Of a stretch of 64,000 nucleotides of DNA, positions 1 to 64,000 are shown piece by piece. The notes beneath the pieces were generated by a model. That model saw only the letters and a list, made by a program, of their open reading frames with translations. It did no database searches and was not told the origin of the DNA. How positions within the stretch are numbered: position 1 is the stretch's first letter; every line of letters begins with the position of its first letter. The DNA is taken from the IMG/VR virus record IMGVR_UViG_3300021964_009390, positions 62,001 through 126,000 of that record; one strand, written 5' to 3'. A program made the translations under genes and the position numbers. The DNA is from a virus.

Positions 1-1163
1 AAAAACGTGGCAAGCTGTTGTTGATAGACGACAATTTCGCGTATGACTCGCAAGGTCAAGGCTTCAACCGCGCTAAAACTGTGGTGGAAATGCTATGCAA
101 AATGTTCCATGTGACTTTCATGCCAACTAACTATCGACCATGTGATCATGATCGAATAGAACATTACCATACGTTGGGTGTGAATGTGGTGCTGGAGCGT
201 CGCGATCATCATGGTATGAAAATATTTGATGTGGTGGGTGAACATATAAAGCAACATGCCGGTGAATACGATGTGATATATTTCAGCCGACCTCACAACT
301 TTGGATATGTGATAGATTACTGCCGCGAGCATTCTCCATCTAGCAAAATAGTGTATGATGCAGAAGCGTTGTTTTACAAGCGTATACAAGCTCAATACAA
401 CACCACCGGGCAGATCAGCATCTGGCCACCATGTGACACACCGTCACAGCAAGTGGTGGATCAAGAGAAGGCAAAAGAATTTGACATGTTGTCCAAAACG
501 GACAATGTTATTGTTGTGTCAGATTCAGAACGTGAAAGTGTGGTCAAAAACGTACCGGCTTTGAAGGGTAAAGTTGCAGTGTATGGACATGCTATACCAC
601 CTCGACCTACCGATAACAACTATCATGAGCGAGCGCACATGCTGTTTGTAGGTTCTTTCGGTAAGGATGACACACCCAATTCTGACGCCATGATACATTT
701 TGTGAACAACATGTTTGACAAGATACATGAACGTACCGGTAGCAAATTGTACATCATAGGTACAAACCCAACCGAGACCATTTTGTCTCTGACCAGTGAC
801 AAGGTGGAGGTTCTAGGTTATGTAGAGGACATAACACCGTACTACAATAATTGTCGATTGTTTGTGGCCCCACATCGCTTCGCCGGAGGTATACCATGGA
901 AAATATCGGAATCCATGTCGAGAGGTTTACCGGTCGTCATCACAAAACTACTGGCCGATCAGTTGGGTATCGGGAGAGAATGTTGCGGTGTGGGTGATAA
1001 CGATACTCAATTCATAAACCAAGCGGTACAAATATACAACTACTCAACCCGGTGGGACAATTGTAGGAACAAAAGCTTACAATACATAAAAAACACACAT
1101 GACCCCATGACACATAGAAAGCAGCTACTAAACAGTATAAACAAGGCATTAAAAACACCATGA
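1..1163 (+). CDS. Glycosyltransferase, GT-B/GT4-like (5' end outside window)
   Basis: The reading frame is open to the left edge (codons from base 3: K-R-G-K-L-L-L-I-D-D), so the first in-window start at base 18 is probably internal and the N-terminus is missing. The visible 380 residues have GT-B architecture: an N-terminal Rossmann part, then VIVVSDSERE, a substrate/nucleotide-sugar half with LFVGSFG, LYIIGTNPT, VEVLGYVEDI, and the late KISESMSRGLPVV segment that matches the donor-sugar binding region of GT family 4. Expected role: transfer of a sugar from a nucleotide donor to a glycan. It overlaps the next sulfotransferase by ATGA, so sugar addition and sulfation are probably co-translated. 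Confidence 0.75.
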   Translation, partial: KRGKLLLIDDNFAYDSQGQGFNRAKTVVEMLCKMFHVTFMPTNYRPCDHDRIEHYHTLGVNVVLERRDHHGMKIFDVVGEHIKQHAGEYDVIYFSRPHNFGYVIDYCREHSPSSKIVYDAEALFYKRIQAQYNTTGQISIWPPCDTPSQQVVDQEKAKEFDMLSKTDNVIVVSDSERESVVKNVPALKGKVAVYGHAIPPRPTDNNYHERAHMLFVGSFGKDDTPNSDAMIHFVNNMFDKIHERTGSKLYIIGTNPTETILSLTSDKVEVLGYVEDITPYYNNCRLFVAPHRFAGGIPWKISESMSRGLPVVITKLLADQLGIGRECCGVGDNDTQFINQAVQIYNYSTRWDNCRNKSLQYIKNTHDPMTHRKQLLNSINKALKTP

Positions 1164-1945
1164 AAAAATATAAAGACAACTTTTTAATTATGTGCGAGTC
1201 ACGGACCGGTAGTACCATGTTGAGTACTGCACTCTGGAACCATCCGCAGGTGTGCATGCATGGAGAGATATTGCAACCTCGGCAGTTCAATAAACAAAAA
1301 CGCGATGACAAATTAGAATTTTTCGGGCTGAGCTACGATACACCAGGAGCTTTGCTCGATCTGTTACGTGATGAGCTGGTGAATGATCCGGTAAAATATA
1401 TAAGCAGGTACGGTTTCTATACCGGTAGATACAAACGTGGAGGTTTCAAATTTAAATATGAAGAGATGTCATGTGGATTGTTTGATCCAGTATTAGAGTT
1501 TATAGTCACACATCCGGAGATCAAAATAATACATTTGACCCGGGACAATCTGTGGCACCGGTATAGATCTTCATATGTAGCCACAAAAATTACAAAACAA
1601 TACAACTCGGTAACAGACACGATATCAATCGATACTGACACTGACAAGGTCAAATTGAATATACAAGATATTGAATCGAGTTTCAAGCGGACAGTTCAAT
1701 GGCAAAGGAAATATAGAAACATGTTCAAACACCATGCGATGTTAAACATAACATACGAATCACTCCTGGCTGACCCGCAAGGAACTTTTGACCAAGTGAC
1801 CGGTTTCTTAAAAATATCCAACCAAAAATGGAAACCATGGACAAAGCAAGTACAACCAGTACAGGACGATGACATAATCCGAAACATGGATAAGATCAGA
1901 GAGCATTTCATTTCCAGTAAATACGGTGTATATTTCGATAAATAA
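1160..1945 (+). CDS. Sulfotransferase (Stf0 / Sulfotransfer_3-like)
   Basis: 261 residues. The N-terminal FLIMCESRTGSTML is the 5'-phosphosulfate-binding loop of PAPS-dependent sulfotransferases, and IIHLTRDNLWHRYRSSYVA is the 3'-phosphate-binding segment (R...S). Inferred role: transfer of sulfate from PAPS to a sugar hydroxyl. It belongs to a different subfamily from the short Sulfotransfer_2 proteins further along the island and lacks their shared C-terminal tail. Its start overlaps the upstream glycosyltransferase stop (ATGA), indicating translational coupling. Confidence 0.8.
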   Translation: MKKYKDNFLIMCESRTGSTMLSTALWNHPQVCMHGEILQPRQFNKQKRDDKLEFFGLSYDTPGALLDLLRDELVNDPVKYISRYGFYTGRYKRGGFKFKYEEMSCGLFDPVLEFIVTHPEIKIIHLTRDNLWHRYRSSYVATKITKQYNSVTDTISIDTDTDKVKLNIQDIESSFKRTVQWQRKYRNMFKHHAMLNITYESLLADPQGTFDQVTGFLKISNQKWKPWTKQVQPVQDDDIIRNMDKIREHFISSKYGVYFDK

Positions 1946-1969
1946 TATTATTGATGAATCTTAAAAAAA

Positions 1970-1977
1970 AATAAATA
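1970..1977 (+). promoter_or_regulatory. Late-type promoter box AATAAATA
   Basis: An AATAAATA octamer lies in a 75-base gap before the next glycosyltransferase and resembles the T4 late consensus TATAAATA. It would start RNA near 1983, leaving a 38-nt leader. That leader holds an eight-codon ATG..TAA reading frame at 1991-2017. Confidence 0.45.
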
Positions 1978-2020
1978 CTATTATATCAATATGGACAGCT
2001 CGGGTGGAAAGATTTAACAA

Positions 2021-2989
2021 ATGAATGTAGGTTTTTTTACACCTGGATTTAACTACCGCGGTACAGGAGTCGCGATATATGATTATGCAAACTACAATGA
2101 AAGTATCTTAGGTAATCAATCGTATATAATATCTTGCGGCACCGGGGCAAGTAGCGACATCCGTCGTAAGTTTGAGGACCGGTTCGGTGACAGAATGCTA
2201 GGGTGTGGTCATTCTAAATCAAAGCTAGAGTCGCATCTGAACGATCATAACATCACTCATCTATACCGGCTTATCGCAGGAACCAAGTGCGAATTCGAAA
2301 ACCCGGATAACCCTAGGGAGCTGAGTACCATGGTCAAGGAGTGTATACATTGTGTTTTCAACGCTAGCGAACCTCATGGTGATGTCTATGCCGCTATATC
2401 AGATCAAGTCAAAGGATATCATGCATCTGTACCGGTAGTACCTCATATGATATCGTTACCCAACGATACACATAATTTGAGAGCAGAACTAAATATACCT
2501 GATACTGCAACAGTATTTGGTGGTTATGGTGGTAAATGTAAATTTAGTATTCAAGCGGCACGAGATGCTGTTTATCAAGTCGCGAAAGCTCGGACTGATA
2601 TATATTTCCTCTTCGCGAATTTTGATAGATTCTGTGAACATTTACCTAACATTATACATGTACCAACTATATACAATGTAGATGATAAAGTGAGTTTCAT
2701 AAACACATGTGACGCGATGCTGTGGGCCCGTAATGATGGAGAAACGTTTGGTATAGCTATTGGTGAATTTTCCTCAAAAAACAAACCGGTGATTGCAAAA
2801 AAATGCGGTAAGTTAGCCCATGCAAACATTTTAAAGAACAAGGGTATATGGTATGAAGGCAAACAGGATTTAATTGATATATTGCACGCGTTTGATAGGT
2901 GCAAATCTGTAACCGGTGACTGGAATGCATATACTGATTATACACCGGAAAAGGTAATAAATATATTTAACAAAGTATTTTTGAAATGA
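2021..2989 (+). CDS. Glycosyltransferase, GT4-like
   Basis: 322 residues. The N-terminus MNVGFFTPGFNYRGTGVAIYDYA has the glycine-rich donor-fold opening of GT-B enzymes. The C-terminal half contains FINTCDAMLWARNDGETFG, which corresponds to the conserved DxxxxPSxxExFG-type region of GT4 enzymes. It ends with an ATGA overlap into the next sulfotransferase, so it is part of the same operon. The exact sugar specificity cannot be read from the sequence. Confidence 0.7.
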   Translation: MNVGFFTPGFNYRGTGVAIYDYANYNESILGNQSYIISCGTGASSDIRRKFEDRFGDRMLGCGHSKSKLESHLNDHNITHLYRLIAGTKCEFENPDNPRELSTMVKECIHCVFNASEPHGDVYAAISDQVKGYHASVPVVPHMISLPNDTHNLRAELNIPDTATVFGGYGGKCKFSIQAARDAVYQVAKARTDIYFLFANFDRFCEHLPNIIHVPTIYNVDDKVSFINTCDAMLWARNDGETFGIAIGEFSSKNKPVIAKKCGKLAHANILKNKGIWYEGKQDLIDILHAFDRCKSVTGDWNAYTDYTPEKVINIFNKVFLK

Positions 2990-3591
2990 TAAACCATGAG
3001 CACAAATGTATTTTTATACATATACCAAAATGTGGTGGGTCTAGTGTTGAACGACATATAGATAACCGAGACTGGTGGGTACATGCCCCGGCGGAGAAAC
3101 ATTTAACCGCCAATGATGCACGGAACAAATATGCGCAATATTGGGATGATTATTTTAAGTTTTCTATAGTACGTAACCCGTATGATATAGAAGTCTCATG
3201 GTACCATTTCAAAAAACACCCATTTATCCATGGACGGGAGATAGGCTTTTCAGAGTTTATCAAAGACGAGAGTATTAACACAGTAGCGAAAATTAGTCAC
3301 GGTCTTACGGACAAAAGATGGGAGAATATTATACCGAGTGTTACCGACTGCTATGAGTATTTGTCTATTGACGATACTATCGCGATGGATTATATCGGTA
3401 AACTCGAAAATATTCGACAAGACTTCAATACAATCTGTGACAAAATAGGGATACCACGGCAACAACTTCTACATGTAAACAAAACAAACCACAAACACTA
3501 CACTGAATACTATGATGATGAAACAAAGCAAATCGTTGCGGAAAAATACGCAAAAGACATTGAGTATTTTGGTTATGAATTTGGAGAATGA
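2986..3591 (+). CDS. Sulfotransferase family 2 (Sulfotransfer_2), tail-module type
   Basis: 201 residues. IFIHIPKCGGSSVERH is the PAPS 5'-phosphosulfate loop and FSIVRNPYDIEVSWY the 3'-phosphate-binding segment. The last 40 residues carry the shared tail module (CDKIGIPRQQL, then HYTEYYDDETKQIVAEKYA, then GYEFGE) found in six other genes of this window. The DNA coding for the end of the tail (TTTGGAGAATGAGGG) also places a GGAG ribosome-binding sequence immediately before the next start at 3595. Likely sulfates a surface glycan. Confidence 0.85.
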   Translation: MINHEHKCIFIHIPKCGGSSVERHIDNRDWWVHAPAEKHLTANDARNKYAQYWDDYFKFSIVRNPYDIEVSWYHFKKHPFIHGREIGFSEFIKDESINTVAKISHGLTDKRWENIIPSVTDCYEYLSIDDTIAMDYIGKLENIRQDFNTICDKIGIPRQQLLHVNKTNHKHYTEYYDDETKQIVAEKYAKDIEYFGYEFGE

Positions 3592-3594
3592 GGG

Positions 3595-4209
3595 ATGATA
3601 AGTCATAAACATAAATTTGTATTTATATGCGCCCCTAAAACGGGAAGCACTTCAGTATCAAAAGCATTAGATGAATATTGTATTAAATTTTCACCTCGTA
3701 AAAAGCATTTTACATATTCTGAGTATTTGGATAACAAACGGGTTGGTGAAACGGTTAATAAAGATTATTTTTTCTTTGCATTTGTGAGAAATCCATTTGA
3801 TAGACTTGTGTCACAATTCAAATTTACGGGAAAGAAATGGTGGAAGAAAGCAGGACTTTCGCAATCCTCGTTGTGTTTTGAAAATTATGTTAAGCAAATA
3901 GTTGCCTGCAACTTACCATTTTCTGTTCATCGATACAATTCAAAAATAAAATCAGATCAAACAGATAAAGATTGGTCACAATTGCAGTTTCTAAGTGAAG
4001 ACATAGATTTCATCGGAAGATATGAAAACCTCCAAGAAGACTTTAATATTGTGTGCGACAAAATTGGAATTCCAAAACAACAACTTCCACACAAAAATGC
4101 CACAAAACACAAACACTACACCGAATACTACGATGATGAAACTCGTCAACTTGTTGCGGAAAAGTATGCAAAAGACATTGAGTTGTTCGGATACAAATTT
4201 GGAGAATAA
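3595..4209 (+). CDS. Sulfotransferase family 2, tail-module type
   Basis: 204 residues. FVFICAPKTGSTSVSKAL is the PAPS-binding loop and FAFVRNPFDRLVSQF the second signature. The shared tail ends GYKFGE. The terminal bases TTTGGAGAATAAGATG both encode this end and bring a GGAG ribosome-binding site to the ATG of the next gene; the same string recurs at the end of the relic at 4755-4892. Composition is more AT-rich than the glycosyltransferase at 2021, consistent with separate origins inside one operon. Confidence 0.85.
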   Translation: MISHKHKFVFICAPKTGSTSVSKALDEYCIKFSPRKKHFTYSEYLDNKRVGETVNKDYFFFAFVRNPFDRLVSQFKFTGKKWWKKAGLSQSSLCFENYVKQIVACNLPFSVHRYNSKIKSDQTDKDWSQLQFLSEDIDFIGRYENLQEDFNIVCDKIGIPKQQLPHKNATKHKHYTEYYDDETRQLVAEKYAKDIELFGYKFGE

Positions 4210-4210
4210 G

Positions 4211-4780
4211 ATGGATAAGAAGACTGCAATATCACTTGGAAATGTATGTACCTCGGCAGTATACGGTTTACGGGAAGGCTTAAGACCATCCAAGAAGGGT
4301 GGGTACAAAACATGTCCTTTTGATCTGATGTGTACAAACATAGATGGTATAATAGATTGTTTAAATACGGATTTTAAATACTTTTGTGATCCCAAATTTC
4401 TGAAAGTAAAAGATCTAGGAACTGAAAATGGTGAAGACCGATTCATGATTAGACATACAAAGTATAAATGGAAATTCAACCACGAATCATTTGCTCCTGG
4501 TGAAGCATATTTGTACGCACGTGAAAACTGGGAAAATGGTGTTTATACGTTTGTAAATAATAATTTCGAGAAACTCGTTGAGAGATACACAAAACGGATT
4601 GATAATTTTAAATATTATTGTGAATCTGATTACTATGTAACTTTCATTTTGCAGTTATGTCGTGAAGAATATTCGGATGGACTTATGGAGCGATTACATG
4701 ATGCAATAAAAACTAGATTTTCAAAATTGGAATATGAGATAAAGGTTATATCAAATGACTACAAGATTAGGAAGAAATAA
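4211..4780 (+). CDS. DUF1796-like protein (putative papain-like cysteine peptidase fold)
   Basis: The ATG at 4211 is chosen because it follows the GGAG of the upstream tail and begins the domain; an in-frame extension back to 4022 is antisense-like shadow of the sulfotransferase. 189 residues. The N-terminal AISLGNVCTSAVYGLREGLR followed by YKTCPFDLMCTN matches the SLGxxC...LR..GLR...PFDW opening of DUF1796 proteins, which occur in polysaccharide biosynthesis clusters. The family's enzymatic role is not established. The 3' end overlaps the sulfotransferase relic by 26 bases. Confidence 0.65.
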   Translation: MDKKTAISLGNVCTSAVYGLREGLRPSKKGGYKTCPFDLMCTNIDGIIDCLNTDFKYFCDPKFLKVKDLGTENGEDRFMIRHTKYKWKFNHESFAPGEAYLYARENWENGVYTFVNNNFEKLVERYTKRIDNFKYYCESDYYVTFILQLCREEYSDGLMERLHDAIKTRFSKLEYEIKVISNDYKIRKK

Positions 4781-4892
4781 ACATATAATAATTCATGTTG
4801 CACCACCAAAGACTGACGATGAAACAAAATCTACCGTTGCGGAAAAATTTGCAAAAGACATTGAATATTTCGGATACAAATTTGGAGAATAA
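4755..4892 (+). pseudogene. Sulfotransferase reduced to start and tail by in-frame deletion
   Basis: A 45-codon reading frame begins NKHIIIHVAPPKT, the opening of a sulfotransferase PAPS loop nearly identical in DNA to the start of the gene at 5760. It then jumps directly in frame to DDETKSTVAEKFAKDIEY and GYKFGE, the shared tail module. About 150-280 codons of catalytic core are absent. It therefore looks like a recombination product joining the 5' end of one sulfotransferase to the 3' tail of another. It ends with the same GGAGAATAAGATG string as the gene at 3595. No catalytic function is expected. Confidence 0.8.
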
Positions 4893-4895
4893 GAT

Positions 4896-5675
4896 GTGAG
4901 ATATAAGAAGCAGATCGGATATTCCCCTACAAGGACCCACTGGTCCAAGGCGTATTATCATATTGTAATTGATTACCTTGGGGCTCTATATAAATTTATT
5001 GACACAGATTTAACAAATTATAATTTAGTTTTCCATCCATGTTGGAGGAGTAAAAAATTTGCAGAACAGTGGACCAACATTGTTGTACCTGAACTAAAAA
5101 ATTCAGTTGTATATCACAAGAGATTGAAAAATTTAGAAGAATCTATTGTGATTGATTCGAAAATATCAATTGACAGTGATAAAATGCCACATAAACACAA
5201 AGAAAACATTGTTTTATTTTTAAGAAAAAAAGTAAATGATTATCTGATAGGAATAGAAACAAAACAAAATAAAATGCTTTTGATAAAAAGAACAAAAATT
5301 AGGTGTACTAACAACTTTGATGAACTTTTAATTTTATGCAAAAAATATTGTGACAAATTAAATCTTGAACTTGATGTATTTGATGATTCGGAAAATCTTG
5401 GAAGTGTGGGGGAACAATTACAGAGATACAGATCATCAAAAATTGTCATTGGACAGCATGGTGCAGGATTTATTAATTTGCTTGCCTGTCTACGGAACGT
5501 ACATTTTATTGAATTTAAATCAATATGCAGAGGACCCCGTGGGAATAAACAAGATCCAGTGTGCTTTGAGGTAATGGCTAATATATTAGGAATTTCTCAC
5601 CAATGTATACAGAACAACGAAAATCAAGATATTGATTTAAATCAAGTCAATAAATACCTAGAGGAGGTAACATAA
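4896..5675 (+). CDS. Glycosyltransferase family 61-like (DUF563)
   Basis: 259 residues. The signature VIGQHGAGFINLLACLRNVHFIEF corresponds to the GxHGAxLxN...E region conserved in GT61 enzymes. The start is assigned to GTG at 4896, directly behind the GGAG supplied by the relic's tail; the adjacent ATG is followed at once by TGA. The protein begins abruptly, so a recombination event may have trimmed the original N-terminus. AT-rich and lysine-rich compared with the first genes of the island. Probable role: sugar transfer (xylosyl- or similar) in surface glycan assembly. Confidence 0.7.
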   Translation: MRYKKQIGYSPTRTHWSKAYYHIVIDYLGALYKFIDTDLTNYNLVFHPCWRSKKFAEQWTNIVVPELKNSVVYHKRLKNLEESIVIDSKISIDSDKMPHKHKENIVLFLRKKVNDYLIGIETKQNKMLLIKRTKIRCTNNFDELLILCKKYCDKLNLELDVFDDSENLGSVGEQLQRYRSSKIVIGQHGAGFINLLACLRNVHFIEFKSICRGPRGNKQDPVCFEVMANILGISHQCIQNNENQDIDLNQVNKYLEEVT

Positions 5676-5759
5676 CTTTGATTGCCGGAAGTTATTTTTA
5701 CAATTCACACTTGTTACGAAGACGATACATTGATTCAGATATAAATGAAATTTCCAATA

Positions 5760-6767
5760 ATGAAAAATAAACATATAATAATTCATGTTGGACCAGCAAA
5801 AACTGGAACATCTGCATTACAATATTTTTTATTAAAAAATCGCGAAGAACTCGAGAAAGCTGGATACTATTATCCGGATCACCGGGTAGATCAAAACGGT
5901 GTAGGTGGAGGTCATGCGAATCCACGTAGATTTAATATTAAAAATATCATAAACAATTTTTTAGAATCAAATTCAAAACATCATACATTAATATTATCAT
6001 CAGAAGACTTCTTCGTAAAGATAAACGAACTCAATAAAATATGCGCAAGTATTAAGTTTGTCTCGTTTTATCGTTGTAGTATTTACCAGTCATTATCCGG
6101 TTATATTCAAAAAATAAAACGTAAAAATCAAACCGATAAATTTAAACGGCACAAAATAGATAGATCGCCTAATGATACCCACCTTGATAATTTGAAAATT
6201 AAAAATATTAATTACACAATAATTCCGTATATGTTCGATTTTGATAACACTTGGTCAATTGTTAATGAATTTTTGAGGTTTATTGATAATAGTAACGTAT
6301 TGAGTCATATGTATGAAAACAAAATAAAAATTGTGAATCCATCATACTGTATAGAGGCAATAGAACTTAAGAGGTTTATTAATAACAATATTAACGATAT
6401 CAACGTTGATAATAATAAATCTACCATACTTGAGTTGGATGTAATACTACAGAAATTTACAGAGGGTGTGAATGATTTTTCTTTTTTAAAAGATGAACAA
6501 TTTGAAGAAAATAAAAAAATAGAAATATTGTTTTTAGAAAATATAATTATAAATTACAAACAACCGCAATTGAAAGTGATTTTAAATCATATGCAAAAAT
6601 CTAAAAATAAAAAATTTATAACACAACAATTATCAAAACAACAAATTGTTAAAATAGTGAAACATATTGCAAATGAGGATATAAACATACTTAAAAATAT
6701 TTTGCCTTATATTTCAAAAGATACGAATAATCCAATATACATAGAGATTAAAAATATTATCGAATGA
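5760..6767 (+). CDS. Sulfotransferase-like protein
   Basis: The start at ATG 5760 is preferred over 5745 because MKNKHIIIHVGPAKTGTSALQ is the canonical opening of the family (PAPS loop GPAKTGTSALQ). 335 residues. The region around VSFYRCSIYQSLSGYIQ occupies the place of the 3'-phosphate segment (normally R-x-P/R...S). The C-terminal half is very rich in Asn, Ile and Lys and has no recognisable tail module. Very AT-rich DNA. Between the previous stop and this start, 5677-5769 holds an open frame of about 30 codons that may be another relic. Confidence 0.65.
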   Translation: MKNKHIIIHVGPAKTGTSALQYFLLKNREELEKAGYYYPDHRVDQNGVGGGHANPRRFNIKNIINNFLESNSKHHTLILSSEDFFVKINELNKICASIKFVSFYRCSIYQSLSGYIQKIKRKNQTDKFKRHKIDRSPNDTHLDNLKIKNINYTIIPYMFDFDNTWSIVNEFLRFIDNSNVLSHMYENKIKIVNPSYCIEAIELKRFINNNINDINVDNNKSTILELDVILQKFTEGVNDFSFLKDEQFEENKKIEILFLENIIINYKQPQLKVILNHMQKSKNKKFITQQLSKQQIVKIVKHIANEDINILKNILPYISKDTNNPIYIEIKNIIE

Positions 6768-6774
6768 TCACAAG

Positions 6775-6942
6775 ATGAAATATTATTATATAAATTTGAG
6801 AAGTTCAACAGAACGCAGTGAGCATATGGAGAGATTGACAGACTATACACTGGTTATGTAGAACATAGCTACTGCATTAACAACATGATCCTGTGGAGAC
6901 GCAACGTTGAGTCGGATATCAATCGAGTGTCAAGAAAATAAT
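6775..6942 (+). pseudogene. Remnant of a family 25 glycosyltransferase
   Basis: ATG 6775 opens MKYYYINLRSSTERSEHMER, which matches the N-terminus of LPS-type GT25 enzymes (INL..S..R..H...), but a stop follows after 28 codons at 6861. A second frame then reads on (VEHSYCINNMILWRRNVES) to a stop near 6942. This looks like a truncated, frame-disrupted glycosyltransferase at the right edge of the glycan island. Confidence 0.5.
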
Positions 6943-6952
6943 GTAACATGAG

Positions 6953-6981
6953 TTGCGTAATTGCATGACACACTATATTAT
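6953..6981 (+). promoter_or_regulatory. Sigma70-type promoter, predicted leaderless
   Basis: TTGCGT, a 17-bp spacer and TATTAT. The -10 ends exactly 6 nt before GTG 6988, placing +1 on the start codon. Confidence 0.7.
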
Positions 6982-6987
6982 ATAGGT

Positions 6988-7221
6988 GTGTTTAAAAACA
7001 AAGCAGCATGGCGAGAAGCGATAAGTGACACGGTCATAGGTACCGTAATCAACTTTCCGCTCAACATGCTGGCCATGTGGTTCATATTCAAAGCAGAACT
7101 GACCGTATTGCAATCATCTGCGCTATTGTGGTTCATATTCACCAGCGTGGCTATTGTACGTAAATACTGTTTGAGAGTTTACTTTGAAAAAAAGTCAAAA
7201 GAAATAGTTGACTCAGAATAA
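6988..7221 (+). CDS. DUF7220-like small phage membrane protein
   Basis: 77 residues starting at GTG 6988. This start is chosen because the promoter -10 lies 6 nt upstream and because the family begins near KAAWREAISDTVIG. The sequence INFPLNMLAMWFIF, a second hydrophobic stretch and FTSVAIVRKYCLRVYF match the two-helix DUF7220 phage proteins (INFPLN...VRKY..R..F). Function unknown; two membrane segments predicted at about residues 15-34 and 41-58. Confidence 0.7.
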   Translation: MFKNKAAWREAISDTVIGTVINFPLNMLAMWFIFKAELTVLQSSALLWFIFTSVAIVRKYCLRVYFEKKSKEIVDSE

Positions 7222-7237
7222 TAAGCCTATATACTAT
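7208..7237 (+). promoter_or_regulatory. Sigma70-type promoter for the structured non-coding segment
   Basis: TTGACT, 18-bp spacer and TACTAT, predicting +1 near 7244. It is embedded in the 3' end of the preceding gene and is followed by about 700 nt with no convincing gene. Confidence 0.55.
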
Positions 7238-7243
7238 ATAAGT

Positions 7244-7965
7244 ATACGCCGCTGAGGTGGCATCGTTCTTTCACAATCAAATCAATTTAATTTATCAGAT
7301 CGACGGATCTGATAATGGGACGCTAGTAGAAGGAGCAACCTTAGCTCCACTAGCACACATGTCCTCGCTGCGGCGGGGGGTCGACGATCTAGTGATTGAG
7401 GCTAGCTGAAGGACAGCGATGTGGATACAATCCATCATGTGGTACATGTCTGCCAACCCTATAACTGAACTATAGGTATGATTCCTGGAGGTGAGCTGTA
7501 AAAGGCAAGGCCTTCCTTTGTCGCATAACAATGGATCTAGGAACATAGTGCGAACAAGATCTCGGTAGTAGAGGCTCAACGATCAAGTGATTCAGAGCGG
7601 GTTAAACACCCATCAAGTTGCAGAATCATTCTGGCGGTAACTAGAGACATGTTGAGAGAAGGCTGAAGAGTAGTCTCTCCCCAATCAATTTCATAAGGTG
7701 GTAACTGCGTAGCGGGCGCTGCCTTTAATTTGAATCCGGAACACCGGCTGTCTGTCACAACCCGCGGGACCCACTATATTAATATCCACGTCGTGTTACA
7801 CAGCAGCCGGTTTCCCCATTTTAACTTTGAGCGACACATGTGGGCCCGGAACGAACCACGGCGAGATAGAGCGCCCGGCAGGAACCGCGCAACCTGAACT
7901 CACGCTCCCTAGGCTCAACAATTTAGGTCGAAACACACACACTAATACAAAGAAAGGAAACAAAC
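7244..7965 (+). ncRNA. Candidate large structured non-coding RNA
   Basis: This is the longest stretch without a convincing gene. The reading frames present lack ribosome sites and phage-like composition. The plus strand holds many local hairpins: TTATCAGATC/GATCTGATAA (7293-7316, perfect 10 bp); CTAGT..GGAGC/GCTCC.CTAG (7323-7353); CCTCGC/GCGGGG (7363-7378); TGGAT/ATCCA (7421-7434); CCTATA/TATAGG (7458-7476). It is also more GC-rich than its neighbours, and AGGCTCAAC occurs at 7572 and 7912. A near-consensus promoter precedes it. No match to tmRNA, RNase P, rRNA or a group I intron core could be made by eye. Large ornate phage RNAs such as GOLLD and ROOL are the kind of family to compare with. 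The 3' end is not defined. Confidence 0.45.
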
Positions 7966-7970
7966 AAATC

Positions 7971-8177
7971 ATGGCAAGATCTGGATATGAAATACGTCTC
8001 GATGTGCTACGAATGGCAAAAGACCTGGCTGATGACCGATACCATCAGGAGCTGAACCGCCGGCAAGAAATTGCTACCCGGAACAACACTGAATGGTCAT
8101 TACCTAGCGACACAAGAGAGAAAGACTCTCTTAAAATCGCTGACGAGCTTTACGCCTTTGTAGAAGCGAAAGACTAA
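7971..8177 (+). CDS. Conserved small phage protein of unknown function
   Basis: 68 residues starting at ATG 7971, behind an AAAGGAAA ribosome site; an apparent upstream extension lies in the non-coding segment. The sequence MARSGYEIRLDVLRMAKDL...ELYAFVEAKD resembles a short, helical, charged protein common in T4-like marine phages. Function unknown. A strong terminator follows. Confidence 0.75.
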   Translation: MARSGYEIRLDVLRMAKDLADDRYHQELNRRQEIATRNNTEWSLPSDTREKDSLKIADELYAFVEAKD

Positions 8178-8191
8178 TCGCTCGACGAGCG

Positions 8192-8216
8192 ACCCACCTT
8201 CGGGTGGGTTTTTTTT
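8192..8216 (+). terminator. Rho-independent terminator
   Basis: ACCCACC, a TTCG tetraloop and GGTGGGT followed by a run of eight T, 14 nt after the stop at 8177. Confidence 0.9.
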
Positions 8217-8251
8217 GTGGAAATTGTAAGAACAAGCATATATAATAAGGT

Positions 8252-8650
8252 ATGAAAATGTTACTCATTATCTCTGTTGCCGCACCAACACTAGCGTTGT
8301 TACTAGGTTACTCCCATCCCGGTACCGACCCTGTCGGGGACCCAACACCCGTGGTTCCCACCAGAGAGGTGGCGGTGTACAAAGTGAACGAGTACAATGT
8401 ACCCAAGAGCGATGTGGTGATCACGGTGAACACTTTCCCGTTTGATGTCGGTGGAAGCCGCCCATTCCAGATCAGTGCTCATGGTAAAAAATATCGGTTC
8501 AAACCAGAAGACGTTCGTGAGTTTCTCAAAAAAGGTGTGCAGATGGACATCCCTAGCGAGCCTCTACCCACCGGAACCTGGATAGGTCCATTTCCTTTTG
8601 TTGGAGACATGTCCAAGCAAATCAAACCGGTACGACTCAACATCAACTGA
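8252..8650 (+). CDS. Exported or membrane-anchored hypothetical protein
   Basis: 132 residues. The first 20 residues (MKMLLIISVAAPTLALLLGY) form a hydrophobic signal or anchor without a lipobox cysteine. The rest is Pro- and Val-rich (VVITVNTFPFDVGG..) and probably beta-structured. A TATAAT lies 5 nt before the ATG, without a good -35. I do not recognise the family. Confidence 0.65.
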   Translation: MKMLLIISVAAPTLALLLGYSHPGTDPVGDPTPVVPTREVAVYKVNEYNVPKSDVVITVNTFPFDVGGSRPFQISAHGKKYRFKPEDVREFLKKGVQMDIPSEPLPTGTWIGPFPFVGDMSKQIKPVRLNIN

Positions 8651-8663
8651 CCCACACGCACAG

Positions 8664-8691
8664 GCCGAGTGGCGGAACTGGTAGACGCTGC
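8664..8691 (+). other. tRNA-Leu 5'-half relic
   Basis: GCCGAGTGGCGGAACTGGTA plus GACGC matches the acceptor 5' strand and D-arm of bacterial tRNA-Leu. No anticodon arm, variable arm or T-arm follows within 170 nt. It is either a degenerate tRNA gene or a fragment retained after a recombination or integration event. Confidence 0.6.
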
Positions 8692-8750
8692 ATCGACCAC
8701 CATACATCGGCAACAGCGCGTAGCGCTCTCAGCCTGCCGCCGCCCATGTT

Positions 8751-8794
8751 TGGCTCATCTCAAAAAAAAGTTGCGATCTCGCTGAGATGAGCCA
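8751..8794. repeat. Inverted repeat straddling a promoter -35
   Basis: TGGCTCATCTC (8751-8761) and GAGATGAGCCA (8784-8794) are perfect 11-bp complementary arms flanking the A-tract and -35 of the promoter of the RadA-like gene. It could be an operator for a dimeric repressor or a hairpin in read-through RNA. Confidence 0.6.
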
Positions 8795-8799
8795 TAATT
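8771..8799 (+). promoter_or_regulatory. Sigma70-type promoter of the RadA-like gene
   Basis: An A8 tract then TTGCGA, 17-bp spacer and ATAATT. +1 near 8806 leaves a leader of about 33 nt before ATG 8839. Confidence 0.6.
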
Positions 8800-8838
8800 G
8801 AAGTATATTAAGATTTTTAACTACCAACACACTACAAC

Positions 8839-9768
8839 ATGAATCTAGACATTGACACTACTACATTTCAAAAAGTCAGCACGATCAAAGTGCCTGACAT
8901 CTTCAACAGACGACTCAAAACCGGCATCAGCAAAATGGATGACATGCTCGGAGGCGGCTTCTTGCCAGGCAGCAGCTTCACTTTGTGTGCACCGGCCGGT
9001 TGCGGCAAGACCACGCTGATGCTTCAGACATTGGACTCGATGGTCAATCTGGGTTATCGTGTGGCTTACGCCAGTGGTGAGGAGAGCATCTTCCAGCTGG
9101 CGCACACATGCTCACGACTCAAAGTGACCAACGTGGACATCGCCAACGAGACTGATGTGGAGACTCTGGTTGACGTGCTGAAAGATTATGACATCTTGAT
9201 CGTCGACTCGTTTCAAGCTCTCACCACTCGCAAAGCCAAGGGCTTTCGAGCAGTCGAGAAACACGCGGTGCAGCGTCTGGTCAAAGCTGCTAAAGACCAC
9301 GAGTGTGTGCTTGGCATGATCATGCACCTGACCAAGAGTGGTGAGCTCAAGGGCAGCACCATCGTGCCTCACACTGTTGACATGAACATCAAGGTGGGTC
9401 CCATGCCTGACACTGATGACGAGATGGCCAGACTGGTGTACATCGACGGCAAGAATCGTTTCGGACCGCTGGGTGACTTCGAGGCCACTCTGGGTTACGG
9501 TGGATACGATTTCAACGCCTCTGTCAAGAAAATTGAAAAAGAGGACAAGACCAAAGTCAAGAGCAAGAGCTCCAGAAAGCAAGAGGAGCTCGAGACTCTG
9601 GAACAACATGACCATTTGAGCATTCGCACCACATGTGAGTTGTTGAGCATCGCGCCGCTTCGTGCGCAGCATCTGTTACGCGAGCTTGTGATGTGTGAGA
9701 AGTATGTCAAATCTGGTCGTGGTCCTGACAGCAGATGGACTCGTGTGGGTTACTCAGGAGTGAGTTGA
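8839..9768 (+). CDS. RadA/Sms-like recombination ATPase (lacks zinc finger and Lon-like domain)
   Basis: 309 residues. Walker A APAGCGKTT (51-59), Walker B DILIVDS (118-124) and the RadA-specific KNRFG motif (205-209) identify a RecA-fold ATPase closest to RadA/Sms. RadA promotes branch migration in homologous recombination. Bacterial RadA is about 450 residues with an N-terminal C4 zinc finger and a C-terminal Lon-protease-like domain; both are absent here. The C-terminal 80 residues instead look like a charged linker (KSKSSRKQEELETLEQHD) and a winged-helix-like segment (RTTCELLSIAPLRAQHLLREL), perhaps DNA-binding. Expected role: phage recombination or recombination-dependent replication. 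Confidence 0.8.
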   Translation: MNLDIDTTTFQKVSTIKVPDIFNRRLKTGISKMDDMLGGGFLPGSSFTLCAPAGCGKTTLMLQTLDSMVNLGYRVAYASGEESIFQLAHTCSRLKVTNVDIANETDVETLVDVLKDYDILIVDSFQALTTRKAKGFRAVEKHAVQRLVKAAKDHECVLGMIMHLTKSGELKGSTIVPHTVDMNIKVGPMPDTDDEMARLVYIDGKNRFGPLGDFEATLGYGGYDFNASVKKIEKEDKTKVKSKSSRKQEELETLEQHDHLSIRTTCELLSIAPLRAQHLLRELVMCEKYVKSGRGPDSRWTRVGYSGVS

Positions 9769-9783
9769 TGTTTTGCATGTTAA

Positions 9784-9791
9784 TATAAATA
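9784..9791 (+). promoter_or_regulatory. T4-type late promoter TATAAATA
   Basis: Exact TATAAATA box. By T4 spacing, +1 falls at 9797, 3 nt before ATG 9800. Confidence 0.7.
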
Positions 9792-9799
9792 GCTATACA

Positions 9800-10369
9800 A
9801 TGTCAGCACATTTTGATTTCAGCAAGTACCTGTCACCTATTTTCATAGAGACGGGTACACATGTAGGTACCGGATGTAAACGTGCCATAAACGCCGGGTT
9901 CAAAACTTTACACTCTATAGAAATCCACCCGGAGATCCACCAGATGGGTAAGAAGAATCTAGACGAATATATCAACTCTAACAACTTGCAGGTGGACATT
10001 CATCTGCACCTAGGTAACAGTGTAGACATGTTGCGCGAGATACTGGATACAATAGATAATCAGTGCACATTTTGGTTAGATGGTCATGGCGGTTATTATG
10101 ATACATCTGTTGAGAAACAATTACGTAACACTGGCACGGTCAACTGCCCGCTCATGCAGGAATTGGAAGCTATAGGTAGTCACCATATTAAGGAACATAT
10201 AATTATGATTGACGATTTGCGTATGATAAACAAAGGAGCTTGGAGAACACCTGGTATTAATGAATCGACAATAAAGGCCGCGATAGACAAAATCAACCCC
10301 GGATACAAATATGTATATGAACCAGGTTGCAGACCTAATGATTGTCTGGTTGCCATGGTACACCAATAA
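9800..10369 (+). CDS. Class I methyltransferase-like protein
   Basis: 189 residues from ATG 9800, chosen because of the late box just upstream. PIFIETGTHVGTGCKRAINA has the glycine-rich first strand-loop of a Rossmann SAM-binding fold, and LHSIEIHPE the acidic end of strand 2. TFWLDGHGGYY and IIMIDDLRM resemble later active-site strands. Related proteins are found among FkbM-like or sugar-modifying methyltransferases in glycan clusters. Substrate unknown. Confidence 0.55.
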   Translation: MSAHFDFSKYLSPIFIETGTHVGTGCKRAINAGFKTLHSIEIHPEIHQMGKKNLDEYINSNNLQVDIHLHLGNSVDMLREILDTIDNQCTFWLDGHGGYYDTSVEKQLRNTGTVNCPLMQELEAIGSHHIKEHIIMIDDLRMINKGAWRTPGINESTIKAAIDKINPGYKYVYEPGCRPNDCLVAMVHQ

Positions 10370-10373
10370 AAAG

Positions 10374-10402
10374 TTGTACTATTTAAATTTTAACACTAAT
10401 AT
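10374..10402 (+). promoter_or_regulatory. Sigma70-type promoter
   Basis: AAAAAG tract, TTGTAC, 17-bp spacer, TAATAT. The -10 ends 9 nt before ATG 10412, predicting a leader of about 3 nt. Confidence 0.6.
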
Positions 10403-10411
10403 AAACATACA

Positions 10412-10969
10412 ATGAAACTTAAAATACTAGCATTTCTCGCAGCAGCAACCATGGTTGCCACAGCTGCACAGGCATCAACACAACCAGGTTGGGGATCCAA
10501 AACCACTCAGCGTACCATCGGAGGTATTCTTGGTGGAGCCACCATCGGTGGCATCATCGGTCATCAACACGACAAGCAGAAAGAAGGTATCATCATCGGT
10601 ACTGTGCTAGGTGGATTGATTGGAAACAGATCCGGAGCAAACAAAGACTATCGCAACGCGCAAAAGGAACAAGCAGCCTGGGAGGCGCAGAAACGTCGAC
10701 AAGCAGCTGAACGAGCACGTTGGGAACAACAGCGCCGCGCTCGTAGCCAACCTATCATACACACACCAGTATACACTGGCAGCAACTCCGGTAGTTTACA
10801 CAACGACCCGGAGATTGTGGCGGCCAGACAACGTGCCGAGCAACTGGAGCTGGAGCTTCAACGTCAACAACAAGCACGTGAGAGCGCGCTACAGAAGCAA
10901 CGTCTGTTACAAGAGTACGCTGAACGGCAAGCCAGAGCCAGTCAACAATTGGGCAACAGTCAATACTGA
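10412..10969 (+). CDS. Glycine-zipper 2TM outer-membrane-type protein
   Basis: 185 residues. A signal peptide (MKLKILAFLAAATMVATAAQA, cleavage after AQA) precedes a glycine-zipper pair (IGGILGGATIGGIIGH and IIIGTVLGGLIGN) typical of the SlyB / Rickettsia 17-kDa repeat fold, then a long Gln/Arg/Glu coiled coil (residues about 75-180). Likely located in the periplasm or outer membrane of the infected cell. A role in envelope remodelling or lysis is possible but not shown. Confidence 0.7.
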   Translation: MKLKILAFLAAATMVATAAQASTQPGWGSKTTQRTIGGILGGATIGGIIGHQHDKQKEGIIIGTVLGGLIGNRSGANKDYRNAQKEQAAWEAQKRRQAAERARWEQQRRARSQPIIHTPVYTGSNSGSLHNDPEIVAARQRAEQLELELQRQQQARESALQKQRLLQEYAERQARASQQLGNSQY

Positions 10970-11115
10970 TGAAAGCACGCGCCGAGCTATCCGAAGGGCA
11001 GCTCGTGTTCGTGTTGATGGATGAATCAGGTGAGTCAGTGGCCATCATGAAACAGACAACCACCACCACGCTCAAGAAATTTTTGAAACTGGTACATGAC
11101 ATGTTGGATGATTGA
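10969..11115 (+). CDS. Small hypothetical protein (48 aa)
   Basis: The ATG overlaps the upstream stop (TGATG), typical of translational coupling here. The product, starting MKARAELSEGQLVFVLMDES, contains a stretch of five Thr (KQTTTTTLKKF) before a basic-hydrophobic end. Unknown function. It overlaps the next start by 20 nt. Confidence 0.5.
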   Translation: MKARAELSEGQLVFVLMDESGESVAIMKQTTTTTLKKFLKLVHDMLDD

Positions 11116-11914
11116 CGCGTACGACATCATGAACGAGTACGGGAGCGACCCCAAGCGTGATGACGATCTGAACAGATGGAGAGGCGATCTGAATCACAAC
11201 GATTTTCGTCATTGGAAACGCGCCCTCAACTCGCTAGACCCGATGGAAATACAGAGCATGCTAGACGACCATCACCTGAGCCCTGAACTGAGCTGCACCT
11301 ATCACAACAGATACAATCGCACTCGCTGGAGAAGAGCCGAAGATCTGATCAACAAACACACCAGCATGAACGATCTGGTTGTGGACATCGGAGCCGGTAG
11401 TCATGCATCAGTTGTTGACAACATGTTGCGCAAGTATCCTAGACGCAAATACATCATATGCGATCTGGTGAGCCCGTTGCTGCTAGCGTATTACAATTTG
11501 TCCAAGAGCGGTCACAACGTGAGGTACATTCGAGAGGATGATGTGAGTTTCGATTCTTTGAACCCGCTCGATTTGATACACAAGTACGATTGTTTGTTGT
11601 TACCACATCACATGTGTGACGCGTTGTATCACGTGCCCCCACACACCACATTTTACAACTCGTACAGTTTCAGCGAGATGAGCACCGATGAGGTGGAGCA
11701 GTACATGGACATAATAGGCACCTCACAAGGGGTGCTGATCAGCGAGAATTACTGGGCTCGTAACGACATGACTTGTCACCTGTGTGATGAACCAGTCATG
11801 CCAATACATCACATGTTACCGTACGGTTACACATGCAAGTACAATCGTCAACCACATGTTCGAACCAATCCCGGAGCAAGCATTGTTGTGTACACACCAT
11901 CCAACAGAGCGTGA
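11096..11914 (+). CDS. Putative (sugar) O-methyltransferase
   Basis: 272 residues; ATG 11108 is an alternative start. DLVVDIGAGSHASVVDN is a SAM-binding motif I, followed by KYIICDLVSP (motif post-I). The downstream YNSYSFSEMS and ISENYW match the class of putative sugar O-methyltransferases found in polysaccharide clusters. The Cys/His group MTCHLCDEPVMPIHH may bind metal. Substrate unknown; a glycan-modifying role would fit the rest of the window. Confidence 0.6.
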   Translation: MTCWMIDAYDIMNEYGSDPKRDDDLNRWRGDLNHNDFRHWKRALNSLDPMEIQSMLDDHHLSPELSCTYHNRYNRTRWRRAEDLINKHTSMNDLVVDIGAGSHASVVDNMLRKYPRRKYIICDLVSPLLLAYYNLSKSGHNVRYIREDDVSFDSLNPLDLIHKYDCLLLPHHMCDALYHVPPHTTFYNSYSFSEMSTDEVEQYMDIIGTSQGVLISENYWARNDMTCHLCDEPVMPIHHMLPYGYTCKYNRQPHVRTNPGASIVVYTPSNRA

Positions 11915-11916
11915 AC

Positions 11917-11943
11917 AAAAAAAGGCGGTGACTAGCACCGCCT
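11917..11943 (-). terminator. Rho-independent terminator of the Hsp20 gene
   Basis: On the minus strand AGGCGGTG, a 5-nt loop and CACCGCCT are followed by seven T. It lies between convergent genes. Confidence 0.85.
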
Positions 11944-11967
11944 CAGACAATTGTTCCCAGGAACATG

Positions 11968-12420
11968 TCAAAGAATCTTCACCTTTTTAGGCTCGTCTTT
12001 TTCACGTTTTGGAACTGTGACAAGCAACAGACCATTGTCGAAATCGGCCTGAATTTTTTTCACATTCAGATTGTCTCCTAGTTTGAATGAACGCTTGAAT
12101 GAGGAGCGTTTCAACTCTTTACGTATGTAACGAGCACCTTCATCATTTTTCATCTCACGTTTACCACCAGAGATCATGAGCACCTGTGATTCAAGATCCA
12201 CACTCACATCATCCTTGGCAAGCCCGGGAATTTCTGCTTCAATTGTGATCTTGTCATCGTAGTCCTTCACATCCACTTTAGGATAACTGTTGTTGCCGAA
12301 GAACTCTACACCGTAGTCCTGACCGAACCCGGGCATGGCCTCGTTGAAGAAACGGTCGAGTAAACTATCGACCGGAGTCAGGAAATCATCCCGACTGATT
12401 AACCAGTTGTTATTTTTCAT
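11968..12420 (-). CDS. Small heat-shock protein Hsp20 (alpha-crystallin family)
   Basis: 150 residues. The alpha-crystallin domain runs from about YPKVDVKDYDDKITIEAEIPG to the GLLLVTVPK motif (the family's G-x-L signature), with a short C-terminal I-L end (KKVKIL). A holdase chaperone for unfolded proteins; T4-like marine phages often carry one. Unlike most promoters nearby, this gene has a full AAAGGAGGTG ribosome site 8 nt before the ATG and is transcribed leftward from its own promoter. Confidence 0.95.
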   Translation of the reverse strand: MKNNNWLISRDDFLTPVDSLLDRFFNEAMPGFGQDYGVEFFGNNSYPKVDVKDYDDKITIEAEIPGLAKDDVSVDLESQVLMISGGKREMKNDEGARYIRKELKRSSFKRSFKLGDNLNVKKIQADFDNGLLLVTVPKREKDEPKKVKIL

Positions 12421-12488
12421 GTGTATTTCACCTCCTTTCTAAACTTTATGTCTTAGCGTGCAGCCTCGATCGAGCACTGTACATATAT

Positions 12489-12517
12489 AATTTAGTCTAG
12501 CGATGAATATATTTCAA
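12489..12517 (-). promoter_or_regulatory. Sigma70-type promoter of the Hsp20 gene (leadered)
   Basis: On the minus strand TTGAAA, 17-bp spacer, TAAATT. The leader is about 60 nt and contains the strong ribosome site. It is back-to-back with the rightward promoter at 12526. Confidence 0.65.
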
Positions 12518-12525
12518 CAAAAAAG

Positions 12526-12554
12526 TTGCGATTGTGAGTGATGGTTACTATAAT
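12526..12554 (+). promoter_or_regulatory. Sigma70-type promoter, predicted leaderless
   Basis: AAAAAAG tract, TTGCGA, 17-bp spacer and a perfect TATAAT ending 6 nt before ATG 12561. Confidence 0.85.
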
Positions 12555-12560
12555 GTAGTT

Positions 12561-13535
12561 ATGATTAGTCAATTAATTAGCTTAGATGAACGGGCAGGGA
12601 CAAACGTCAGTGGTTACGATACCATCGATGACGTGTTGGGCGCTGCATCACTCAATTTTAACGTCGAGAAGACCCCTGCACATGATCCGGAAGGAAACGA
12701 AGTGCCAGGTGTCAATTTGATCCGTCGGACAGACACCAACGCTGTGCTCGGTACATGTGGTAAACGTTACCAGTGTATCGACAATCGTGAGATGTTCGAA
12801 CCATTCGCTAGCGTCGTGGAGAACACTGGAGCTAAATATGAAAGCGCCGGTACCATAGGCGGTGGCAAGATCAACTGGATCAGTGCACGTCTCCCCAAGG
12901 AACTCACGGTCAATGTTGGTAAGACCAAAGACCTATACGAGCAGCGTCTGGTGATGATGAGCTATCATGACGGGTTGCGACGTAACAGTTATTTCAGTTT
13001 CAACAAGCGCGTGATTTGCAACAACATGCTTAGCCAATTGAGCCGAGCCGCTAGCAAGTCGTTAGGTGTGAGACACACTCCAAGCTGGGAGGCTCAACTG
13101 GATGTGGCCAATCAAGCGTTCTCCGAGAGTGTCAAGGACATGTACGCTTTCCAGGAGAATGGTGAGTGGTTGGCCAAGCAACAGATGAGCGAGGAACAGG
13201 CGCTGATGTTTGGTTATCGTTTCTTTGGTCGTTGGATTGAAAACGAGGAGCGTGAGAAAAAAGACAAAGAACGATCCGATCGGTCCAAGACTCTTGAAGA
13301 GACCAAGGTTGCTACTCTGATGAAGCTGTTCAACGAAGGTCTGGGTAACGAAGGCAAGACCCGATACGACATGCTCAACGCTGTGACTGAGTACCTTGAT
13401 CACCACGCGGTCAAGAAGAACACCAACAGTGGCAAGAGATTGCTCAGCAATTTGAATGGTGCTCAACGCACGCTCAAGAGCCGCGCGCTTCAAGAACTGA
13501 GCAACACCGAGGGTTATTTGAAACTAGCAGCATGA
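12561..13535 (+). CDS. DUF932 / phage-plasmid-like protein (TIGR03299 type)
   Basis: 324 residues starting at ATG 12561, chosen because the -10 hexamer ends 6 nt upstream; an earlier in-frame ATG at 12534 lies inside the promoter. LGTCGKRYQCIDNREMFEPF and MMSYHDGLRRNSYFSFNKRVICNNML are typical of the DUF932 family found in phages and plasmids. The biochemical function is not established. First gene of a rightward small-gene operon. Confidence 0.8.
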   Translation: MISQLISLDERAGTNVSGYDTIDDVLGAASLNFNVEKTPAHDPEGNEVPGVNLIRRTDTNAVLGTCGKRYQCIDNREMFEPFASVVENTGAKYESAGTIGGGKINWISARLPKELTVNVGKTKDLYEQRLVMMSYHDGLRRNSYFSFNKRVICNNMLSQLSRAASKSLGVRHTPSWEAQLDVANQAFSESVKDMYAFQENGEWLAKQQMSEEQALMFGYRFFGRWIENEEREKKDKERSDRSKTLEETKVATLMKLFNEGLGNEGKTRYDMLNAVTEYLDHHAVKKNTNSGKRLLSNLNGAQRTLKSRALQELSNTEGYLKLAA

Positions 13536-13735
13536 GTTTAGATGTACAAGCCAATGCGAAACTACCATTGAGAAGATATCGCCGGATCGATTGGGGCAAA
13601 CCGGCTCCACCGATCCCGGGATGGAACGAGCCACGAGCGATGTTGACGTTATGGGAAGCACAGGAAAAAAATCGAGCGTTCCGGTTCAACAGGGCCACAT
13701 ATCGTTGGATACTAGATGACCCAGATGCTGAGTGA
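13532..13735 (+). CDS. Small hypothetical protein (67 aa)
   Basis: Couples to the DUF932 gene by ATGA and overlaps the next start. Basic and Pro/Trp-rich (LRRYRRIDWGKPAPPIPGW). No family recognised. Confidence 0.6.
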   Translation: MSLDVQANAKLPLRRYRRIDWGKPAPPIPGWNEPRAMLTLWEAQEKNRAFRFNRATYRWILDDPDAE

Positions 13736-14261
13736 CATGGGGTTCAAGACACGCTTAGACTGGTTAGACATACAACTGTGTGTGGGTAAGATTGTAGATC
13801 AAATAATTGAATCTGGATTCAAACCCAAACACATTGTGGGGCTGAGCCGTGGTGGTCTAGTTCCGGCCACCATGCTGGCTAACGCACTCAACGTACGAGA
13901 GGTGTATGTACATGGCTATCACAGCTACGATGATGATACCAACATGCGTGATATCGACAACCCACATGGAGTGATGTATCAAGATGTTGTACCAGATTTA
14001 ATGTGCAACTGTCAAGGACGTGAAGTTTTGATTGTAGACGATTTGTGTGACGAAGGTATCACCATGCTAGGCTTGCTCCGCCGACTGGAGAAAAAGTTCC
14101 ACGACGGTGCGATCAAAGTGAGGTGCGCGGCTTTGTACTGCAAGCAACGCAGTCAGTTTGAGCCATTGTATGTTGGAGAACATGTGGACAACGACTGGCT
14201 GGTTTTTCCATGGGAACAACAGTTGCCAAAACAATCAATACGAGATAAAATATACAAATGA
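13716..14261 (+). CDS. Phosphoribosyltransferase (type I PRTase fold)
   Basis: 181 residues. HIVGLSRGGLVPATMLANAL and the PRPP loop VLIVDDLCDEGITM identify a type I PRTase similar to xanthine-guanine PRTases. It would make a nucleotide from a free base and PRPP, or act on a related substrate. Several in-frame ATGs (13716, 13725, 13737) make the exact start uncertain. Salvage of host purines would complement the reductase genes further right. Confidence 0.75.
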   Translation: MTQMLSDMGFKTRLDWLDIQLCVGKIVDQIIESGFKPKHIVGLSRGGLVPATMLANALNVREVYVHGYHSYDDDTNMRDIDNPHGVMYQDVVPDLMCNCQGREVLIVDDLCDEGITMLGLLRRLEKKFHDGAIKVRCAALYCKQRSQFEPLYVGEHVDNDWLVFPWEQQLPKQSIRDKIYK

Positions 14262-14446
14262 ACATAAACGAACAGACAGACGCATTCACCGGTGCATTGG
14301 ACAATTTGATTGACAAATTCAGTAGAGAGTTTGACTTGAACGTTCAAACAATTGTCGGTGTGTTAGAGGATAAAAAACTAGAATTGTTGCTCACTGGAGT
14401 CAACTTTGAAATAGATCAACCCGGTACATTCGATGAAGATCAGTGA
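14258..14446 (+). CDS. Small hypothetical protein (62 aa)
   Basis: Starts within the upstream stop (ATGA). Acidic, helical: DAFTGALDNLIDKFSREFDL. Unknown. Confidence 0.6.
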   Translation: MNINEQTDAFTGALDNLIDKFSREFDLNVQTIVGVLEDKKLELLLTGVNFEIDQPGTFDEDQ

Positions 14447-14747
14447 AGTGGAGATAAAGGAGACTCCGGACGGTGACTTGTACTTCACACTTCCGGATGA
14501 GGTGTATGATCGTCTAGGGTGGAGAGAGGGTGACGAGCTGATATGGGACTGGAGACCCAAGCACAAAGATTTTATAATTAAAAAGTGCCGTTATGAATCT
14601 GTGGAACTGGACCTGGATGATGAAACATTCACCGGAATAGCTAAATTGGCTCATGACAACGACGTCACATTCAACAGACAAATAGAGATGATCATGAAAG
14701 AGTTTATCTCTCATCATGAACAAGTTGCCGATTCAACAGGCATTTGA
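14433..14747 (+). CDS. AbrB/SpoVT-like putative DNA-binding protein
   Basis: 104 residues. DLYFTLPDEVYDRLGWREGDELIW has the swapped-hairpin pattern of AbrB-type transcription regulators (strand, P-x-x, L-W-x-x-G-D). The C-terminal part (LAHDNDVTFNRQIEMIMKEFI) resembles a ribbon-helix-helix dimerisation element. Could be a regulator of the small-gene region; target unknown. Overlaps the upstream gene. Confidence 0.5.
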   Translation: MKISEVEIKETPDGDLYFTLPDEVYDRLGWREGDELIWDWRPKHKDFIIKKCRYESVELDLDDETFTGIAKLAHDNDVTFNRQIEMIMKEFISHHEQVADSTGI

Positions 14748-14753
14748 TACAAT

Positions 14754-14936
14754 ATGGGTATAACACAACAAGAACTCAAGGAACTAGAACACGACGTGAT
14801 GAAATATTTGAGCACCAAGCGTGGCTGTAAGCATTACAGAACGTTCGAACTAGTGTACGCTTTGATTGAAAAATACAAGTACAAGCGTAGCACCCTCAAC
14901 AAAATAACAGAAGAGATTAACCGTTTAACAGCATGA
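14754..14936 (+). CDS. Small hypothetical protein (60 aa)
   Basis: Lys-rich helical product (KYLSTKRGCKHYRTFELVYA..). A TTGCCG-17-TACAAT sequence abuts the ATG directly, which would put +1 inside the gene, so it is probably not its promoter. Unknown function. Confidence 0.55.
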   Translation: MGITQQELKELEHDVMKYLSTKRGCKHYRTFELVYALIEKYKYKRSTLNKITEEINRLTA

Positions 14937-15157
14937 AAACTAACACATTGATCAAAGATATTTTAGGTGAATTGGAACCTCCAGTGAAACAAGACGTGCA
15001 GCCCTACCGAGGTGTGATGGTGTATGATCACAAGACCGCCGGTACCATTCAAGTCATGAATGCCGAAACTTGGGGTGACTGGAAAAGCTATCAACCAGGA
15101 CGATTTGGTCGCTCAGCAGTCAAAAAAGCCGGTGGTAAGAACACGTGTCATATTTAA
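14933..15157 (+). CDS. Small hypothetical protein (74 aa)
   Basis: ATGA-coupled to the previous gene. RGVMVYDHKTAGTIQVMNA suggests a small beta-structured fold. Unknown. Confidence 0.55.
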   Translation: MKTNTLIKDILGELEPPVKQDVQPYRGVMVYDHKTAGTIQVMNAETWGDWKSYQPGRFGRSAVKKAGGKNTCHI

Positions 15158-15158
15158 C

Positions 15159-15368
15159 ATGAACTATCAAGACATATACGTAGTAGAAGATTTTGACGAG
15201 GCTGAACAGTTTCGTTACGAACATAACAATCAAACTGTAGAAGTTGGTACCGCTGTTGCATACGATAAACTATTTGAGAGTATACCAGGTGACAAGGAGG
15301 GGATGACACAGATGATATGTTTCGATGGTATATACTACCAACCGGGAGACGACTATGAGCAAACCTAG
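15159..15368 (+). CDS. Small hypothetical protein (69 aa)
   Basis: The start at ATG 15159, next to the upstream stop, is preferred over a frame-open extension to 15060. Begins MNYQDIYVVEDFDEAEQF; acidic. Unknown. Confidence 0.55.
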   Translation: MNYQDIYVVEDFDEAEQFRYEHNNQTVEVGTAVAYDKLFESIPGDKEGMTQMICFDGIYYQPGDDYEQT

Positions 15369-15606
15369 ATGGCACCCATTACCGGTTGACTCTCAAGTTG
15401 TAGCTGCAATTGAAGATCGGAGAACCGCGCTGAGAGATCTATACTCAAAAGAGGTATCAACTACTCCTGCTGCAGAGGACAGCTGGATATGGCACCATTT
15501 GTTCACCGTGCTAGACCATGCGGAGAAAATATTCAAACTCCCGGTTGAATCTTTGAAGCAAGAGATGGAAAACAATATCAAACAGAACAACGATCATGAC
15601 ACATGA
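15355..15606 (+). CDS. Small hypothetical protein (83 aa)
   Basis: Begins MSKPRWHPLPVDSQVVAAI; overlaps the preceding gene by 14 nt. Helical with a charged C-terminus. Unknown. Confidence 0.55.
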   Translation: MSKPRWHPLPVDSQVVAAIEDRRTALRDLYSKEVSTTPAAEDSWIWHHLFTVLDHAEKIFKLPVESLKQEMENNIKQNNDHDT

Positions 15607-15949
15607 AGACATAATTGAACATGTAGCGTATGAACGTGGCAAGTACGCGAGCCAGTCACACACATATGGTACACCGGATGGGGAAGAATACTTCCACACC
15701 AGAAGCAAACGAGACATAAAATATAGAGCTCGTGAGTATGCGATGGATGAAGAGGATGTCAGCAACTTGAAGATGTCACACAAATTGACCCAGGAACTCG
15801 ACCATGTGCTGATACAACTAGAAGAACTACTGTACATGCTGGGAGACCAACCAACACCACCTACAGAAGACGAGGTGCTCAACTATGTGATCGGTATGAT
15901 CGAGAGTGTAAAAGTCAAAAAGAATAAAGTTGCGATCAACAACAAATGA
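15596..15949 (+). CDS. Hypothetical protein (117 aa)
   Basis: Acidic helical protein; HVLIQLEELLYMLGDQ could form a coiled coil. Overlaps the upstream gene by 11 nt. The promoter of the next gene lies in its 3' end. Confidence 0.6.
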   Translation: MTHEDIIEHVAYERGKYASQSHTYGTPDGEEYFHTRSKRDIKYRAREYAMDEEDVSNLKMSHKLTQELDHVLIQLEELLYMLGDQPTPPTEDEVLNYVIGMIESVKVKKNKVAINNK

Positions 15950-15958
15950 GAATAATAT
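15930..15958 (+). promoter_or_regulatory. Sigma70-type promoter, predicted leaderless
   Basis: AAAG then TTGCGA, 17-bp spacer, TAATAT; the -10 ends 6 nt before ATG 15965. Confidence 0.75.
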
Positions 15959-15964
15959 CGAGAT

Positions 15965-16204
15965 ATGGAAAGGCAATATGAGTATAGAATAAAGTATCAG
16001 CATGCTGATGATGTGTTGACTAACTATCACTATTATCAAGCAGAAACTGCTGAACAAGCGCTCAATTACCAACTAGAGATGGTGGAACATCATGGCTGGG
16101 ACATTGAAATTCTCCAAGTGGAACGCAAATGCCCGTGGTCCGGGAATTGGGAAGATAAAAGCGAAGTATTAACAAATCAAACAACTACACAAATAAATGA
16201 ATGA
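15965..16204 (+). CDS. Small hypothetical protein (79 aa)
   Basis: MERQYEYRIKYQHADD... ending in a Thr/Gln-rich tail; probably a short alpha/beta domain with a conserved-looking AETAEQALNYQ helix. Predicted leaderless. Unknown. Confidence 0.6.
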   Translation: MERQYEYRIKYQHADDVLTNYHYYQAETAEQALNYQLEMVEHHGWDIEILQVERKCPWSGNWEDKSEVLTNQTTTQINE

Positions 16205-16442
16205 AGACAATATAGATGCAAATGATCTGTTAGATCGTTGGTTCAACAGTGATGCGTGGAACACAATATGTAAAGATGCTGATGGTGATGATGCTGATAG
16301 CCTGGAGATACTAGAACAGGTTAATGAACAACTACAATCGCTGATATTTCATGTGCGCAACAACTCTGGTAACGCTCGTGTGGAATACGAACTACGCTAC
16401 TTCGCAGAACTATGTGAGATGTTTGAAGTACCTTTATTCTGA
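16197..16442 (+). CDS. Small acidic hypothetical protein (81 aa)
   Basis: MNEDNIDANDLLDRWFNSDA..., strongly acidic, overlapping both neighbours. Unknown. Confidence 0.6.
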   Translation: MNEDNIDANDLLDRWFNSDAWNTICKDADGDDADSLEILEQVNEQLQSLIFHVRNNSGNARVEYELRYFAELCEMFEVPLF

Positions 16443-16636
16443 TGAAAATAACAATAGAACCATACAGCGGGGGTGTGTTCACCGCGCAGAATGACGCGGA
16501 GCATATTGGTGAGGTCATCACCTTGTTCAAAGGTTTGCTAGTGAATGCTGGATATCACCCAAACACAGTTGACGAGTACTTGTCAGTTGAGGAGGAATGG
16601 TTCCCGGACAAAAATGAATCAGAAACAAACGACTAG
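16442..16636 (+). CDS. Small hypothetical protein (64 aa)
   Basis: Starts on the last base of the upstream stop. MKITIEPYSGGVFTAQN then an acidic C-terminus. Unknown. Confidence 0.55.
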   Translation: MKITIEPYSGGVFTAQNDAEHIGEVITLFKGLLVNAGYHPNTVDEYLSVEEEWFPDKNESETND

Positions 16637-16707
16637 GACCACCGCCAACGCAACCAGCATCGTGATTTGCTTAACTGTAACATGATGTATCATAACCATA
16701 TTTAATC

Positions 16708-16899
16708 ATGAACGACCAAGAAACAACTCCTATGACCCGTATCGTCAATGACGTGTTAGACGAATGGAAAGACACACAATTTAATATCGCCAGTGAATCC
16801 GCTAGATATCTACTGGCTTTAGCTGTAGCTGAACGTGTTGATGAACACGTGAAGCAATTGATAGAAGACATAGTCTGCCCTGGAGACACCTGGGGATAA
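16708..16899 (+). CDS. Small hypothetical protein (63 aa)
   Basis: MNDQETTPMTRIVNDVLDEW..., mainly helical. A TTGCTT-17-TCATAA promoter-like sequence at 16667-16695 may drive it. Unknown function. Confidence 0.55.
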   Translation: MNDQETTPMTRIVNDVLDEWKDTQFNIASESARYLLALAVAERVDEHVKQLIEDIVCPGDTWG

Positions 16900-16904
16900 C
16901 CCGC

Positions 16905-16980
<76 letters not shown>

Positions 16981-16987
16981 ATTTGAT

Positions 16988-17173
16988 GTGAAATACAAAT
17001 ACAACATAACATACACCAAAGATGGAACTAGAGACACAATGAACTTCAAGAACAAAGACACCATGATAAAATACCTTGAAACACACCGATACAAAATGTC
17101 CAGCTGGGGCAGAGTCACAGTCAATTTCAACCAGGTCTCCCTACCACTCAAAGCGACCGTGTGGAGCAGCTGA
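16988..17173 (+). CDS. Small basic hypothetical protein (61 aa)
   Basis: MKYKYNITYTKDGTRDTMNF..., a short beta-type protein with Lys/Thr-rich N-terminus, 8 nt after the tRNA. Unknown. Confidence 0.5.
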   Translation: MKYKYNITYTKDGTRDTMNFKNKDTMIKYLETHRYKMSSWGRVTVNFNQVSLPLKATVWSS

Positions 17174-17174
17174 C

Positions 17175-17357
17175 ATGTTATACGAAATATCAGACGAAGA
17201 CATACAAGCGATCAAAAATGTTGAGATCATAGTGAATGAAATGTATGACTCTAGGCGCGTGGTAGAGGCTGATGATATAATAGCATTACGATCAATCAAT
17301 CGATTGAAACGGATTGTGAAGGCATGGGAACATGATGAACAGATGTGGGACCAATAA
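17175..17357 (+). CDS. Small hypothetical protein (60 aa)
   Basis: Start at ATG 17175 next to the upstream stop. MLYEISDEDIQAIKNVEIIV..., acidic helical. Unknown. Confidence 0.55.
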   Translation: MLYEISDEDIQAIKNVEIIVNEMYDSRRVVEADDIIALRSINRLKRIVKAWEHDEQMWDQ

Positions 17358-17361
17358 ATGG

Positions 17362-17389
17362 TTGACATATATTACTGAACCAATATAAT
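17362..17389 (+). promoter_or_regulatory. Sigma70-type promoter near the start codon
   Basis: Consensus TTGACA, 16-bp spacer and consensus TATAAT; the -10 ends 8 nt before ATG 17398, so any leader is about 1-2 nt. Confidence 0.75.
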
Positions 17390-17397
17390 ACACGTAC

Positions 17398-17673
17398 ATG
17401 TACACAAGCACACAACAAGCAGACGATGCATGGGACGAATACTTCTCATCATCAGACGACCGGCATGAGAGATATCATAGAGAACGTGAGGATCTTAGAA
17501 TCAACGACATGATAGAGCAGCAACACTATCATGACCTGTATTGTGCCGAGCAAATGGGTATGTTATCGTACGACAAGGATGGTGTACCGTGCATGGATGA
17601 ATATTATGAATACTGGAACAGATTAACTAAATACGCGCAACATGAAACAGACAGACAACCGACTAGCATTTGA
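17398..17673 (+). CDS. Hypothetical protein (91 aa)
   Basis: MYTSTQQADDAWDEYFSSSD..., rich in Asp, Tyr, His. Overlaps the next gene by 32 nt. Unknown. Confidence 0.6.
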   Translation: MYTSTQQADDAWDEYFSSSDDRHERYHREREDLRINDMIEQQHYHDLYCAEQMGMLSYDKDGVPCMDEYYEYWNRLTKYAQHETDRQPTSI

Positions 17674-17854
17674 CCCACCTCATCGTAAGGAATTGGTCCG
17701 AGAGATAGCAGAACTACAATCCCGGTTACAACCTCACGATACTGGTCATATTCGCACCGCTATAAATGTACTCGAGCTACGAGTTCAGGAGATTGACCGT
17801 TTTCGGAAAAAAGAAAAAGACTGGAAAGATCCATTGCTGTTAGGTAAATACTGA
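17642..17854 (+). CDS. Small hypothetical protein (70 aa)
   Basis: MKQTDNRLAFDPPHRKELVR... helical, coiled-coil-like, directly upstream of the cytidylyltransferase-like gene. Unknown. Confidence 0.55.
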   Translation: MKQTDNRLAFDPPHRKELVREIAELQSRLQPHDTGHIRTAINVLELRVQEIDRFRKKEKDWKDPLLLGKY

Positions 17855-17855
17855 T

Positions 17856-18302
17856 ATGCATAAACAAATTGTAGGCTTCACTGCAGGTAATTTTGACCTG
17901 TTACATCCCGGATATATATACACGTTTGAGGAGGCCAAGCGACATTGTGATCACTTCATGGTGTTTTTGCAACGTGACCCATCTGCCACTCGGTACACCA
18001 AATACAAACCCGTGATTCCGTATTATGAGAGATACAAAGCGTTGATGTCCATAAAGTATGTTGACGAGGTGTACATGTATCAAACCGAAGAGGAACTGGT
18101 TGAATTGATTAAGTTTTGGAAACCAGATGTACGTATACTTGGTGAGGACTATATTGGTAAAAGTTTCACTGGAGACGATCTACCACCTCGAGTGATATAC
18201 ACCACTCGATCTCACGAGTGGAGCACCACTCGATTGAAGGACTTGATAACCAAACAAACAATCAAACAAAACCCTGACATTTTGAATGAACCAGACAAAT
18301 AA
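17856..18302 (+). CDS. Cytidylyltransferase-like nucleotidyltransferase
   Basis: 148 residues. GFTAGNFDLLHPGYIYTFEE (7-26) is the nucleotide-binding motif of glycerol-3-phosphate cytidylyltransferase / RfaE-type enzymes, except that the usual HxGH reads HPGY. VRILGEDY and SHEWSTTRLKDLI match the later motifs (the ISSTxI-like element). Such enzymes activate a polyol or sugar phosphate as a CDP or ADP derivative, so it could feed the glycosyltransferases. The H-to-Y change may alter catalysis. Confidence 0.75.
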   Translation: MHKQIVGFTAGNFDLLHPGYIYTFEEAKRHCDHFMVFLQRDPSATRYTKYKPVIPYYERYKALMSIKYVDEVYMYQTEEELVELIKFWKPDVRILGEDYIGKSFTGDDLPPRVIYTTRSHEWSTTRLKDLITKQTIKQNPDILNEPDK

Positions 18303-18306
18303 ACAC

Positions 18307-18382
18307 GCCACCTTAGCTCAGCTGGTAGAGCGGCTCACTTGTAATGAGCAGGTCGTCGGTTCGATCCCGACAGGTGGCTCCA
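18307..18382 (+). tRNA. tRNA-Thr (TGT anticodon)
   Basis: 76 nt with encoded CCA. Acceptor GCCACCT/AGGTGGC, anticodon stem GCTCA/TGAGC, loop CTTGTAA with anticodon TGT at 18340-18342, T-arm GGTTCGATCCC. It reads ACA, a codon abundant in these genes. Confidence 0.95.
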
Positions 18383-18389
18383 TTTAACC

Positions 18390-18665
18390 ATGTGGAACTA
18401 CAGAATCATAAAGTTCAAGGACCATGTAGGGTTGTATGAAACAATGTACAACGACGCTGGAGAGATCTGCGCCCATTCTGAAAAACCGGAAATAGTTGGT
18501 GACACTTTCGAAGAAGTAGGAGAAACGCTCAAGCTCATGCTGCATGATTACAACAAGCATGTGGCGAACCCGGATCAAGTGTTGGATGGACCGAGTATCA
18601 AGTTTGGTACATTCTATGATCCAGATGACAAACTTGTACCATTCACAGATCTGGACGACATTTGA
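18390..18665 (+). CDS. Hypothetical protein (91 aa)
   Basis: MWNYRIIKFKDHVGLYETMY... suggests a small alpha/beta fold. It begins 8 nt after the tRNA CCA end and may be processed from the tRNA transcript. Unknown. Confidence 0.6.
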   Translation: MWNYRIIKFKDHVGLYETMYNDAGEICAHSEKPEIVGDTFEEVGETLKLMLHDYNKHVANPDQVLDGPSIKFGTFYDPDDKLVPFTDLDDI

Positions 18666-18689
18666 TAGAGACGGTATTTGGTAGAGATT

Positions 18690-18833
18690 ATGAAAGAACG
18701 GTTACAGTACATATGGTCGATCTGCTCCTTGTTCGTGGTTCTCCCGTGCATGTTGTGTGTGGTGATGTACGATGTCATGACAGAATGGATCTTCGCGCGA
18801 TATCGAGAGTGGAAAAAAAAGTTGCGCGTTTGA
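18690..18833 (+). CDS. Small single-pass membrane protein (47 aa)
   Basis: MKERLQYIWSICSLFVVLPC continues with MLCVVMYDVM, one transmembrane helix, then a basic end. The promoter of the next gene is embedded in its last codons. Unknown. Confidence 0.6.
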   Translation: MKERLQYIWSICSLFVVLPCMLCVVMYDVMTEWIFARYREWKKKLRV

Positions 18834-18850
18834 TCATATGATCATATCAT
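18822..18850 (+). promoter_or_regulatory. Sigma70-type promoter with repeated leader
   Basis: A8G tract, TTGCGC, 17-bp spacer, TATCAT; followed at 18856 by the recurring leader CATAATCAGATAACA...AAAGGA before ATG 18891. Confidence 0.8.
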
Positions 18851-18890
18851 TATATCATAATCAGATAACAATTTCAACAAAGGACAAGAT

Positions 18891-19193
18891 ATGATGAGAT
18901 GCGACAAAACCGGACTAACCGACAAGGATTGGAGAACCATTTTAGATGTGGTCAACGTGTTTGACCCGGGTGATATAGCCCATGTGTATCCTGAGATGGG
19001 TTCACCTGAGTTCATGCAGGACGTTCAATCAGCTTTCAAGGCTGTGTTAGCTCATGTGGAGCGTAACAACATACAGAAAAGCCACGGAGGTGTGAAAGTA
19101 CCTCAATATGGCCCGAACGGAGCAGACAGCACCAAACCTAAACCAGTAGACCATATGAGCCTCGCCTATCAACAATGGGTACACGACTCATGA
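18891..19193 (+). CDS. Hypothetical protein (100 aa)
   Basis: Starts MMRCDKTGLTDKDWRTILDV behind an AAAGGA site in the repeated leader. No family recognised. Confidence 0.65.
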   Translation: MMRCDKTGLTDKDWRTILDVVNVFDPGDIAHVYPEMGSPEFMQDVQSAFKAVLAHVERNNIQKSHGGVKVPQYGPNGADSTKPKPVDHMSLAYQQWVHDS

Positions 19194-19507
19194 GTAGCTT
19201 TGTAACATATGTAGGAGTGGCGGATTGTCACGGAATCGAAAGTTTTCAGCTCAAAGATGATACAAGCGATTTTGACAGAACCTGTCGTATCATGAGATCA
19301 GCTGCTAACGGACAAAGACATGCTGTGTACTACGAGGCCTCTATGGATGCCGCGGCAGCAAGCGTAGTGAAAGAGTTTCTAGACGACGGACAATACACTG
19401 AAGCACTAGAATGTTTGAAACGGGTCTCCATTGAGCTCAGCACTCTCCCAGAACAGGCGGATAGTCTAGAAAAAATTCCCAACCCTGAACTGGATCCGTA
19501 CGCATGA
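19190..19507 (+). CDS. Hypothetical protein (105 aa)
   Basis: ATGA-coupled start at 19190. MSSFVTYVGVADCHGIESF then a helical Ala-rich region. Unknown. Confidence 0.6.
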   Translation: MSSFVTYVGVADCHGIESFQLKDDTSDFDRTCRIMRSAANGQRHAVYYEASMDAAAASVVKEFLDDGQYTEALECLKRVSIELSTLPEQADSLEKIPNPELDPYA

Positions 19508-19575
19508 TCACATTTTTCGTGTTCCTCATGTTCGGGTTGATGCTGTTTGCCGTAGCTTGCGAATTCAGCGAATAA
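19504..19575 (+). CDS. Membrane micro-protein (23 aa)
   Basis: ATGA-coupled frame encoding MITFFVFLMFGLMLFAVACE plus FSE, a single hydrophobic helix. Its position between coupled gene and promoter resembles the micro-protein at 23482. Confidence 0.45.
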   Translation: MITFFVFLMFGLMLFAVACEFSE

Positions 19576-19579
19576 AAAG

Positions 19580-19608
19580 TTGCGCGTTTGCTCAGCAGCT
19601 CATACAAT
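19580..19608 (+). promoter_or_regulatory. Sigma70-type promoter with repeated leader
   Basis: AAAAAG, TTGCGC, 17-bp spacer, TACAAT; the leader from 19613 (AATAATCAGATAACCAAAGG) holds the ribosome site. Confidence 0.85.
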
Positions 19609-19640
19609 TAAGAATAATCAGATAACCAAAGGATCAATCA

Positions 19641-20153
19641 ATGCATTACGAAAAATTACAGGACACAGTTGTTAACGCCGAAGACGATTTCTGGTTCGGG
19701 GACCCATGTTACGTGGTACCTGACTCACTCTGGGCACCATTTTGTGACAACTGGCAAGCATACGACAAGAAGCATCAAGACGATGCAGATTTCAAACATC
19801 ATTATGTGGCACGTGTCGAGCACGAATCGACCGGGTACGTGTTTTACGTGTGGAGCACCGCTTACGGAGACGGTACATACAGCCTGCAAGTCGACCACAA
19901 AGAGGTGGGTAAGCTACCAGTTGATGCTGGCTGTCTGAGCGCCATACCTGTAGGATTGATCAAGCACTGGAAAAAGGCTGGTGAGATCAGCAACTACGAG
20001 GACCTCGGCCATGTTGTAGACTTCGAAAATTTGCAGGGTGAGCTCGTGTGCGAGGGAGGAGACTTCTTCTGGGGACGAGTCAATTTACCCACCGGGTACG
20101 AGGAGGAACATGATGAGGAATATGAAGATTGTGACGAGTACAGTTATGTTTAG
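19641..20153 (+). CDS. Conserved phage hypothetical protein (170 aa)
   Basis: DDFWFGDPCYVVPDSLW, TAYGDGTYSLQVD and VDAGCLSAIPVGL form a recurring pattern in phage proteins of unknown function. The C-terminus is highly acidic (EEEHDEEYEDCDEYSYV). First gene of a coupled set. Confidence 0.7.
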   Translation: MHYEKLQDTVVNAEDDFWFGDPCYVVPDSLWAPFCDNWQAYDKKHQDDADFKHHYVARVEHESTGYVFYVWSTAYGDGTYSLQVDHKEVGKLPVDAGCLSAIPVGLIKHWKKAGEISNYEDLGHVVDFENLQGELVCEGGDFFWGRVNLPTGYEEEHDEEYEDCDEYSYV

Positions 20154-20247
20154 TGTCATGTTGCTACTTGCAGCAATCATGAGTACTGCAGACAGTCATA
20201 GCTGCCCGGAACCTGGTCATGGCCCATGCTATTTGTGCGACAAATGA
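20122..20247 (+). CDS. Small secreted-type peptide (41 aa)
   Basis: Hydrophobic signal MKIVTSTVMFSVMLLLAAIM then a short Cys-containing tail SHSCPEPGHGPCYLCDK. Overlaps the upstream 3' end in another frame and is ATGA-coupled to the next gene. Could act at the envelope; unknown. Confidence 0.5.
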   Translation: MKIVTSTVMFSVMLLLAAIMSTADSHSCPEPGHGPCYLCDK

Positions 20248-20453
20248 GCGACATGACTGAACAACAGCTAGACATGCTCCGTCGCAAGATCATCGAACGC
20301 GTCACCAGTGTGTTCACCAGTCGTCCCACGTGGGCCGCTCAACCATTTGTTGATCATGACACATACTCCAGCATCGAGCAAGCGATCAATGATGAGTTTG
20401 ACAAGCATCAGAAGTTGCATGTATCAGATGATGTTCATACTATAGAATCATGA
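20244..20453 (+). CDS. Small hypothetical protein (69 aa)
   Basis: MSDMTEQQLDMLRRKIIERV..., helical. The promoter for the following gene lies in its last 40 bases. Unknown. Confidence 0.55.
   Translation: MSDMTEQQLDMLRRKIIERVTSVFTSRPTWAAQPFVDHDTYSSIEQAINDEFDKHQKLHVSDDVHTIES
20415..20443 (+). promoter_or_regulatory. Sigma70-type promoter, predicted leaderless
   Basis: TTGCAT, 17-bp spacer, TACTAT ending 6 nt before ATG 20450; located inside the preceding coding region. Confidence 0.65.
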
Positions 20454-20809
20454 CAGATAACACCAAAACATTTAAAAATTTAAACTTTGTTCAAGACACA
20501 AACTACCCTCACGAACAACTCAATCAACCACCAAAATACAACGCTGAGTTCTCCACAGACGACTACACGTTGAGCGTGGTGTATGGTGGAATGACTTACA
20601 GTAGCTCATCTACTGACGGTGACGCCTCCTCTTATGAAGTGGCGTTGTGGGATTCAGATGATGAACTGGTAAAAATGGACGAGTATGACTCGGTACTAGG
20701 CTGGCAAACACCAGACGAAATCACAAGAATCATGAAATTGATTCAGTTGCGTCCGGATCTGCTCAAGCAAAAGACCGTCAAACAATTGTGTGATGCGGCG
20801 GGCGTTTGA
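20450..20809 (+). CDS. Hypothetical protein (119 aa)
   Basis: MTDNTKTFKNLNFVQDTNYP..., acidic, with a beta-rich middle (YTLSVVYGGMTYSSSSTDG). Unknown. Confidence 0.6.
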   Translation: MTDNTKTFKNLNFVQDTNYPHEQLNQPPKYNAEFSTDDYTLSVVYGGMTYSSSSTDGDASSYEVALWDSDDELVKMDEYDSVLGWQTPDEITRIMKLIQLRPDLLKQKTVKQLCDAAGV

Positions 20810-21137
20810 CAAACTCGCATCACTTGTGTTATACCATGTTGGTGACACCATTTGTGATCTATTCTTTTGGAAACATTTCCAAGACGAATGGGTTGTTGAC
20901 CACATGTACCGTGTGTACAGCTGGTGCATACTCAAGAGCGTAAAGCTGCAGCACCCGGAACTTGAAAATTTTGCTAACTCGCCGAGTGGATCGAATGTGA
21001 TCGAACCGGTACATATAGACTCTAAAGATGTAGTGTTGCAACCATCATTTGATGAATTTGTAGACGACAATGATCTGATGGAATGTCAAATAATGTTTCA
21101 AGAAGAAATCACACAACATTGGAGAGATCGAACATGA
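20793..21137 (+). CDS. Hypothetical protein (114 aa)
   Basis: MRRAFDKLASLVLYHVGDTI..., an alpha-helical N-terminus and a long acidic C-terminus. Overlaps the upstream gene by 17 nt. Unknown. Confidence 0.6.
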   Translation: MRRAFDKLASLVLYHVGDTICDLFFWKHFQDEWVVDHMYRVYSWCILKSVKLQHPELENFANSPSGSNVIEPVHIDSKDVVLQPSFDEFVDDNDLMECQIMFQEEITQHWRDRT

Positions 21138-21352
21138 ACGACACACCACAACTATCCGGAAAACAGAAACAACGACTCATGAAACATGCGCGTCGGGCAT
21201 TTGATCATGACCCGAACGATTATGATGGTATGGGTAACTCCGGCCGATTTCCACCGGAACAAACCGAACATCCTGGAGATAAAAAACACTCGGACCTGTT
21301 GCTGATCATGCTGGCTCTGGCACTACCTGTGATCTATTACCTACTCAAATAA
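21134..21352 (+). CDS. Tail-anchored small protein (72 aa)
   Basis: ATGA-coupled. Basic N-terminus (KQKQRLMKHARRAF) and a C-terminal hydrophobic helix LLLIMLALALPVIYYLLK, consistent with tail anchoring in the inner membrane. Unknown. Confidence 0.55.
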   Translation: MNDTPQLSGKQKQRLMKHARRAFDHDPNDYDGMGNSGRFPPEQTEHPGDKKHSDLLLIMLALALPVIYYLLK

Positions 21353-21353
21353 C

Positions 21354-22064
21354 ATGTATCAACACCTGTCAAACGGTGACATGTACGACCCTAACCGGTT
21401 CATCTACATACAGATAGACAACACCAAACCACAACCACACAACAGAGTACAGACCCCTCTGTTTCATCTCAATGTGCGGAGGATAACTGACCTCACAAGT
21501 GAAGAGATCATGCATTTGATGAGCCAATGCAGAGTCGCCCCACAACCTTGCGTCAAGTCACAACTGTGGTACATAGAGGCGAATCGCAAACGTCGGAGAG
21601 AGTACGCGATACATAAATTGCAACATGATTACTGGTGGGAGGTTTGTGCTAAAATTCAGTACAAGTACACCAAGGAACAACTGGACAAAATGCCATGGAC
21701 TGAATCCAGACACAAGAAGCATGAACGTGTGCTGGGACCCACGCTATGGGAGTGGGTGGAGCAATGCAGACCCAACAGTTTTCACGCGCTGTGGGGCCGA
21801 AGAAAAACATTACCGGGAATCTCTCGTATGAGGACTAAATACACTTGTGGAGACAAACGAACTAGACGATTATCTTCGCGAGCTAGCTCGCGAGACAAGC
21901 GTGGGCGACGCGTTCAAAATGTCTCACCCGTCACGAAGTCGCATGCAATTTCATCTGTTGGCCGAAGAACAACGCGCTCATCGAGAAATGTTGGAAAGAC
22001 GACGCGAAGAGTTGCTAGAACTGGAAATAACAGGAGACAGTTCAGAAGACAGTTCAGAAGCTGA
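21354..22064 (+). CDS. Hypothetical protein, C-terminal third overlaps another frame
   Basis: 236 residues. Residues 1-160 look like a normal protein (WYIEANRKRRREYAIHKL, WWEVCAKIQYKYTKEQL). From about residue 165 the sequence turns into an Arg/Ser-rich string (TRRLSSRASSRDKRGRR) read from DNA that also encodes the convincing protein at 21847. The Arg/Ser tail may thus be artefactual (a frameshift, natural or in the assembly) or a real overlapping extension. Confidence 0.5.
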   Translation: MYQHLSNGDMYDPNRFIYIQIDNTKPQPHNRVQTPLFHLNVRRITDLTSEEIMHLMSQCRVAPQPCVKSQLWYIEANRKRRREYAIHKLQHDYWWEVCAKIQYKYTKEQLDKMPWTESRHKKHERVLGPTLWEWVEQCRPNSFHALWGRRKTLPGISRMRTKYTCGDKRTRRLSSRASSRDKRGRRVQNVSPVTKSHAISSVGRRTTRSSRNVGKTTRRVARTGNNRRQFRRQFRS

Positions 22065-22287
22065 GCAACCTAAAAAGTATCCGTACAAAGTGAAAAACTG
22101 CGCCGATGATCATAAACACAACATACACGTGCATGACCAGCCGTTGATTGTAGGCAAGGTATACAATTTGAAATTCGCGAATCATCACCATGATGGTTGT
22201 TATCTGGTCACGAGCGAACATCCTCACGAAGCGTTATATGCTTGGCCAATCTCAGGTCCCTTTGACACCTGTGGTGAGTGTAGTTGA
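21847..22287 (+). CDS. Hypothetical protein with histidine-rich C-terminus
   Basis: 146 residues from GTG 21847; no ATG is available because a TGA lies in frame at 21829. Acidic helical N-terminus (NELDDYLRELARETSVGDAF), a duplicated DSSEDSSE encoded by a tandem 12-bp DNA repeat at about 22037-22060, and a His-rich end (DDHKHNIHVHD, NHHHDGC) that may bind metal. Overlaps the upstream frame by 218 nt; a +1 frameshift joining the two is possible. Confidence 0.55.
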   Translation: METNELDDYLRELARETSVGDAFKMSHPSRSRMQFHLLAEEQRAHREMLERRREELLELEITGDSSEDSSEAEQPKKYPYKVKNCADDHKHNIHVHDQPLIVGKVYNLKFANHHHDGCYLVTSEHPHEALYAWPISGPFDTCGECS

Positions 22288-22294
22288 AACAAAG

Positions 22295-22323
22295 TTGCAC
22301 ATTCACTCAAACGCAGATACAAT
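22295..22323 (+). promoter_or_regulatory. Sigma70-type promoter with repeated leader
   Basis: TTGCAC, 17-bp spacer, TACAAT; leader AATAATCAGAAAACAAAGGA from 22329. Confidence 0.8.
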
Positions 22324-22354
22324 AGAAGAATAATCAGAAAACAAAGGATCAAAC

Positions 22355-22606
22355 ATGACAGACACCGAATCAGACACACTACTTCACAATTATCCTGAGA
22401 TGGAACTCTCCGTGAAACTGAGCCAGATAGAAGGCTGCTTTAAGTTTCTACACTACATGAATTTTGACGAGTATGGAGATGTGATCGAACGCCCACGCAA
22501 CGAGACTGAACGTCAGAGCGTGGTGAACAATCTGGAACGAGTACGAGAGTGCCGCTCGTTGCTCAAGCGTGTGCTCAACGGACACAAACAAAAGTTGCAG
22601 CATTGA
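22355..22606 (+). CDS. Small hypothetical protein (83 aa)
   Basis: MTDTESDTLLHNYPEMELSV..., helical. Behind a repeated-leader promoter; the next promoter is embedded in its 3' end. Unknown. Confidence 0.6.
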   Translation: MTDTESDTLLHNYPEMELSVKLSQIEGCFKFLHYMNFDEYGDVIERPRNETERQSVVNNLERVRECRSLLKRVLNGHKQKLQH

Positions 22607-22623
22607 TCAGTTGTGTATATCAT
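22595..22623 (+). promoter_or_regulatory. Sigma70-type promoter with repeated leader
   Basis: AAAAG, TTGCAG, 17-bp spacer, TATCAT; leader CATAATCAGTTAACCAAAGG from 22629. Confidence 0.8.
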
Positions 22624-22652
22624 TAGATCATAATCAGTTAACCAAAGGTCAC

Positions 22653-22994
22653 ATGAGCAAGAACATTTCATTCATCAGTCACCACAAACCACAACGCGGC
22701 ATCACCGGCACCTCGTTACAATCGTACCTCAAGGCGAGTCGAGCGCATCTGGAGATGCTGTTTGGCCCTCCGCTGAACGAACCAGTGGACGATTACAAGA
22801 CCAGCTACGAGTGGCATGTGGAGGTCAAGCATGACGGAGAGTCCAGAGGATTTGTGGCCATTTACGATTACAAGAGCGATCATAGTGACGACATCGGCGA
22901 GGAGATTCACTGGCATGTAGGTGCCAAGGATGTGTATCTAGCGTCCGAGGTTGTTGATTTCGCCACCACCGGGAAAACTTTCAAAGTAACATAA
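22653..22994 (+). CDS. Hypothetical protein (113 aa)
   Basis: Start at ATG 22653 behind AAAGG. MSKNISFISHHKPQRGITG..., then a beta-rich part (EWHVEVKHDGESRGFVAIYD). Unknown. Confidence 0.6.
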   Translation: MSKNISFISHHKPQRGITGTSLQSYLKASRAHLEMLFGPPLNEPVDDYKTSYEWHVEVKHDGESRGFVAIYDYKSDHSDDIGEEIHWHVGAKDVYLASEVVDFATTGKTFKVT

Positions 22995-22995
22995 C

Positions 22996-23238
22996 ATGAG
23001 ACAGAAACGACATTACATCAAGCAAAACTGCTTCGGAGACCTGGAGGTGTTCATCGTGGAGGCAGTAGAAGTTAACAAACACCAACCACTCCGAGACCAG
23101 GTGAACAACTGGACCGCGTACTGCGTGTGCGACAACCGAGCCACGGCTGATGCGGTGATCAAAAAAGACATGGAGCGAGGAGACATTTTGAGAGGACGAA
23201 TCTCGTCCCACACCATTCAAACCAAGGAGATGATATGA
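22996..23238 (+). CDS. Small hypothetical protein (80 aa)
   Basis: MRQKRHYIKQNCFGDLEVFI..., 1 nt after the upstream stop. Unknown. Confidence 0.6.
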   Translation: MRQKRHYIKQNCFGDLEVFIVEAVEVNKHQPLRDQVNNWTAYCVCDNRATADAVIKKDMERGDILRGRISSHTIQTKEMI

Positions 23239-23489
23239 TAACAGAACTAGCAAACACCAAAGTATTAGCCAAAACCCATTTATACAGCACCTGGAGCCGG
23301 AAAACTGTCGGCGAGGTGGTTGACAGCTGGAACTGGAACATGGGGATCTTTGAGATATACGATGAGATTCGAGACTGGGACCGGCGTGATCAAGAGAACG
23401 TGCTCCGGTATGCTTATGATTACTTCAACAAGGACAAGTTCATCAACGAGCTGGCCAGCCACTTGTTGGGTCAAGGTTTTGATGATTGA
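23235..23489 (+). CDS. Small hypothetical protein (84 aa)
   Basis: ATGA-coupled; WNWNMGIFEIYDEIRDWDRR, Trp/Asp-rich. Unknown. Confidence 0.6.
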   Translation: MITELANTKVLAKTHLYSTWSRKTVGEVVDSWNWNMGIFEIYDEIRDWDRRDQENVLRYAYDYFNKDKFINELASHLLGQGFDD

Positions 23490-23556
23490 GCTATTGTTCC
23501 TGGTGGTGGTGTTGAGCCTGCCGATGATCGCCATATACATTTTTGATCAGATGTGA
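23482..23556 (+). CDS. Membrane micro-protein (24 aa)
   Basis: Overlaps the preceding end by 8 nt and encodes one hydrophobic helix (MIELLFLVVVLSLPMIAIYI plus FDQM), followed at once by a promoter. Confidence 0.45.
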   Translation: MIELLFLVVVLSLPMIAIYIFDQM

Positions 23557-23560
23557 AAAG

Positions 23561-23589
23561 TTGCAGGTTTGATCGATCGTGCATACAAT
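23561..23589 (+). promoter_or_regulatory. Sigma70-type promoter, predicted leaderless
   Basis: AAAAG, TTGCAG, 17-bp spacer, TACAAT ending 6 nt before ATG 23596. Confidence 0.85.
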
Positions 23590-23595
23590 CATTAC

Positions 23596-23760
23596 ATGAC
23601 AGCGACAGATATAAAACACAAGAGACGTAAACAAGCCTGGGAGTCTTTACCAACACCTCGAGTGAGCTGGGAAGAGTTCAAAAGGATCAACGATCGTAGC
23701 AGCAGCATCGAACAAGCTGTGGTACGAGCCACAAGAATCACACAAAAGAAACACCGATGA
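23596..23760 (+). CDS. Small basic hypothetical protein (54 aa)
   Basis: Start at 23596 set by the promoter spacing. MTATDIKHKRRKQAWESLPT...TQKKHR, basic. Unknown. Confidence 0.55.
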   Translation: MTATDIKHKRRKQAWESLPTPRVSWEEFKRINDRSSSIEQAVVRATRITQKKHR

Positions 23761-24011
23761 CACAACCAATGCAAACACAAACACCTTTTCCACCAGAACA
23801 ACACACCATCACTCGACCCGAACACACACGTTGGGATCGATTTGAAAAGGTGGAGTTCATAGAAGAAACCTCCACTCTCACCAGACATGACATGTTCAAT
23901 GAGTTGCTGGGCTGGATGAACGAAGAGGAGTTCAACAAATTCTACGACAATTTCTGCAGCAACTGGTCTCTAGCAAGGGATCATGAAGAGCTTGACACGC
24001 GTGTTGGATAA
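23757..24011 (+). CDS. Small hypothetical protein (84 aa)
   Basis: ATGA-coupled. Gln/Thr/Pro-rich N-terminus, then an acidic helical part (WMNEEEFNKFYDNFCSNW). Unknown. Confidence 0.6.
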   Translation: MTQPMQTQTPFPPEQHTITRPEHTRWDRFEKVEFIEETSTLTRHDMFNELLGWMNEEEFNKFYDNFCSNWSLARDHEELDTRVG

Positions 24012-24289
24012 TGAAAACGTCACTACAAACGATGGACAACGACGGAACCGCATTGGACCAAGATCTTGATGTTGCAGATGTTGAGGCGGCAATAGCTCAA
24101 CGTGCAGCGGAACAGCTCAGCAGCGGCAAGGTGCGTGAAGCATACTACAACAGCTACGCATACTTACGAGATTTACAAGAATTCGCGCTGGACTCCAGAG
24201 ACATGGACTTGAAGGAACATATCAAACTCGCGTTGAGCTCACTGGACAATTTTGGTAGAACATTAGACATAGGATACAAATGGGATTGA
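24011..24289 (+). CDS. Small acidic hypothetical protein (92 aa)
   Basis: MKTSLQTMDNDGTALDQDLD... with ALA/Glu helices. Unknown. Confidence 0.6.
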   Translation: MKTSLQTMDNDGTALDQDLDVADVEAAIAQRAAEQLSSGKVREAYYNSYAYLRDLQEFALDSRDMDLKEHIKLALSSLDNFGRTLDIGYKWD

Positions 24290-24411
24290 GCTGGTTAGCA
24301 TGGTTGCTGTTGTTGTTCGTGCCGGTGAGTTGCACGTTGCTCGTGTGTTGGTACTGGTACACCTGTCACAAGATAGACCAACAGTACCGAGACAGACAGG
24401 ATGACGAATGA
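24280..24411 (+). CDS. Small membrane protein (43 aa)
   Basis: MGLSWLAWLLLLFVPVSCTL continues hydrophobic to WYWYTC, one helix, then a charged tail. Overlaps both neighbours. Unknown. Confidence 0.5.
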   Translation: MGLSWLAWLLLLFVPVSCTLLVCWYWYTCHKIDQQYRDRQDDE

Positions 24412-24432
24412 GAGAATTACACCGATACTTAG

Positions 24433-24461
24433 TTGCACAATCTGAAGCAACATCATACAAT
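24433..24461 (+). promoter_or_regulatory. Sigma70-type promoter, predicted leaderless
   Basis: TTGCAC, 17-bp spacer, TACAAT ending 6 nt before ATG 24468. Confidence 0.75.
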
Positions 24462-24467
24462 CATAAC

Positions 24468-24614
24468 ATGAACGACACACTAGACATCATAGTCACTTTG
24501 ATCATGCTCACGCCAATGTTTCTGGTCTGTGCAGGTTTGATATACGACCTGTTCGCCAGTCACAACACACAACAACGCGTGTTGTTCGGATCGGTGCATC
24601 CGGACGAGCGTTAA
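24468..24614 (+). CDS. Small membrane protein (48 aa)
   Basis: Start at 24468 from the promoter; an in-frame ATGA-coupled ATG at 24408 could give a 20-residue longer form from read-through RNA. One or two hydrophobic helices (IIVTLIMLTPMFLVCAGLI). Unknown. Confidence 0.55.
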   Translation: MNDTLDIIVTLIMLTPMFLVCAGLIYDLFASHNTQQRVLFGSVHPDER

Positions 24615-24745
24615 TGTCAGCAACAGATCAAATCAAACTTCACGTGAGCTGCATCAAGCGGCAGATCATACTGCACCACTACAAACAGATCTGGTTCCAT
24701 CTCAAAGGAATCTATCGAGCCATTTTCAACATATCGAACAGATGA
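24614..24745 (+). CDS. Small basic hypothetical protein (43 aa)
   Basis: Overlaps the upstream stop by one base. MSATDQIKLHVSCIKRQIIL..., basic and aromatic. Unknown. Confidence 0.45.
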   Translation: MSATDQIKLHVSCIKRQIILHHYKQIWFHLKGIYRAIFNISNR

Positions 24746-24757
24746 ACACACAAAAAG

Positions 24758-24786
24758 TTGCAGGTTTGATCTGCAGCTCATACAAT
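24758..24786 (+). promoter_or_regulatory. Sigma70-type promoter with repeated leader
   Basis: AAAAAG, TTGCAG, 17-bp spacer, TACAAT; leader AATAATCAGACAACAAAACA from 24791, here without a clear AGG ribosome site. Confidence 0.85.
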
Positions 24787-24815
24787 AAAGAATAATCAGA
24801 CAACAAAACACATTT

Positions 24816-25202
24816 ATGAGTTACAAAACATTACATGACATCAAAGCGCGAGTCACCGCTCGCTGGAAACATCCCCGCTGCAAGTTTCAACGAGGCGATT
24901 ACGCCGAGGTGAGTGCTCAGGTGTTGCCCCGACAGTACGTGAAAATGGACGGAGGCATCGGCGAGGGTCACAGCTACGTGAGCCGGATCAAACGTCGACG
25001 CGTGGGACAGATCGGACGAGTCATCGCGGTGAGCTGCTTGCCTGACGGTCGCATCAGAAGCAACGATTTCAGCTACAGAAACGGTGGTGCGAGTCGCATG
25101 TACACCAGATACTACATTCAATTTCGAGACGGAACAATCATGGGCTACGACAGCCATCATCTGAAACCGGCGTTCAGCCTGGCCAGCCTCACCGGCGCAT
25201 GA
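24816..25202 (+). CDS. Hypothetical basic beta-barrel-like protein (128 aa)
   Basis: Arg-rich; FQRGDYAEVSAQVL, RRVGQIGRVIAVSC and RYYIQFRDGTIMGYDSHHLK suggest an SH3-like small barrel. Nucleic-acid binding is possible from charge alone. Unknown family. Confidence 0.6.
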   Translation: MSYKTLHDIKARVTARWKHPRCKFQRGDYAEVSAQVLPRQYVKMDGGIGEGHSYVSRIKRRRVGQIGRVIAVSCLPDGRIRSNDFSYRNGGASRMYTRYYIQFRDGTIMGYDSHHLKPAFSLASLTGA

Positions 25203-25570
25203 TCAATCTGTCACACTTGCACAATCCTGCCGGAATCAACCTGGGACCCTATCGAACCATGCCAATCAAACAACGACAAACAAAAACCGCCCGCAAACAA
25301 CGTCGCAAGACCGAACAGGAGCGACTGGAAACCAAAGCCAGAAGCCCCGGCGTGCCACCCAACACGTGTCCGTACATCGACCTGACTCAGACCATGATAC
25401 AGGACCTGGTGAACAGCTACGACGATCTGAAGAGCAACAATCATCACAATCCCCTGGTGGAGGAGATAGGCGAACGAGCCAAAGACATGTTGGAGTACAT
25501 CAGACGAGCCAACGAGACCATGCGAGACAACAGCGCGTTCTGGTATCAACAGTACAAGAACAAACTATGA
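25199..25570 (+). CDS. Hypothetical protein (123 aa)
   Basis: ATGA-coupled. A strongly basic segment (KQRQTKTARKQRRKTEQER), then helices. Unknown. Confidence 0.6.
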   Translation: MINLSHLHNPAGINLGPYRTMPIKQRQTKTARKQRRKTEQERLETKARSPGVPPNTCPYIDLTQTMIQDLVNSYDDLKSNNHHNPLVEEIGERAKDMLEYIRRANETMRDNSAFWYQQYKNKL

Positions 25571-25803
25571 ACAACACACGCTTCTACATGCTCACCTGGC
25601 TCAACTGGATGGTGGGGGTGCTGCTATGCTGGTACGCCTGGACCGGAGACATGCCTCAACGTGAACAGATCGGCTGGTGCATCTTCGGACTCATGTACTT
25701 GGCCATGGACACACCCACCCGAGACGATGGCGGGCACGCGTGTCGAGTCATGGCAAGCTTCATGGCGTTGTTGCTTGCTGCGTGGCTGATATGGAACAGA
25801 TGA
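25567..25803 (+). CDS. Small polytopic membrane protein (78 aa)
   Basis: ATGA-coupled start at 25567. Three hydrophobic segments: LTWLNWMVGVLLCWYAW, IGWCIFGLMYLAM and MASFMALLLAAWLIW. Unknown. Confidence 0.6.
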   Translation: MNNTRFYMLTWLNWMVGVLLCWYAWTGDMPQREQIGWCIFGLMYLAMDTPTRDDGGHACRVMASFMALLLAAWLIWNR

Positions 25804-25883
25804 AACCGAACAAATATTATTCACGTCACAATAAGTTAATGGGTTTGATATCAAGTGAACTAGTTGCCAGATCCCGCGCGTGA
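25800..25883 (+). CDS. Micro-protein (27 aa)
   Basis: ATGA-coupled frame, MKPNKYYSRHNKLMGLISSE then LVARSRA; basic. The next promoter lies in it. Coding status uncertain. Confidence 0.35.
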   Translation: MKPNKYYSRHNKLMGLISSELVARSRA

Positions 25884-25892
25884 CCATACAAT
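25864..25892 (+). promoter_or_regulatory. Sigma70-type promoter, predicted leaderless
   Basis: TTGCCA, 17-bp spacer, TACAAT ending 6 nt before ATG 25899. Confidence 0.8.
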
Positions 25893-25898
25893 CAACAT

Positions 25899-26048
25899 AT
25901 GATCAGAATAACCACACACATCATTTTAATGACAATGACACTCACCGGATTCCTCTGGTGGACACACACGCTGTGGCCGGCTTTCGAGATGGCGTACGAC
26001 TGCATCGTGAACGTGGTGAACCAGAACCTGCCGCCGGCCACTGAATAA
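25899..26048 (+). CDS. Small membrane protein (49 aa)
   Basis: MIRITTHIILMTMTLTGFLW with a following aromatic stretch, one helix. Start set by promoter spacing. Unknown. Confidence 0.55.
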   Translation: MIRITTHIILMTMTLTGFLWWTHTLWPAFEMAYDCIVNVVNQNLPPATE

Positions 26049-26053
26049 TTGAC

Positions 26054-26353
26054 ATGATCACCATACGACAATTGAGACACATGCTGGATGTGGCGTGTGA
26101 ACAACACGAACTCACAGACGAGAGCGAGGTGAGGTTCATCACACGAGGCACGCACTCGGACGTGGTGCACTGGCAACTGGACAAATACACCAGCGTGGAC
26201 TGCAGCATGACGGATCAGATGGCGACGGTGCCTCCGGATCCATCGAACGGACCACCAGCTGACAGAAGGTTCGGAGCCGGAGTGTTGTTGCTGGGTGAGG
26301 AGTGCGTGATGAGATGCACGCCACAGGACATACTTGATCAACTTGACTGGTGA
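26054..26353 (+). CDS. Hypothetical protein (99 aa)
   Basis: MITIRQLRHMLDVACEQHEL... acidic; GAGVLLLGEECVMRC near the C-terminus. Unknown. Confidence 0.6.
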   Translation: MITIRQLRHMLDVACEQHELTDESEVRFITRGTHSDVVHWQLDKYTSVDCSMTDQMATVPPDPSNGPPADRRFGAGVLLLGEECVMRCTPQDILDQLDW

Positions 26354-26650
26354 ATGAGCCCGGTGTATTATAGACATGACTCGATCATCAGCTGCAGTGA
26401 CTCGGACCTGTCCACAATAGAATTTTGCGAACGTAACAATTATAAACAACACAAAATGAACAACATGATGAGACTATTAAAAGCGTTGGGTAATATAGCC
26501 CGTTACACCTGTCTGGGCTGGTACAACACGTACAATCACGTGATAGATTCGTTGGAACGACACGAGAACGTGTGTAAAAAGCGTGTGAATCGTGACAAAA
26601 ACACGGAAAAATATCAGAAAAACCAGCTGAATGAGGCGCCCAAGCTGTGA
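26354..26650 (+). CDS. Hypothetical protein (98 aa)
   Basis: ATG directly follows the upstream stop; an internal ATG 26456 after a TATAAA is an alternative start. The second half is very basic (CKKRVNRDKNTEKYQKNQ). Unknown. Confidence 0.5.
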   Translation: MSPVYYRHDSIISCSDSDLSTIEFCERNNYKQHKMNNMMRLLKALGNIARYTCLGWYNTYNHVIDSLERHENVCKKRVNRDKNTEKYQKNQLNEAPKL

Positions 26651-26666
26651 GAAACCTAGGAGCTTC

Positions 26667-26840
26667 ATGGGAACAACCAGAAATACACGAAATACTAGGA
26701 AACAATTTAAACCAATGATACCACTACAGGATGAAAGGGCAACAAATAATATCCCCGTCCAGTGTAGTATGTATCCGGCAACTAATCATATGTCAACTGA
26801 AAAAAACAGGAGAAACAGTTGTTGCCATCTAATCATCTAG
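26667..26840 (+). CDS. Small hypothetical protein (57 aa), doubtful
   Basis: ATG 26667 follows TAGGAG. MGTTRNTRNTRKQFKPMIP... has low-complexity Arg/Thr/Asn and no family resemblance. Could be non-coding leader sequence. Confidence 0.35.
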   Translation: MGTTRNTRNTRKQFKPMIPLQDERATNNIPVQCSMYPATNHMSTEKNRRNSCCHLII

Positions 26841-26849
26841 ACTACATAA
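26821..26849 (+). promoter_or_regulatory. Sigma70-type promoter with repeated leader
   Basis: TTGCCA, 17-bp spacer, CATAAT; leader contains AACAATCAGAAAACATT, a variant of the repeated leader. Confidence 0.6.
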
Positions 26850-26880
26850 TAATATAACAATCAGAAAACATTATCAGACC

Positions 26881-27099
26881 ATGCCAAGAACCAACACTCA
26901 AGCCGACTCGGCGCTAGCAGAAATGGTAGCAGATGCTGCCCCCGAGCAAACCTTCACACTGCAACAAATATCTGACAAGACCGGTCTGAGTGCCGAGCGA
27001 GTCAGACAGATCGAACGTCAGGCGCTACGACGATTCAGAAGCGGAATCGAGGACTGGCTCAAACGAGAAGGATTCGACGAGTACTTGCCAGACCTGTAA
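26881..27099 (+). CDS. Sigma factor region 4-like helix-turn-helix protein
   Basis: 72 residues. FTLQQISDKTGLSAERVRQI followed by ERQALRRFR is almost exactly the region 4.2 helix-turn-helix of RpoD-type sigma factors, which contacts the -35 element and the RNA polymerase beta flap. No other sigma regions are present. It could compete with or redirect the host sigma factor at the many TTGNNN -35 boxes of this window, or regulate through the beta flap. It is followed by a strong terminator. Confidence 0.8.
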   Translation: MPRTNTQADSALAEMVADAAPEQTFTLQQISDKTGLSAERVRQIERQALRRFRSGIEDWLKREGFDEYLPDL

Positions 27100-27145
27100 C
27101 ACTTTCCCAAAGGCCGTCCCCACCTGATAATCCTGAACTAATCCC

Positions 27146-27181
27146 ACCTCTCGAGTCTGACGGCGCTCGAGAGGTTTTTTT
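27146..27181 (+). terminator. Rho-independent terminator
   Basis: Perfect 10-bp stem ACCTCTCGAG / CTCGAGAGGT with a 10-nt loop and seven T. Confidence 0.9.
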
Positions 27182-27292
27182 GTGGTCGATTCAATCAACC
27201 TATTTGGTGGGACAGGTTGATAAAATGAAAAAATATCCACCTATCCCCTCCCACACAAACCATCACTCTACACTTTACTGTTGAGAAAAAAG

Positions 27293-27321
27293 TTGTCCTT
27301 TAGAGCAGCTTTTGATATAAT
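27293..27321 (+). promoter_or_regulatory. Sigma70-type promoter ahead of a minigene
   Basis: AAAAAAG, TTGTCC, 17-bp spacer, consensus TATAAT ending 6 nt before ATG 27328. Confidence 0.8.
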
Positions 27322-27327
27322 TGTATT

Positions 27328-27351
27328 ATGTTCAGCGATAGAGGCAGTTAG
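27328..27351 (+). CDS. Seven-codon minigene or start of a small RNA
   Basis: ATG TTC AGC GAT AGA GGC AGT TAG (MFSDRGS) sits exactly at the leaderless position of a strong promoter. It might be a translated minigene, a decayed gene or simply the 5' end of a non-coding RNA. Confidence 0.3.
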   Translation: MFSDRGS

Positions 27352-27461
27352 AAAAAACAGACAGACCCACTTTCAGGGAAGGTGATTGAGTTTGCTGCTG
27401 TCCTATAATATCACGAATATGGGGAGGACCATTCCGAAATATATATATATGGCCCACACAC

Positions 27462-27492
27462 AAAAAAAGAGTGGCCTGTTCTGACCACTCTT
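27462..27492 (-). terminator. Rho-independent terminator for leftward genes
   Basis: On the minus strand AAGAGTGG / CCACTCTT with a 10-nt loop, followed by a T-run (A-run 27462-27468 on the plus strand). Confidence 0.8.
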
Positions 27493-27517
27493 GACAGTTA
27501 TGGGTTAGGCTTAAATT

Positions 27518-27721
27518 CTACTGTTCTTCATCAACATCTCCACTTATATGGAACACACAATCCTCTTCTCCTGATCCTGAATGTTCTATAGAACTGATGA
27601 ACACACTACTATTACCATAATAGCTGGTTCGATGCTCTCCATCCAAACACACCTCAAATGAGATGTTGTCTGTATCTTGAAAATCTCTATCCAATCTCTC
27701 CTTCAATTCTCCTACTGTCAT
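27518..27721 (-). CDS. Small acidic hypothetical protein (67 aa)
   Basis: ATG 27721 is preferred because it directly follows the upstream stop with a GGAGGA site. MTVGELKERLDRDFQDTDNI... ends acidic (SGDVDEEQ). Last gene of an AT-rich leftward pair. Unknown. Confidence 0.6.
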   Translation of the reverse strand: MTVGELKERLDRDFQDTDNISFEVCLDGEHRTSYYGNSSVFISSIEHSGSGEEDCVFHISGDVDEEQ

Positions 27722-27722
27722 A

Positions 27723-27887
27723 TTATTTGTCCTCCTTACTGTAATCTGCAAATGAGTAGCTTTCAACACTATCCTGAATCATCTCCATCACAATATCAAA
27801 AGCCTCTTCTTCATCAAAATGATCTCCAGGAAATGTTGATTCAATTTGATCTATACATTCTTTAACTAATTCTTTTAACTTATCCAT
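27723..27887 (-). CDS. Small acidic hypothetical protein (54 aa), paralogue of next gene
   Basis: MDKLKELVKECIDQIESTFP... strongly resembles the opening of the neighbour at 27924-28091 (MDRLKELIEYMMDQM), suggesting a local duplication. Predicted leaderless. Unknown. Confidence 0.55.
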   Translation of the reverse strand: MDKLKELVKECIDQIESTFPGDHFDEEEAFDIVMEMIQDSVESYSFADYSKEDK

Positions 27888-27893
27888 AATTGT

Positions 27894-27922
27894 ATTATCT
27901 TATAATTTGATCTAAAGGACAA
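27894..27922 (-). promoter_or_regulatory. Sigma70-type promoter, predicted leaderless (minus strand)
   Basis: TTGTCC, 17-bp spacer, GATAAT ending 6 nt before ATG 27887. Confidence 0.75.
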
Positions 27923-27923
27923 C

Positions 27924-28091
27924 TTATTTGTAAAGTATGTCACTAAATTCATATTTCAAACTGTCTTTCAAATCCTCATAAACAGCTATTCTGATTCCTT
28001 CTTCTCCATAACTCTCATAATCTCCACTTCTCTTCAAATCAGCTCTCATCTGGTCCATCATATACTCTATCAATTCTTTCAACCTATCCAT
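27924..28091 (-). CDS. Small acidic hypothetical protein (55 aa), paralogue of previous gene
   Basis: MDRLKELIEYMMDQMRADLK..., ends in SDILYK. AAAGGAAAG ribosome site before the ATG; downstream partner of the 28106-28345 gene. Unknown. Confidence 0.55.
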   Translation of the reverse strand: MDRLKELIEYMMDQMRADLKRSGDYESYGEEGIRIAVYEDLKDSLKYEFSDILYK

Positions 28092-28105
28092 AACTTTCCT
28101 TTCTA

Positions 28106-28345
28106 TTATTTTAAAACCTTATCTATTTCAGATTTAGCTACATCCTCAATAGCCATATTAGTATTTGTCATCACATTCTCTTCAGTATTCAACATCACTC
28201 CCTCTCTATCATCAGAAGAAGCTGCATCATACTCACCATCCTCCTCATTCATCTCTCTCAATTCAGTTAAGGATTGGAGATAGAATGTTTTGATGAAATG
28301 TTCAAACTGCTCAAAACTTATATCCTTTTCAGTATCAATTATCAT
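28106..28345 (-). CDS. Acidic hypothetical protein (79 aa)
   Basis: MIIDTEKDISFEQFEHFIKT... with a long acidic stretch (REMNEEDGEYDAASSDDRE). First gene of the AT-rich leftward block. Unknown. Confidence 0.6.
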   Translation of the reverse strand: MIIDTEKDISFEQFEHFIKTFYLQSLTELREMNEEDGEYDAASSDDREGVMLNTEENVMTNTNMAIEDVAKSEIDKVLK

Positions 28346-28351
28346 AAAATG

Positions 28352-28380
28352 ATTATATGAAGAGCTGATGAAATGGACAA
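28352..28380 (-). promoter_or_regulatory. Sigma70-type promoter, predicted leaderless (minus strand)
   Basis: AAAAAG, TTGTCC, 17-bp spacer, consensus TATAAT ending 6 nt before ATG 28345. Mirror-image of the rightward promoter at 28425, with which it forms an imperfect inverted repeat. Confidence 0.85.
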
Positions 28381-28424
28381 CTTTTTCTCCCAGAAAAAAT
28401 CAGGTGCGCCAGGGAGAGAAAAAG

Positions 28425-28453
28425 TTGCAGGTTTGAGCAGTTTTCACTATCAT
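28425..28453 (+). promoter_or_regulatory. Sigma70-type promoter, predicted leaderless
   Basis: AAAAAG, TTGCAG, 17-bp spacer, TATCAT ending 6 nt before ATG 28460. Confidence 0.8.
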
Positions 28454-28459
28454 GTTAAT

Positions 28460-28579
28460 ATGGAAAGAGAATATTACATAATGGAAGTAGAAGGAGCAGG
28501 ATGTTATTGTTTATGTTATGATGATGTAGATGGTAATAGAGTTGTTGTGGATTGGGATTTAGAGATAAGGGAGGACTAA
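28460..28579 (+). CDS. Small acidic hypothetical protein (39 aa)
   Basis: MEREYYIMEVEGAGCYCLCY then DDVDGNRVVVDWD; start set by promoter. AT-rich. Unknown. Confidence 0.55.
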   Translation: MEREYYIMEVEGAGCYCLCYDDVDGNRVVVDWDLEIRED

Positions 28580-28582
28580 AAG

Positions 28583-28611
28583 TTGTCCTTTTTGCTAGGA
28601 GGATTTAAAAT
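28583..28611 (+). promoter_or_regulatory. Sigma70-type promoter (leadered)
   Basis: AAAAG, TTGTCC, 17-bp spacer, TAAAAT, followed by a leader with AAAGGAAAG before ATG 28643. Confidence 0.75.
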
Positions 28612-28642
28612 AAGATTTTAAATTAGTAAAGAAAGGAAAGTT

Positions 28643-28813
28643 ATGAGAGAAGAATTGAAAAAGATTTTAGTGATTAGTTTGTATGATGGAAGTAATGAGA
28701 TTGATGAAGTGGATGAGGAGATGATGAGAGAGATTGAGAGGAGTAGTGAGAAGTGTAAGAAGGGTGATAAGGTGATTTGGATGGATGAAGAGTTTATGTA
28801 TTTGGAATTGTAA
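28643..28813 (+). CDS. Small acidic hypothetical protein (56 aa)
   Basis: MREELKKILVISLYDGSNEI..., Glu/Lys-rich, ending DEEFMYLEL. Very low C content on the coding strand, like its neighbours. Unknown. Confidence 0.55.
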   Translation: MREELKKILVISLYDGSNEIDEVDEEMMREIERSSEKCKKGDKVIWMDEEFMYLEL

Positions 28814-28816
28814 AAG

Positions 28817-28845
28817 TTGTCCTTTTCAAATGATCACCTTATAAT
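28817..28845 (+). promoter_or_regulatory. Sigma70-type promoter, predicted leaderless
   Basis: AAAAG, TTGTCC, 17-bp spacer, consensus TATAAT ending 6 nt before ATG 28852. Confidence 0.85.
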
Positions 28846-28851
28846 TAGAGC

Positions 28852-29067
28852 ATGAAAAGGATTAGAAGTTACAGTTTTGGATATGATATTGACAACATTA
28901 AAGATGTGCAATCTTATGTGATTGACAATTATGATGAAGGAGATTACAACATCCATATTGCTAGAGGAGATGATGTGATGAATTATATGACAATCTTGAG
29001 AGGAGAAGATGAGGAGTTGGATGGATTGATCGACAGTTGTTATGGTGAGGGTGATTTTGAAGAATAA
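28852..29067 (+). CDS. Small acidic hypothetical protein (71 aa)
   Basis: MKRIRSYSFGYDIDNIKDVQ..., ends DSCYGEGDFEE. Unknown; AT-rich block. Confidence 0.6.
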   Translation: MKRIRSYSFGYDIDNIKDVQSYVIDNYDEGDYNIHIARGDDVMNYMTILRGEDEELDGLIDSCYGEGDFEE

Positions 29068-29071
29068 AAAG

Positions 29072-29100
29072 TTGTCCATTTGAGCAGCAGACACTATTAT
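29072..29100 (+). promoter_or_regulatory. Sigma70-type promoter, predicted leaderless
   Basis: AAAAAG, TTGTCC, 17-bp spacer, TATTAT ending 6 nt before ATG 29107. Confidence 0.85.
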
Positions 29101-29106
29101 CATAAT

Positions 29107-29322
29107 ATGGAAGAAGAAAACAACATATGGGAACAAATGGAAACGCACATGCACGAGAATCTGGGAACGTACGGACTCAAGATGATGGATGCATTTTTAG
29201 ATTTGAAAGAATCAGCTGAAGATTGCGGAATGTGTCCGCAAGACACTCCTGAACGTCAGGAACGATTTGAACAGATGAATGGAGAGGCTCATGCTCCAGG
29301 AAGCAGACAACCATCTGAATAA
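29107..29322 (+). CDS. Small acidic hypothetical protein (71 aa)
   Basis: MEEENNIWEQMETHMHENLG..., helical. Start set by promoter. Base composition returns to that of the main region. Unknown. Confidence 0.6.
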   Translation: MEEENNIWEQMETHMHENLGTYGLKMMDAFLDLKESAEDCGMCPQDTPERQERFEQMNGEAHAPGSRQPSE

Positions 29323-29326
29323 AAAG

Positions 29327-29355
29327 TTGTCCATTCAAGCAGCAGACGCTATTAT
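29327..29355 (+). promoter_or_regulatory. Sigma70-type promoter, nearly leaderless
   Basis: AAAAAG, TTGTCC, 17-bp spacer, TATTAT; 7 nt to ATG 29363. The first 30 bases closely copy the promoter at 29072. Confidence 0.8.
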
Positions 29356-29362
29356 ATAAACA

Positions 29363-29479
29363 ATGAAGATAAGATCTACGATACGCGCCAAGGCCACTCA
29401 GGCCCACGCACGACACAACAAGACGCTGGATCGTAAGCGCAAACACAGGAAGGATTATAAGTTATGTTCACAATATTAA
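29363..29479 (+). CDS. Small very basic protein (38 aa)
   Basis: MKIRSTIRAKATQAHARHNK then a KRKHRK stretch; ribosomal-protein-like charge. Possibly nucleic-acid binding. Overlaps the next gene. Confidence 0.5.
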   Translation: MKIRSTIRAKATQAHARHNKTLDRKRKHRKDYKLCSQY

Positions 29480-29658
29480 GAGGAAAGACCGCCATCATCG
29501 ACTGTCAAGATCTACAAGCCGCGATACGATTCGTGCAGAGTCTGGAGAGCGGAATGAATCGTCACAAGGATCATTCACCATACACCATCGTCAAGGCGGA
29601 GGATGTGGAACGACCAGGTGTGAAGATCGGAGCACCTGACGCGTTCGTCACAAACTAA
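29464..29658 (+). CDS. Small hypothetical protein (64 aa)
   Basis: MFTILRGKTAIIDCQDLQAA..., a compact alpha/beta sequence; preceded by AGGAAGGA. Unknown. Confidence 0.55.
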   Translation: MFTILRGKTAIIDCQDLQAAIRFVQSLESGMNRHKDHSPYTIVKAEDVERPGVKIGAPDAFVTN

Positions 29659-29661
29659 AAG

Positions 29662-29690
29662 TTGACCGTCTGAGCACCAGAGCATACAAT
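29662..29690 (+). promoter_or_regulatory. Sigma70-type promoter with repeated leader
   Basis: AAAAG, TTGACC, 17-bp spacer, TACAAT, then AAGAATAATCAGGCAATC and AAGGAAAA before ATG 29745. Confidence 0.85.
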
Positions 29691-29744
29691 TAAGAATAAT
29701 CAGGCAATCAAGCCATCAAACAAAATATAAGGAAAATAACAGTT

Positions 29745-30074
29745 ATGTCAAAAGGAAAAAACACTCGCAAAGCAAAAGTATTTTACACATTACAAGACGC
29801 GTACGGCAAGGACGTGCGCATCGACTTGAACAACTATCGAGTCATCTGCAACAAGACCGGCAAACGCAAGAGCTTCTATCACAAGTACTTGTTCAATCTG
29901 ATCAGTCGCAAGTACGAAAGCAACATCGATCGCTTCAGAACCGAGTATACTAGCAGAGAGGCCGCTCCCAGCAAGAACGAACGACGCGCCAAGCAGCTTC
30001 AGGCACGCATCGATCGTCTGTACAACCAGATTCGAGAGCTCAAAGCCACAAGAAACGAGCTGGTTGTTGACTAA
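29745..30074 (+). CDS. Basic hypothetical protein (109 aa)
   Basis: Basic N-terminus (SKGKNTRKAKVFY), central ICNKTGKRKSFYHKYL, and a C-terminal coiled coil (AKQLQARIDRLYNQIRELKA). Unknown; nucleic-acid or ribosome association is only suggested by charge. Confidence 0.6.
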   Translation: MSKGKNTRKAKVFYTLQDAYGKDVRIDLNNYRVICNKTGKRKSFYHKYLFNLISRKYESNIDRFRTEYTSREAAPSKNERRAKQLQARIDRLYNQIRELKATRNELVVD

Positions 30075-30099
30075 ATTTCTTCCATAACTGATCCTAACC

Positions 30100-30137
30100 A
30101 GGGGCTGGTGAATAGAGTAGCCAGCCCCTCTTGTTTT
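30100..30137 (+). terminator. Rho-independent terminator
   Basis: Perfect 9-bp stem AGGGGCTGG / CCAGCCCCT, 12-nt loop, T-rich tail. Confidence 0.9.
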
Positions 30138-30141
30138 TAAG

Positions 30142-30170
30142 TTGACATCACCCATGAAACATCATACAAT
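30142..30170 (+). promoter_or_regulatory. Sigma70-type promoter, predicted leaderless
   Basis: Consensus TTGACA, 17-bp spacer, TACAAT ending 6 nt before ATG 30177. Confidence 0.9.
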
Positions 30171-30176
30171 AAACAT

Positions 30177-30806
30177 ATGAAAACGATAACCACACTAGTC
30201 ACTCTGATGATCGTGTCAGTTGCATCAGCAGCGATCATCGACCGAAACAGGGACGGCATCCCTGACACCACTCGTGAATGGAACGTGCCAGAGTTCACCG
30301 ATCAGAACATTCATGGATTCACACCCAGCGACTCGTTGGCAGGAGCGTTACGAATGGCAGCACGCAACTCGCTGGAGCCTGATCCGTTCGGTGCCGACAC
30401 AACCAACACCAGAACACGACCTTTGACTCCTGATCAGAAACGATTGAACGAGCAGCTGTTGGCCAGATACAAACAAGAGTTAGAAGCTCATCTGAACAAC
30501 ATCACTCCTGAACCAGATGAGGACACGCTGCAGGCTCAGATCGCTCGATTGAACCAAGAGTATGTGAACCGAGCTGCAGAACTTGACCGAGTGATTCAAC
30601 TGGATGGTACAGTGGTGACACGTGACAACACTGACGCCAACTCGACTGGTCAATCATCCGCTTACGAATCAGATTCAGAATCGAATCAACTGGCCATGGC
30701 CGCCATTGGAGGTGGAGGCTTGCTTGCCGGACTCGCCAGTGGTGTTGTGGCATGGAGAAGGCGTCGAGAAACTGACCCGGCTGCTCTAGAAACAACCACG
30801 CTCTGA
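30177..30806 (+). CDS. Envelope protein with calcium-binding-type repeat and C-terminal anchor
   Basis: 209 residues. Signal peptide (TITTLVTLMIVSVASA), then DRNRDGIPDTTRE, which matches the thrombospondin type-3/EF-hand-like DxDxDGIPD calcium-binding motif. A coiled-coil middle precedes a C-terminal Gly-rich helix (MAAIGGGGLLAGLASGVVAW) and a basic stop-transfer RRRRE, an anchor layout that recalls sorted surface proteins. Function unknown; probably acts in the envelope of the infected cell. Confidence 0.6.
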   Translation: MKTITTLVTLMIVSVASAAIIDRNRDGIPDTTREWNVPEFTDQNIHGFTPSDSLAGALRMAARNSLEPDPFGADTTNTRTRPLTPDQKRLNEQLLARYKQELEAHLNNITPEPDEDTLQAQIARLNQEYVNRAAELDRVIQLDGTVVTRDNTDANSTGQSSAYESDSESNQLAMAAIGGGGLLAGLASGVVAWRRRRETDPAALETTTL

Positions 30807-31011
30807 GACCACAACACTCTCTGAGACTCAACCTGGTCTAGACCACAGGGTATGAAACTTTGTGATATACAGGCCAGGTTTGGTGTGTTCGAAAATGTGC
30901 ATGGGAAAATTTTTTTGCGCGATTTTTTGAGGCATGTATATAAGCGGTTTTGCCTGGTCCACGACCACCACGACCTGAGCGTAGCGAATGTAGATTATTG
31001 CATCTCGGAAA

Positions 31012-31019
31012 CATAAATA
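31012..31019 (+). promoter_or_regulatory. Late-type promoter CATAAATA, predicted leaderless
   Basis: The box ends 5 nt before ATG 31025, so T4 late spacing puts +1 on the A of ATG. Confidence 0.75.
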
Positions 31020-31024
31020 GCCAC

Positions 31025-31360
31025 ATGACACAACCCATGATCGAATCTATCGGACTAGTCGCAGGTGCCACTGGTCTGATCGCGTGGATACCACAGTTAC
31101 AGACAGTGTGGTTCAAGCGAGAACACCGAGGTGTGAATCGAGGCACTCTGATGATCATATTCACAGCGTTGTGCATGTGGTGTGTGTACGGAGTGTTACG
31201 AGAGGCCTGGGCTGTATGTGCGAGCAACGCATGCAGCGGCATGCTGGTGGCCACGATATTCGCCCGTGTCACCTGGCTCAGATCACAGCAAACAGCACCA
31301 GATCCGGACATCCAACAGTACGAACAACACATCGTGAGCACCGACTCATGGGAGACATGA
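31025..31360 (+). CDS. SemiSWEET (PQ-loop) sugar transporter homologue
   Basis: 111 residues, three predicted helices. IGLVAGATGLIAWIPQLQTV contains the PQ motif of helix 1; WCVYGVLREAWAVCASNAC matches the conserved W-x-x-YG-x-L-R and the helix-3 Asn of bacterial SemiSWEETs, which work as homodimeric sugar uniporters in the inner membrane. About 15 residues longer at the C-terminus than usual. It sits beside the second glycan island, so a role in moving sugars for glycan remodelling is conceivable. Confidence 0.75.
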   Translation: MTQPMIESIGLVAGATGLIAWIPQLQTVWFKREHRGVNRGTLMIIFTALCMWCVYGVLREAWAVCASNACSGMLVATIFARVTWLRSQQTAPDPDIQQYEQHIVSTDSWET

Positions 31361-31425
31361 CACCTGGTCGGCGGCAGGCTGAAGGTTGCTACGCAACGTT
31401 GCCGATGACGCGCGGGGGTTGACGA

Positions 31426-32016
31426 ATGCTGAGCCATGAACATAAGTATATTTTTCTCCATGTACCCAAGTGCGGAGGTTCTTCTGTAGTTGCAGCACTG
31501 TCGAGACACCCACATAGCAAAAAATTCAAAACTGGGCACCCGGTGCTGGCTAGTTACTTCGATGAGTTCGGTGATAATGTCCGGGATTACTTTATTTTCT
31601 CCATTGTGAGGAATCCGTTCGCAAGAGCGGTCAGTGCGTTCAAGTACCTTCAAAAAGGAGGAAGTAAAAGTTCATCAGACATAAGAGACCGAGATCAATT
31701 TGACATGAAAGGCTTGGATTTTAATAAATTTGTATTGAAATATTTTGACCAAAAAACACCTCTACATTTTCGTTCTCAAGCGGCATTTATAGGTGAATAT
31801 TTTAAACATGTAGACTATATTGGTAAACTCGAAAATATACAGTTGGATTTTGATAATATTTGTGACAAAATTGGAATCTCAAGAAAAAAACTTCCACATG
31901 TGAATAAAACCAATCACTTGCATTACACCGAGTATTATGATGATGAAACTCGTGAACTTGTTACAGAACGATACGCAAGAGATATTGAATTGTTTGGTTA
32001 CGAATTTGGTGAATGA
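31426..32016 (+). CDS. Sulfotransferase family 2, tail-module type
   Basis: 196 residues. YIFLHVPKCGGSSVVAALS (PAPS loop) and FSIVRNPFARAVSAFKYL (3'-phosphate segment). Shared tail module CDKIGISRKKLPH, HYTEYYDDETRELVTERYA, GYEFGE. The end couples by ATGA to the next sulfotransferase. First gene of the second island. Confidence 0.85.
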   Translation: MLSHEHKYIFLHVPKCGGSSVVAALSRHPHSKKFKTGHPVLASYFDEFGDNVRDYFIFSIVRNPFARAVSAFKYLQKGGSKSSSDIRDRDQFDMKGLDFNKFVLKYFDQKTPLHFRSQAAFIGEYFKHVDYIGKLENIQLDFDNICDKIGISRKKLPHVNKTNHLHYTEYYDDETRELVTERYARDIELFGYEFGE

Positions 32017-32630
32017 TATATGGACCTCGATGTATGAAGAAAACAATTTATATAAGGATGCCAAGATGTGGATCTTTTACAGTGGTCAGTCTTTGTGAAA
32101 AAAATAATATTAAATATTACGGTGGTAGAGATATGGGTTTTTGGAACTATAATACAAACCATACAAAGAATACTTCACCGAAACTGTACAAATGCGTAGA
32201 AAACTATGTAAATGAAAAAGTGTATAATGAAAGTTTCATCTTTACAACTGTAAGGAATCCGTATTCCCGTGCAGTTTCAATGTATAAACACGAATCATGG
32301 GACTCCGCGAGAACTTTCAGCGACTTTTGTAATAAACTTATAAGAGATGAATACCCTTCAAAATTTGCAAAATGGCATAGCTCCACCTTGACAGAGCATA
32401 TTGTCGATAAGGATATTCTCAAAGTTGATTTTGTAGTCAAACTTGAAAATTTTCAACAAGACTTCGATACGGTCTGCGACAAAATAGGGATACCACGTCA
32501 ACAACTTCCACATGAAAACAAATCAAAACACAAACACTACACCGAATACTATGATGAAGAAACAAAACAAATTGTTGCGGAACGATACGCACGTGACATC
32601 GAGTTGTTCGGGTATGAATTTGATAAATAA
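32013..32630 (+). CDS. Sulfotransferase family 2, tail-module type
   Basis: 205 residues; ATG 32034 (MKKTIYIRMPRCGSF) is an alternative start. PAPS loop YIRMPRCGSFTVVSL and FTTVRNPYSRAVSMYKH. The final coding 85 bases (32538-32622) are identical to those of the gene at 35609, although the N-terminal parts are unrelated at DNA level. The tail ends GYEFDK. Confidence 0.85.
   Translation: MIYGPRCMKKTIYIRMPRCGSFTVVSLCEKNNIKYYGGRDMGFWNYNTNHTKNTSPKLYKCVENYVNEKVYNESFIFTTVRNPYSRAVSMYKHESWDSARTFSDFCNKLIRDEYPSKFAKWHSSTLTEHIVDKDILKVDFVVKLENFQQDFDTVCDKIGIPRQQLPHENKSKHKHYTEYYDEETKQIVAERYARDIELFGYEFDK
32538..32622 (+). repeat. 85-nt perfect direct repeat, copy A (sulfotransferase tail)
   Basis: Identical base for base to 36107-36191 and running from the TEYY codons to the YEF codons. 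Synonymous positions are also identical, which protein-level conservation alone does not explain. Confidence 0.9.
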
Positions 32631-32635
32631 CTAAC

Positions 32636-33364
32636 ATGAAAGCTATAGTGCAGAGTTGCGACAGATATCACAGTATGGCTCAAAACATGCTGGTTCAATA
32701 CGAAAAATTATGGCCATCTAATCCTTTTACATTCAGGGTCCCATGGAATGAAAAATATCCAGAAGTTATAGAAAATCAATTTGGAAGTAAAATAGAATTA
32801 ATTAACGCTGGAATTAAATTTAAGCAAACATTTCATGCACTAACTAAAGATCTTGATGACAATGACTGGGTTTATTGGTGTATTGATGACAGATACCTAA
32901 TAAGCATTGAAGAAGGGGAAGCTAATCAAGTTCTTAATTTTGTAGAATCAATTAAAAACCCTAACATCATTAATGTGTGCTTTCATTTTGTCAGGTATAT
33001 AAAAGATTCTGCAAATTGTATACAAAGAGAAGGCTCAGGTGTAGAAATTTATTTTGAAAACTTGAGATTTATACAACACAAATCTTTTATCAACAATTGG
33101 TTGCACCAATTTTTTAGAGTTAAAGCGTTAAGAGAGTTCTGGAGGCACATAGAAGAGCCACCTCAATATCAAGCCATACAAATGGATTACAGCACAAAAC
33201 CTTTAAATGGAATTTCTTTAACTTTAGACCATAATATATCCAGGTACGGAGAAAGCACGGAGGGGGGAACGATCACAAAAAATTGTCAAAATAGTTGTAT
33301 TGAAAATAATATATCAATCCCAAAAATTTTTTTATCAAAAAAACAAAAAACAATTATTATTTAA
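32636..33364 (+). CDS. Glycosyltransferase-like protein (GT-A type)
   Basis: 242 residues. MKAIVQSCDRYHSMAQNML is a typical GT-A opening and DDNDWVYWCIDDRYL supplies a D-x-D-like metal/nucleotide motif around residues 75-90. The C-terminus ends in a Lys/Ile-rich stretch from an AT-rich 3' end, next to a stray copy of the sulfotransferase tail. Sugar specificity unknown. Confidence 0.6.
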   Translation: MKAIVQSCDRYHSMAQNMLVQYEKLWPSNPFTFRVPWNEKYPEVIENQFGSKIELINAGIKFKQTFHALTKDLDDNDWVYWCIDDRYLISIEEGEANQVLNFVESIKNPNIINVCFHFVRYIKDSANCIQREGSGVEIYFENLRFIQHKSFINNWLHQFFRVKALREFWRHIEEPPQYQAIQMDYSTKPLNGISLTLDHNISRYGESTEGGTITKNCQNSCIENNISIPKIFLSKKQKTIII

Positions 33365-33367
33365 AAT

Positions 33368-33424
33368 CAGGACATTGAGTATTTTGGGTACGAATTCGAA
33401 CAAACGTCCAAAAAAGAATGGTAA
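33368..33424 (+). pseudogene. Orphan sulfotransferase tail fragment
   Basis: An 18-codon fragment QDIEYFGYEFEQTSKKEW, directly after the previous stop, without any start or upstream gene. Its DNA nearly matches the tail end of the gene at 33463. It marks a former sulfotransferase whose front was replaced. Confidence 0.7.
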
Positions 33425-33462
33425 TACAGTAATGGATCAGGCTAAATAATTATATTATTAAT

Positions 33463-34044
33463 ATGATCAACCACAAACACAAATTTATTTTTATTCACAT
33501 ACCAAGAACTGGTGGGACTAGTATAGAGCAACAGTTTAGTTATAATGGAGATCGTTCTGGAGACGGAAAAAAACATTGGAATCTAGATCAATACAAAGAT
33601 GTATTATCCAACGAACAATTTGATAATTATTTTAAATTCACTTTCATCAGGAACCCCTGGGATATTGTAATTTCTAAATATATGGATAGAGGTTGGTATT
33701 CTAGCCCCATCAAAGGAAGGGGCGGTAAAATTGGATATTATTCCGGGCAAAAGTTAAGTTATTTTTTAAATCATTATCAACCCGCCAGACATGAGTATGG
33801 AGATAGTTTTTTTGATTATTTCAACCCCAAACAAATTGATTTTGTTGGCCGTTTTGAAGATAGAAGGAAAGGTTTAAATTTTATATCAAAAAAAATCGGC
33901 ATTAATCTTAATCCTCAAACTAAATCTAGATCCAATTCTGACAAAAAACACTACACCGAATACTACGATGATGAGACAAGACAAATGGTTGCGGAAAGAT
34001 ATGCACAGGACATTGAGTTGTTCGGGTACGAATTCGAATCGTGA
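33463..34044 (+). CDS. Sulfotransferase family 2, tail-module type
   Basis: 193 residues. FIFIHIPRTGGTSIEQQF (PAPS loop), FTFIRNPWDIVISKYMD, and HYTEYYDDETRQMVAERYA, GYEFES. Closest in layout to the gene at 35609 (HIP/VPRTGGTS.., KHWNLDQYK / KHWTLNQWK, NPWD..ISKY). A weak TATATT lies 6 nt before the ATG. Confidence 0.85.
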   Translation: MINHKHKFIFIHIPRTGGTSIEQQFSYNGDRSGDGKKHWNLDQYKDVLSNEQFDNYFKFTFIRNPWDIVISKYMDRGWYSSPIKGRGGKIGYYSGQKLSYFLNHYQPARHEYGDSFFDYFNPKQIDFVGRFEDRRKGLNFISKKIGINLNPQTKSRSNSDKKHYTEYYDDETRQMVAERYAQDIELFGYEFES

Positions 34045-34856
34045 ATATAAAAAATATTAATACAATTAAGTTATTTTCTGATCCACTGTTCGATGCGCAT
34101 TTTTCTGTCGATCCTGGTTCTAAATTTTTAATATTTAAATCAATAGATTTTAAAACGGTAAGTGCTACATTAAAAGTAGATCCGGTGAGTCTGGTTAAAT
34201 TTTTAAACGATATATGTATGGAGATGTATAGAAATGGTAAAACTAATGGTATACCTCGAGATGTGTCGATAAATTTACATGATCATTATTTTTGTGCGGA
34301 AACTATAAGAGATATATATTCAGGTATTATTTCTGACCTGCTAGCGGACAATAGTGAATGGAGTACAAACGAAATTGTTTCATTTGGGTTTTTATGCGGT
34401 AACACTAAACCTCAAAGATTGAAATACATTGAAATGGGTAAAAGTTTTTCTCAACTAAACTACATATCGACAAAAAAATACAATAGGTACTCCAAAGATA
34501 CAGACGGCTTCACAAGCGTGATAAAATTAAAAAAAGATTATAAGTATTTTATCGATTTAACCGGTCATAGCTACAGTACTAAAACATATCAATTTCTAGC
34601 ATCCAAACGCGTATACTTCACTTCTAAACATAATGAGATTTTAGACTGGGAAGCAAATCACTTAAAACCCTGGGAAAATTACATCCCGGTTGAAGATGAT
34701 CTTTCAGATCTTATAAGTAAATATCAAACAATAGAATCAAACCCGGTATTATATAAAAAAATTATTAAAAATAATACCAATTTGATAGCAAATCAACTCT
34801 CTCATAAATTAATGTTACAGCATTTAATAAAGACTATTTCAGCGTACATTATATAA
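34041..34856 (+). CDS. Glycosyltransferase family 90-like (CAP10 type)
   Basis: 271 residues from GTG 34041 (GTGA overlap with the upstream stop). FIDLTGHSYSTKTYQFLASK, then LDWEANHLKPWENYIPVEDD and LSDLISKYQTI match the GT90/CAP10 core (D-x-x-G-x-x-x-S...LKPWxHY-x-P-x-x-x-D-x-x-DL). Family members transfer xylose or glucose to capsule or protein glycans. Translationally coupled to a sulfotransferase. Confidence 0.7.
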   Translation: MNIKNINTIKLFSDPLFDAHFSVDPGSKFLIFKSIDFKTVSATLKVDPVSLVKFLNDICMEMYRNGKTNGIPRDVSINLHDHYFCAETIRDIYSGIISDLLADNSEWSTNEIVSFGFLCGNTKPQRLKYIEMGKSFSQLNYISTKKYNRYSKDTDGFTSVIKLKKDYKYFIDLTGHSYSTKTYQFLASKRVYFTSKHNEILDWEANHLKPWENYIPVEDDLSDLISKYQTIESNPVLYKKIIKNNTNLIANQLSHKLMLQHLIKTISAYII

Positions 34857-34903
34857 ATATAAGGAAGTTGAAAAATAATCAATTGTAGTTAATTATATAT
34901 ATT

Positions 34904-34975
34904 ATGAGAGTAGCTGTAACTGGAACTGCGTGTGTAGGTAAAAGCACATTTGTGAATGATTTTTTAAAAAATTGA
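34904..34975 (+). pseudogene. P-loop kinase N-terminal fragment
   Basis: A 23-codon frame MRVAVTGTACVGKSTFVNDF contains an intact Walker A (GTACVGKST), then stops after LKN just before the next gene. A TTGAAA and an AT-rich -10-like stretch lie upstream. Probably the remaining front of a deleted nucleotide or adenylylsulfate-type kinase. Confidence 0.5.
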
Positions 34976-34976
34976 T

Positions 34977-35612
34977 ATGAACATCAATTTATATGTGTCA
35001 TACTATAAGGATAAAATAAACGAGAGGAATCTGGAGCTAGAGCAGTGCCTGCTCGGTAATCTAACCAATGCCGCGGTAGACAACGTATATCTGCTAGCTG
35101 AAAACACCCCACCAAAACGGTTTCGGACTAACAGTAAAGTCACTGTCATACCACATAAACGACCCACGTTCACCAATTTTTTCAACATTGTGAACGACAC
35201 AACAGGTGCAAAGGATCTGAACATAGTCGTGAACAGTGACATCTACCTACCGGACAACATCGCGGACATACACCCTCATGTGAGTATGGACACAGTAGCA
35301 TGCATGTCCCGGTGGGAGTTACAATCTGATGGTTCGCTTGTACAGGCACGCGGACCACGTGGTGACAGCCAGGACGCGTGGATGTGGAGAGGCAAGATTC
35401 GCGAGGTGGATTACAGTGACTTCAACCTGGGTGTACTGGGTTGTGACAATCGAATAGCCTGGGAGTTCATGAACGTGGGTTATCGATTGATAAATCCATG
35501 CGAGACATTCAAAATAGCCCATGTACACAACTCCAAAGTCAGAAATTACAGATACAATGATCTGAATGACAAAGTGTCTGGACCATACCAGTTTGTGTCA
35601 CATAGCGCATGA
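34977..35612 (+). CDS. Glycosyltransferase-like protein (GT-A type)
   Basis: 211 residues. NIVVNSDIYLPDNI provides a D-x-x motif after a Rossmann-like strand, followed by CMSRWELQSDGS and DSQDAWMWRG and the acceptor-type YSDFNLGVLGCDNRIAWEF. These resemble family 2-like glycosyltransferases of phage and polysaccharide clusters. ATGA overlap with the following sulfotransferase. Confidence 0.6.
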   Translation: MNINLYVSYYKDKINERNLELEQCLLGNLTNAAVDNVYLLAENTPPKRFRTNSKVTVIPHKRPTFTNFFNIVNDTTGAKDLNIVVNSDIYLPDNIADIHPHVSMDTVACMSRWELQSDGSLVQARGPRGDSQDAWMWRGKIREVDYSDFNLGVLGCDNRIAWEFMNVGYRLINPCETFKIAHVHNSKVRNYRYNDLNDKVSGPYQFVSHSA

Positions 35613-36199
35613 TAAGTCACGAGCATAAATTTCTTTTCATTCATGTGCCACGGACAAGTGGTAGCAGCATCGAGATACAGTTTAAATACAACGATGCAGG
35701 TATGTGGATGGTAAACTATGATGGTCGTAAGCATTGGACATTGAACCAATGGAAAGAACATTTAGAACCGGAAGTATTTGAAACATATTTCAAATTCACA
35801 ATTGTCCGGAATCCTTGGGACCGGGTAATCAGCAAATATTGTACACGTAATGAGTTTGGACCGATCGGACAACCGGCCGGAAAATCACTGAAATATTTTC
35901 TAGACAATTACAAAACTCCCGGGAACGAACATGGAGAGACCTTGATTGATTATTTCGATCCGGAGCAGATGGATTACATCGGTAGATTTGAATCTAGAGA
36001 GGACACATTAACATATGTGTCACAGAAAATTGGTGTAGAAATAGACAATAGCTACAAGCTTAGACCAGTACAAGCCACGATCAAGCAACAAAACGATAAC
36101 CATCATTACACCGAATACTATGATGAAGAAACAAAACAAATTGTTGCGGAACGATACGCACGTGACATCGAGTTGTTCGGGTATGAATTTGGTGACTAA
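35609..36199 (+). CDS. Sulfotransferase family 2, tail-module type
   Basis: 196 residues. FLFIHVPRTSGSSIEIQF (PAPS loop), FTIVRNPWDRVISKYC and the tail HYTEYYDEETKQIVAERYA, GYEFGD. The last 85 coding bases before GGTGAC are identical to the gene at 32013. Last gene of the second island; ordinary late genes begin 48 nt on. Confidence 0.85.
   Translation: MISHEHKFLFIHVPRTSGSSIEIQFKYNDAGMWMVNYDGRKHWTLNQWKEHLEPEVFETYFKFTIVRNPWDRVISKYCTRNEFGPIGQPAGKSLKYFLDNYKTPGNEHGETLIDYFDPEQMDYIGRFESREDTLTYVSQKIGVEIDNSYKLRPVQATIKQQNDNHHYTEYYDEETKQIVAERYARDIELFGYEFGD
36107..36191 (+). repeat. 85-nt perfect direct repeat, copy B (sulfotransferase tail)
   Basis: Second copy of 32538-32622, 3.5 kb downstream. Recombination between the two would remove the intervening four genes. 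Confidence 0.9.
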
Positions 36200-36233
36200 T
36201 TATATCTGACTCGGTTCAAAAGTAACAGTTTAG

Positions 36234-36241
36234 AATAAATA
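36234..36241 (+). promoter_or_regulatory. Late-type promoter AATAAATA, predicted leaderless
   Basis: The box ends 5 nt before ATG 36247. Confidence 0.75.
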
Positions 36242-36246
36242 TATAT

Positions 36247-36507
36247 ATGGAAGGTCAGGATTACTTGATCGCTGTGTTAGGAGCAGTGATCAGCATATTA
36301 GGGTGGTTTGTTCGCCGCGAAGTGTTGCGTGTGGAACACAAACTACAATTACTCAAAGAACAAGTGAAAGAGCTACAGATAGAGTGGCAAATAAATGACA
36401 CACGGGACCGCGAGCGATGGAGATGGATAGATAAAAACATGGAGGACCGGAGACAGGATATCCGGAAATTGTTTGATAGTATCTATGAACTTACAAAAAA
36501 CAAATAA
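36247..36507 (+). CDS. Membrane-anchored coiled-coil protein (86 aa)
   Basis: One N-terminal helix (LIAVLGAVISILGWFV) followed by a long charged coiled coil (RVEHKLQLLKEQVKELQIEW). This is the layout of phage spanin- or Rz-like proteins and of small phage membrane-associated factors; a lysis role is only a possibility. Confidence 0.6.
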   Translation: MEGQDYLIAVLGAVISILGWFVRREVLRVEHKLQLLKEQVKELQIEWQINDTRDRERWRWIDKNMEDRRQDIRKLFDSIYELTKNK

Positions 36508-36533
36508 ATTTGGGGAATAAAGATATATAAATT

Positions 36534-36842
36534 ATGAAACATATATTAAAACATTTGAAAGATTTGACGATATTCTCGGACGAGGTGGATATAATGTATG
36601 GGCGAACAGACACATTGCATTTACTAGATTATGTGAACGAACTGAGCGAGCATAAAGAACTCATCATGACATTACTACAAGACCATATCAAGCGACTGGA
36701 ATTTTGTGAGTACAAATACAGAGGCATGGAAGAATCTAAATATACAGAAGAGAAACAACAGTACATACAACTATACAAAATAATGGGTGTACTGGTTGGT
36801 GTACCAGTTGTAGATGAATTTTTGAACAACTGGAAGAATTAA
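36534..36842 (+). CDS. Hypothetical protein (102 aa)
   Basis: MKHILKHLKDLTIFSDEVDI..., helical and charged. No family recognised. Confidence 0.6.
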   Translation: MKHILKHLKDLTIFSDEVDIMYGRTDTLHLLDYVNELSEHKELIMTLLQDHIKRLEFCEYKYRGMEESKYTEEKQQYIQLYKIMGVLVGVPVVDEFLNNWKN

Positions 36843-36892
36843 TTAACCGGTTCCACCGGTTGATATGTCCGGGACAATATATACATATTGGT

Positions 36893-37219
36893 ATGATACA
36901 ACCCAAACTAGACAATCAACAAAGGGAACTTTATGCAACTGTATTGGTTAGAACATACACCAGTGATGTGTATGTAGGACCGGACATACGTTGGGAGTGT
37001 CTAGAACAAATGGCCAATTGTGATGATCAATCGTCTGTGTATCTAGAGCCAGTACAGGGATCTCAAAGACGGGTGATTGTCGCGGTACTCAAGAATGAAG
37101 AGCAGATGAGCGACATATGCAAACAACTGATACCTCTGTGTTATGCAATAACACAATGTGTCAAAGACAGCACTAACAACAGATTGGTGGTCAAATGGAT
37201 GAACATATGTGATGTCTGA
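36893..37219 (+). CDS. Hypothetical protein (108 aa)
   Basis: ATG 36893 is preferred over a TTG at 36860; a TTGATA-16-TACATA promoter-like sequence ends 5 nt before it. MIQPKLDNQQRELYATVLVR..., beta-rich. Unknown. Confidence 0.55.
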   Translation: MIQPKLDNQQRELYATVLVRTYTSDVYVGPDIRWECLEQMANCDDQSSVYLEPVQGSQRRVIVAVLKNEEQMSDICKQLIPLCYAITQCVKDSTNNRLVVKWMNICDV

Positions 37220-37508
37220 CGATTGGATATCACATGCCCAGGTCACCTCACAACCACAACGCAAACATGCGGATCTGGGTGGTATGGATCATGTGTACAA
37301 CATCTGGCATGAACCCACAGGTATCATACTGATGACACAAAAACCTCCCGGGGAAGATATTGTATATCTAGGACAGCTAGGTGTGGGGCCCAATTTCACT
37401 AAGCACTACACACAACAACAAATAGATGATGTTATTGAGTCATGTGGAGAGCTAATAGAGAGCCGGAGGAACTATTTGAAGCCTAAAAAGCGTAAAAAAC
37501 GCAAGTGA
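37212..37508 (+). CDS. Hypothetical protein with basic tail (98 aa)
   Basis: MSDDWISHAQVTSQPQRKHA..., C-terminus KPKKRKKRK. Overlaps the upstream gene by 8 nt and ends 3 nt from a convergent gene. Unknown. Confidence 0.6.
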   Translation: MSDDWISHAQVTSQPQRKHADLGGMDHVYNIWHEPTGIILMTQKPPGEDIVYLGQLGVGPNFTKHYTQQQIDDVIESCGELIESRRNYLKPKKRKKRK

Positions 37509-37510
37509 CA

Positions 37511-37837
37511 TCAATAACGTGTATATGCTCTCAAACTGGCTAGAATCCGGTTCAGATTCCCGGACCAGAATCGACGCGCGTGTACAGCGCAAGGGGTAGT
37601 ATCACTTACAATCACACCAGCTTCTTCTCCAGGGTGTATTATGTCATCAACATAATCGAACGCACCATGCGCAGTCAGGTATTTGTAGCATGTGTCCACA
37701 TGATGTGGTTCCGACTCAATAACAACATCATGTTCAGTGTACACTTTGGTGTACAGCGTGATGTCGCGGAACACACTGATCTCACTAGGTGGAAATATTA
37801 AATCGTTTTTTATAATGATAATGTTTGATACTCTCAT
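37511..37837 (-). CDS. Hypothetical protein (108 aa)
   Basis: Start at ATG 37837; a longer open frame to 37960 runs antisense into the kinase gene and is rejected. DITLYTKVYTEHDVVIESEP and HGAFDYVDDIIHPGEEAGVI vaguely resemble part of a HAD-type fold but lack its DxDxT motif. Transcribed from a late box shared with the divergent gene. Confidence 0.55.
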   Translation of the reverse strand: MRVSNIIIIKNDLIFPPSEISVFRDITLYTKVYTEHDVVIESEPHHVDTCYKYLTAHGAFDYVDDIIHPGEEAGVIVSDTTPCAVHARRFWSGNLNRILASLRAYTRY

Positions 37838-37844
37838 GCTCAGG

Positions 37845-37852
37845 TATAAATA
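37845..37852 (+). promoter_or_regulatory. T4-type late promoter TATAAATA
   Basis: Exact consensus; +1 at 37858, only 2 nt before ATG 37860. Confidence 0.8.
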
Positions 37853-37854
37853 AC

Positions 37855-37862
37855 TATTTATG
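37855..37862 (-). promoter_or_regulatory. Late-type promoter CATAAATA (minus strand)
   Basis: Forms a near-palindrome with the plus-strand box at 37845 (TATAAATAACTATTTATG); would start RNA near 37849, 12 nt before ATG 37837. Confidence 0.6.
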
Positions 37863-38732
37863 AAACTCAAGAGAAAAATTTTGATAATGGGGCTCCCGGG
37901 TGCAGGTAAAACTACACTGGCGGAATTGTTGGTACAAAAGCTATGCGCAGTGTGGTTCAATGCGGACGCTGTTCGTCAAGAGATCAGCAAAGATCTTGGT
38001 TTCACAGCAAATGATAGACTAGAGCATTCACGACGCATGGGTAAAATGTGTGAATTCGCTAGTAAATTCGGAACCTGGGCCATAGCCGATTTTGTATGTC
38101 CCACCAATAAAGCTAGAGAGCTGTTCGATGCAGACTACATAATCTGGGTGGATCGAATCAAGGAAGGTAGATTTGAAGATACAAACAAGATGTTCGAACC
38201 ACCAGCGAATGCAGATCTTGTGTTGAGAGACGGTACACCACAAGAGTGGTTGGAACAGTCCATGGATCTTTTGAAACCGGAGCTATGGGACAATCAAGCT
38301 CCAACCGCGTTGTTGATTGGCCGTTATCAACCATTCCATAAAGGACATAAAACACTAGTGGCCGAAGCCATCAAACGTACCGGGCAATGCTGCATAGCTC
38401 TTAGAGACGTGGGGGGAAAGGATGATAGTAATCCATATGACTTTCAGCAAGTGAAACGTGAGATACACGCGGCATGTCCGGAGTTTGGTGACAAAATAAA
38501 AGTTGTCGAGCTCCCCAACATCACCGATGTATTTTACGGTAGAGGTGTGGGTTACAACATAGAACAACTGGAACTAGACAAGAGCATCCAGGAAATATCG
38601 GCCACCAAGATTCGCAAAGGTGAGATAGACCAACAAGGTAACAAATTGAACAAAAACACAGGTGGTCACAATCCGTTCACTGGAGAAGGTCTCCAAGTTG
38701 ACACACAAAACACAGACCGACGTTACGAGTGA
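37860..38732 (+). CDS. APS kinase-like domain fused to a nucleotidyltransferase domain
   Basis: 290 residues. Residues 1-145: Walker A GLPGAGKTTLAELL and FNADAVRQEISKDLGF with TANDRLEHSRRMGKMCEFA, which closely follow the APS kinase (CysC) signature DGDNVR..L..DLGF..EDR.ENIRR. Residues 146-290: LLIGRYQPFHKGHKTLV and ISATKIRKGE, an NMNAT/NadR-type nucleotidyltransferase. If the first domain acts as in CysC it makes PAPS from APS and ATP, the donor required by the sulfotransferases here. The second domain differs from ATP sulfurylase in its motif, so a full PAPS synthase is possible but unproven. Confidence 0.7.
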   Translation: MKLKRKILIMGLPGAGKTTLAELLVQKLCAVWFNADAVRQEISKDLGFTANDRLEHSRRMGKMCEFASKFGTWAIADFVCPTNKARELFDADYIIWVDRIKEGRFEDTNKMFEPPANADLVLRDGTPQEWLEQSMDLLKPELWDNQAPTALLIGRYQPFHKGHKTLVAEAIKRTGQCCIALRDVGGKDDSNPYDFQQVKREIHAACPEFGDKIKVVELPNITDVFYGRGVGYNIEQLELDKSIQEISATKIRKGEIDQQGNKLNKNTGGHNPFTGEGLQVDTQNTDRRYE

Positions 38733-38733
38733 G

Positions 38734-38988
38734 TCAGTTATCCTCCCACTGACTGGTACGATACTTGGCTAGCTCCTCCGGTTCTGGCAACAGCGTGGAA
38801 TGTATAATCTCGCGTTCTTGTAGGTACTGACTTCGATTGAATGCAAACCGGTAATATGCTCTGTACATTTTACATATTGTCATCCATACATACAGCACGA
38901 TCAACGTTGCACCTTCATACAACACTTCCACAATCCACAACAAAACAACAAACGGCAACACGAACAACAACCATATTATGAAATTCAT
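38734..38988 (-). CDS. Small membrane protein (84 aa)
   Basis: Start at ATG 38988 set by the promoter; a TTG further upstream is rejected. MNFIIWLLFVLPFVVLLWIV and a second hydrophobic stretch (ATLIVLYVWMTICKMY), then a charged C-terminal domain. Unknown. Confidence 0.6.
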   Translation of the reverse strand: MNFIIWLLFVLPFVVLLWIVEVLYEGATLIVLYVWMTICKMYRAYYRFAFNRSQYLQEREIIHSTLLPEPEELAKYRTSQWEDN

Positions 38989-38994
38989 AACATT

Positions 38995-39022
38995 ATTATA
39001 CAATATCTAGTAGAGTTTGCAA
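38995..39022 (-). promoter_or_regulatory. Sigma70-type promoter, predicted leaderless (minus strand)
   Basis: TTGCAA, 16-bp spacer, consensus TATAAT ending 6 nt before ATG 38988. The rightward gene at 39046 also has a TATAAT (39034-39039) 6 nt before its ATG, but a poor -35. Confidence 0.65.
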
Positions 39023-39045
39023 CAACAAGTATATATAATATATAG

Positions 39046-39342
39046 ATGAACAAACATATGGAGACAAGTATCAAGGGCATATATCATGAGTATGCCGGTC
39101 AACGCATGCAGGTGCTAGCTGATTTGCACGTACTATTAGACAAACCGATCGGGGTGGGTGACCATGCAGTGCACAGCAAAGACATCAAAGACAAAATCGA
39201 GCAACTGGATCGACTGAATAGTTTGATCGACACCATAAACGAAGAGTTTCACGATGTCACCATGCCGGACCAGAATGTAGATGAGATGAAAAAGGAACAA
39301 CAAGCATCGGACTGTTGTGATGACGGTGCTTGTGATTGTTAA
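39046..39342 (+). CDS. Hypothetical protein with cysteine-rich C-terminus (98 aa)
   Basis: MNKHMETSIKGIYHEYAGQR..., helical, ending SDCCDDGACDC, which could bind metal. Predicted leaderless. Unknown. Confidence 0.6.
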   Translation: MNKHMETSIKGIYHEYAGQRMQVLADLHVLLDKPIGVGDHAVHSKDIKDKIEQLDRLNSLIDTINEEFHDVTMPDQNVDEMKKEQQASDCCDDGACDC

Positions 39343-39359
39343 TAATTACATGTTGTCCG

Positions 39360-39367
39360 CATAAATA
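39360..39367 (+). promoter_or_regulatory. Late-type promoter CATAAATA, predicted leaderless
   Basis: The box ends 5 nt before ATG 39373. Confidence 0.8.
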
Positions 39368-39372
39368 ACATT

Positions 39373-40239
39373 ATGAACAAAGATATCGAGAACATTTTTG
39401 AAAATTACCGGTGCAGTATAAATGAATCACCAGAGGCTGTTGCGGCAGCACCAGCGGCAACAGGTGATCCAGTGGCCGATGTAGAAGCAGCGTTTGCCAA
39501 TGGCCCTGGGCAGGATGCTGAAACTTTACAGGCGCAAGTACAAGCTCTCAAAGTTGCATCTGACACAATCACTTCACAAATAGACCAGCTTGGACTAGAG
39601 CGAGACAAAGTTGTTTCCCGGGCGCGAAAAGGAGTCCCCATGCCGGACGACATGAATCCAGCCACTGGCGAGTACCGAGTTACAGACCAGATACAACAGC
39701 TCAACCAGCAATTAACACAAATGAGTCAACTAGCAGCGACCATTCAACAACCAGCTGCTCAAATGGGAGTGGACTTGAGCCCCATCATGGAAGCCATGGA
39801 ACGGTTGTTTGTCACATTGAAAGAACATGCCAACTGGTATGTCAAGTGTTTGATACCAGAGAACAATGGCTCATCACTGCACAAAAGACATCAATTGAAA
39901 CAAATGATTTTTGAAAACAACATACCGGTTCTCGATGAAGGTGATGATGACAACTACCTTAGGGATGTGCTAGGCATGGAACCAGAAGATTTCGAACATG
40001 ATGACCCGGATCAAGCAGCTATGGACAGGCATGATGCACATGACGCTGTTGAATTGTCTAGACATGATAGACCATCCAGTGGACCAGAAGATGGTTTGAT
40101 GGGTGATGTTGAAGCTCTTGAACGTCTGTTGGATGATGAGACTCGTGCAGTGATGGATGATGAAGGTGGTACCATGAGTCGTAGAGAGGCTCGGGAAACG
40201 GCCAAAGACATCATCAAACAAATGATTGATCGATTGTAA
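39373..40239 (+). CDS. Hypothetical acidic coiled-coil protein (288 aa)
   Basis: Ala/Pro-rich low-complexity N-terminus (EAVAAAPAATGDPVADVEAA), two coiled-coil stretches (TLQAQVQALKVASDTITSQI; DQIQQLNQQLTQMSQLAATI), then a His/Asp-rich acidic region and a helical end. Late promoter suggests a structural or morphogenesis role. Family not recognised. Confidence 0.6.
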   Translation: MNKDIENIFENYRCSINESPEAVAAAPAATGDPVADVEAAFANGPGQDAETLQAQVQALKVASDTITSQIDQLGLERDKVVSRARKGVPMPDDMNPATGEYRVTDQIQQLNQQLTQMSQLAATIQQPAAQMGVDLSPIMEAMERLFVTLKEHANWYVKCLIPENNGSSLHKRHQLKQMIFENNIPVLDEGDDDNYLRDVLGMEPEDFEHDDPDQAAMDRHDAHDAVELSRHDRPSSGPEDGLMGDVEALERLLDDETRAVMDDEGGTMSRREARETAKDIIKQMIDRL

Positions 40240-40246
40240 TTGGTAG

Positions 40247-40275
40247 TTGCTATAACCACATGATGTTCATATCAT
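40247..40275 (+). promoter_or_regulatory. Sigma70-type promoter, predicted leaderless
   Basis: TTGCTA, 17-bp spacer, TATCAT ending 6 nt before ATG 40282. Confidence 0.7.
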
Positions 40276-40281
40276 TTATAT

Positions 40282-40605
40282 ATGAGCAGAACTACACAAA
40301 TACACTTAACACTTGAACAGCTCGACGACTGGAGTCGTGAGAACAATCATCACACATCTTTAGATTATACTAATGTAGAGAACTACATCTGGACATGCAG
40401 CATGCGGCCACCTAAACAGCTGCTGAGACGGTTGTACAAGCTTGTGCATGATGAGGCTGTTGCACCAGAAGATATAGTTATATGGGTGACAGATGAATCT
40501 ACTGGTGAGCAGTACAATTATAACCCCAGAATTGTTGATATATTCTCACATGTACATGAACCAGTACATGTTGAAACTGCTGTATTAACTGGGTTGTTTG
40601 ATTAA
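40282..40605 (+). CDS. Hypothetical protein (107 aa)
   Basis: MSRTTQIHLTLEQLDDWSRE..., acidic. Its stop overlaps the end of a convergent gene. Unknown. Confidence 0.6.
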   Translation: MSRTTQIHLTLEQLDDWSRENNHHTSLDYTNVENYIWTCSMRPPKQLLRRLYKLVHDEAVAPEDIVIWVTDESTGEQYNYNPRIVDIFSHVHEPVHVETAVLTGLFD

Positions 40606-40931
40606 GTTATATCCGATACCGGGACGTCGAATACATGTTCTTCAGACGGTAATTCTATCGTGACTGTCATAGATTTTTTATCTACATACACCACGTTCAC
40701 ATCTTCTCCAGTTATGTCATACTTTACCTGGTCCCCTATCTCTGGTAGATGTGTGTCATTATCTTCTTCAAAATAACTGGCGTATGACAAGCGTTGATTT
40801 GGATTACCACGAGCTCTCAATTTAGGTGTGAATTGGTCCTGACCAGTAGAGTATTTTGTGTTCAGATGGTCTAGACCCTCAGCATACAGATTCATTAAAT
40901 TGTCATCATCACTTGTGTAATCTTGTCTCAT
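40602..40931 (-). CDS. Hypothetical protein (109 aa)
   Basis: Start at ATG 40931, exactly 5 nt from the late box; the seven residues of an upstream ATG at 40952 are disregarded. IGDQVKYDITGEDVNVVYVD suggests a small beta barrel. Unknown. Confidence 0.6.
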   Translation of the reverse strand: MRQDYTSDDDNLMNLYAEGLDHLNTKYSTGQDQFTPKLRARGNPNQRLSYASYFEEDNDTHLPEIGDQVKYDITGEDVNVVYVDKKSMTVTIELPSEEHVFDVPVSDIT

Positions 40932-40936
40932 GTTTA

Positions 40937-40944
40937 TATTTATA
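40937..40944 (-). promoter_or_regulatory. T4-type late promoter TATAAATA (minus strand), predicted leaderless
   Basis: Exact consensus ending 5 nt before ATG 40931. Confidence 0.8.
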
Positions 40945-40982
40945 TTAAACATTGATTAAACTCTAGATTATACTATAATATA

Positions 40983-41351
40983 ATGATGGCTAGAACAAGA
41001 AAAACTAAACGTTTAAAGTGTATCATAACCGGGCGAGAGTTGATATTGTCAAAAGACTATTACCAATCCAAGCTTGAGAAAGCTGGTGACGAGCAGACAT
41101 TGCATGAAACATACATATGTAAGGAAGCCAAAGACCTGATAAAGCGTGGGTATGACGTGGATAAAACTAGAGATTTATTGGGTATACAAGATGATCAGCT
41201 CGGTGATGTGGATTCGAAGATAGTTGAACAAATTCAAAATGATTCCAGAATCAAATACCGTAATATTCCTAAGTTTAATATAAATAACTATACATCAGTG
41301 AAAACCGATCCTGATGTTAAAGAATTTTTAAACCGTATATTGAAACAATAA
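40983..41351 (+). CDS. Hypothetical basic protein (122 aa)
   Basis: RTRKTKRLKCIITGRELILS then a helical acidic part. A TACTAT lies 6 nt before the ATG but without a convincing -35. Conserved-looking but not assigned to a family. Confidence 0.6.
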   Translation: MMARTRKTKRLKCIITGRELILSKDYYQSKLEKAGDEQTLHETYICKEAKDLIKRGYDVDKTRDLLGIQDDQLGDVDSKIVEQIQNDSRIKYRNIPKFNINNYTSVKTDPDVKEFLNRILKQ

Positions 41352-41353
41352 CC

Positions 41354-41569
41354 ATGCTAACAGCCACCACACAAGGAAATTACATTAAAATAATAGATGC
41401 AAAGACAGGTACGACCAAAAGACGTATCCAATACGCCGGGCATTTGATACAAGGACCCATAGTCACCGGTGATGAATGTTCTATCACAGTGCGTATCAAC
41501 CCAAGCGTCACATATTTGATTGTGTATAACATGATGTCTGGTACTTTGCGCCGTAGAGTACGGGTTTAA
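41354..41569 (+). CDS. Small beta-rich protein (71 aa)
   Basis: MLTATTQGNYIKIIDAKTGT..., strands alternating with Gly/Thr turns; ends RRRVRV. Unknown. Confidence 0.6.
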   Translation: MLTATTQGNYIKIIDAKTGTTKRRIQYAGHLIQGPIVTGDECSITVRINPSVTYLIVYNMMSGTLRRRVRV

Positions 41570-41586
41570 TTAGTAATAACTTTTTG

Positions 41587-41615
41587 TTGAATTACTCCTG
41601 TTACTTGCATAATAT
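41587..41615 (+). promoter_or_regulatory. Sigma70-type promoter of nrdA, predicted leaderless
   Basis: TTGAAT, 17-bp spacer, TAATAT ending 6 nt before ATG 41622. Confidence 0.75.
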
Positions 41616-41621
41616 ACAGTG

Positions 41622-44069
41622 ATGAACGTTACTAAAAGAAACGGTAAGAAAGAAAATTTTAATGAGGACAAAATACTAGCCTGTGTACGGAGAGCTTGTG
41701 ACGGTGATGAAGAACTTGTACAAAAAGTATATTGGAACACCAAACTAAATTTATATGATGGTGTCAAAACCAAAGAAATAGATGAATCTGTGATCAAATC
41801 TGCTCGGTCGTTGATAGAGAAAGACCCTAGATGTAAATACGTTGCTGCAAAGCTGTTGCTAGCTACAATATACAAAGAGGTGTTTGGTGAAGGTGCAGAT
41901 AGTGATGCTTTTGTGTTACAGTACAAAAAAACGTTCATTGTCAATCTGAAAAAACTTATCAAAGAGAAGATTGTTAACAAAGAGTTGGCTAAGTTTGATT
42001 TACAAAAACTGTCAGATGCGTTGGAAATTGATAGAGATTACAGGTTTGAATATCTAGGTTTGCAGACAGTATACGATAGATATCTTATGCATATCAATGA
42101 TGTGAGGATGGAGACTCCTCAAGCATTTTGGATGAGAGTTGCTATGGGGCTCGCGTTGAAGGAGGACCCGAATACTCGCGAAGAATGGGCCATAAAATTT
42201 TACAAGCAGATAAGCAGTTTCGATTTCATGTGCAGTACACCCACATTGTTCAACAGTGGTGGTACATTCAATCAATTGAGTAGTTGTTTTTTAAACACGT
42301 TCGAAGACAGTATCAACGGAATATTTGATGGTTTACATCAAGAAGCTTTGAAGAACAAATACGCTGGTGGTTTGGGTATGGATTTGACAAATTTCCGGGC
42401 ATGTAACAGTTACATTCGAGGGACTAATGGTTACACACAGGGTGCTGTGTATTTCTGGAAACTGTACGGTGACATGCTCACCGCGGTGAATCAAGGTGGT
42501 AAACGACGAGGCGCTGGATGCGCTTATTTAGAGACCTGGCATGCCGACATCGAGGATTTTATACAGCTCAGAAAAAACACTGGAGATGATCGCAAACGCA
42601 CACATGACATGAACACAGCCAACTGGATACCAGACTTGTTCATGAAATGTGTACAAAACGATGAACCATGGTATCTATTCAGTCCTAATGAAGTACCAGA
42701 GTTACATGAATTACATGGTCGTGAGTTTGAAAAAAAATATAAAGAGTATGTCAAGCGCGGAAAGAGGGGTGAGCTTAGAATATTCCGGGAAATTAATGCA
42801 AAAGATTTGTGGAAAAAAATGCTGAGAAGTTTATTCGAGACCGGGCACCCATGGATTACTTTCAAAGACCCTAGCAACACTAGATATAGTAATCAGCATG
42901 CCGGTGTAGTGCATAGCAGCAATTTATGTACCGAGATTTTATTACACACCAAAGCTACTCAATATCATGAAAACAGTCGGAAGGTGAAGTCTCACGGTGA
43001 AACGGCAGTGTGTAATCTGGGTAGTGTGAATCTGAAAAACCACGTAAAAACTGATGCAAACGGTAACGTTAGTATTGATTATAACAAATTGAAAAACACT
43101 GTCTCGTTAGGTTTACGTATGTTAGACAACGTGATAGATATCAATTTCTACCCGACAGAAGAGACTAAAAAAAGTAACATGACTCACCGGCCGGTTGGAA
43201 TGGGTAGCATGGGGTGGCATGACATGTACTATGCTCTAGGTATTGAATTTGATAGTGATGAAGCTGTGAAAATGAGCAGCGATTTGTATGAGTTCATATC
43301 ACATGCTTCGATTGAAGCAAGTTGTGGCCTGGCTAAAGAGCGTGGTAAATATCAGAGTTACGATGGTTCGTTGTGGAGTAAAAATGTTTTCCCTATGGAT
43401 ACATATAAAGATGTGATGAAGTTACGTGAGCATCGTGCCATGAGTCGTTCACGTGGTGATCTCGATTGGACCAAGTTGCGTGACAAAGTTAGTAAACATG
43501 GCATGAGAAACAGCAACACCATGGCGATCGCACCAACCGCTACTATATCTTCAATAACCGGATGTAGTCCGAGCATCGAACCGTATTTCTCTGTATTGTA
43601 TGTGTATAGTACACTAAGTGGTGAGTTCACAATGATTAACGAACATTTTGTAACAGACATGAAAAAATTAGGTAAGTGGGATGAATCATTGGTTGACGAC
43701 CTCAAGAGGACCGATGGAGATGTTTCTCAAATACCTACCGTACCTGAAGAGATAAGAAGGAAATATAAAACGGCATTCCAACAAGACCAAATGAAAATGA
43801 TCGAACAAGCCGGTGCCCGGCAGCGTTGGATAGATCAGGGGCAAAGTTTAAATTTATACAACAACGAGACCAGTCTGAAATACTTGAACGATTTGTACTT
43901 CCATGCGTGGAATCAAGGTCTCAAAACAACATATTACCTGAGGAATCAGAGCGCTAGCAAAATTGAGAAGAGTACAGTTTCTAAAGTGAGTGATCCAGCC
44001 ACTCCGGAGATTGAAAATATATCGGCATGTAGTCTCAATAATCCGGGGGAATGTGAGAGTTGTCAATAG
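41622..44069 (+). CDS. nrdA: Ribonucleoside-diphosphate reductase, large subunit (class Ia)
   Basis: 815 residues from ATG 41622. An N-terminal ATP-cone (MNVTKRNGKKENFNEDKILA) is present. Active-site region NSGGTFNQLSSCFLN, MDLTNFRACNSYIRG, RRGAGCAYLETWHADIEDFI, SSNLCTEILL, TATISSITGCSPSIEPYF and the redox-active C-terminal pair CESCQ are intact. Reduces NDPs to dNDPs with NrdB, supplying precursors for phage DNA. Start chosen because the -10 is 6 nt upstream. Confidence 0.97.
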   Translation: MNVTKRNGKKENFNEDKILACVRRACDGDEELVQKVYWNTKLNLYDGVKTKEIDESVIKSARSLIEKDPRCKYVAAKLLLATIYKEVFGEGADSDAFVLQYKKTFIVNLKKLIKEKIVNKELAKFDLQKLSDALEIDRDYRFEYLGLQTVYDRYLMHINDVRMETPQAFWMRVAMGLALKEDPNTREEWAIKFYKQISSFDFMCSTPTLFNSGGTFNQLSSCFLNTFEDSINGIFDGLHQEALKNKYAGGLGMDLTNFRACNSYIRGTNGYTQGAVYFWKLYGDMLTAVNQGGKRRGAGCAYLETWHADIEDFIQLRKNTGDDRKRTHDMNTANWIPDLFMKCVQNDEPWYLFSPNEVPELHELHGREFEKKYKEYVKRGKRGELRIFREINAKDLWKKMLRSLFETGHPWITFKDPSNTRYSNQHAGVVHSSNLCTEILLHTKATQYHENSRKVKSHGETAVCNLGSVNLKNHVKTDANGNVSIDYNKLKNTVSLGLRMLDNVIDINFYPTEETKKSNMTHRPVGMGSMGWHDMYYALGIEFDSDEAVKMSSDLYEFISHASIEASCGLAKERGKYQSYDGSLWSKNVFPMDTYKDVMKLREHRAMSRSRGDLDWTKLRDKVSKHGMRNSNTMAIAPTATISSITGCSPSIEPYFSVLYVYSTLSGEFTMINEHFVTDMKKLGKWDESLVDDLKRTDGDVSQIPTVPEEIRRKYKTAFQQDQMKMIEQAGARQRWIDQGQSLNLYNNETSLKYLNDLYFHAWNQGLKTTYYLRNQSASKIEKSTVSKVSDPATPEIENISACSLNNPGECESCQ

Positions 44070-44717
44070 ATGAGACCCCAAGTGTTAATTGTAGGTTGGG
44101 GAGGAGCTGGTCAAACATATCTACTGGAACAATTTAACAAACATGGAGTCCGGACGAATCATTGGAATGATGAAGACAAAGTAAAACATTGTACGTATAA
44201 CTACTTTATAAACCATAACATATACAATATCACCAGAGAACATTTGAATACAATTCCAATTATATACATGTATTGTGATCCGGTAGTTGCTATCAACAGT
44301 TATTATCGTAGAAACTTCGCTAATGCACAACATTACAAAATGAACAGAGATCATGATATATCTAGTATGGAAGCCGAGCAGAATGGGTTGTATACTGCTA
44401 TACCCAATGATAGAACCAAATACATACACCGGGTCATGACAGCCAAGCGAGACTTGTTCAATTATATAAATCACGCTAGAGGGTGGATGAACGCGCCTAG
44501 AATATTTCCAATGTCATTGGAGGACATCATCAAATACAAATCACAATTGTCAGACAAGTTACGTGTACCGTTGAACGTGTTCAACGGTCTGGAAATAAAG
44601 CCTAGAAGTTCTAAAAACCAGGCCCCACAAGCATTCCGCGACGTGTATCTTAAGGTGTATAATGATGTTAGAATTTTGTGCCGGAAATACTTGAATAACA
44701 GTCTCAAAAAAATTTAA
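44070..44717 (+). CDS. Divergent sulfotransferase-like protein between nrdA and nrdB
   Basis: 215 residues. VLIVGWGGAGQTYLLEQFNK has the position and glycine pattern of a PAPS or nucleotide loop, and YCDPVVAINSYYRRNFA resembles the RDP...S.YRR 3'-phosphate segment of sulfotransferases. The resemblance is weaker than for the other members; a different P-loop enzyme is possible. The gene abuts the nrdA stop and separates it from nrdB, which has its own late promoter. Confidence 0.5.
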   Translation: MRPQVLIVGWGGAGQTYLLEQFNKHGVRTNHWNDEDKVKHCTYNYFINHNIYNITREHLNTIPIIYMYCDPVVAINSYYRRNFANAQHYKMNRDHDISSMEAEQNGLYTAIPNDRTKYIHRVMTAKRDLFNYINHARGWMNAPRIFPMSLEDIIKYKSQLSDKLRVPLNVFNGLEIKPRSSKNQAPQAFRDVYLKVYNDVRILCRKYLNNSLKKI

Positions 44718-44721
44718 TCTC

Positions 44722-44729
44722 AATAAATA
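44722..44729 (+). promoter_or_regulatory. Late-type promoter AATAAATA of nrdB, predicted leaderless
   Basis: The box ends 5 nt before ATG 44735. A late-type box for nrdB is unusual since nucleotide metabolism is normally early or middle. Confidence 0.75.
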
Positions 44730-44734
44730 AACAT

Positions 44735-45739
44735 ATGTCTACTAAATCAGGAAAAGTACTGGATGGAGATTCAGCCGGAGTCAATCAAATATTACCACAT
44801 GTCAACAAATGGGCATGGGACTTGTACAAGCAAGGTAAAAACAACAATTGGACTCCGGAGGAGGTGCCAATGACTAAAGACATACAAAACTGGAAACAAG
44901 ACGGTGTAATTAGTGATGATGAGCGTTTACTTATCAAAAGATGTTTGGGTTTTTTCGCTGGAAGTGAAAGTCTTGTAGGTAACAACTTGTTCACACTGTT
45001 CAAGTATGTAACTGATCCAGAGTGTCGCCAGTATATGGCTAGACAAATGTATGAAGAGTGTTTACATAATGATACAATAGTGTATATATGTGACAGTTTA
45101 GATCTAGATATAGACGAGGTATACGAGGCATACAACACGATCCCTAGTATTAAAGCTAAGGATGATTTTCTAATGAATGTGACCAAGGGTCTCGGTAAAC
45201 AGATTGACACATCAACAACTGAGGGTCAACGTGAATTGATCAAAGGAGCATTCATATATTGGATTGTATGTGAAGGTACATTCTTCTTCAGCGGTTTTGC
45301 TATGTTGTTAGCGTTATCTAGAAAAATCCCGGGTGTTTGTGAACAGATACAATATACATTGAGAGACGAGAGTATTCATATCAAATTCGGTACTACATTG
45401 TTGAACAAAATCAAAGAACAATACCCAGATGCATGGGATGACACCTTAGAGAATGAACTAGTAGAGAATCTAAAATCTGCTGTTGAGCTAGAGATACAGT
45501 ATGCTAAAGATGTATTGCCTCGAGGTATACTAGGGTTAAATGCTGATATGTTTGTCGATTACATGCAACATATTGCTAACCGTCGGTTGTCTGGGTTGGG
45601 TATGAAGTTCCGATACGACAAAGACACAAATCCGTTTCCTTGGTTGAGTGAAACAATCGATTTACAAAAGCAAAAGAACTTTTTTGAAACCAAAGTTACT
45701 GATTACCAAAATTCAGGGGCTTTGGATGACGATTTTTAA
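44735..45739 (+). CDS. nrdB: Ribonucleoside-diphosphate reductase, small subunit (class Ia)
   Basis: 334 residues. Ferritin-like diiron protein with ligand-bearing segments GFFAGSESLV, MYEECLHNDT, IYWIVCEGTFFFSGFAML and YTLRDESIHIKFG, and the C-terminal SGALDDDF tail that docks on NrdA. Generates the tyrosyl radical for NrdA. Confidence 0.97.
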   Translation: MSTKSGKVLDGDSAGVNQILPHVNKWAWDLYKQGKNNNWTPEEVPMTKDIQNWKQDGVISDDERLLIKRCLGFFAGSESLVGNNLFTLFKYVTDPECRQYMARQMYEECLHNDTIVYICDSLDLDIDEVYEAYNTIPSIKAKDDFLMNVTKGLGKQIDTSTTEGQRELIKGAFIYWIVCEGTFFFSGFAMLLALSRKIPGVCEQIQYTLRDESIHIKFGTTLLNKIKEQYPDAWDDTLENELVENLKSAVELEIQYAKDVLPRGILGLNADMFVDYMQHIANRRLSGLGMKFRYDKDTNPFPWLSETIDLQKQKNFFETKVTDYQNSGALDDDF

Positions 45740-45872
45740 AATATTGAGATCGCTTGTCAGATACATATACCGGTCATTTGTACCACATACTGATAGGAAG
45801 TATCATGGGGTGGACTGGATTAGAATCAGACGGAATCAAGAAAAGCCTCTACGATTGACTAAATACCGATAG
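45726..45872 (+). CDS. Small basic hypothetical protein (48 aa)
   Basis: ATG 45726 overlaps the nrdB end by 14 nt. MTIFKILRSLVRYIYRSFVP..., strongly basic and amphipathic. Unknown. Confidence 0.45.
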   Translation: MTIFKILRSLVRYIYRSFVPHTDRKYHGVDWIRIRRNQEKPLRLTKYR

Positions 45873-45919
45873 CTGGGTGCATTATTGTATCGAAAGGGGT
45901 GGGTTGAGCGGGAATTTTT

Positions 45920-46633
45920 TTATAGGTGTCCACCATGTCCACCATGGTGTGTAGCTCGATTGTCTTGATGGTTTTTACCATAAACATCTGCTGCTGCTTT
46001 CGCTAGGACTCGTTGCAACCGGGGCCAGTCACCACTTCTTGTGTCACCGTTCGGGTTACTATCCAGTATACCTTCTTCAACAGTTCTTTTTTGTAAATCC
46101 TGGTTCAAGTGTGTGGAAAAGTCTCTCCATGATTTTGAACGATAACCACCACTATGACCACCGTGCGGACCATGGTATGTGCCTCGATCATCTTGATGTG
46201 CTTTACCATATGTATCCGCGAAGGCCTTGGCTACAACTCGGAGCAAACGGGGCCAGTCACCACTTCTAGCCACTCCGTTAGGGTTACTATCAAACAAACC
46301 TTCTTCTGCAGTACGTTTATGCAATGCGCGTTCCATGTGACGATAAAAGTCGTTCCATGACCGATCCGGTGGAAAGTGTAACACATAGTGAGACGCAATG
46401 GGTAGCTGTGGTATATACGGTTTCCCATGCGGACAAAATATATGGTACGAACCCCTATCTGCTGAATGGTTAGGCTGGTACGTGTCAGCTGATGCTTTGG
46501 CTATCACTCGCTCCAGTCTAGGCCAGTCCCCCATTCTCGTGTCACCATTGGAATTACTATCCAATATACCTTCCTCAACCAGTCTTTTTCTCAAACTTCT
46601 CTGCATGTGACCTTTGAAACTGTTCCATGACAT
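45920..46633 (-). CDS. Protein of three tandem ~75-residue repeats
   Basis: 237 residues from ATG 46633 (ATG 46645 would add four). Three copies of a module: SW.(D/S)F..H....L.KR..EEG..DSN.NG..R.GDWPRL.RV.AKA.AD.Y, each followed by a His/Gly-rich linker (THHGGHGGHL). Internal triplication is plain in the protein. The module was not recognised; the His/Gly linkers may bind metal. Probable promoter TTGTCA-17-TACATG overlaps the divergent promoter at 46665. Confidence 0.7.
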   Translation of the reverse strand: MSWNSFKGHMQRSLRKRLVEEGILDSNSNGDTRMGDWPRLERVIAKASADTYQPNHSADRGSYHIFCPHGKPYIPQLPIASHYVLHFPPDRSWNDFYRHMERALHKRTAEEGLFDSNPNGVARSGDWPRLLRVVAKAFADTYGKAHQDDRGTYHGPHGGHSGGYRSKSWRDFSTHLNQDLQKRTVEEGILDSNPNGDTRSGDWPRLQRVLAKAAADVYGKNHQDNRATHHGGHGGHL

Positions 46634-46664
46634 GTCTGTAAACATGTATATATTTACACCATTG

Positions 46665-46693
46665 TTGACAATGATCAATCTATAGCTTAATAT
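46665..46693 (+). promoter_or_regulatory. Sigma70-type promoter, predicted leaderless
   Basis: Consensus TTGACA, 17-bp spacer, TAATAT ending 6 nt before ATG 46700. Its -35 overlaps a minus-strand TTGTCA, so the two directions may compete. Confidence 0.85.
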
Positions 46694-46699
46694 AATAAC

Positions 46700-46876
46700 A
46701 TGAACAGACATTTGAAATACCATCTCCGTTGGCAATGCGGGTTTCTTGTATGTTACCCGACCATGTGGCTGTTCTCAGACTACATGCAATTACCATTGTG
46801 GTTGAGCGTGGTCCTGTTTCAATTTGTTGGTGCATCAATATTTTACCATGTGGATAGGTACATTTTTAAAAAATAG
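46700..46876 (+). CDS. Small two-helix membrane protein (58 aa)
   Basis: MNRHLKYHLRWQCGFLVCYP..., hydrophobic segments around MWLFSDYM and LSVVLFQFVGASIFYHV, and end YIFKK. Resembles short membrane proteins seen in T4-like marine phages. Unknown function. Confidence 0.6.
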   Translation: MNRHLKYHLRWQCGFLVCYPTMWLFSDYMQLPLWLSVVLFQFVGASIFYHVDRYIFKK

Positions 46877-46906
46877 TTGGACATATTACAATCTAGACTA
46901 TATAAT
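46877..46906 (+). promoter_or_regulatory. Sigma70-type promoter, predicted leaderless
   Basis: TTGGAC, 18-bp spacer, consensus TATAAT ending 6 nt before ATG 46913. Confidence 0.7.
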
Positions 46907-46912
46907 AACTAT

Positions 46913-47596
46913 ATGAAAACAACAAAAGTTGTAACAACCATCGTGGCTTTTGTAGCAGCAGCTGCAGCAGTCTCTAGTGTTCACGCAGATTCTCATGGAT
47001 CCAACCTCCGGGGCTCCGCCAGTGTAGGTTTCGCTAATGAGAACTATTACAGAGGTGCCGATCTAGGTGATGACACAATCAAAGTTGGAGTCGAGGCTAG
47101 ATCCAATCTAGGTGGTGTGGGAGTGTTCGGTAGTGTTGTAGCTGACCAATCCACAGGATCTGCAGCAGATCAATACTACATTTCCGCCGGGTTAGCTAGT
47201 AAATTGTTCGAAGACTCAGTCAATTTCTCTGGTGGTTACTTGCACCGAGAAGGTGTACCGGGTGATGCCACAGGAGAGCTATTCACCAGTTTCGGACTAG
47301 ATGTCGCATTGTCACCAACAGGCATTGTGTACTATGATATTGATAATGAGTTGTGGACTCTAGAGCTCGGCATCAAGCATGAGTTTGATCTAGAAGTGGC
47401 CAAGCTATGTGTACATGGTACCATTGGAGAAACTGAAGCAACTGCAGCAATTGATCGTACATATTGGTCTACTGGTGCAAAACTCACCAGAGGTGTGACC
47501 GACAATGCAGATGCAGTGCTAGGTCTTGACTACGTAGATGCAGACGGTATTGAAGATGATCTCGTGTTGACCGCTGGACTTACATTTAAATTTTAG
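46913..47596 (+). CDS. Porin-like outer membrane beta-barrel protein
   Basis: 227 residues. Signal peptide MKTTKVVTTIVAFVAAAAAV ending SVHA, then SVGFANENYYRGADLGDDTI and alternating amphipathic strands to the C-terminal LTAGLTFKF, whose terminal Phe is the outer-membrane insertion signal. Fits the TIGR02001-like family of small proteobacterial outer membrane proteins. A phage gene of this sort could mask or replace a receptor during infection or alter permeability. A strong terminator follows it. Confidence 0.75.
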   Translation: MKTTKVVTTIVAFVAAAAAVSSVHADSHGSNLRGSASVGFANENYYRGADLGDDTIKVGVEARSNLGGVGVFGSVVADQSTGSAADQYYISAGLASKLFEDSVNFSGGYLHREGVPGDATGELFTSFGLDVALSPTGIVYYDIDNELWTLELGIKHEFDLEVAKLCVHGTIGETEATAAIDRTYWSTGAKLTRGVTDNADAVLGLDYVDADGIEDDLVLTAGLTFKF

Positions 47597-47625
47597 TGTA
47601 GTAGTTATCTGATTAATAACAACCT

Positions 47626-47656
47626 AAGCTGCGGGGTAACCCGCGGCTTTTTTTTG
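47626..47656 (+). terminator. Rho-independent terminator
   Basis: AAGCTGCGGG / CCCGCGGCTT stem with GTAA loop and a run of eight or more T. Confidence 0.9.
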
Positions 47657-47697
47657 TATATTTTTACTCCGGAACTTGTTCAAAACTAACGAGCTAG

Positions 47698-47705
47698 AAT
47701 AAATA
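47698..47705 (+). promoter_or_regulatory. Late-type promoter AATAAATA (leadered)
   Basis: +1 near 47711, then a 16-nt leader with a strong AGGAGGT ribosome site before ATG 47727: a contrast to the leaderless late boxes. Confidence 0.75.
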
Positions 47706-47726
47706 TTAGTGGATTAGGAGGTAACA

Positions 47727-48059
47727 ATGGATAAACAAGGTAATTACATACCAAAGCCATTCACCCCGGAGCTAGCTGTACAAGCGGCCATGGAGATGGA
47801 TGAGACTTATGATGAGAAACGCACATTATGTAATGTGTTGAAACAAGCGTACAGATGCAGCCGCGAGGATAGCTACAACTTGACCGCGCTCCGAGCGTTG
47901 ATATTAGAAGCTTTCTGGATGGGTAAACGCATGAGTCGCAAATTAGGTGATAATGCGAGACATGTCCTTGAACAAGAGACATCACAACATGCAGAAGAAT
48001 TCATGTTCAGTGTTGATTGGAATGAAGACATAGATCTCTCACAAGGTAATTGGGACTAA
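47727..48059 (+). CDS. Hypothetical protein (110 aa)
   Basis: MDKQGNYIPKPFTPELAVQA..., helical, acidic C-terminus. Strong ribosome site. Unknown. Confidence 0.65.
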   Translation: MDKQGNYIPKPFTPELAVQAAMEMDETYDEKRTLCNVLKQAYRCSREDSYNLTALRALILEAFWMGKRMSRKLGDNARHVLEQETSQHAEEFMFSVDWNEDIDLSQGNWD

Positions 48060-48112
48060 TTTTTTGACCAACGGGCCCTGAGTTTATGGTTCAGGTGTAT
48101 ACGTGGTGGTAG

Positions 48113-48120
48113 AATAAATA
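48113..48120 (+). promoter_or_regulatory. Late-type promoter AATAAATA, predicted leaderless
   Basis: The box ends 5 nt before ATG 48126. Confidence 0.8.
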
Positions 48121-48125
48121 ATAGT

Positions 48126-48536
48126 ATGAAACAGCAACAACCAGGGACCCCGTTGGTCAACAAAGATTTAGATGTACCCGTATTCAAACCTAGGATACCT
48201 AGTTATTTAATGAAACAAATGGATGATCATAACAAATTTTTATTAGAACAAATATCTGTCATGAAACAACAAAATGAATGGCAGACGGATCTGGTCAGCA
48301 AGATATATAATTACACCAAAACTATAAACGGTAAAGTGGTGGAACTGGAAAACTTCCGGCATCGAATGGAAATAGAGATGGAACTAGATTCCAAGTGGGA
48401 CAAACGAGAGGCCAAATTGAACCGGATCAAAAAATGGAGTGTTATAGCTTTTTTAGGATTGCTATACCCGTTGTACTTGACAATAGTCAACCACATAGGC
48501 TTTGGTAACATTGTAGAGAATCTTTTGAAATTTTAA
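48126..48536 (+). CDS. Coiled-coil protein with C-terminal membrane helix (136 aa)
   Basis: Soluble coiled coil (LLEQISVMKQQNEWQTDLVS...) and one membrane helix near the C-terminus (SVIAFLGLLYPLYLTIV). Immediately upstream of another membrane/coiled-coil protein, so the two may form a complex. Unknown. Confidence 0.6.
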   Translation: MKQQQPGTPLVNKDLDVPVFKPRIPSYLMKQMDDHNKFLLEQISVMKQQNEWQTDLVSKIYNYTKTINGKVVELENFRHRMEIEMELDSKWDKREAKLNRIKKWSVIAFLGLLYPLYLTIVNHIGFGNIVENLLKF

Positions 48537-48538
48537 AT

Positions 48539-49867
48539 ATGTTAGAGAGAACAAATCAAAAATCATTTATATTCATGCTGGCGATGACCGCGACGTTCAT
48601 CGCTGGATGTGCAGCTTTTTTCAGCGTGAGAGGTATATCGTTATTGTTCGCCGGGAGCATGATACCGGTGGCCATCATGGCCAGTAGTTTGGAAGTAGGT
48701 AAGCTGATGGCCGCAAGTTTTTTATATAGACAATGGAAACGTCTCAAATTGCTCATGAAGTTTTACCTATCAGTGGCGGTGGTGTTGCTGATAGGTATCA
48801 CGTCTTTGGGTGTGTATGGTTATTTGAGTGATGCGTTTGATAAGACAATGAGTCAAGTCAAGCTATACGAGACCAATATTGAACAGACTCAAAAACAAAT
48901 AGACACATATCAAAAAGAGATAAACAAAATAGAGGGAGCAGCTGATCTAATAGACACCAAAGCCAATGAATCTATCACCCAATATCAAAAAATATATGAT
49001 GATTTTGTCGCAGACCAGCGAGCTCGTCAACAAGCGTTGAGGGATCAATTGAAAATGTTGAACGAGGCTGTTGCAGTTGTAGAGAATCAGCCTGGTGGTT
49101 TGTTCAGTAACAAAAAGAAAAAATTACAGGAACTGAAAGACCAGCAAGCAGAAGACAGGAATACCATCTCCAATTCGTTGAAAGAAATTGACGTGTCTAT
49201 CAGCGACGAATATAAAAAATTCACTGTCAAGGTGGAGAGGTTGAGAGAATCAACAGAACAAGTACCAGACAATGTTCAAGACGTGAATACGATATACGAT
49301 AAAATTCGCGGCAAGGAACTAGAGATACTAAAGCTCCGTGAAGATATACGTAATACTGATATTGGTAGTTTCAAATTTATTGCACGTTCTTTTGATATGG
49401 AATTGGAGCAAGTAGTCAAATGGTTTATATTCATAATATGTGTAGTTTTTGACCCATTGGCTGTAGTGCTAGTGGTCGGGTTAAACATGATGATCGCGGA
49501 CAGATGGCAGCAATTAGAAAAACCAGTTGCAACAGAGCATAAAAAAAAAGTAGCTCAACCGACTGAAAATCAACCAATTGTCACGACTATATCACCAACT
49601 ACAACCACTCCAAACAAGGTGCATGTAAAGTATTACACTGATACAGATATCATGGAGTCACAAACCACGGTCACACAACCGGTTAGTGTTATACAGGTTG
49701 AAAAAATCGTGGAGGTTGAAAAACCTGTGGAGGTTGAAAAGATTGTGGAGGTTGAAAAACCTGTGGAGGTTGAAAAAATCGTAGAAGTTGAAAAACCGAT
49801 CGAGTCGAAACTCTCCCCGGCTGATGCTCTCAAGATGTATTGGAAGCAAAGACAGGATAAAAAATAA
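48539..49867 (+). CDS. Polytopic membrane protein with long coiled coil and VEKIVE repeats
   Basis: 442 residues. Three N-terminal helices (about residues 10-30, 35-55, 78-98), a 150-residue coiled coil (EQTQKQIDTYQKEINKIEGA...), a further helix (FIFIICVVFDPLAVVLVVGL), a Thr/Pro linker and a repeat of VEKIVEVEKPVE units ending in a short helix. The layout resembles DUF4407-like membrane proteins of phages. Possibly an envelope-spanning scaffold; function unknown. Confidence 0.65.
   Translation: MLERTNQKSFIFMLAMTATFIAGCAAFFSVRGISLLFAGSMIPVAIMASSLEVGKLMAASFLYRQWKRLKLLMKFYLSVAVVLLIGITSLGVYGYLSDAFDKTMSQVKLYETNIEQTQKQIDTYQKEINKIEGAADLIDTKANESITQYQKIYDDFVADQRARQQALRDQLKMLNEAVAVVENQPGGLFSNKKKKLQELKDQQAEDRNTISNSLKEIDVSISDEYKKFTVKVERLRESTEQVPDNVQDVNTIYDKIRGKELEILKLREDIRNTDIGSFKFIARSFDMELEQVVKWFIFIICVVFDPLAVVLVVGLNMMIADRWQQLEKPVATEHKKKVAQPTENQPIVTTISPTTTTPNKVHVKYYTDTDIMESQTTVTQPVSVIQVEKIVEVEKPVEVEKIVEVEKPVEVEKIVEVEKPIESKLSPADALKMYWKQRQDKK
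49699..49795 (+). repeat. Tandem repeat encoding VEKIVEVEKPVE units
   Basis: About 36-bp unit (GAGGTTGAAAAAxCTGTG..) repeated near-perfectly, with smaller 18-bp half-units. Length variation by slippage is likely. Confidence 0.8.
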
Positions 49868-50569
49868 TTATATAGTCGTTACGGCATGTTGATACAGCTT
49901 CATATCTAATGAATTGTGCATCATCTCACTAACTATCTGTCGCTCAAATGGTGTAGTGTTATTATTTTTTTGCCGGTTGAGTATTTCTAGCTTGCATGTT
50001 TGTTTATTTTCAATTTTAAAATCAGTGCATATATTTTTAATTACTTCTGTAAGTTGATCGTTTATTTTTTCTAGAATTAACGTGTATGTTATATTGTCAT
50101 AATCTTTACATATTGTATCTATATCATTGGATTGACTTACATACTCACACATCAAACTGGAGTAAGATAAACAGTATTTTTTGAGTGTTTCAGCCGGTAA
50201 CCTTCTCATAGGTTTATTGTCGAATTTAACTTTGTCAAAATAGTAATAATGACTTATCAAACGATCGACCGGATGTCTCAACACACATAATGATTTGCAG
50301 CTGTCAGATCTAGTGACTACATCATTGTTTTTTGTGTGACATAACACTATTTTTATCTGTTCTAAATGTTCATTCAACACCCCCATTGCAGCTACGTAAT
50401 CATCATTTGTGGTTAAATTTATACCCTTGTAATCGCAGTCACCAAACAGTGTTTGCGGAAAGTATATCTGTTGATGGGTGTATTTTGTAATAAATGCTTT
50501 GTATAGTAGTGAACGTACGCTAGTACCACCGCATTTTGGTATATGATAAAATATAAATTCCGGATTCAC
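49868..50569 (-). CDS. Sulfotransferase family 2 (no shared tail)
   Basis: 233 residues. EFIFYHIPKCGGTSVRSLLY (PAPS loop) and LCVLRHPVDRLISHYYYFDK. It lacks the tail module of the plus-strand genes and is longer. ATGA-type overlap with the upstream glycosyltransferase, repeating the glycosyltransferase-sulfotransferase pairing of both islands. Confidence 0.85.
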   Translation of the reverse strand: MNPEFIFYHIPKCGGTSVRSLLYKAFITKYTHQQIYFPQTLFGDCDYKGINLTTNDDYVAAMGVLNEHLEQIKIVLCHTKNNDVVTRSDSCKSLCVLRHPVDRLISHYYYFDKVKFDNKPMRRLPAETLKKYCLSYSSLMCEYVSQSNDIDTICKDYDNITYTLILEKINDQLTEVIKNICTDFKIENKQTCKLEILNRQKNNNTTPFERQIVSEMMHNSLDMKLYQHAVTTI

Positions 50570-52389
50570 GTGTTTATAAATTTTAACAAGTTTTTAGCAA
50601 AGTGATCGTGCTGTATATCGTCTTTGTTCATTGTTTTCAAATATTCATGACCCCGGGCGAGCATGCATGACAACTGCGTTTGAGAGTTCAATATGTGTTG
50701 TAGGTGTGTCACATTTGAGTAATAGCATGGATATGTATCACCTAGGTACTCCTGTACTGCCGGGTGCTTGTTTATCAACACAGGTATGTTACCGGCGATC
50801 ATTTCCAGTATTGTGTTGTTTGCAGATGCGTCTATAACGTTAACTACTACAATGTTGTTGCTCACAATATATTTATATTCGTCTGGGTTTTGTACATATT
50901 TTAACTCTACGCTAGACGTATCTATATATTCCTGTAGCATGGCGGATTCATTACCCAGCAACGTTTTCATTTTACTAGATTCTTTCCACCCACTCAACCA
51001 TAGTTTTTTTCTAGTTGTATTCACACGATATAGTGTAGACATGTATCTCATTTGCTGCCCGATCTGTACAATACATGTATCTGGATCGTTAATAATTCTG
51101 TCAATATTACACGGTGGCATGCTGTTTAAATCAACCGGGTGTTTGGTAGATAATACCGGGATATTTCCAACACGAGGTTCAATATACGATTTTAAATACT
51201 CAGACATCACGATCAATCCTTTGCACCATGGTATACTGGCTACGTAGTTTCGGTTTTTTAGTAATGTGTTAACATTGGCGATATCTAAATAATCTGGAGT
51301 GTTTGGAGTGATGTGAATTATACCAACCCAATCACTCGTCATGGGTTGGTTGTTGTCCCACACAAAATATTGTTCTGTACAGTCTAATAAATTAATATTT
51401 CCATGATCATGTAAGATCCCAGTTTTTTCTAAATTGTGAATAACATCCGGCCAACCACCGGCGTGTTGACGTGCATCACCTTTACTAAACGTGGTTGTAT
51501 GCAATTTATATGTATTATACATACTAGTCCAATATAATCTGGAGCTACCAGACAACCATGGTTGATGCATGCCTAATGAGTTTTCTTGCCATGATGTTTC
51601 ACTTGAAAACTGATGACCTACATCTCGAGGAGCAACACGACCTAGATCATGTTCTAGAATGGTTTTACTATAAAAAACATCCTCCGGTGGGTAGTCTAGT
51701 GGTTTGTTTAAATGTTCCAACCCGTTCATGTAGTTTCTGGTACTATCGTTGATGGTCAAATTTTTCGGTGAATGTGTGTTCAAACAATCGATCATAACTT
51801 GTCTTGTGCGTAGTGAAAAGCCTCCATTACCTACACCCAGTTCATTATCATCCTGTCCAACCGGCCACGGTGCACCAACATAGTCGTATTTCATGAACAT
51901 GTCAATACCGCCATGATTAATGTCTGTGTCCTGTTGATATACTAGAATTTTCTCACCGGTTAGTGCCTCCCATAACGGTTTGGATAACATCATGTTGTTG
52001 TACACGTTCTGGTCAAATTCATGCTCATGCGTCCATCCCATCTCATTCGCATTTATCACCTGTATATCGTTGCTGATATTGTTACACATGGATTTGATAA
52101 ATTCATGGTTAGTGTTTGTGCATATCACACAATGCTCCCAGCTTGAACCCATCAAGTGCACCACTTTTCTAATTATATATTCTATATGGGGAAGTTTTCT
52201 GTTTTCTATAATTACTGTTTGATTGACTGCTGAAATTGATTGAGGTATATTTAGTTTCCGTGCATGTGGTATTTGAGATATACAATTGACCGCATGGTGG
52301 TATTGTTTGTTGATAATGATCTCATGCCACGGGTCGTTCGTGTATGTACGTAGTCCGGTCTTTTGATCACATGCATGCTTTATTTGCAT
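50566..52389 (-). CDS. Two-domain glycosyltransferase (DUF5672 + GT-B-like)
   Basis: 607 residues. N-terminal 300: ILVYQQDTDINHGG, YDYVGAPWPVGQDDNE and LGVGNGGFSLRTRQVM match DUF5672, a GT-A-like domain. C-terminal 300: HITPNTPDYL, LIVMSEYLKSYIEPRVG and TKHPVDLN look like a GT-B acceptor/donor half, with ANNTILEMIAGNIPVLINKH at the position of the GT4 E-x-x-x-G-x-P motif. Two fused transferases could build a disaccharide that the coupled sulfotransferase then sulfates. Confidence 0.75.
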   Translation of the reverse strand: MQIKHACDQKTGLRTYTNDPWHEIIINKQYHHAVNCISQIPHARKLNIPQSISAVNQTVIIENRKLPHIEYIIRKVVHLMGSSWEHCVICTNTNHEFIKSMCNNISNDIQVINANEMGWTHEHEFDQNVYNNMMLSKPLWEALTGEKILVYQQDTDINHGGIDMFMKYDYVGAPWPVGQDDNELGVGNGGFSLRTRQVMIDCLNTHSPKNLTINDSTRNYMNGLEHLNKPLDYPPEDVFYSKTILEHDLGRVAPRDVGHQFSSETSWQENSLGMHQPWLSGSSRLYWTSMYNTYKLHTTTFSKGDARQHAGGWPDVIHNLEKTGILHDHGNINLLDCTEQYFVWDNNQPMTSDWVGIIHITPNTPDYLDIANVNTLLKNRNYVASIPWCKGLIVMSEYLKSYIEPRVGNIPVLSTKHPVDLNSMPPCNIDRIINDPDTCIVQIGQQMRYMSTLYRVNTTRKKLWLSGWKESSKMKTLLGNESAMLQEYIDTSSVELKYVQNPDEYKYIVSNNIVVVNVIDASANNTILEMIAGNIPVLINKHPAVQEYLGDTYPCYYSNVTHLQHILNSQTQLSCMLARGHEYLKTMNKDDIQHDHFAKNLLKFINT

Positions 52390-52395
52390 GTATAT

Positions 52396-52423
52396 AATTA
52401 TTGTTACAATATTTGATTATCAA
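52396..52423 (-). promoter_or_regulatory. Sigma70-type promoter, predicted leaderless (minus strand)
   Basis: TTGATA, 16-bp spacer, ATAATT ending 6 nt before ATG 52389. Confidence 0.5.
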
Positions 52424-52447
52424 TACAAATATAAAGTTGAACATCGA

Positions 52448-52455
52448 TATAAATA
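52448..52455 (+). promoter_or_regulatory. T4-type late promoter TATAAATA
   Basis: Exact consensus; +1 at 52461 and 15-nt leader to ATG 52476. Confidence 0.7.
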
Positions 52456-52475
52456 AGTTTATAATATAAAGTATC

Positions 52476-52805
52476 ATGAATGGAAAAGGTAGCAAACAAC
52501 GACCTACAGATTTAAAAAAGTATGGTAAAAATTACAAAAAAGTTTTTGATAAAAAAACAAACAATGCTCAAGTCGATGAAATGACCGGAGTGATTAAGAT
52601 CGAAACAGAAGCGAGTGGTCGCCGACAAGAGCGCAAGGTGAAAGTCATTAAAGAATATACAGACGAAAACGGTACTGACATGGTCATAATCAATATTAAT
52701 GATTCGTTTACAAATAAAATCATACCTAAACAGTTGTTACAAACAATGGATAGAGAGATAATCAATCAAGACAATCCGTATCCGGTTCCGGAAGATACTA
52801 AATAA
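52476..52805 (+). CDS. Hypothetical basic protein (109 aa)
   Basis: MNGKGSKQRPTDLKKYGKNY..., very basic N-terminus, beta-type middle. Late promoter. Unknown. Confidence 0.6.
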   Translation: MNGKGSKQRPTDLKKYGKNYKKVFDKKTNNAQVDEMTGVIKIETEASGRRQERKVKVIKEYTDENGTDMVIININDSFTNKIIPKQLLQTMDREIINQDNPYPVPEDTK

Positions 52806-52812
52806 TTTAATC

Positions 52813-53253
52813 ATGATATCATCAGAAATTAGCAAAAGAATTAATGAGAGTTTGAGTAAACTCAGAGCTGAAACCGAACCTACGGTTGATTTGGACAGTG
52901 TAACATACCACGCTAGTTACAATAATACATGCACACAAGAGCATATCAACCCTAATCAAATGCTGCTAGATATGTGGGAACAAGACTCATGCTACGGTAA
53001 AGTAGGTGCATCTCACACTTCAGACCCAGAAGATGTATCCAGTGTTACATGTCAAGATTTTTATCAGGAAATTGCACAAGCCGCAAAGGAGTGGACGGAT
53101 AAGCCTAGCGATCGGAGAAAAATTATAGAGGCACTAGAATATGTTCTACATACTGCTGAACGGGCCCCTGAAATAAACAATAAACTAGCGGATCGATTGA
53201 AACATCAAGATTACATGAGAATTATCAATAAGCTAGTGAATTATATTAAATAA
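52813..53253 (+). CDS. Hypothetical protein (146 aa)
   Basis: MISSEISKRINESLSKLRAE..., helical; QMLLDMWEQDSCYGKVG central. Ends 5 nt from the convergent baseplate gene. Unknown. Confidence 0.6.
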   Translation: MISSEISKRINESLSKLRAETEPTVDLDSVTYHASYNNTCTQEHINPNQMLLDMWEQDSCYGKVGASHTSDPEDVSSVTCQDFYQEIAQAAKEWTDKPSDRRKIIEALEYVLHTAERAPEINNKLADRLKHQDYMRIINKLVNYIK

Positions 53254-53257
53254 CTCT

Positions 53258-55852
53258 TTACCTTTTAGGTGGCGCACCGTATTTACCTTTGGCTACGGAT
53301 TTAGCATCTCCACATTTCTTTTCATGCCGGACCGGTTCAGCAGGTACACGGCCTTTTTTGTAGTCATTACATTTTTTACCCTTCAACCGTACATCATGAT
53401 GCTCACGATGTAAAGTTAATGGTATGTTACGAAACAAATGACTATGTGACCATACACCTACGCAGTTTGGGTCACTGGCAAAGGCCGGGCCGAAATTGGC
53501 TTTGACCGGGATTGGTAATGGGTTGTACACCGGGCAGCATGCACCAATCAACACACGCCCTGGTGGTATCCACGCGACAGTTCTATTCGCGAGAGTGGTT
53601 CCAGTTACATCTGTCTCTTCTGTTTGCTGTATTTCACATGGTGCGGTGACATGATTCAATGACACTTCACCCTCAACATGCACTCCTCCGCCTATAACTA
53701 CATTTGTTTTCACACCTAAGTTACCATCCACTAGCACTTGCTCGTCCTGTTGTTTGTTATCCTTGTTCCTAGCGCGTAGGCATAAAATATCTGCAGACAA
53801 GTTCAAACGTCTACCACCGTCTATATTGATTTCATATTCAGAGCCAATGTTTACTTGGTTACCTGACACGTTAGTGATAGTACCACTGAGATCCACCGGT
53901 CCGTATGTCTTCATGTTTATCCCCCCGGCTCCAACTTGAATGTTGTATCGGTTACATACATTTAATGTGTAATTTCCTCCGGGGAGATCATCTACATGTA
54001 CATATTCAATCATGGGACTTTCTTGCTGACTAGTGTAAACTCCTTCCTTGTTGACCACAATCTCGTTGTTGTGTATCTTACCTACCGTGTCAACTCGAAT
54101 ACTACCAAAATCGTTCATCACCAGGCCTATTGTCTCAATTTTATGCTTGGTTATGTCTATAATCTCGTTACCACCAATTCCCATTTTAGCTTCTTGGTCA
54201 CTAAGCGCTTCGATGTTCGTTTTTATAAAATTATCTAAATCTTTTTTGAGCGATTCTGTTGCCCATGTACCGTCCATACTGCTCGGGCTCTTGCCAGAAC
54301 CACCGCAACATTTACATGTTTCACCAAATATTTTACCGCTAGTTCCAGCTTTTTTAAATGTAGCTTTCTTTTGTTCACCCTTAGGTTTACATTCTTGGTA
54401 TTTATCTGCACCATCGTCTTGACCGGTTGAAGACATGCTTCCACCTAGCATGGCGCGCTCACCAGGTCCCCAGGTCATGCCTTTGTCACCGGCACGTATC
54501 TGCGTGACTTCGGTACTGTTGAATTTATTGTTCAAATGCCAGTATTTTTCCTGTGTACCATGTCCTCCTGTGTCTGTCACTTTTGCTGCGCAGACCGGGC
54601 AGGGACCGTTAGATCCGCTCTTGGATTGCTGTTTGCTAGTGAGCTTGCGAGTTTTATCTTTTATCGCGTCTGTCCGCTTTATCTCAAACAGCTGCTTGAA
54701 ATCTGCAATAACAACACCTAAATTGTACCACTCTTTCATGTATTCTTCTTTCATGTTACCGATCTTCCGGTAACTATCACCACGTATGATACTATCAACA
54801 TCATGTTCAACATACATGTTTTGATAACCTCTCACCGTCAGATACTGATCTTCCAACACTAATTTTTGGTCATTATGGACCGCTAATTCTGTAGTGGTAT
54901 GATTGTTAAACTCTTTGAATGAACCACTGTAATGAGTCATTTTCATCATCTCTTTGTTGTCACTGTTGATAATCTCTATCACCCCCCCTTTTTGATTCAA
55001 TACATATTTGTTTCGGTACTGCTCGGTGTTGTGATCATAATCTTTATCATCACTAGGTGATTTGTTCTCGTATGTACCCGGGTAATCGATCCCAGGGTCT
55101 TTGTCTTCTCCTAGTGTATCGTATATACCTTTCCAGTCTTCTTGACCATATGTTGTGGCCCAAAATACAGGGTCCAGTGGGTCACCTTCTCTGAAGAATA
55201 CCCATACATGAGATCCAACATTAGGTATAGAAAAACTTCCCTTGGCGCAGTTACTGTAGCTGCTGGGAGTGTAGTTGTAGCTATATTTATTTATACGCAG
55301 TTCCGGCCATTGTGTGGTGTTGTGTTTGTTACTACCACCCTTTTCACTGTAACCCAAGCCAAGCTGCCCGGATTGGTCGTAATTACCTTCTCCACCATTG
55401 TCATTCCATGCATCAGCAAGTTTAAGTTCTTCAACTTCATATATTCTAGCGGGTTTCTCACCTATATCATCTTTGTTTAACGCGTAATCTGTTTTTGGTT
55501 CTTTGACTTTACCGGGTGGTTCCAACTTAGGGTCTGTCTCTTCAAGTCTGTTACTGTCACTGATGCTACCAGTTTTGTTATGAGCGTTGTATCTACCACT
55601 ACCAACCGCTCCGGTGATTGGCACCGCGCACTCGGCCCATGGGAGTATGTCTTTTATATCATCAATTATGTCATTTAAACTACTAGTTACATTTTCACCT
55701 ACAAACCTGAAACGTTTGTCTCTAGGATTTTCATTCCATTTGTCATAAACAGTGACAGACACATGTGGTACAAAAACCTTGACACGACCTCTCTTGTCTG
55801 GATCGTTGTTTTGAACAACGATACCCATGTAATTACCGTAGTATTTTTTCAT
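53258..55852 (-). CDS. Baseplate hub/spike protein, T4 gp5-type without lysozyme domain
   Basis: 864 residues. The N-terminus (YYGNYMGIVVQNNDPDKRGR then VKVFVP) is the OB-fold opening of gp5/VgrG-type spikes; WVFFREGDPLDPVFWATTYG completes it near residue 235. The C-terminal third has repetitive short strands (NIQVGAGGINMKTYGPVDLS...) like a triple-stranded beta-helix spike. A Cys-rich region between (CPVCAAK, CKCCGGSGKS) could bind zinc. T4 gp5's lysozyme domain is not visible, so peptidoglycan cleavage must be supplied otherwise. Pierces the outer membrane at infection. Confidence 0.8.
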   Translation of the reverse strand: MKKYYGNYMGIVVQNNDPDKRGRVKVFVPHVSVTVYDKWNENPRDKRFRFVGENVTSSLNDIIDDIKDILPWAECAVPITGAVGSGRYNAHNKTGSISDSNRLEETDPKLEPPGKVKEPKTDYALNKDDIGEKPARIYEVEELKLADAWNDNGGEGNYDQSGQLGLGYSEKGGSNKHNTTQWPELRINKYSYNYTPSSYSNCAKGSFSIPNVGSHVWVFFREGDPLDPVFWATTYGQEDWKGIYDTLGEDKDPGIDYPGTYENKSPSDDKDYDHNTEQYRNKYVLNQKGGVIEIINSDNKEMMKMTHYSGSFKEFNNHTTTELAVHNDQKLVLEDQYLTVRGYQNMYVEHDVDSIIRGDSYRKIGNMKEEYMKEWYNLGVVIADFKQLFEIKRTDAIKDKTRKLTSKQQSKSGSNGPCPVCAAKVTDTGGHGTQEKYWHLNNKFNSTEVTQIRAGDKGMTWGPGERAMLGGSMSSTGQDDGADKYQECKPKGEQKKATFKKAGTSGKIFGETCKCCGGSGKSPSSMDGTWATESLKKDLDNFIKTNIEALSDQEAKMGIGGNEIIDITKHKIETIGLVMNDFGSIRVDTVGKIHNNEIVVNKEGVYTSQQESPMIEYVHVDDLPGGNYTLNVCNRYNIQVGAGGINMKTYGPVDLSGTITNVSGNQVNIGSEYEINIDGGRRLNLSADILCLRARNKDNKQQDEQVLVDGNLGVKTNVVIGGGVHVEGEVSLNHVTAPCEIQQTEETDVTGTTLANRTVAWIPPGRVLIGACCPVYNPLPIPVKANFGPAFASDPNCVGVWSHSHLFRNIPLTLHREHHDVRLKGKKCNDYKKGRVPAEPVRHEKKCGDAKSVAKGKYGAPPKR

Positions 55853-56676
55853 TTGTTATCCACAAAGTCTCTAACTTTACCAGACAACCCGGCTCTGCTG
55901 AATGCAGAATCAGTCATGTTTTTCCTAGCTTCATTACAACGCTGGTCGATAAAATTTTTCAACGCGTTCGGGTCTTTTTTGAGTATTTGTCTCAAAACAG
56001 GGGGTAATTTTTTGAAGATGTCTTTCATCGCATCATCTTTACGTTTTTTGGTGTTGCTAATGTCATTCACTTTACGTTTGTTGCGTTTCAATTTGTCTAA
56101 CATCTCTTGCAACTGGTCGTCCAGTCCTACCCGATCTGCTAGTAAAGCAGCTCCCGCTAGAGCTGCTTTTTTACCTAAATTTTTAATGTCCTTAACACCT
56201 AGACCGTCTTTCAACAAACTATCCACAGCTCCCTTACCGATACCTTTGAGAGCGTTGCCAAATGTACCGGCGGTCATCTCACCCTTGAGCAGGGCCTGTA
56301 CAGCGGTGCTGATTTCATCACAAGTACTGTCACCTACCCGGGCGATAGTCCTGTCTATTTGATATGCTTGGTTTCTAGGGCTACGTATTTTTTTGATGTT
56401 GTCAGTGGTGACATCTTCCAAAATTTTACTCTGCTCATCCATCTCAGCCTGTGCTGGATTTTTCTTTGCGAACTCTAATGGATCGATACCTAGACTGTTA
56501 GAAGCTTCTTCCGCAGTTCCGTCGTCTCCTCCGGGATCTAGTTCTTGAATTTCATTTGCATATTCGTCAAATTGTAAACCTTGGTTCTGCATGTATGCTA
56601 GAAACGCATCTTGTTGGTTCTCTCTGCTATCGGAACCCAACACACTATCTTTTATCAAATCAGTCGGACCGGCCAT
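55849..56676 (-). CDS. Probable structural protein next to the baseplate hub (275 aa)
   Basis: Acidic N-terminal half (AYMQNQGLQFDEYANEIQEL), a Gly/Ala-rich hydrophobic middle (GTFGNALKGIGKGAVDSLLK) and a basic helical C-terminus. ATGA-coupled to the gp5-like gene, so a baseplate hub partner or injected protein is plausible. No family recognised. Confidence 0.6.
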   Translation of the reverse strand: MAGPTDLIKDSVLGSDSRENQQDAFLAYMQNQGLQFDEYANEIQELDPGGDDGTAEEASNSLGIDPLEFAKKNPAQAEMDEQSKILEDVTTDNIKKIRSPRNQAYQIDRTIARVGDSTCDEISTAVQALLKGEMTAGTFGNALKGIGKGAVDSLLKDGLGVKDIKNLGKKAALAGAALLADRVGLDDQLQEMLDKLKRNKRKVNDISNTKKRKDDAMKDIFKKLPPVLRQILKKDPNALKNFIDQRCNEARKNMTDSAFSRAGLSGKVRDFVDNK

Positions 56677-56678
56677 AA

Positions 56679-57914
56679 CTAATCGTCATCTGAGTATTTA
56701 TGAGCTGTTATAGGTAACGAGTCGGTACTGTCATCATCTATTGTACCGAACAATGGTACACCGTACCATGTTTTCGCGTCGGCGTTTGCTGATACTCCCG
56801 CATTTGGATGCGCGGCAATCGCTAGATACAGAGTAGGAACCCCGTTGTACACATTCCATCTGATCTCACCTATTTGTGCCGGGACTTGCGCAGACGCATC
56901 ATTATGTGTCAAATCGTGCACTAATGGATTGCTACCGTCCACATGTTTACCGGCCAGCACGATAGGTACGTTGAACACTGCGCGGCGAACCTCGGTGTTC
57001 CCAGTGGTGTTGGCGCTGTTGCTCAATGTGCTCGAGGTGTTGTTATATTGAGCGTGTGTCACCATGGCAGCTGCCGTGATTGGTTGTGATGTCGAGCTAT
57101 TTATTTGCTCAGTCACAACAGGAAGCATGCTGTCATTAGATGATATCTCTAAATCCGCAGTAGTCTTGTTCACCACATTAGTAGTACTAGACAATTGTAA
57201 TCCGGAGCTTGCTGTCCCAAGAAACAACTCTCCACTACTACCCACACTCAATATGTTACCGGCGTAATTACCAGTGTCACTGGTGATTGATCGCGCTGTT
57301 CCTAGCGCAGCAGTTAGATTTTGAAACGTTAATCTACCACTACTATCTACAGTGGCAAACAACCCGGCGTTACCAGCAGCTGCTATTGGTTCTTGTGCCA
57401 CCAACGACTGTAAACTCAAACCAAAACCATCAATACGACCAGAGGTGTTACTACAAAATATACCTCTAGTGAGAGTCCTTGTGTTGTTGTTTCTATCGTA
57501 GAGTAGACCAGGATATGTAGCAGTACCACCCACCGTGATCGCATTACCGACTGTCAAAGTGCCGGTCACGTCCATGTTGTTGTACGAAGCGGTTGCAAAA
57601 TTAGATGTGCCCGTGACAGTGATGTCTCCAACCTGCAAGGTGGGGATCTCCACCGGGTAACTAGTTCGTCCTATCACCAGTTTTTCATTCAAATCAAAAT
57701 CTGTACCATCAGCTGCAGGAGCGGATTGCTGCAACACGAATCTCATCAACTCACGAGAAGTTATCGTCATTGTTGTTTTCACTGTCGCATTGGACTTGTC
57801 AGTAACAGCGATGGGTAGATAATCTGCAGAAGTTGCAGTCACTGTGGTACCTGTAGCATTTGGTATAAATGTTATACGTGGTAGTTCAGATATTTTTATG
57901 CGCTTGTTTGCCAT
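56679..57914 (-). CDS. Phage tail/appendage structural protein (411 aa)
   Basis: Starts MANKRIKISELPRITFIPNA, then Thr/Val/Gly-rich repeats (TVTGTSNFATASYNNMDVTG, TLTVGNAITVGGTATYPG) characteristic of fibrous tail proteins, and a compact C-terminus (LYLAIAAHPNAGVSANADAK). Likely a tail fibre or baseplate-attached appendage. Confidence 0.65.
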   Translation of the reverse strand: MANKRIKISELPRITFIPNATGTTVTATSADYLPIAVTDKSNATVKTTMTITSRELMRFVLQQSAPAADGTDFDLNEKLVIGRTSYPVEIPTLQVGDITVTGTSNFATASYNNMDVTGTLTVGNAITVGGTATYPGLLYDRNNNTRTLTRGIFCSNTSGRIDGFGLSLQSLVAQEPIAAAGNAGLFATVDSSGRLTFQNLTAALGTARSITSDTGNYAGNILSVGSSGELFLGTASSGLQLSSTTNVVNKTTADLEISSNDSMLPVVTEQINSSTSQPITAAAMVTHAQYNNTSSTLSNSANTTGNTEVRRAVFNVPIVLAGKHVDGSNPLVHDLTHNDASAQVPAQIGEIRWNVYNGVPTLYLAIAAHPNAGVSANADAKTWYGVPLFGTIDDDSTDSLPITAHKYSDDD

Positions 57915-57929
57915 GTGATATTACCCTAA

Positions 57930-57937
57930 TATTTATC
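57930..57937 (-). promoter_or_regulatory. Late-type promoter GATAAATA (minus strand)
   Basis: +1 near 57924, 10 nt before ATG 57914. Confidence 0.65.
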
Positions 57938-57965
57938 TAATAACTGGTGTGTTCAACGTGTTTAA

Positions 57966-60900
57966 TCAGTCCAGTATCTCGTTATACCAATTGACACCTA
58001 CGATCTTTGTACCTGCTGGTGTTATTTGATCTAACGTCTTACGTAATTTATTGGTTATATACTGTTGTAACTGAGTGGATTTAATTTCTGAATTTCTCAC
58101 ATTCATATTAAAATTATTACTCTTTCGCGGAGGTAGAGAATGATTGAACACCTGATCAACCCCTTCTATTAAGTTTCTCAACCCATTAGGCAAAGCCCAC
58201 TTGATATCATCCACCTCACTATATGATAACATCAAACATACAATGTCAGCTCTGGTCAAACATTTATTTACTATGTTTATATTTTTTACGCAAGTATCTC
58301 TGGTTGTGTATGTTGTGTAGTTCTTAATTTTCGATTGGACTGTGGTTTCGTTTAAATAAGGGGAAGCTCCAACTAGTAACTCTCTAGTAAACATGTTGTT
58401 GAAAGTATATTTACCTGGTTCGAATGTGTAAACATTATCTGTTTCATTCAAATGACCATCGATATACACTTCCACTCTACCGGTATTGTTGTTTATATTC
58501 ACACATATGTTATGGTAACCGGTGTAAGGTAGATTAGAATTCCATTCAGACAGATCTATTTTCAGATTGACTAGGTCTGGTTCTGCTGCCGCGAATTTGG
58601 GTTGCAATAACATTTTTAAATTTAAACCATGTTTGTGGTATTTTTCAAAATTGTTTTTTGTATATGCATGCGAGGTTATCATGCTAGGAAAATTGTTTAT
58701 GTCTGTCACCGTTAGTGTAGGTAGTTGTATTGTATCTACTATCTTGTTAGTTACTGGATCTATGTTTTCGACAAATATAGTGTCATCAACCTCGGTGACT
58801 AGATAGTCAAAATCTTCTGTGAGTGCGCTGTAGTCGTCATTCAATACAATCCCGGTTCGGTCAGTAGAAACTATGGTGTCTATGTCTTGCACATGTGTAC
58901 CAAATCTGGAATCACCTTCAATGAATGGGTATATTATATGTTGTGTATCATCAAATGGTACAGTTTCATCGTCAGTATCATAATTAACAATCTCCGCAGT
59001 CGTTGTGGGTCTAGAATAAAACGTACCAGATTGATACCACCCACTAGCTTTCCGGTAAGCGCGACCGTTTAACAGAGCTGTTGGGTGTGATGATGGTCCT
59101 ATCTGTACACCTAGTTCTTCACCACCTATTGATCTGGACAATACCAACAAGTTCTCTACAATATCCCCTGATTCAAAACTTCGTGTTATCACGATGGACA
59201 TGACTTCTCTTTCATCTAATATTTGTGTGGAGATAATGTCTCTGTTTTTGGTGAATTTGCTTAACACATTTCCAGAGTGTATAACCCACAAATTATCTGC
59301 AGTATCAACTGTATAGTCTTGTACCGATAATTTTAAATTTGTATCTTCGACCCCTGTATCATACATTTTACCCGGAAGAAGTTGCAATGTTTTTATGTCC
59401 AACCCATATACAGCATCATGTTTTGTTTGAAAACCAGAAAGAGAATCTCGTAACCCCTTCACATGGATCCATAATGTATCATCACCCACTTTAATAGAGT
59501 CTCCATAACCAACATATATGTTACGTGTATGTTGATATGGTGGTGGGTCATCTTTGACAGTTAACAAATTAGGTGGCCCGGATTTAATTCCGCGACCGTA
59601 ATCGTATACACTGTTGTCTATAAATTCGTCAGGTACCGGTATAGCAACTTGACATACTGTACTGTTGACTGTAAAAGTTTTGTTAACCATATCAAATGTG
59701 TTGATATCATAGTCATGTTCCCCAGTTCCGGTGTGTGTTAATATATAAATGTATCTGTTATCATATGTCAGGTCGGATATAGTGTTGGTGAATCCAGTAC
59801 CGTAGTGTTTGTTCCATGAATTGTAACTTGCTAATACTACACCATCATGGTCGATTTCCAATATATCACCGGTTGATAGTAGCGCGTATATATTGTCTGG
59901 AAATTCTCGTACTACAATGTCTACAAAATAACCGGGCGTGTCAGTGTCTTTGAGGTGACCGTTATTAGTTACATAGTTGTACAGTTTGAATTTTTTATCA
60001 TAAATTCGTATACTTGTGTTTTGTGTAACTTGGCCTACACTTGTACCGTCACTACCCAACACAAATACAAACGGACTCACATCGTTTGTATTGAACAGAC
60101 CTATTCCGGAATTTGTGTAATTACCGAACAATTGGTGGCCTACAGGTGATTGCCAATTCTTTATATTTATATCAAATGCTATACTCAATTCGGTACCCAT
60201 CTCGTTACCCAACTGTTTTGTATTTTTAATTTTACCATATGTAGATCCATCCAACACGTATTCTTGGTTGTCGTTTGTTATAGTTTTTGGTAGATTTGTT
60301 GTGGATGTGTATTCATCTAAACCTTTTTGTATATATACAGGATCAAATTGCTTCAAATTGTTTACCATGTCTCTAGACGACACTCGGTAATATGCGTACA
60401 TACATCCAGGTTCCAGTGTTAGATCACTAGTCTTGTCATACACACCATCACCTCGGGCAAATATAGCATCTGCTTGTACTGATGTATATGTGTTGTGCGG
60501 ATCTGAAACACTAGTTAGCGCTGAAATGTAACTGGATGTAGACGGGTTGTAATATCGATCAACCCATACCGGTTGGACACTCGGATCATCACCAGCAGAC
60601 AACCAAGTGCATAACCACGTACCTGTATGTTCATCAGTAGGATCTCCCCATCTAGTAGTGTCAGAATAATTGGCACGTTGTTTGTATATTTTATCTGATC
60701 TGCTAGGGTTATCCGAGCCTATCGCGCCACATTCATACAATTTCGAGTCATTTATATTCAATCTCTTGACCGGATCCATATTTTGCGGTGTATTGAAATA
60801 ATTCATACCGGATCGAAATTCAATTTCAAATTGTTTGACCGTATAGTCAAAATATATTCTATCTGCACCTTGTAATTGATTCGTCCCTGTAAACAACTTG

Positions 60901-62120
60901 TTGTAATCTCGTTGCTGATGTCCAGATTCTCCGCTCCATAAGTTTTGTGTACTCAATCTTTCTTTACCTGTCAATTGATTTTTGAGTGTCAACATATTTA
61001 CTGGTAGGGAATTTCCAGTTAGATAATAATATTCAGAATGTAACAAATGATTACTGAGCAATCCTTGGGTCGAGGTGTTTGTATTTACATTCAAATTGCT
61101 CAAATCATTGGATTGCTCATAGTTTACAATTTTAGAATCTAACCTAACATCACTTAATTTTGTTGTCGGTGGTCTAACACGCATGGCAGTCCGGTCTGTG
61201 AGTTCCAGTACGTTAGGGTAATTAGTGTCAATATCAAAATCGCTCCCGGGATCTGAGACATGATATTCCGGGAGTATAGTTGTCAATCGTAATGGTGGTA
61301 CCCCTGCGAACGCTGGTTTGGCGCGGTCTTCATCCGATATTAACTCCACAATTTTCATTTTCGAAAAATGTTCCTTGTATAATCGTATGATATTATGATC
61401 TCTGTAGTATGTATATTTAAATAAGTGTCGTTCATCAGAAAATAGTGCAATGATTTCCTCCGGGTCATGTTCTAGACCCGGTTCCAATACACCTTCTTCA
61501 AATTGCAGTTCTGCTGATCCATCGTCTCTATGACATAAATAGTATCTAGATTCACCATCCACGTGACTCACAACACAATCAACACCGTTTATAAAAGTTA
61601 TATTGAAGTAAAATTTTTGTTCTAGAGTGTCTCTCAATTTAGCTCCAATAAATTTTTCAGCGCTTAATTTTTTTGTCACGGTAGTGAGGTCTGCCCCAGT
61701 AGATCTTCCGGTTTGGTCTGTCAATATAGTCAAATATTCTGACACTGTATCATCTTCAGCAAGAGCACTCACCGCGCTAGCAGCGGTCAAACAAGTTTCT
61801 CCACTCAAAGCGCTCAAGCCACTCAATGGATCGTTGTTCAGTCTATTGAATGCTAAATATGTTGAAATCGTCTCCGGGTATTCATCCGGTAGTGGTTTTA
61901 ATCTAATTATATCAGATATTTTATGCTGATCTGTAAGATAAAAATTGGTAAACTTGTTAAAAGTAATGTCGTTAGTGTTGTTGAGCCCACTATGATATTT
62001 AAACGAAATACCTTGTTCAAATGAAATTGGTTCATGTATAACCTCAATAGTAGGGTCTAATCGATAGTCCAGCTGCAACGGAGGCATGACCTGTATACCA
62101 TCTATTGTGTTTGATTGCAT
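57966..62120 (-). CDS. Large structural protein with LamG-like domain (1384 aa)
   Basis: Largest gene in the window. The middle contains propeller-like strands (YALLSTGDILEIDHDGVVLA, NLWVIHSGNVLSKFTKNRD). Near residues 1190-1280, NICVNINNNTGRVEVYIDGH and ELLVGASPYLNETT form a concanavalin/LamG-type carbohydrate-binding sandwich. The C-terminal ~80 residues look like an attachment domain. Probably a tail-fibre or baseplate protein that recognises a surface glycan. Confidence 0.65.
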   Translation of the reverse strand: MQSNTIDGIQVMPPLQLDYRLDPTIEVIHEPISFEQGISFKYHSGLNNTNDITFNKFTNFYLTDQHKISDIIRLKPLPDEYPETISTYLAFNRLNNDPLSGLSALSGETCLTAASAVSALAEDDTVSEYLTILTDQTGRSTGADLTTVTKKLSAEKFIGAKLRDTLEQKFYFNITFINGVDCVVSHVDGESRYYLCHRDDGSAELQFEEGVLEPGLEHDPEEIIALFSDERHLFKYTYYRDHNIIRLYKEHFSKMKIVELISDEDRAKPAFAGVPPLRLTTILPEYHVSDPGSDFDIDTNYPNVLELTDRTAMRVRPPTTKLSDVRLDSKIVNYEQSNDLSNLNVNTNTSTQGLLSNHLLHSEYYYLTGNSLPVNMLTLKNQLTGKERLSTQNLWSGESGHQQRDYNKLFTGTNQLQGADRIYFDYTVKQFEIEFRSGMNYFNTPQNMDPVKRLNINDSKLYECGAIGSDNPSRSDKIYKQRANYSDTTRWGDPTDEHTGTWLCTWLSAGDDPSVQPVWVDRYYNPSTSSYISALTSVSDPHNTYTSVQADAIFARGDGVYDKTSDLTLEPGCMYAYYRVSSRDMVNNLKQFDPVYIQKGLDEYTSTTNLPKTITNDNQEYVLDGSTYGKIKNTKQLGNEMGTELSIAFDINIKNWQSPVGHQLFGNYTNSGIGLFNTNDVSPFVFVLGSDGTSVGQVTQNTSIRIYDKKFKLYNYVTNNGHLKDTDTPGYFVDIVVREFPDNIYALLSTGDILEIDHDGVVLASYNSWNKHYGTGFTNTISDLTYDNRYIYILTHTGTGEHDYDINTFDMVNKTFTVNSTVCQVAIPVPDEFIDNSVYDYGRGIKSGPPNLLTVKDDPPPYQHTRNIYVGYGDSIKVGDDTLWIHVKGLRDSLSGFQTKHDAVYGLDIKTLQLLPGKMYDTGVEDTNLKLSVQDYTVDTADNLWVIHSGNVLSKFTKNRDIISTQILDEREVMSIVITRSFESGDIVENLLVLSRSIGGEELGVQIGPSSHPTALLNGRAYRKASGWYQSGTFYSRPTTTAEIVNYDTDDETVPFDDTQHIIYPFIEGDSRFGTHVQDIDTIVSTDRTGIVLNDDYSALTEDFDYLVTEVDDTIFVENIDPVTNKIVDTIQLPTLTVTDINNFPSMITSHAYTKNNFEKYHKHGLNLKMLLQPKFAAAEPDLVNLKIDLSEWNSNLPYTGYHNICVNINNNTGRVEVYIDGHLNETDNVYTFEPGKYTFNNMFTRELLVGASPYLNETTVQSKIKNYTTYTTRDTCVKNINIVNKCLTRADIVCLMLSYSEVDDIKWALPNGLRNLIEGVDQVFNHSLPPRKSNNFNMNVRNSEIKSTQLQQYITNKLRKTLDQITPAGTKIVGVNWYNEILD

Positions 62121-62126
62121 TACTAT

Positions 62127-62134
62127 TATTTATC
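62127..62134 (-). promoter_or_regulatory. Late-type promoter GATAAATA (minus strand)
   Basis: The box ends 6 nt before ATG 62120, giving a leader of 1 nt at most. Confidence 0.75.
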
Positions 62135-62162
62135 GACACATACACTATTCACTACATGTATA

Positions 62163-62705
62163 TCAGTCTATAACTTGTAATGACATGTTTTGTATAGTCG
62201 AGTCCGTAAAAGGGTATTGTCTAGATGTAGAGATTGTATATCCAGCCGGGCCTTGTATTATCAAGTCCACTGACCCCACTTTAGTTGGTACTGGTAATTC
62301 AAATGTGATTGTGTTATCATTAAACTCATCCCATTGAGGAACAACCACACCAGTGAATTTAGGGTATTCTGTTTTCAACCGATTGGTGTAGTTTTTTTCA
62401 AAATAACCGTATTGTTGTTCATTTATGAACATGTCAGGTACACTAGCACTTAAAAATATATTGTTAGTGTCGTACATTCTGTAACCCCTTACATACACTG
62501 TTGGTGTTTCTCCAATCCCGACCACCATTTGCTTGGTTGTGTTACTCAAAGAAAACCATGTTATATCTGGTGCGCCCCGAAAGACATCCCCCCGGTTTCC
62601 TGAGCGGCTGCCTAAATTATCTTGTTTCACATTGTCAGCGTATTCGTCTAGGGCTTGTTTATCAATAATTTTTGTACGTAGCGTGTTGTTCGGGTCTTTG
62701 TTCAT
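62163..62705 (-). CDS. Probable structural protein (180 aa)
   Basis: Begins MNKDPNNTLRTKIIDKQALD; beta-rich, with VRGYRMYDTNNIFLSASVPD and a C-terminal VDLIIQGPAGYTISTSRQ. Lies between the gp15-like and the 1384-residue genes, 1 nt after the gp15 stop. Late module position suggests a tail or baseplate part. Confidence 0.6.
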   Translation of the reverse strand: MNKDPNNTLRTKIIDKQALDEYADNVKQDNLGSRSGNRGDVFRGAPDITWFSLSNTTKQMVVGIGETPTVYVRGYRMYDTNNIFLSASVPDMFINEQQYGYFEKNYTNRLKTEYPKFTGVVVPQWDEFNDNTITFELPVPTKVGSVDLIIQGPAGYTISTSRQYPFTDSTIQNMSLQVID

Positions 62706-62706
62706 G

Positions 62707-63471
62707 TCATTGCGGATTGTCTGGATTATTATTCAGGTTTTTCCAATCAGTCAAACTACCTCCAGTGATATCATCTAGTGACGAAACATTGACGTAGTTT
62801 GTTTGGATGTCAAAAATCGTACCGGTGCCTGTCGATCTAGGTTTAGTAAACAACCAGCCTTTTATCGTGAATCCTGTGTTAGCCGATACTCGGTATGCGG
62901 AGCTGGCTTGCAAATCTTTCGGGTAATCCATGTTAATGGTACCATTCCACAGCACTTCCGACCGGATTTCTTGTATTGGTGCATCTGGGTCTAGAAATGG
63001 GTCAACACTTTTACTACCTTGCGGTATTTTCCATGATAATATTATGTACGGGTTCGCATAAGGTGCAAAATTAGTAATTATCTGGTCTAAATCAGACTGA
63101 TATTTTGTCATAATGTCCATCGTAACCTCTATATTCACTGGGTTCACCGGAGGTAATTTATCGAATGCATTACTAGCTTCTCGGTGACTGTATCTTTGGG
63201 GGTATGAGAAACCTTCAATTTTGTTAAAAACTCTACCCGGGTCACGCGCGATACTATTCATGGACACGGCGATCACCGGTAATTGAATATGCTGACTCTT
63301 GTTTATAAGGTCGTGTACAACGCGTTGCTTATGCGCGTAAACATATCTCGGTTCAAAAGATTTTGTAGGTTTTCTATCTTTATTGTATCTCTTTACAATT
63401 GTCTCATCAAAAGCTGATAAAAATTGTGTTATTAAATCTTTTACCTCAAAGTTAAATGTATGATATCTCAC
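62707..63471 (-). CDS. Tail sheath stabiliser / completion protein (T4 gp15-like)
   Basis: 254 residues from GTG 63471 (VRYHTFNFEV), set by the late box exactly 5 nt upstream. VNPVNIEVTMDIMTKYQSDL and DQIITNFAPYANPYIILSW match the gp15 signature (I-x-x-x-L-S-I-x-T-R-Y-x-D-D...Q-I-x-x-x-F-x-P). gp15 caps the contractile sheath and joins tail to neck; this marks the phage as a myovirus. Confidence 0.75.
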   Translation of the reverse strand: MRYHTFNFEVKDLITQFLSAFDETIVKRYNKDRKPTKSFEPRYVYAHKQRVVHDLINKSQHIQLPVIAVSMNSIARDPGRVFNKIEGFSYPQRYSHREASNAFDKLPPVNPVNIEVTMDIMTKYQSDLDQIITNFAPYANPYIILSWKIPQGSKSVDPFLDPDAPIQEIRSEVLWNGTINMDYPKDLQASSAYRVSANTGFTIKGWLFTKPRSTGTGTIFDIQTNYVNVSSLDDITGGSLTDWKNLNNNPDNPQ

Positions 63472-63476
63472 ATAAT

Positions 63477-63484
63477 TATTTATC
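63477..63484 (-). promoter_or_regulatory. Late-type promoter GATAAATA (minus strand), predicted leaderless
   Basis: The box ends 5 nt before GTG 63471 and overlaps the helicase stop codon. Confidence 0.75.
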
Positions 63485-64000
63485 AAACAAACCGTTGTAA
63501 GAACCAACCCGGTAGTTTCTCTTTACATTTAGGTAGTACCCTGGATATCATACCGTCTAGTATGTATGTAGTTGAATAATCATCCTTAGATCTTGTACAT
63601 CTACCACAAGACTGTACTAATATATTTAACATTTTATTCTCATACCAGTCTGGGTCGGCTTCTAAAATGGTCTTAACCCGTTTGTCGTTAAACGGTAGAT
63701 AGGGTAGTTTCACTACAATTTGAAATCTGGCTAGATCGTCTTTTAAATCTACACCATGAGTTAGTGATGGTGACATCAATATTGTTGGTTCGTCAGACTG
63801 TTTATGTATGTTGATTATATCTTCATTTGTAACCCCGGGCTCTCTGTATACGAGCCGGTCACATTGAAGCGTTTCATATATAAATTGTGTTATATGATGT
63901 GAATGTGTATGTATCACACCCTTCTCGTCGCCATGATGAGATACTATCTCATTGATATTATCTACTATTTTAGGTAAAAATTTATCTATTGTATTTCTAC
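63483..64000 (-). CDS. Superfamily 2 helicase, C-terminal part (5' end outside window)
   Basis: Open to the right edge; the first ~28 residues visible (NTIDKFLPKIVDNINEIVSH) precede GDEKGVIHTHSHHITQFI, helicase motif IV. TILMSPSLTHGVDLKDDLAR (motif V) and LVQSCGRCTRSKDDYSTTYI (motif VI, Q..GR..R) identify an XPD/DinG-like or DEAD-type DNA helicase. Expected role: DNA unwinding in phage replication or repair. N-terminal motifs I-III lie beyond the window. Confidence 0.85.
   Translation of the reverse strand, partial: RNTIDKFLPKIVDNINEIVSHHGDEKGVIHTHSHHITQFIYETLQCDRLVYREPGVTNEDIINIHKQSDEPTILMSPSLTHGVDLKDDLARFQIVVKLPYLPFNDKRVKTILEADPDWYENKMLNILVQSCGRCTRSKDDYSTTYILDGMISRVLPKCKEKLPGWFLQRFV

What the first reader, a model, noticed from the sequence alone, without database searches (positions are those of the whole stretch)
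6953..63484. Fixed promoter-to-start spacing predicts genome-wide leaderless mRNAs from two promoter classes
At about 20 sites a TTGNNN-16/17/18-TATAAT-like promoter has its -10 ending 6 nt before the start codon (starts 6988 GTG, 12561, 15965, 20450, 23596, 24468, 25899, 27328, 28460, 28852, 29107, 30177, 40282, 41622, 46700, 46913; minus 27887, 28345, 38988, 52389; 29363 with 7 nt). At seven sites a late NATAAATA box ends exactly 5 nt before the start (31025, 36247, 39373, 44735, 48126; minus 40931, 63471 GTG). Given standard -10 and T4 late spacing, both rules put +1 on the first base of the start codon. Two unrelated promoter types converging on the same geometry, including GTG starts, argues for selection. 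Leaderless mRNAs are known in bacteria and a few phages, but a whole phage operon set built this way appears unusual.
Basis: partly seen in the sequence, partly recalled or inferred. Interest (0 to 1): 0.88.

Follow-up and report, generated by a model that had tools for sequence, protein, structure and literature searches.

The report
Leaderless mRNA promoters in Far-T4 phages
In a large, uncultivated, T4-related group of phages, two unrelated kinds of promoter sit at exactly the distance from the gene that makes the RNA begin on the first letter of the start codon, so many genes probably make mRNAs with no ribosome-landing leader; this can be tested now in two cultured Pelagibacter phages that share the late-gene half of the pattern.

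Summary
Of 28 listed sites, 27 have the stated geometry (29363 with 7 nt, as stated); minus 52389 has only a weak -10 at 7 nt with a 15-bp spacer. Six sites front doubtful or tiny ORFs. The distance peaks are sharp against dinucleotide shuffles. In the window, -35/-10 pairs ending 6 nt before called starts number 12, against 0.2 expected; late boxes at 5 nt number 5, against 0.03. Out of sample in the same genome, late boxes at 5 nt number 9, against 0.14. The window lies in a 222-kb Far-T4 phage, and related contigs show the same peaks: 87 late boxes at 5 nt (0.8 expected), 33 early pairs at 6 nt (2.0 expected). Box position is conserved while flanks are saturated. Shine-Dalgarno signals are rare. 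A gp55-type late sigma is encoded. T4 and cyanophages lack the late peak; cultured Pelagibacter myophages HTVC008M and Mosig have it. Best explanation: leaderless or near-leaderless transcription of many operon-first genes. 'A whole operon set' is overstated: about half of divergently oriented first genes carry such a promoter, and gp23 has an SD-like sequence. phiYS40 and Deinococcus are precedents, so this is a new variant of a known kind. No RNA ends were mapped.

The parts
6953..6990 (+). early promoter TTG-17 spacer-TATTAT, 6 nt, GTG start 6988
   Evidence: ORF 77 codons
12526..12563 (+). early promoter, TATAAT, 6 nt, ATG 12561 (DUF932 gene)
   Evidence: G000:C1:76221-76260
15930..15967 (+). 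early promoter, TAATAT, 6 nt, ATG 15965
20415..20452 (+). early promoter, TACTAT, 6 nt, ATG 20450
23561..23598 (+). early promoter, TACAAT, 6 nt, ATG 23596
24433..24470 (+). early promoter, TACAAT, 6 nt, ATG 24468 (weak coding score)
25864..25901 (+). early promoter, TACAAT, 6 nt, ATG 25899 (49 codons, no coding signal)
27293..27330 (+). early promoter, TATAAT, 6 nt, ATG 27328 (only 7 codons open; not a normal gene)
27885..27922 (-). early promoter, GATAAT, 6 nt, ATG 27887
28343..28380 (-). early promoter, TATAAT, 6 nt, ATG 28345
28425..28462 (+). early promoter, TATCAT, 6 nt, ATG 28460
28817..28854 (+). early promoter, TATAAT, 6 nt, ATG 28852
29072..29109 (+). early promoter, TATTAT, 6 nt, ATG 29107
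29327..29365 (+). early promoter, TATTAT, 7 nt, ATG 29363 (38 codons, no coding signal)
30142..30179 (+). early promoter, TACAAT, 6 nt, ATG 30177
38986..39022 (-). TATAAT with 16-bp spacer, 6 nt, ATG 38988 (weak coding score)
40247..40284 (+). early promoter, TATCAT, 6 nt, ATG 40282
41587..41624 (+). TAATAT with 17-bp spacer, 6 nt (CATAAT at 8 nt is an alternative reading), ATG 41622, class Ia ribonucleotide reductase large subunit
46665..46702 (+). TAATAT, 6 nt, ATG 46700 (58 codons, no coding signal)
46877..46915 (+). early promoter, TATAAT with 18-bp spacer, 6 nt, ATG 46913
52387..52423 (-). claimed early site, not upheld: AATAAT at 7 nt, 15-bp spacer, ATG 52389 (DUF5672 gene)
31012..31027 (+). 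late box CATAAATA, 5 nt, ATG 31025
36234..36249 (+). late box AATAAATA, 5 nt, ATG 36247
39360..39375 (+). late box CATAAATA, 5 nt, ATG 39373
40929..40944 (-). late box TATAAATA, 5 nt, ATG 40931
44722..44737 (+). late box AATAAATA, 5 nt, ATG 44735, ribonucleotide reductase small subunit
48113..48128 (+). late box AATAAATA, 5 nt, ATG 48126
63469..63484 (-). late box GATAAATA, 5 nt, GTG 63471, T4 gp15-type tail sheath stabiliser; GTG and box conserved in relatives
32623..32638 (+). further late box at 6 nt, ATG 32636
62118..62133 (-). further late box at 6 nt, ATG 62120 (1384-aa protein)

Best explanation
The window belongs to an uncultivated Far-T4 (T4-related) phage. It transcribes many of its operon-first genes as leaderless, or nearly leaderless (0-4 nt), mRNAs. 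Early genes use a sigma70-type promoter (A)GTTG-N20-TAtaAT placed so that host RNA polymerase starts 7 nt after the -10, on the A (or G) of the start codon. Late genes use a T4-type ATAAATA box, read by the phage's own gp55-like late sigma, placed so that the start 6 nt after the box is again the first base of the start codon. Ribosomes then initiate on the 5'-terminal AUG/GUG without a Shine-Dalgarno sequence; operon-internal genes also mostly lack one. Shown by sequence: the fixed geometry, its conservation across the clade, its absence in T4 and the cyanophages tested, SD scarcity, and presence of gp55. Inferred: that both elements are active promoters, that +1 is the first base of the start codon, and that the mRNAs are translated as 5'-terminal AUG messages.
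For: (1) Sharp peaks against dinucleotide shuffles in the window, outside it and in relatives. (2) Exact late motif over whole genomes: own 23, nine relatives 3-17 each (85 in all), against 0-4 at a control offset. (3) Early motif: own 20 against 1 for the reversed pattern; G001 5, G002 5, G003 7. In three relatives' early regions, 32 starts at d=6 against 0-3 at other offsets, apart from 5 at d=0 and 19 at d=9, the latter mostly the second ATG of ATGATG. (4) Footprint: in 30 de-duplicated head-protease genes, ATAAATA at -12..-6 keeps pairwise identity 0.52-0.87 while most columns upstream of -16 are 0.25-0.37; the gp15 gene keeps GTG in 10 of 11. The 117 open frames with the box at 5 nt fall in 28 protein families. 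(5) Initiation chemistry: -1 is T/C in 76 of 87 box genes against 302 of 478 others; no TTG start among 110 promoter-linked genes against 28 of 478 others. (6) Boxes mark first genes: exact box at 5 nt in 7 of 94 divergent-first against 2 of 316 operon-internal genes; either promoter class 51% against 13%. (7) SD-like 4-mers in 12.5% of other genes against 5.8% shuffled. (8) gp55 homologue, E=3e-32 in this genome, also in five relatives. (9) Negative controls for the late motif: T4, S-SM2, phiM12, KVP40, P-SSM2, S-PM2, CP220, PhiW-14, RM378. (10) HTVC008M has 9 sites and Mosig 8 against 0; the seven HTVC008M sites in the 50 kb read fall on deposited CDS starts. (11) T4 late promoters are an 8-bp TATA box about one helical turn upstream of the start, without a -35 (PMC2988020).
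Against: No RNA 5' ends are available. About half of divergent-first genes show no such promoter, and gp23 has an SD-like AAGGAG. The late distance has a 6-9 nt tail. The out-of-window early signal in this genome is weak (3 against 0.24, comparable to neighbouring offsets). Several listed sites front no convincing gene. The host is unknown, so its promoter rules and its ability to translate leaderless mRNA are assumed.
Confidence: 0.85

Rival explanations
1. ATAAATA (and part of the TATAAT signal) is an A/T-rich translation-initiation element in the Shine-Dalgarno position of leadered mRNAs, not a promoter.
For: It sits where an SD would, and these genomes are SD-poor.
Against: Early sites carry a TTG at 16-18 bp, so they are two-part promoters. 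Exact boxes are nearly absent from operon-internal genes, 2 of 316. A gp55 late sigma is encoded. In T4 the same box lies farther upstream with a separate SD.
Confidence: 0.07
2. Genome compaction alone: short gaps between genes push promoters against start codons, with no selection for leaderless mRNA.
For: Boxes often sit in gaps of about 11-45 nt.
Against: Compact T4 and cyanophages show no 5-nt peak. The distance is single-base sharp in both classes and kept across diverged homologues.
Confidence: 0.05
3. RNAs start a few bases upstream or downstream of the start codon, giving ultrashort leaders of 1-8 nt rather than strict leaderlessness.
For: The 6-9 nt tail of late boxes, and natural scatter of start selection after a -10 box (general knowledge).
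Against: The modal distances are exactly those expected for +1 on the start codon in both classes; -1 pyrimidine enrichment, and purine-first codons only at promoter-linked starts.
Confidence: 0.2

Closest known systems
phiYS40 (Thermus thermophilus phage) leaderless middle/late mRNAs (PMC3594737)
   Same: A large lytic phage in which most middle/late mRNAs are reported to lack leaders.
   Different: Thermus host. Not compared here by sequence. Here the late class is a T4 gp55-type promoter, and early sigma70-type promoters are leaderless as well.
Leaderless genes with a -10 motif 6-7 bp upstream of ORFs in Deinococcus (PMC12340547; survey PMC3160421)
   Same: Same -10-to-start distance and the same logic; validated there as promoters of leaderless mRNA.
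   Different: Cellular genes described by a -10 motif next to the ORF; here it is a phage, with a conserved (A)GTTG -35 and a second promoter class read by a different sigma.
Pelagibacter myophages HTVC008M and Mosig EXVC030M
   Same: ATAAATA ending 5 nt before the start (9 and 8 sites); gp55 in HTVC008M.
   Different: The early 6-nt class was not seen in HTVC008M; some HTVC008M genes keep AGGAG-type SD sequences. No leaderless report on Pelagibacter phages turned up in the papers searched.
T4 late promoters (TATAAATA, gp55)
   Same: Same box, and a gp55 homologue.
   Different: In T4 the box lies about 12-28 nt upstream, often with an SD between.
Far-T4 phages (PMC4360716)
   Same: Freshwater, uncultivated T4-related group defined by divergent g23/g20/g17; the window's phage has the long divergent MCP and many environmental relatives.
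   Different: That paper contains none of the words promoter, sigma, gp55 or leader, and reported no transcription-regulation core genes; gp55 is found here.

Membership tests
Leaderless gene (promoter-defined) | -10 element at transcription-start distance from the start codon, above chance | tested here: met
Leaderless gene (promoter-defined) | mRNA 5' end on the start codon | not testable with these tools
   needs 5'-end mapping
Leaderless gene (promoter-defined) | ATG/GTG, not TTG, as start | tested here: met
   0 TTG of 110 promoter-linked genes against 28 of 478 others
T4-type late promoter | ATAAATA box upstream of structural genes | tested here: met
   head protease, head-tail adaptor, gp15
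T4-type late promoter | gp55 late sigma encoded | tested here: met
   phrog_234, E=3e-32
T4-type late promoter | gp33 co-activator and gp45 clamp encoded | tested here: inconclusive
   not found by tblastn in the 144 kb plus short loci then held, so only part of the genome was covered
T4-type late promoter | no -35 element needed | not tested
   no -35 scan of late sites was made
Far-T4 phages | T4-like MCP (gp23), divergent and longer, with uncultivated environmental relatives | tested here: met
   518 aa; 33% to cyanophages; PF07068 E=1.6e-89; at least 599 relatives in IMG/VR
Far-T4 phages | placement in a g23/g20/g17 tree with published Far-T4 contigs | not tested
   published contigs were not fetched
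phiYS40-like leaderless programme | phage-driven IF2/IF3 shift during infection | not testable with these tools
   needs infection data

The most novel reading that the evidence does not exclude
Far-T4 phages, and in their late genes pelagimyophages, run a general leaderless, SD-independent expression programme. Some encode their own ribosomal protein bS21, which remodels the host ribosome towards 5'-terminal AUG or SD-less phage mRNA. bS21 was found in four leaderless Far-T4 relatives and both pelagimyophages, not in T4 or three cyanophages; it was also not found in this window's own genome or in two fragmentary relatives.
Probability: 0.15. Interest if true: 0.85.

Novelty: new variant of a known kind. 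Interest (0 to 1): 0.63.

Why it matters
It would mean that one of the most widespread T4-related phage groups in fresh water expresses many genes, early and late, without Shine-Dalgarno leaders, by coupling promoter position to the start codon. It gives a direct rule for finding true gene starts in these genomes, where SD-based annotation fails (GTG starts and small early genes). It also constrains the unknown hosts to bacteria that read a TTG/TATAAT promoter and translate leaderless mRNA well, and makes the idea testable at once in cultured Pelagibacter phages.

Tried and rejected
Host assignment: two GTDB scans with the capsid protein gave one distant hit (41%, Paludibacteraceae MAG); that locus shows no 5-nt or 6-nt peak and this genome shows no Bacteroidota TAnnTTTG peak at a fixed distance, so no host is claimed. 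The first pattern search used a wrong -35/-10 spacing and is ignored. blastn against known phages found nothing. A conserved AGGAGT-like spacer in relatives' early promoters was considered as an SD (6-nt leader) and set aside: it ends 1 nt from the ATG, and other members read AGTTGT or AGGTGT. The early class was looked for in HTVC008M and not found.
Full report
WHAT WAS CHECKED. The window is bases 62001-126000 of a 222,461-base virus record from IMG/VR. All 28 claimed sites were read and scored. Nineteen of twenty '6-nt' early sites and the one 7-nt site are as described, almost all with TTG at a 17-bp spacer; minus 52389 is not (AATAAT at 7 nt, 15-bp spacer). All seven late boxes end exactly 5 nt before the start codon. 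Six sites front weak or absent genes: 27328 opens 7 codons, and 24468, 25899, 29363, 38988 and 46700 have little coding signal. At least one further early site (14258) and three near-fitting late boxes (32636, minus 62120, 9800) were not listed.

IS IT MORE THAN CHANCE. Without gene calls, ATG follows TATAAT at 6 nt 10 times in the window (about 1.6 per other offset), and follows ATAAATA at 5 nt 7 times in the window and 8 times in 80 kb of the same genome outside it. With ab initio gene calls and dinucleotide shuffles: window early d=6 12 against 0.21, late d=5 5 against 0.03; outside the window late 9 against 0.14, early 3 against 0.24 (the early signal there is weak and not above neighbouring offsets); relatives late 87 against 0.78, early 33 against 2.0. 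My gene caller placed several of the listed starts upstream of the promoter-linked codon (for example 27 nt upstream at 6988, 12561 and 23596), so the window count is conservative.

WHAT THE PHAGE IS. gp23 (PF07068, E=1.6e-89) is about 33% identical to cyanophage gp23 and has at least 599 IMG/VR relatives, the best 80 at 64-88% identity. This fits the uncultivated freshwater Far-T4 group (PMC4360716); its tree placement was not redone here. That paper does not discuss promoters and reported no transcription-regulation core genes, but a gp55-type late sigma is present here (E=3e-32) and in five relatives.

CONSERVATION. In 61 related loci (760 genes) ATAAATA ends 5 nt before 87 starts, then 27, 15, 5 and 15 at 6-9 nt, and drops to a few at other offsets. 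The 117 open frames with the box at 5 nt belong to 28 protein families, and 41 of 45 loci of 8 kb or more have at least one such site. In the head maturation protease gene (30 de-duplicated sequences) the box columns stay conserved while upstream columns are near saturation; in the gp15 tail-sheath stabiliser, the gene behind window 63471, GTG is the start in 10 of 11 with the box at 5-6 nt in most. Whole-genome counts of ATAAATA-N5-ATG: own 23; nine relatives 15, 13, 17, 10, 9, 3, 5, 8, 5; a 12-nt control gives 4 in the own genome and 0-1 in each relative. The strict early motif gives 20 in this genome (1 reversed control), 5, 5 and 7 in G001-G003, and none or one in G004 and G005. In early regions of G001-G003, 32 starts lie at 6 nt against 0-3 at other offsets, except 5 at d=0 and 19 at d=9; the 19 are mostly the second ATG of a recurrent ATGATG.

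PROMOTER OR RIBOSOME SIGNAL. Early sites are two-part promoters. Box-type signals are enriched at divergent-first genes and nearly absent from operon-internal ones (exact late box at 5 nt 7 of 94 against 2 of 316; either class 51% against 13%). Promoter-linked starts are ATG or GTG, never TTG, and are mostly preceded by T or C, as expected if the start codon's first purine is +1. SD-like 4-mers are rare (12.5% against 5.8% shuffled in genes without these signals). gp23 itself has an SD-like AAGGAG upstream, so not every gene is leaderless.

CONTROLS. T4 and cyanophages S-SM2, P-SSM2 and S-PM2 have no 5-nt late peak, nor do phiM12, KVP40, CP220, PhiW-14 and RM378. In T4 the box lies about 12-28 nt upstream, often with an SD in between. 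Two cultured Pelagibacter myophages do have it: HTVC008M 9 and Mosig 8 against 0, and the seven HTVC008M sites in the 50 kb read coincide with deposited CDS starts. The early class is not visible in HTVC008M. One search used a mis-spaced pattern and is not evidence either way.

KNOWN PRECEDENTS. Bacterial leaderless genes with a -10 box next to the ORF are established (PMC3160421; PMC12340547, 6-7 bp in Deinococcus, with reporter tests). phiYS40 of Thermus is reported to make most middle/late mRNAs leaderless (PMC3594737). The T4 late promoter is an 8-bp TATA box about one helical turn from the start (PMC2988020); that the box spans -13 to -6 is my own knowledge. So the strategy is a known kind. 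The combination (T4-type late plus sigma70-type early, single-base geometry, a ubiquitous uncultivated clade) was not found in the papers searched (ten searches of open-licence PMC papers), and is rated a new variant.

LIMITS AND LEADS. No RNA data exist here, the host is unknown, and relatedness among loci inflates raw counts (28 families is the fairer number). bS21 ribosomal protein genes occur in four of the relatives and both pelagimyophages but not in T4 or three cyanophages, nor in this genome. Published freshwater bS21 phages were predicted to infect Bacteroidetes, and bS21 was proposed to select phage transcripts (PMC9723584). A link to leaderless translation is a guess on few genomes.

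Noticed in passing
L115:4004-8727, L116:6818-13340 (-), L117:11207 and 12037 (-): Early regions of relatives are arrays of small genes, many with their own TTGAC...TATAAT promoter, a conserved AGGAGT/AGTTGT-like 6-nt spacer and a doubled ATGATG start; the spacer may be a sigma discriminator rather than an SD.
   Followed up: partly
G001, G002, G003, G005, HTVC008M, Mosig (L119-L124): Ribosomal protein bS21 genes in phages with the leaderless geometry, absent from T4 and three cyanophages tested; not found in the window's own genome, G004 or G006.
   Followed up: partly
window 27300-29450, both strands: A cluster of small genes whose early promoters share an extended AGTTGTCC-TTT-GAGCAG sequence beyond the -35, suggesting duplicated modules or an activator site.
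   Followed up: no
window 32058-36199: Three proteins matching the galactose-3-O-sulfotransferase PHROG, with a further sulfotransferase and glycosyltransferases at 18-2989: probable surface or polysaccharide modification genes.
   Followed up: no
window 11968-12420, minus: Phage Hsp20 gene (PF00011) preceded by a clear AGAAAGGAGGTG Shine-Dalgarno, unlike most genes here.
   Followed up: no
L013:1160-1200: The major capsid gene gp23 has an SD-like AAGGAG and no exact late box nearby; its expression may rely on read-through or another signal.
   Followed up: no
L114: A 41%-identical capsid protein on a 375-kb contig binned as a Paludibacteraceae MAG (yak cecum): possibly a very large related phage.
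   Followed up: no

Follow-up and report, generated by a model that had tools for sequence, protein, structure and literature searches.

A viral kinase-nucleotidyltransferase fusion as a predicted bifunctional PAPS synthase for virus-encoded sulfotransferases

The animal PAPS synthases PAPSS1/2 carry an APS kinase first and an adenylyltransferase of the HIGH superfamily second on one chain, and the HxGH motif is required for the ATP sulfurylase activity of PAPSS1 (PMC11697783). In Allochromatium vinosum, sat lies immediately upstream of aprMBA, and the GRD loop and SGTxxR of Sat are parts of the APS site (PMC3779200). The genes aprBA are also present in SAR11, where sat and cysDN are mostly missing, and the disposal of APS in SAR11 is an acknowledged gap (PMC5069961, PMC10356861). 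The phage protein described here has the same domain order on one chain as PAPSS1/2, but its nucleotidyltransferase (NT) is compact, NadM-like and of about 115 aa instead of being a Sat domain, its kinase lid is shortened, and the whole protein has 290 aa against about 620 aa. The related NT of SAR11 resembles the A. vinosum Sat (PMC3779200) in its place upstream of aprM-aprB-aprA and appears to resemble it in motifs of the HxxH and SxTxxR types and in a loop like GR[D], whereas it has neither a PF01747 match nor QXRN and is about a third of the length. With the NadM-type NMN adenylyltransferases, its nearest sequence relatives, the NT core shares GRxQPxHxGH, NPF and SxTxxR, but it falls far below the curated cut-offs and differs in a shorter acceptor-binding segment, a GR[DG]VGY loop and sulfur gene contexts. 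Finally, the family has in common with CysC/NodQ and the NodH-NodPQ locus the kinase core, a whole APS kinase in haloarchaea and a Microvirga copy in such a locus, whereas the phage and SAR11 kinases are without the canonical lid and the proposed ATP sulfurylase is not CysDN/NodPQ.

The window, that is, the whole stretch of DNA analysed (64,000 nucleotides; positions 62,001 to 126,000 of the IMG/VR virus record IMGVR_UViG_3300021964_009390), carries a gene that a first-pass annotation had described as an APS-kinase-like domain fused to a HIGH-type NT, possibly supplying PAPS to sulfotransferases encoded in the same window. The fusion was borne out by the reading of the ORF and by Pfam matches, and the supply of PAPS is supported by the genome contexts described below (apr, cysQ, haloarchaeal, Microvirga and DUF2061 linkages). 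It is very probable that the 290-aa protein of this marine-type phage, a predicted bifunctional PAPS synthase, serves the eight sulfotransferases of the window, with the NT as a new ATP sulfurylase. The features of the gene are the following.

37860..38732, plus strand: bifunctional kinase-NT gene, proposed PAPS synthase (ATG start, 290 aa, complete)
37878..38280, plus strand: APS-kinase-like domain, about residues 7-140 (Pfam APS_kinase; top Foldseek PDB matches are APS kinases)
37890..37913, plus strand: P-loop GLPGAGKT, residues 11-18 (G11-G14, G16 and K17 invariant in 27 homologues)
37959..38036, plus strand: NADAVR to R59, equivalent of APS kinase DGDNVR...F...R...RR (alignment)
38166..38204, plus strand: GRFEDTNKMFEPP, residues 103-115, shortened counterpart of the lid and FTGID.PYEPP segment (alignment)
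38283..38663, plus strand: HIGH-superfamily NT domain, proposed sulfate adenylyltransferase (profile matches, AlphaFold2/Foldseek)
38319..38348, plus strand: HIGH motif GRYQPFHKGH, residues 154-163 (G154, R155, Q157, P158, H160, G162 and H163 invariant)
38514..38555, plus strand: PNITDVFYGRGVGY, residues 219-232, GR[DG]VGY loop (conserved in the family and in haloarchaea)
38595..38615, plus strand: ISATKIR, residues 246-252, S[AG]TxxR motif (alignment)

The motifs quoted in the first-pass annotation are present in the protein (GLPGAGKT at 11-18, NADAVR at 34-39 and LGFTANDRLEHSRR), as are the further motifs GRYQPFHKGH at 154-163 and ISATKIR at 246-252. Chance is ruled out by full-length relatives of 45-79% identity in 80 kept viral loci and in cellular genomes. 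The PHROGs family of the pair is phrog_10255, labelled “kinase”, and a scan for promoters and terminators around the gene gave results at chance level.

On the demand side, the sulfotransferase genes of the window, which had been put at around ten, number eight of the PAPS type (seven Sulfotransfer_2 and one Sulfotransfer_3), all over the cut-off.

1160..1945, plus strand: sulfotransferase (Sulfotransfer_3; 47.6 bits)
2986..3591, plus strand: sulfotransferase (Sulfotransfer_2; 55.4 bits; IPKCGGSS and IVRNPY motifs)
3595..4209, plus strand: sulfotransferase (Sulfotransfer_2; 71.5 bits; motifs read)
31426..32016, plus strand: sulfotransferase (Sulfotransfer_2; 74.8 bits; motifs read)
32013..32630, plus strand: sulfotransferase (Sulfotransfer_2; 56.8 bits; motifs read)
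33463..34044, plus strand: sulfotransferase (Sulfotransfer_2; 58.2 bits; motifs read)
35609..36199, plus strand: sulfotransferase (Sulfotransfer_2; 55.7 bits; motifs read)
49868..50569, minus strand: divergent sulfotransferase (Sulfotransfer_2; E 3.1e-6 over the cut-off, E 8.9e-30 with an HMM seeded from the window; motifs read)

As both PAPS-binding type motifs are visible in the eight genes, the demand for PAPS is regarded as real. Over the whole virus record of 222 kb, Sulfotransfer_2 is matched ten times, once in a sequence with an internal stop, and Sulfotransfer_3 only by the gene already listed; the match with the TAA stop (G000:C1:41821-42396) lies outside the window. The plus-strand Sulfotransfer_2 paralogues (2986-4209 and 31426-36199) are almost the same in one C-terminal stretch, HYTEYYDDETRQ.VAE.YA.DIELFGYEF, while their N-terminal halves diverge, which suggests duplication or recombination. 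Genes for DUF1796 (papain-like), GT61, GT90 and other glycosyltransferase-like proteins are interleaved with the sulfotransferases at 4022-6767 and 34041-36199, and these stretches are possibly a glycan-modifying island. No DNA-level relatives of 41619-49867 were found in named phages.

Relatives of the kinase-NT gene are widespread among viruses: a scan of viral contigs gave at least about 600 stretches, nearly all true relatives, while the named phages are few, namely Stenotrophomonas phage DLP_6 and four others with genomes of about 56 kb, of which two belong to the Casjensviridae. In Stenotrophomonas phage Bhz60, a NADAR-domain gene (L002:7565-8008, product name in the record, riboflavin biosynthesis protein) runs into the start of the kinase-NT gene. 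A tree of the NT places the window in one group with five further phages (100/99); copies from phages stand among those from cells in it, and the label changes at least twice. The rate of sulfotransferases per 10 kb is 0.30 for the phage loci with kinase-NT and 0.058 for UvsX control loci that lack the pair; by phage group, it is 1.37 for the clade of the window, 0.24 for L037-L083 and 0.037 for L012-L036, the HMM behind these rates being seeded from the window and hence favouring its clade. An enrichment across all kinase-NT phages was rejected, since it is strong in the window's clade, weaker in L037-L083 and absent in the large marine phage clade L012-L036. Furthermore, 10 of 50 whole phage contigs have Sulfotransfer_2, and in many fragmentary kinase-NT phage contigs a recognisable sulfotransferase was not found. 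This last point favours the reading that PAPS is made but not mainly for the phage enzymes, that is, for host sulfotransferases or for altering the APS/PAP pools of the host. Such a use is unlikely, in view of the eight sulfotransferases of the window with intact PAPS-binding type motifs and of the strong enrichment in its clade, which argue for PAPS supply to the virus's own sulfotransferases.

The kinase half was examined by profile, alignment and fold. Pfam APS_kinase matches residues 7-87 with 52.2 bits (E 8.9e-14, cut-off 21.1, passed), and the match spans only positions 5-90 of the 152 of the profile. Of the CysC profile searches that had been proposed, the Pfam one succeeded, whereas the NCBIfam profile apsK (TIGR00455) gave 49.4 bits against a cut-off of 138.7. 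In an alignment of 27 fused proteins D36, R39, F48, R53 and R59 are invariant and aligned with those of APS kinases. The canonical lid KG.Y..AR.GEI..FTG.D.P.E, which is complete in the haloarchaeal fusions, is incomplete in phages and SAR11, and the shortened lid of the 27 fused proteins keeps EDTNKMF. The kinase was rejected as a CysC equivalog because it is below the cut-off and the lid is missing, and with this shortened lid the substrate of the phage kinase is one that we infer. The structure prediction that had been called for points the same way as the Pfam match: the AlphaFold2 model of the 290-aa protein (pLDDT 84.9) finds nothing but APS kinases in the first 20 PDB matches and little else among the best 50 listed, where entries for full-length human PAPSS1 rank 22nd and 26th.

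The HIGH-type NT begins at about residue 143, and Pfam CTP_transf_like matches residues 152-176 with 23.4 bits (cut-off 21). Conserved across the 27 fused proteins are GRxQPxHxGH, R182, P192, PNI, YGRxVGY and SATxxR, and phage copies keep all of these invariants in the alignment. By profile the NT is nearer to NadM-type NMN adenylyltransferases than to Sat, and it is much shorter than NadM, the match to the NadM profile stopping before the acceptor-binding part. In the NadM and Sat searches suggested in the first-pass annotation, NadM-type enzymes came out nearest but far below the cut-off of arch_NMN_Atrans (NCBIfam TIGR01527; 21.0 versus 181.2 bits, and 24.6 bits for the SAR11 NT), and Sat (PF01747) gave no match in the Pfam scan of the 290-aa protein, on which ground the NT was rejected as a Sat. 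In hhalign, the SxTxxR region alone aligned with Sat. The AlphaFold2 model of the NT alone (pLDDT 90.8) gave weak Foldseek matches to phosphopantetheine and NMN adenylyltransferases, with ATP sulfurylases ranked lower among them. Set against the active-site motifs of Sat (HxxH, GRD loop, SGTxxR and QXRN), the protein has HKGH, GRGVGY (GRDVGY in others) and SATKIR, and the sulfate-binding QXRN is absent; the GR[DG]VGY loop is proposed, by motif order, as the equivalent of the GRD loop of ATP sulfurylases. As the nearest relatives are NMN adenylyltransferases, the sequence tells the ancestry of the NT, not its activity.

Gene context in cells carries the argument further, and the linkage to APS and PAPS enzymes recurs in unrelated lineages. 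Two neighbouring genes encode kinase and NT separately in SAR11, SAR86 and further marine Alphaproteobacteria; some SAR11 have the two fused, and in SAR11 the NT often occurs without the kinase. The order NT-aprM-aprB-aprA with a stand-alone NT was found in 14 SAR11 stretches (L168-L179, L184, L185), and the fused gene lies a few genes upstream of apr genes in three others (L085, L088, L090). In a sample of 147 SAR11-family genomes, incomplete single-cell genomes included, aprA was over the cut-off in 66, and the NT was present in 59 of these 66 and in 20 of the other 81 (Fisher p 5e-16, uncorrected for shared ancestry); NT and aprA are within 4 kb of each other in 31 genomes of the sample. 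By comparison, sat was found in 5 of the 147 and not found in 142. In addition, the NT is missing in six of the seven SAR11-family genomes with a CysNC-like protein (p = 0.05). One SAR11-family genome has a CysD-like protein paired with a CysN/CysC-like protein of 609 aa (L187:1724-4455), and both kinase-NT and aprA are absent from it. A sulfotransferase is the next gene in SAR11 L093 and the preceding gene in SAR11 L094. DmdA/GcvT-like genes adjoin the kinase-NT in SAR11 and SAR86 (L095:7806-9885, L159:7647-8816), as does an MTHFR-like gene in SAR11.

In about 32 Alphaproteobacteria the order is cysQ-kinase-NT, with cysQ directly upstream, and the CysQ of one of them (L126) passes TIGR01331 with 288 bits (cut-off 229). 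Among 25 cell genomes with the kinase-NT pair, sat was not found in 24, convincing CysD/CysH was found in none, and Sulfotransfer_3 matches were found in 18; the weak hits to CysD/CysH in SAR11 were discounted, since they cover only part of proteins of about 520 aa. Moreover, the NT is fused to a kinase on haloarchaeal plasmids of Natrinema, Haladaptatus (three), Haloprofundus, Halostagnicola, Halocatena and Natronococcus, where the gene is annotated cysC. In this fusion the whole canonical APS kinase is present (152 bits, positions 2-151 of 152, full lid), the NT keeps GRWQP.H.GH, GR[DNE]VGY and ISGTxxR (ISGAETR in one copy), and the first or second gene upstream encodes a sulfotransferase in each of the eight annotated records. 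A gene of the YqcI/YcgG family follows the kinase-NT in seven of the eight annotated plasmids (L270:9863-10612; L271, L275, L276, L278-L280), and in L277 it lies upstream on the other strand.

The single case of a decayed NT is in Microvirga, in a nod-type locus with the order NodJ-like, Sulfotransfer_3, kinase-NT, CysD-type, CysN-DUF2061. The kinase motifs are intact there, and the NT has lost G162, P192, R228 and R252, with HESH for HxGH, HGLDLGY for YGRxVGY, VSPTAVQ for ISATxxR and NP missing. Such decay beside cysDN is what would be expected if CysDN took over APS synthesis and the NT became redundant. The CysN/NodQ-like protein (L272:9178-10767, 529 aa) has a C-terminal DUF2061, and the APS kinase domain is absent from it. 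Of the 80 phage loci, 39 have DUF2061 within 300 nt of the kinase-NT, and its position beside the phage gene together with its fusion to the Microvirga CysN suggests that this membrane domain is tied to sulfate activation. It was sought and not found in the window, and sulfur neighbours were not found in the short stretches read at the DUF2061 loci of SAR11 and SAR86 genomes.

These NT contexts, namely aprMBA without sat, cysQ, the fusion to a canonical APS kinase and Microvirga, favour sulfate/APS over other substrates. An ATP sulfurylase is expected to be placed with an APS reductase or an APS kinase, and the NT is found beside aprMBA in SAR11 and fused to or beside APS kinase. Such placements lead us to infer which substrates the two domains use, which way the reaction runs and what is sulfated: the NT, of NadM-like ancestry, would join sulfate to the alpha-phosphate of ATP to give APS and PPi, the N-terminal kinase would phosphorylate APS to PAPS, and PAPS would feed the eight PAPS-type sulfotransferases of the window, which, lying among glycosyltransferase genes, probably act during infection on glycans or on other molecules of the surface.

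Two further readings take the substrates to be other small molecules. In a NadR-like NAD salvage, the kinase would phosphorylate nicotinamide riboside and the NT would make NAD, perhaps against an NAD-depleting defence of the host, as might be thought from the NadM-type enzymes as closest profile matches and from the NADAR-domain gene preceding the homologue in Bhz60. This is very improbable, as the kinase resembles APS kinases, not ribosylnicotinamide kinases, by profile, motifs and fold, 19 of the 25 pair-bearing cell genomes encode a NadD of their own that passes the cut-off, the NT is much shorter than NadM with a profile match that stops before the acceptor-binding part, and the linkage is to aprMBA, cysQ and sulfotransferases instead; as the best reading it was rejected on the apr, cysQ and haloarchaeal contexts. 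Activation of a sugar or head group, modelled on HldE or on the Campylobacter Cj1415-type APS-kinase-like CDP-amidate kinase, would have the kinase and then the NT act on another small molecule, e.g., a glycan precursor activated with CDP or ADP. Glycan genes do surround many of the phage copies and some of those in SAR11, and the lid segment is FEDTNKMF, not FTGID.PYE, but the NT standing alone beside aprMBA, its fusion in haloarchaea to an APS kinase that is complete and canonical, and the decay of the NT where cysDN is adjacent make this reading a poor candidate. Equally little is to be expected of an APS:phosphate adenylyltransferase (ADP sulfurylase), in which the NT would act on APS with phosphate, not pyrophosphate, so that in phages it would be a poor maker of APS and only the kinase half would matter: the SAR11 apr context would need APS breakdown only, but enzymes of the HIGH superfamily characteristically use ATP and release PPi, and all NT invariants are kept in phages, with decay only where CysDN is adjacent.

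With the NT read as an ATP sulfurylase, it is probably a third family apart from Sat/PAPSS and CysDN and the missing enzyme of SAR11, and the fusion a minimal PAPS synthase spread in phages, marine bacteria and haloarchaea. In SAR11 the NT would convert APS to ATP and sulfate in sulfite oxidation, and the NT fused to APS kinase would have spread as part of mobile sulfation modules. The proposal bears on how SAR11, among the most abundant marine bacteria, disposes of AprBA-made APS without sat or cysDN, on how bacteria and phages without sulfate assimilation run sulfotransferases, and on a phage-built sulfation chemistry of sulfate activation and a transferase set, presumably for surface glycans. 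If true, one step of the global sulfur cycle would gain a third enzyme family, and a function would be assigned to a gene that hundreds of phage contigs carry and that has so far been labelled “kinase” or “cytidylyltransferase”.

Two other genes of the window may be mentioned. A second small HIGH-type NT of 148 aa (17856-18302, phrog_7878, annotated heptose kinase/adenylyltransferase) adjoins a tRNA-Thr gene. In addition, a minus-strand ORF at 37511-37960 partly overlaps the start of the kinase; since its C-terminal part resembles L006:9630-9956 (minus strand), there is probably a real gene of divergent orientation that begins near 37830 and has its end at 37511.
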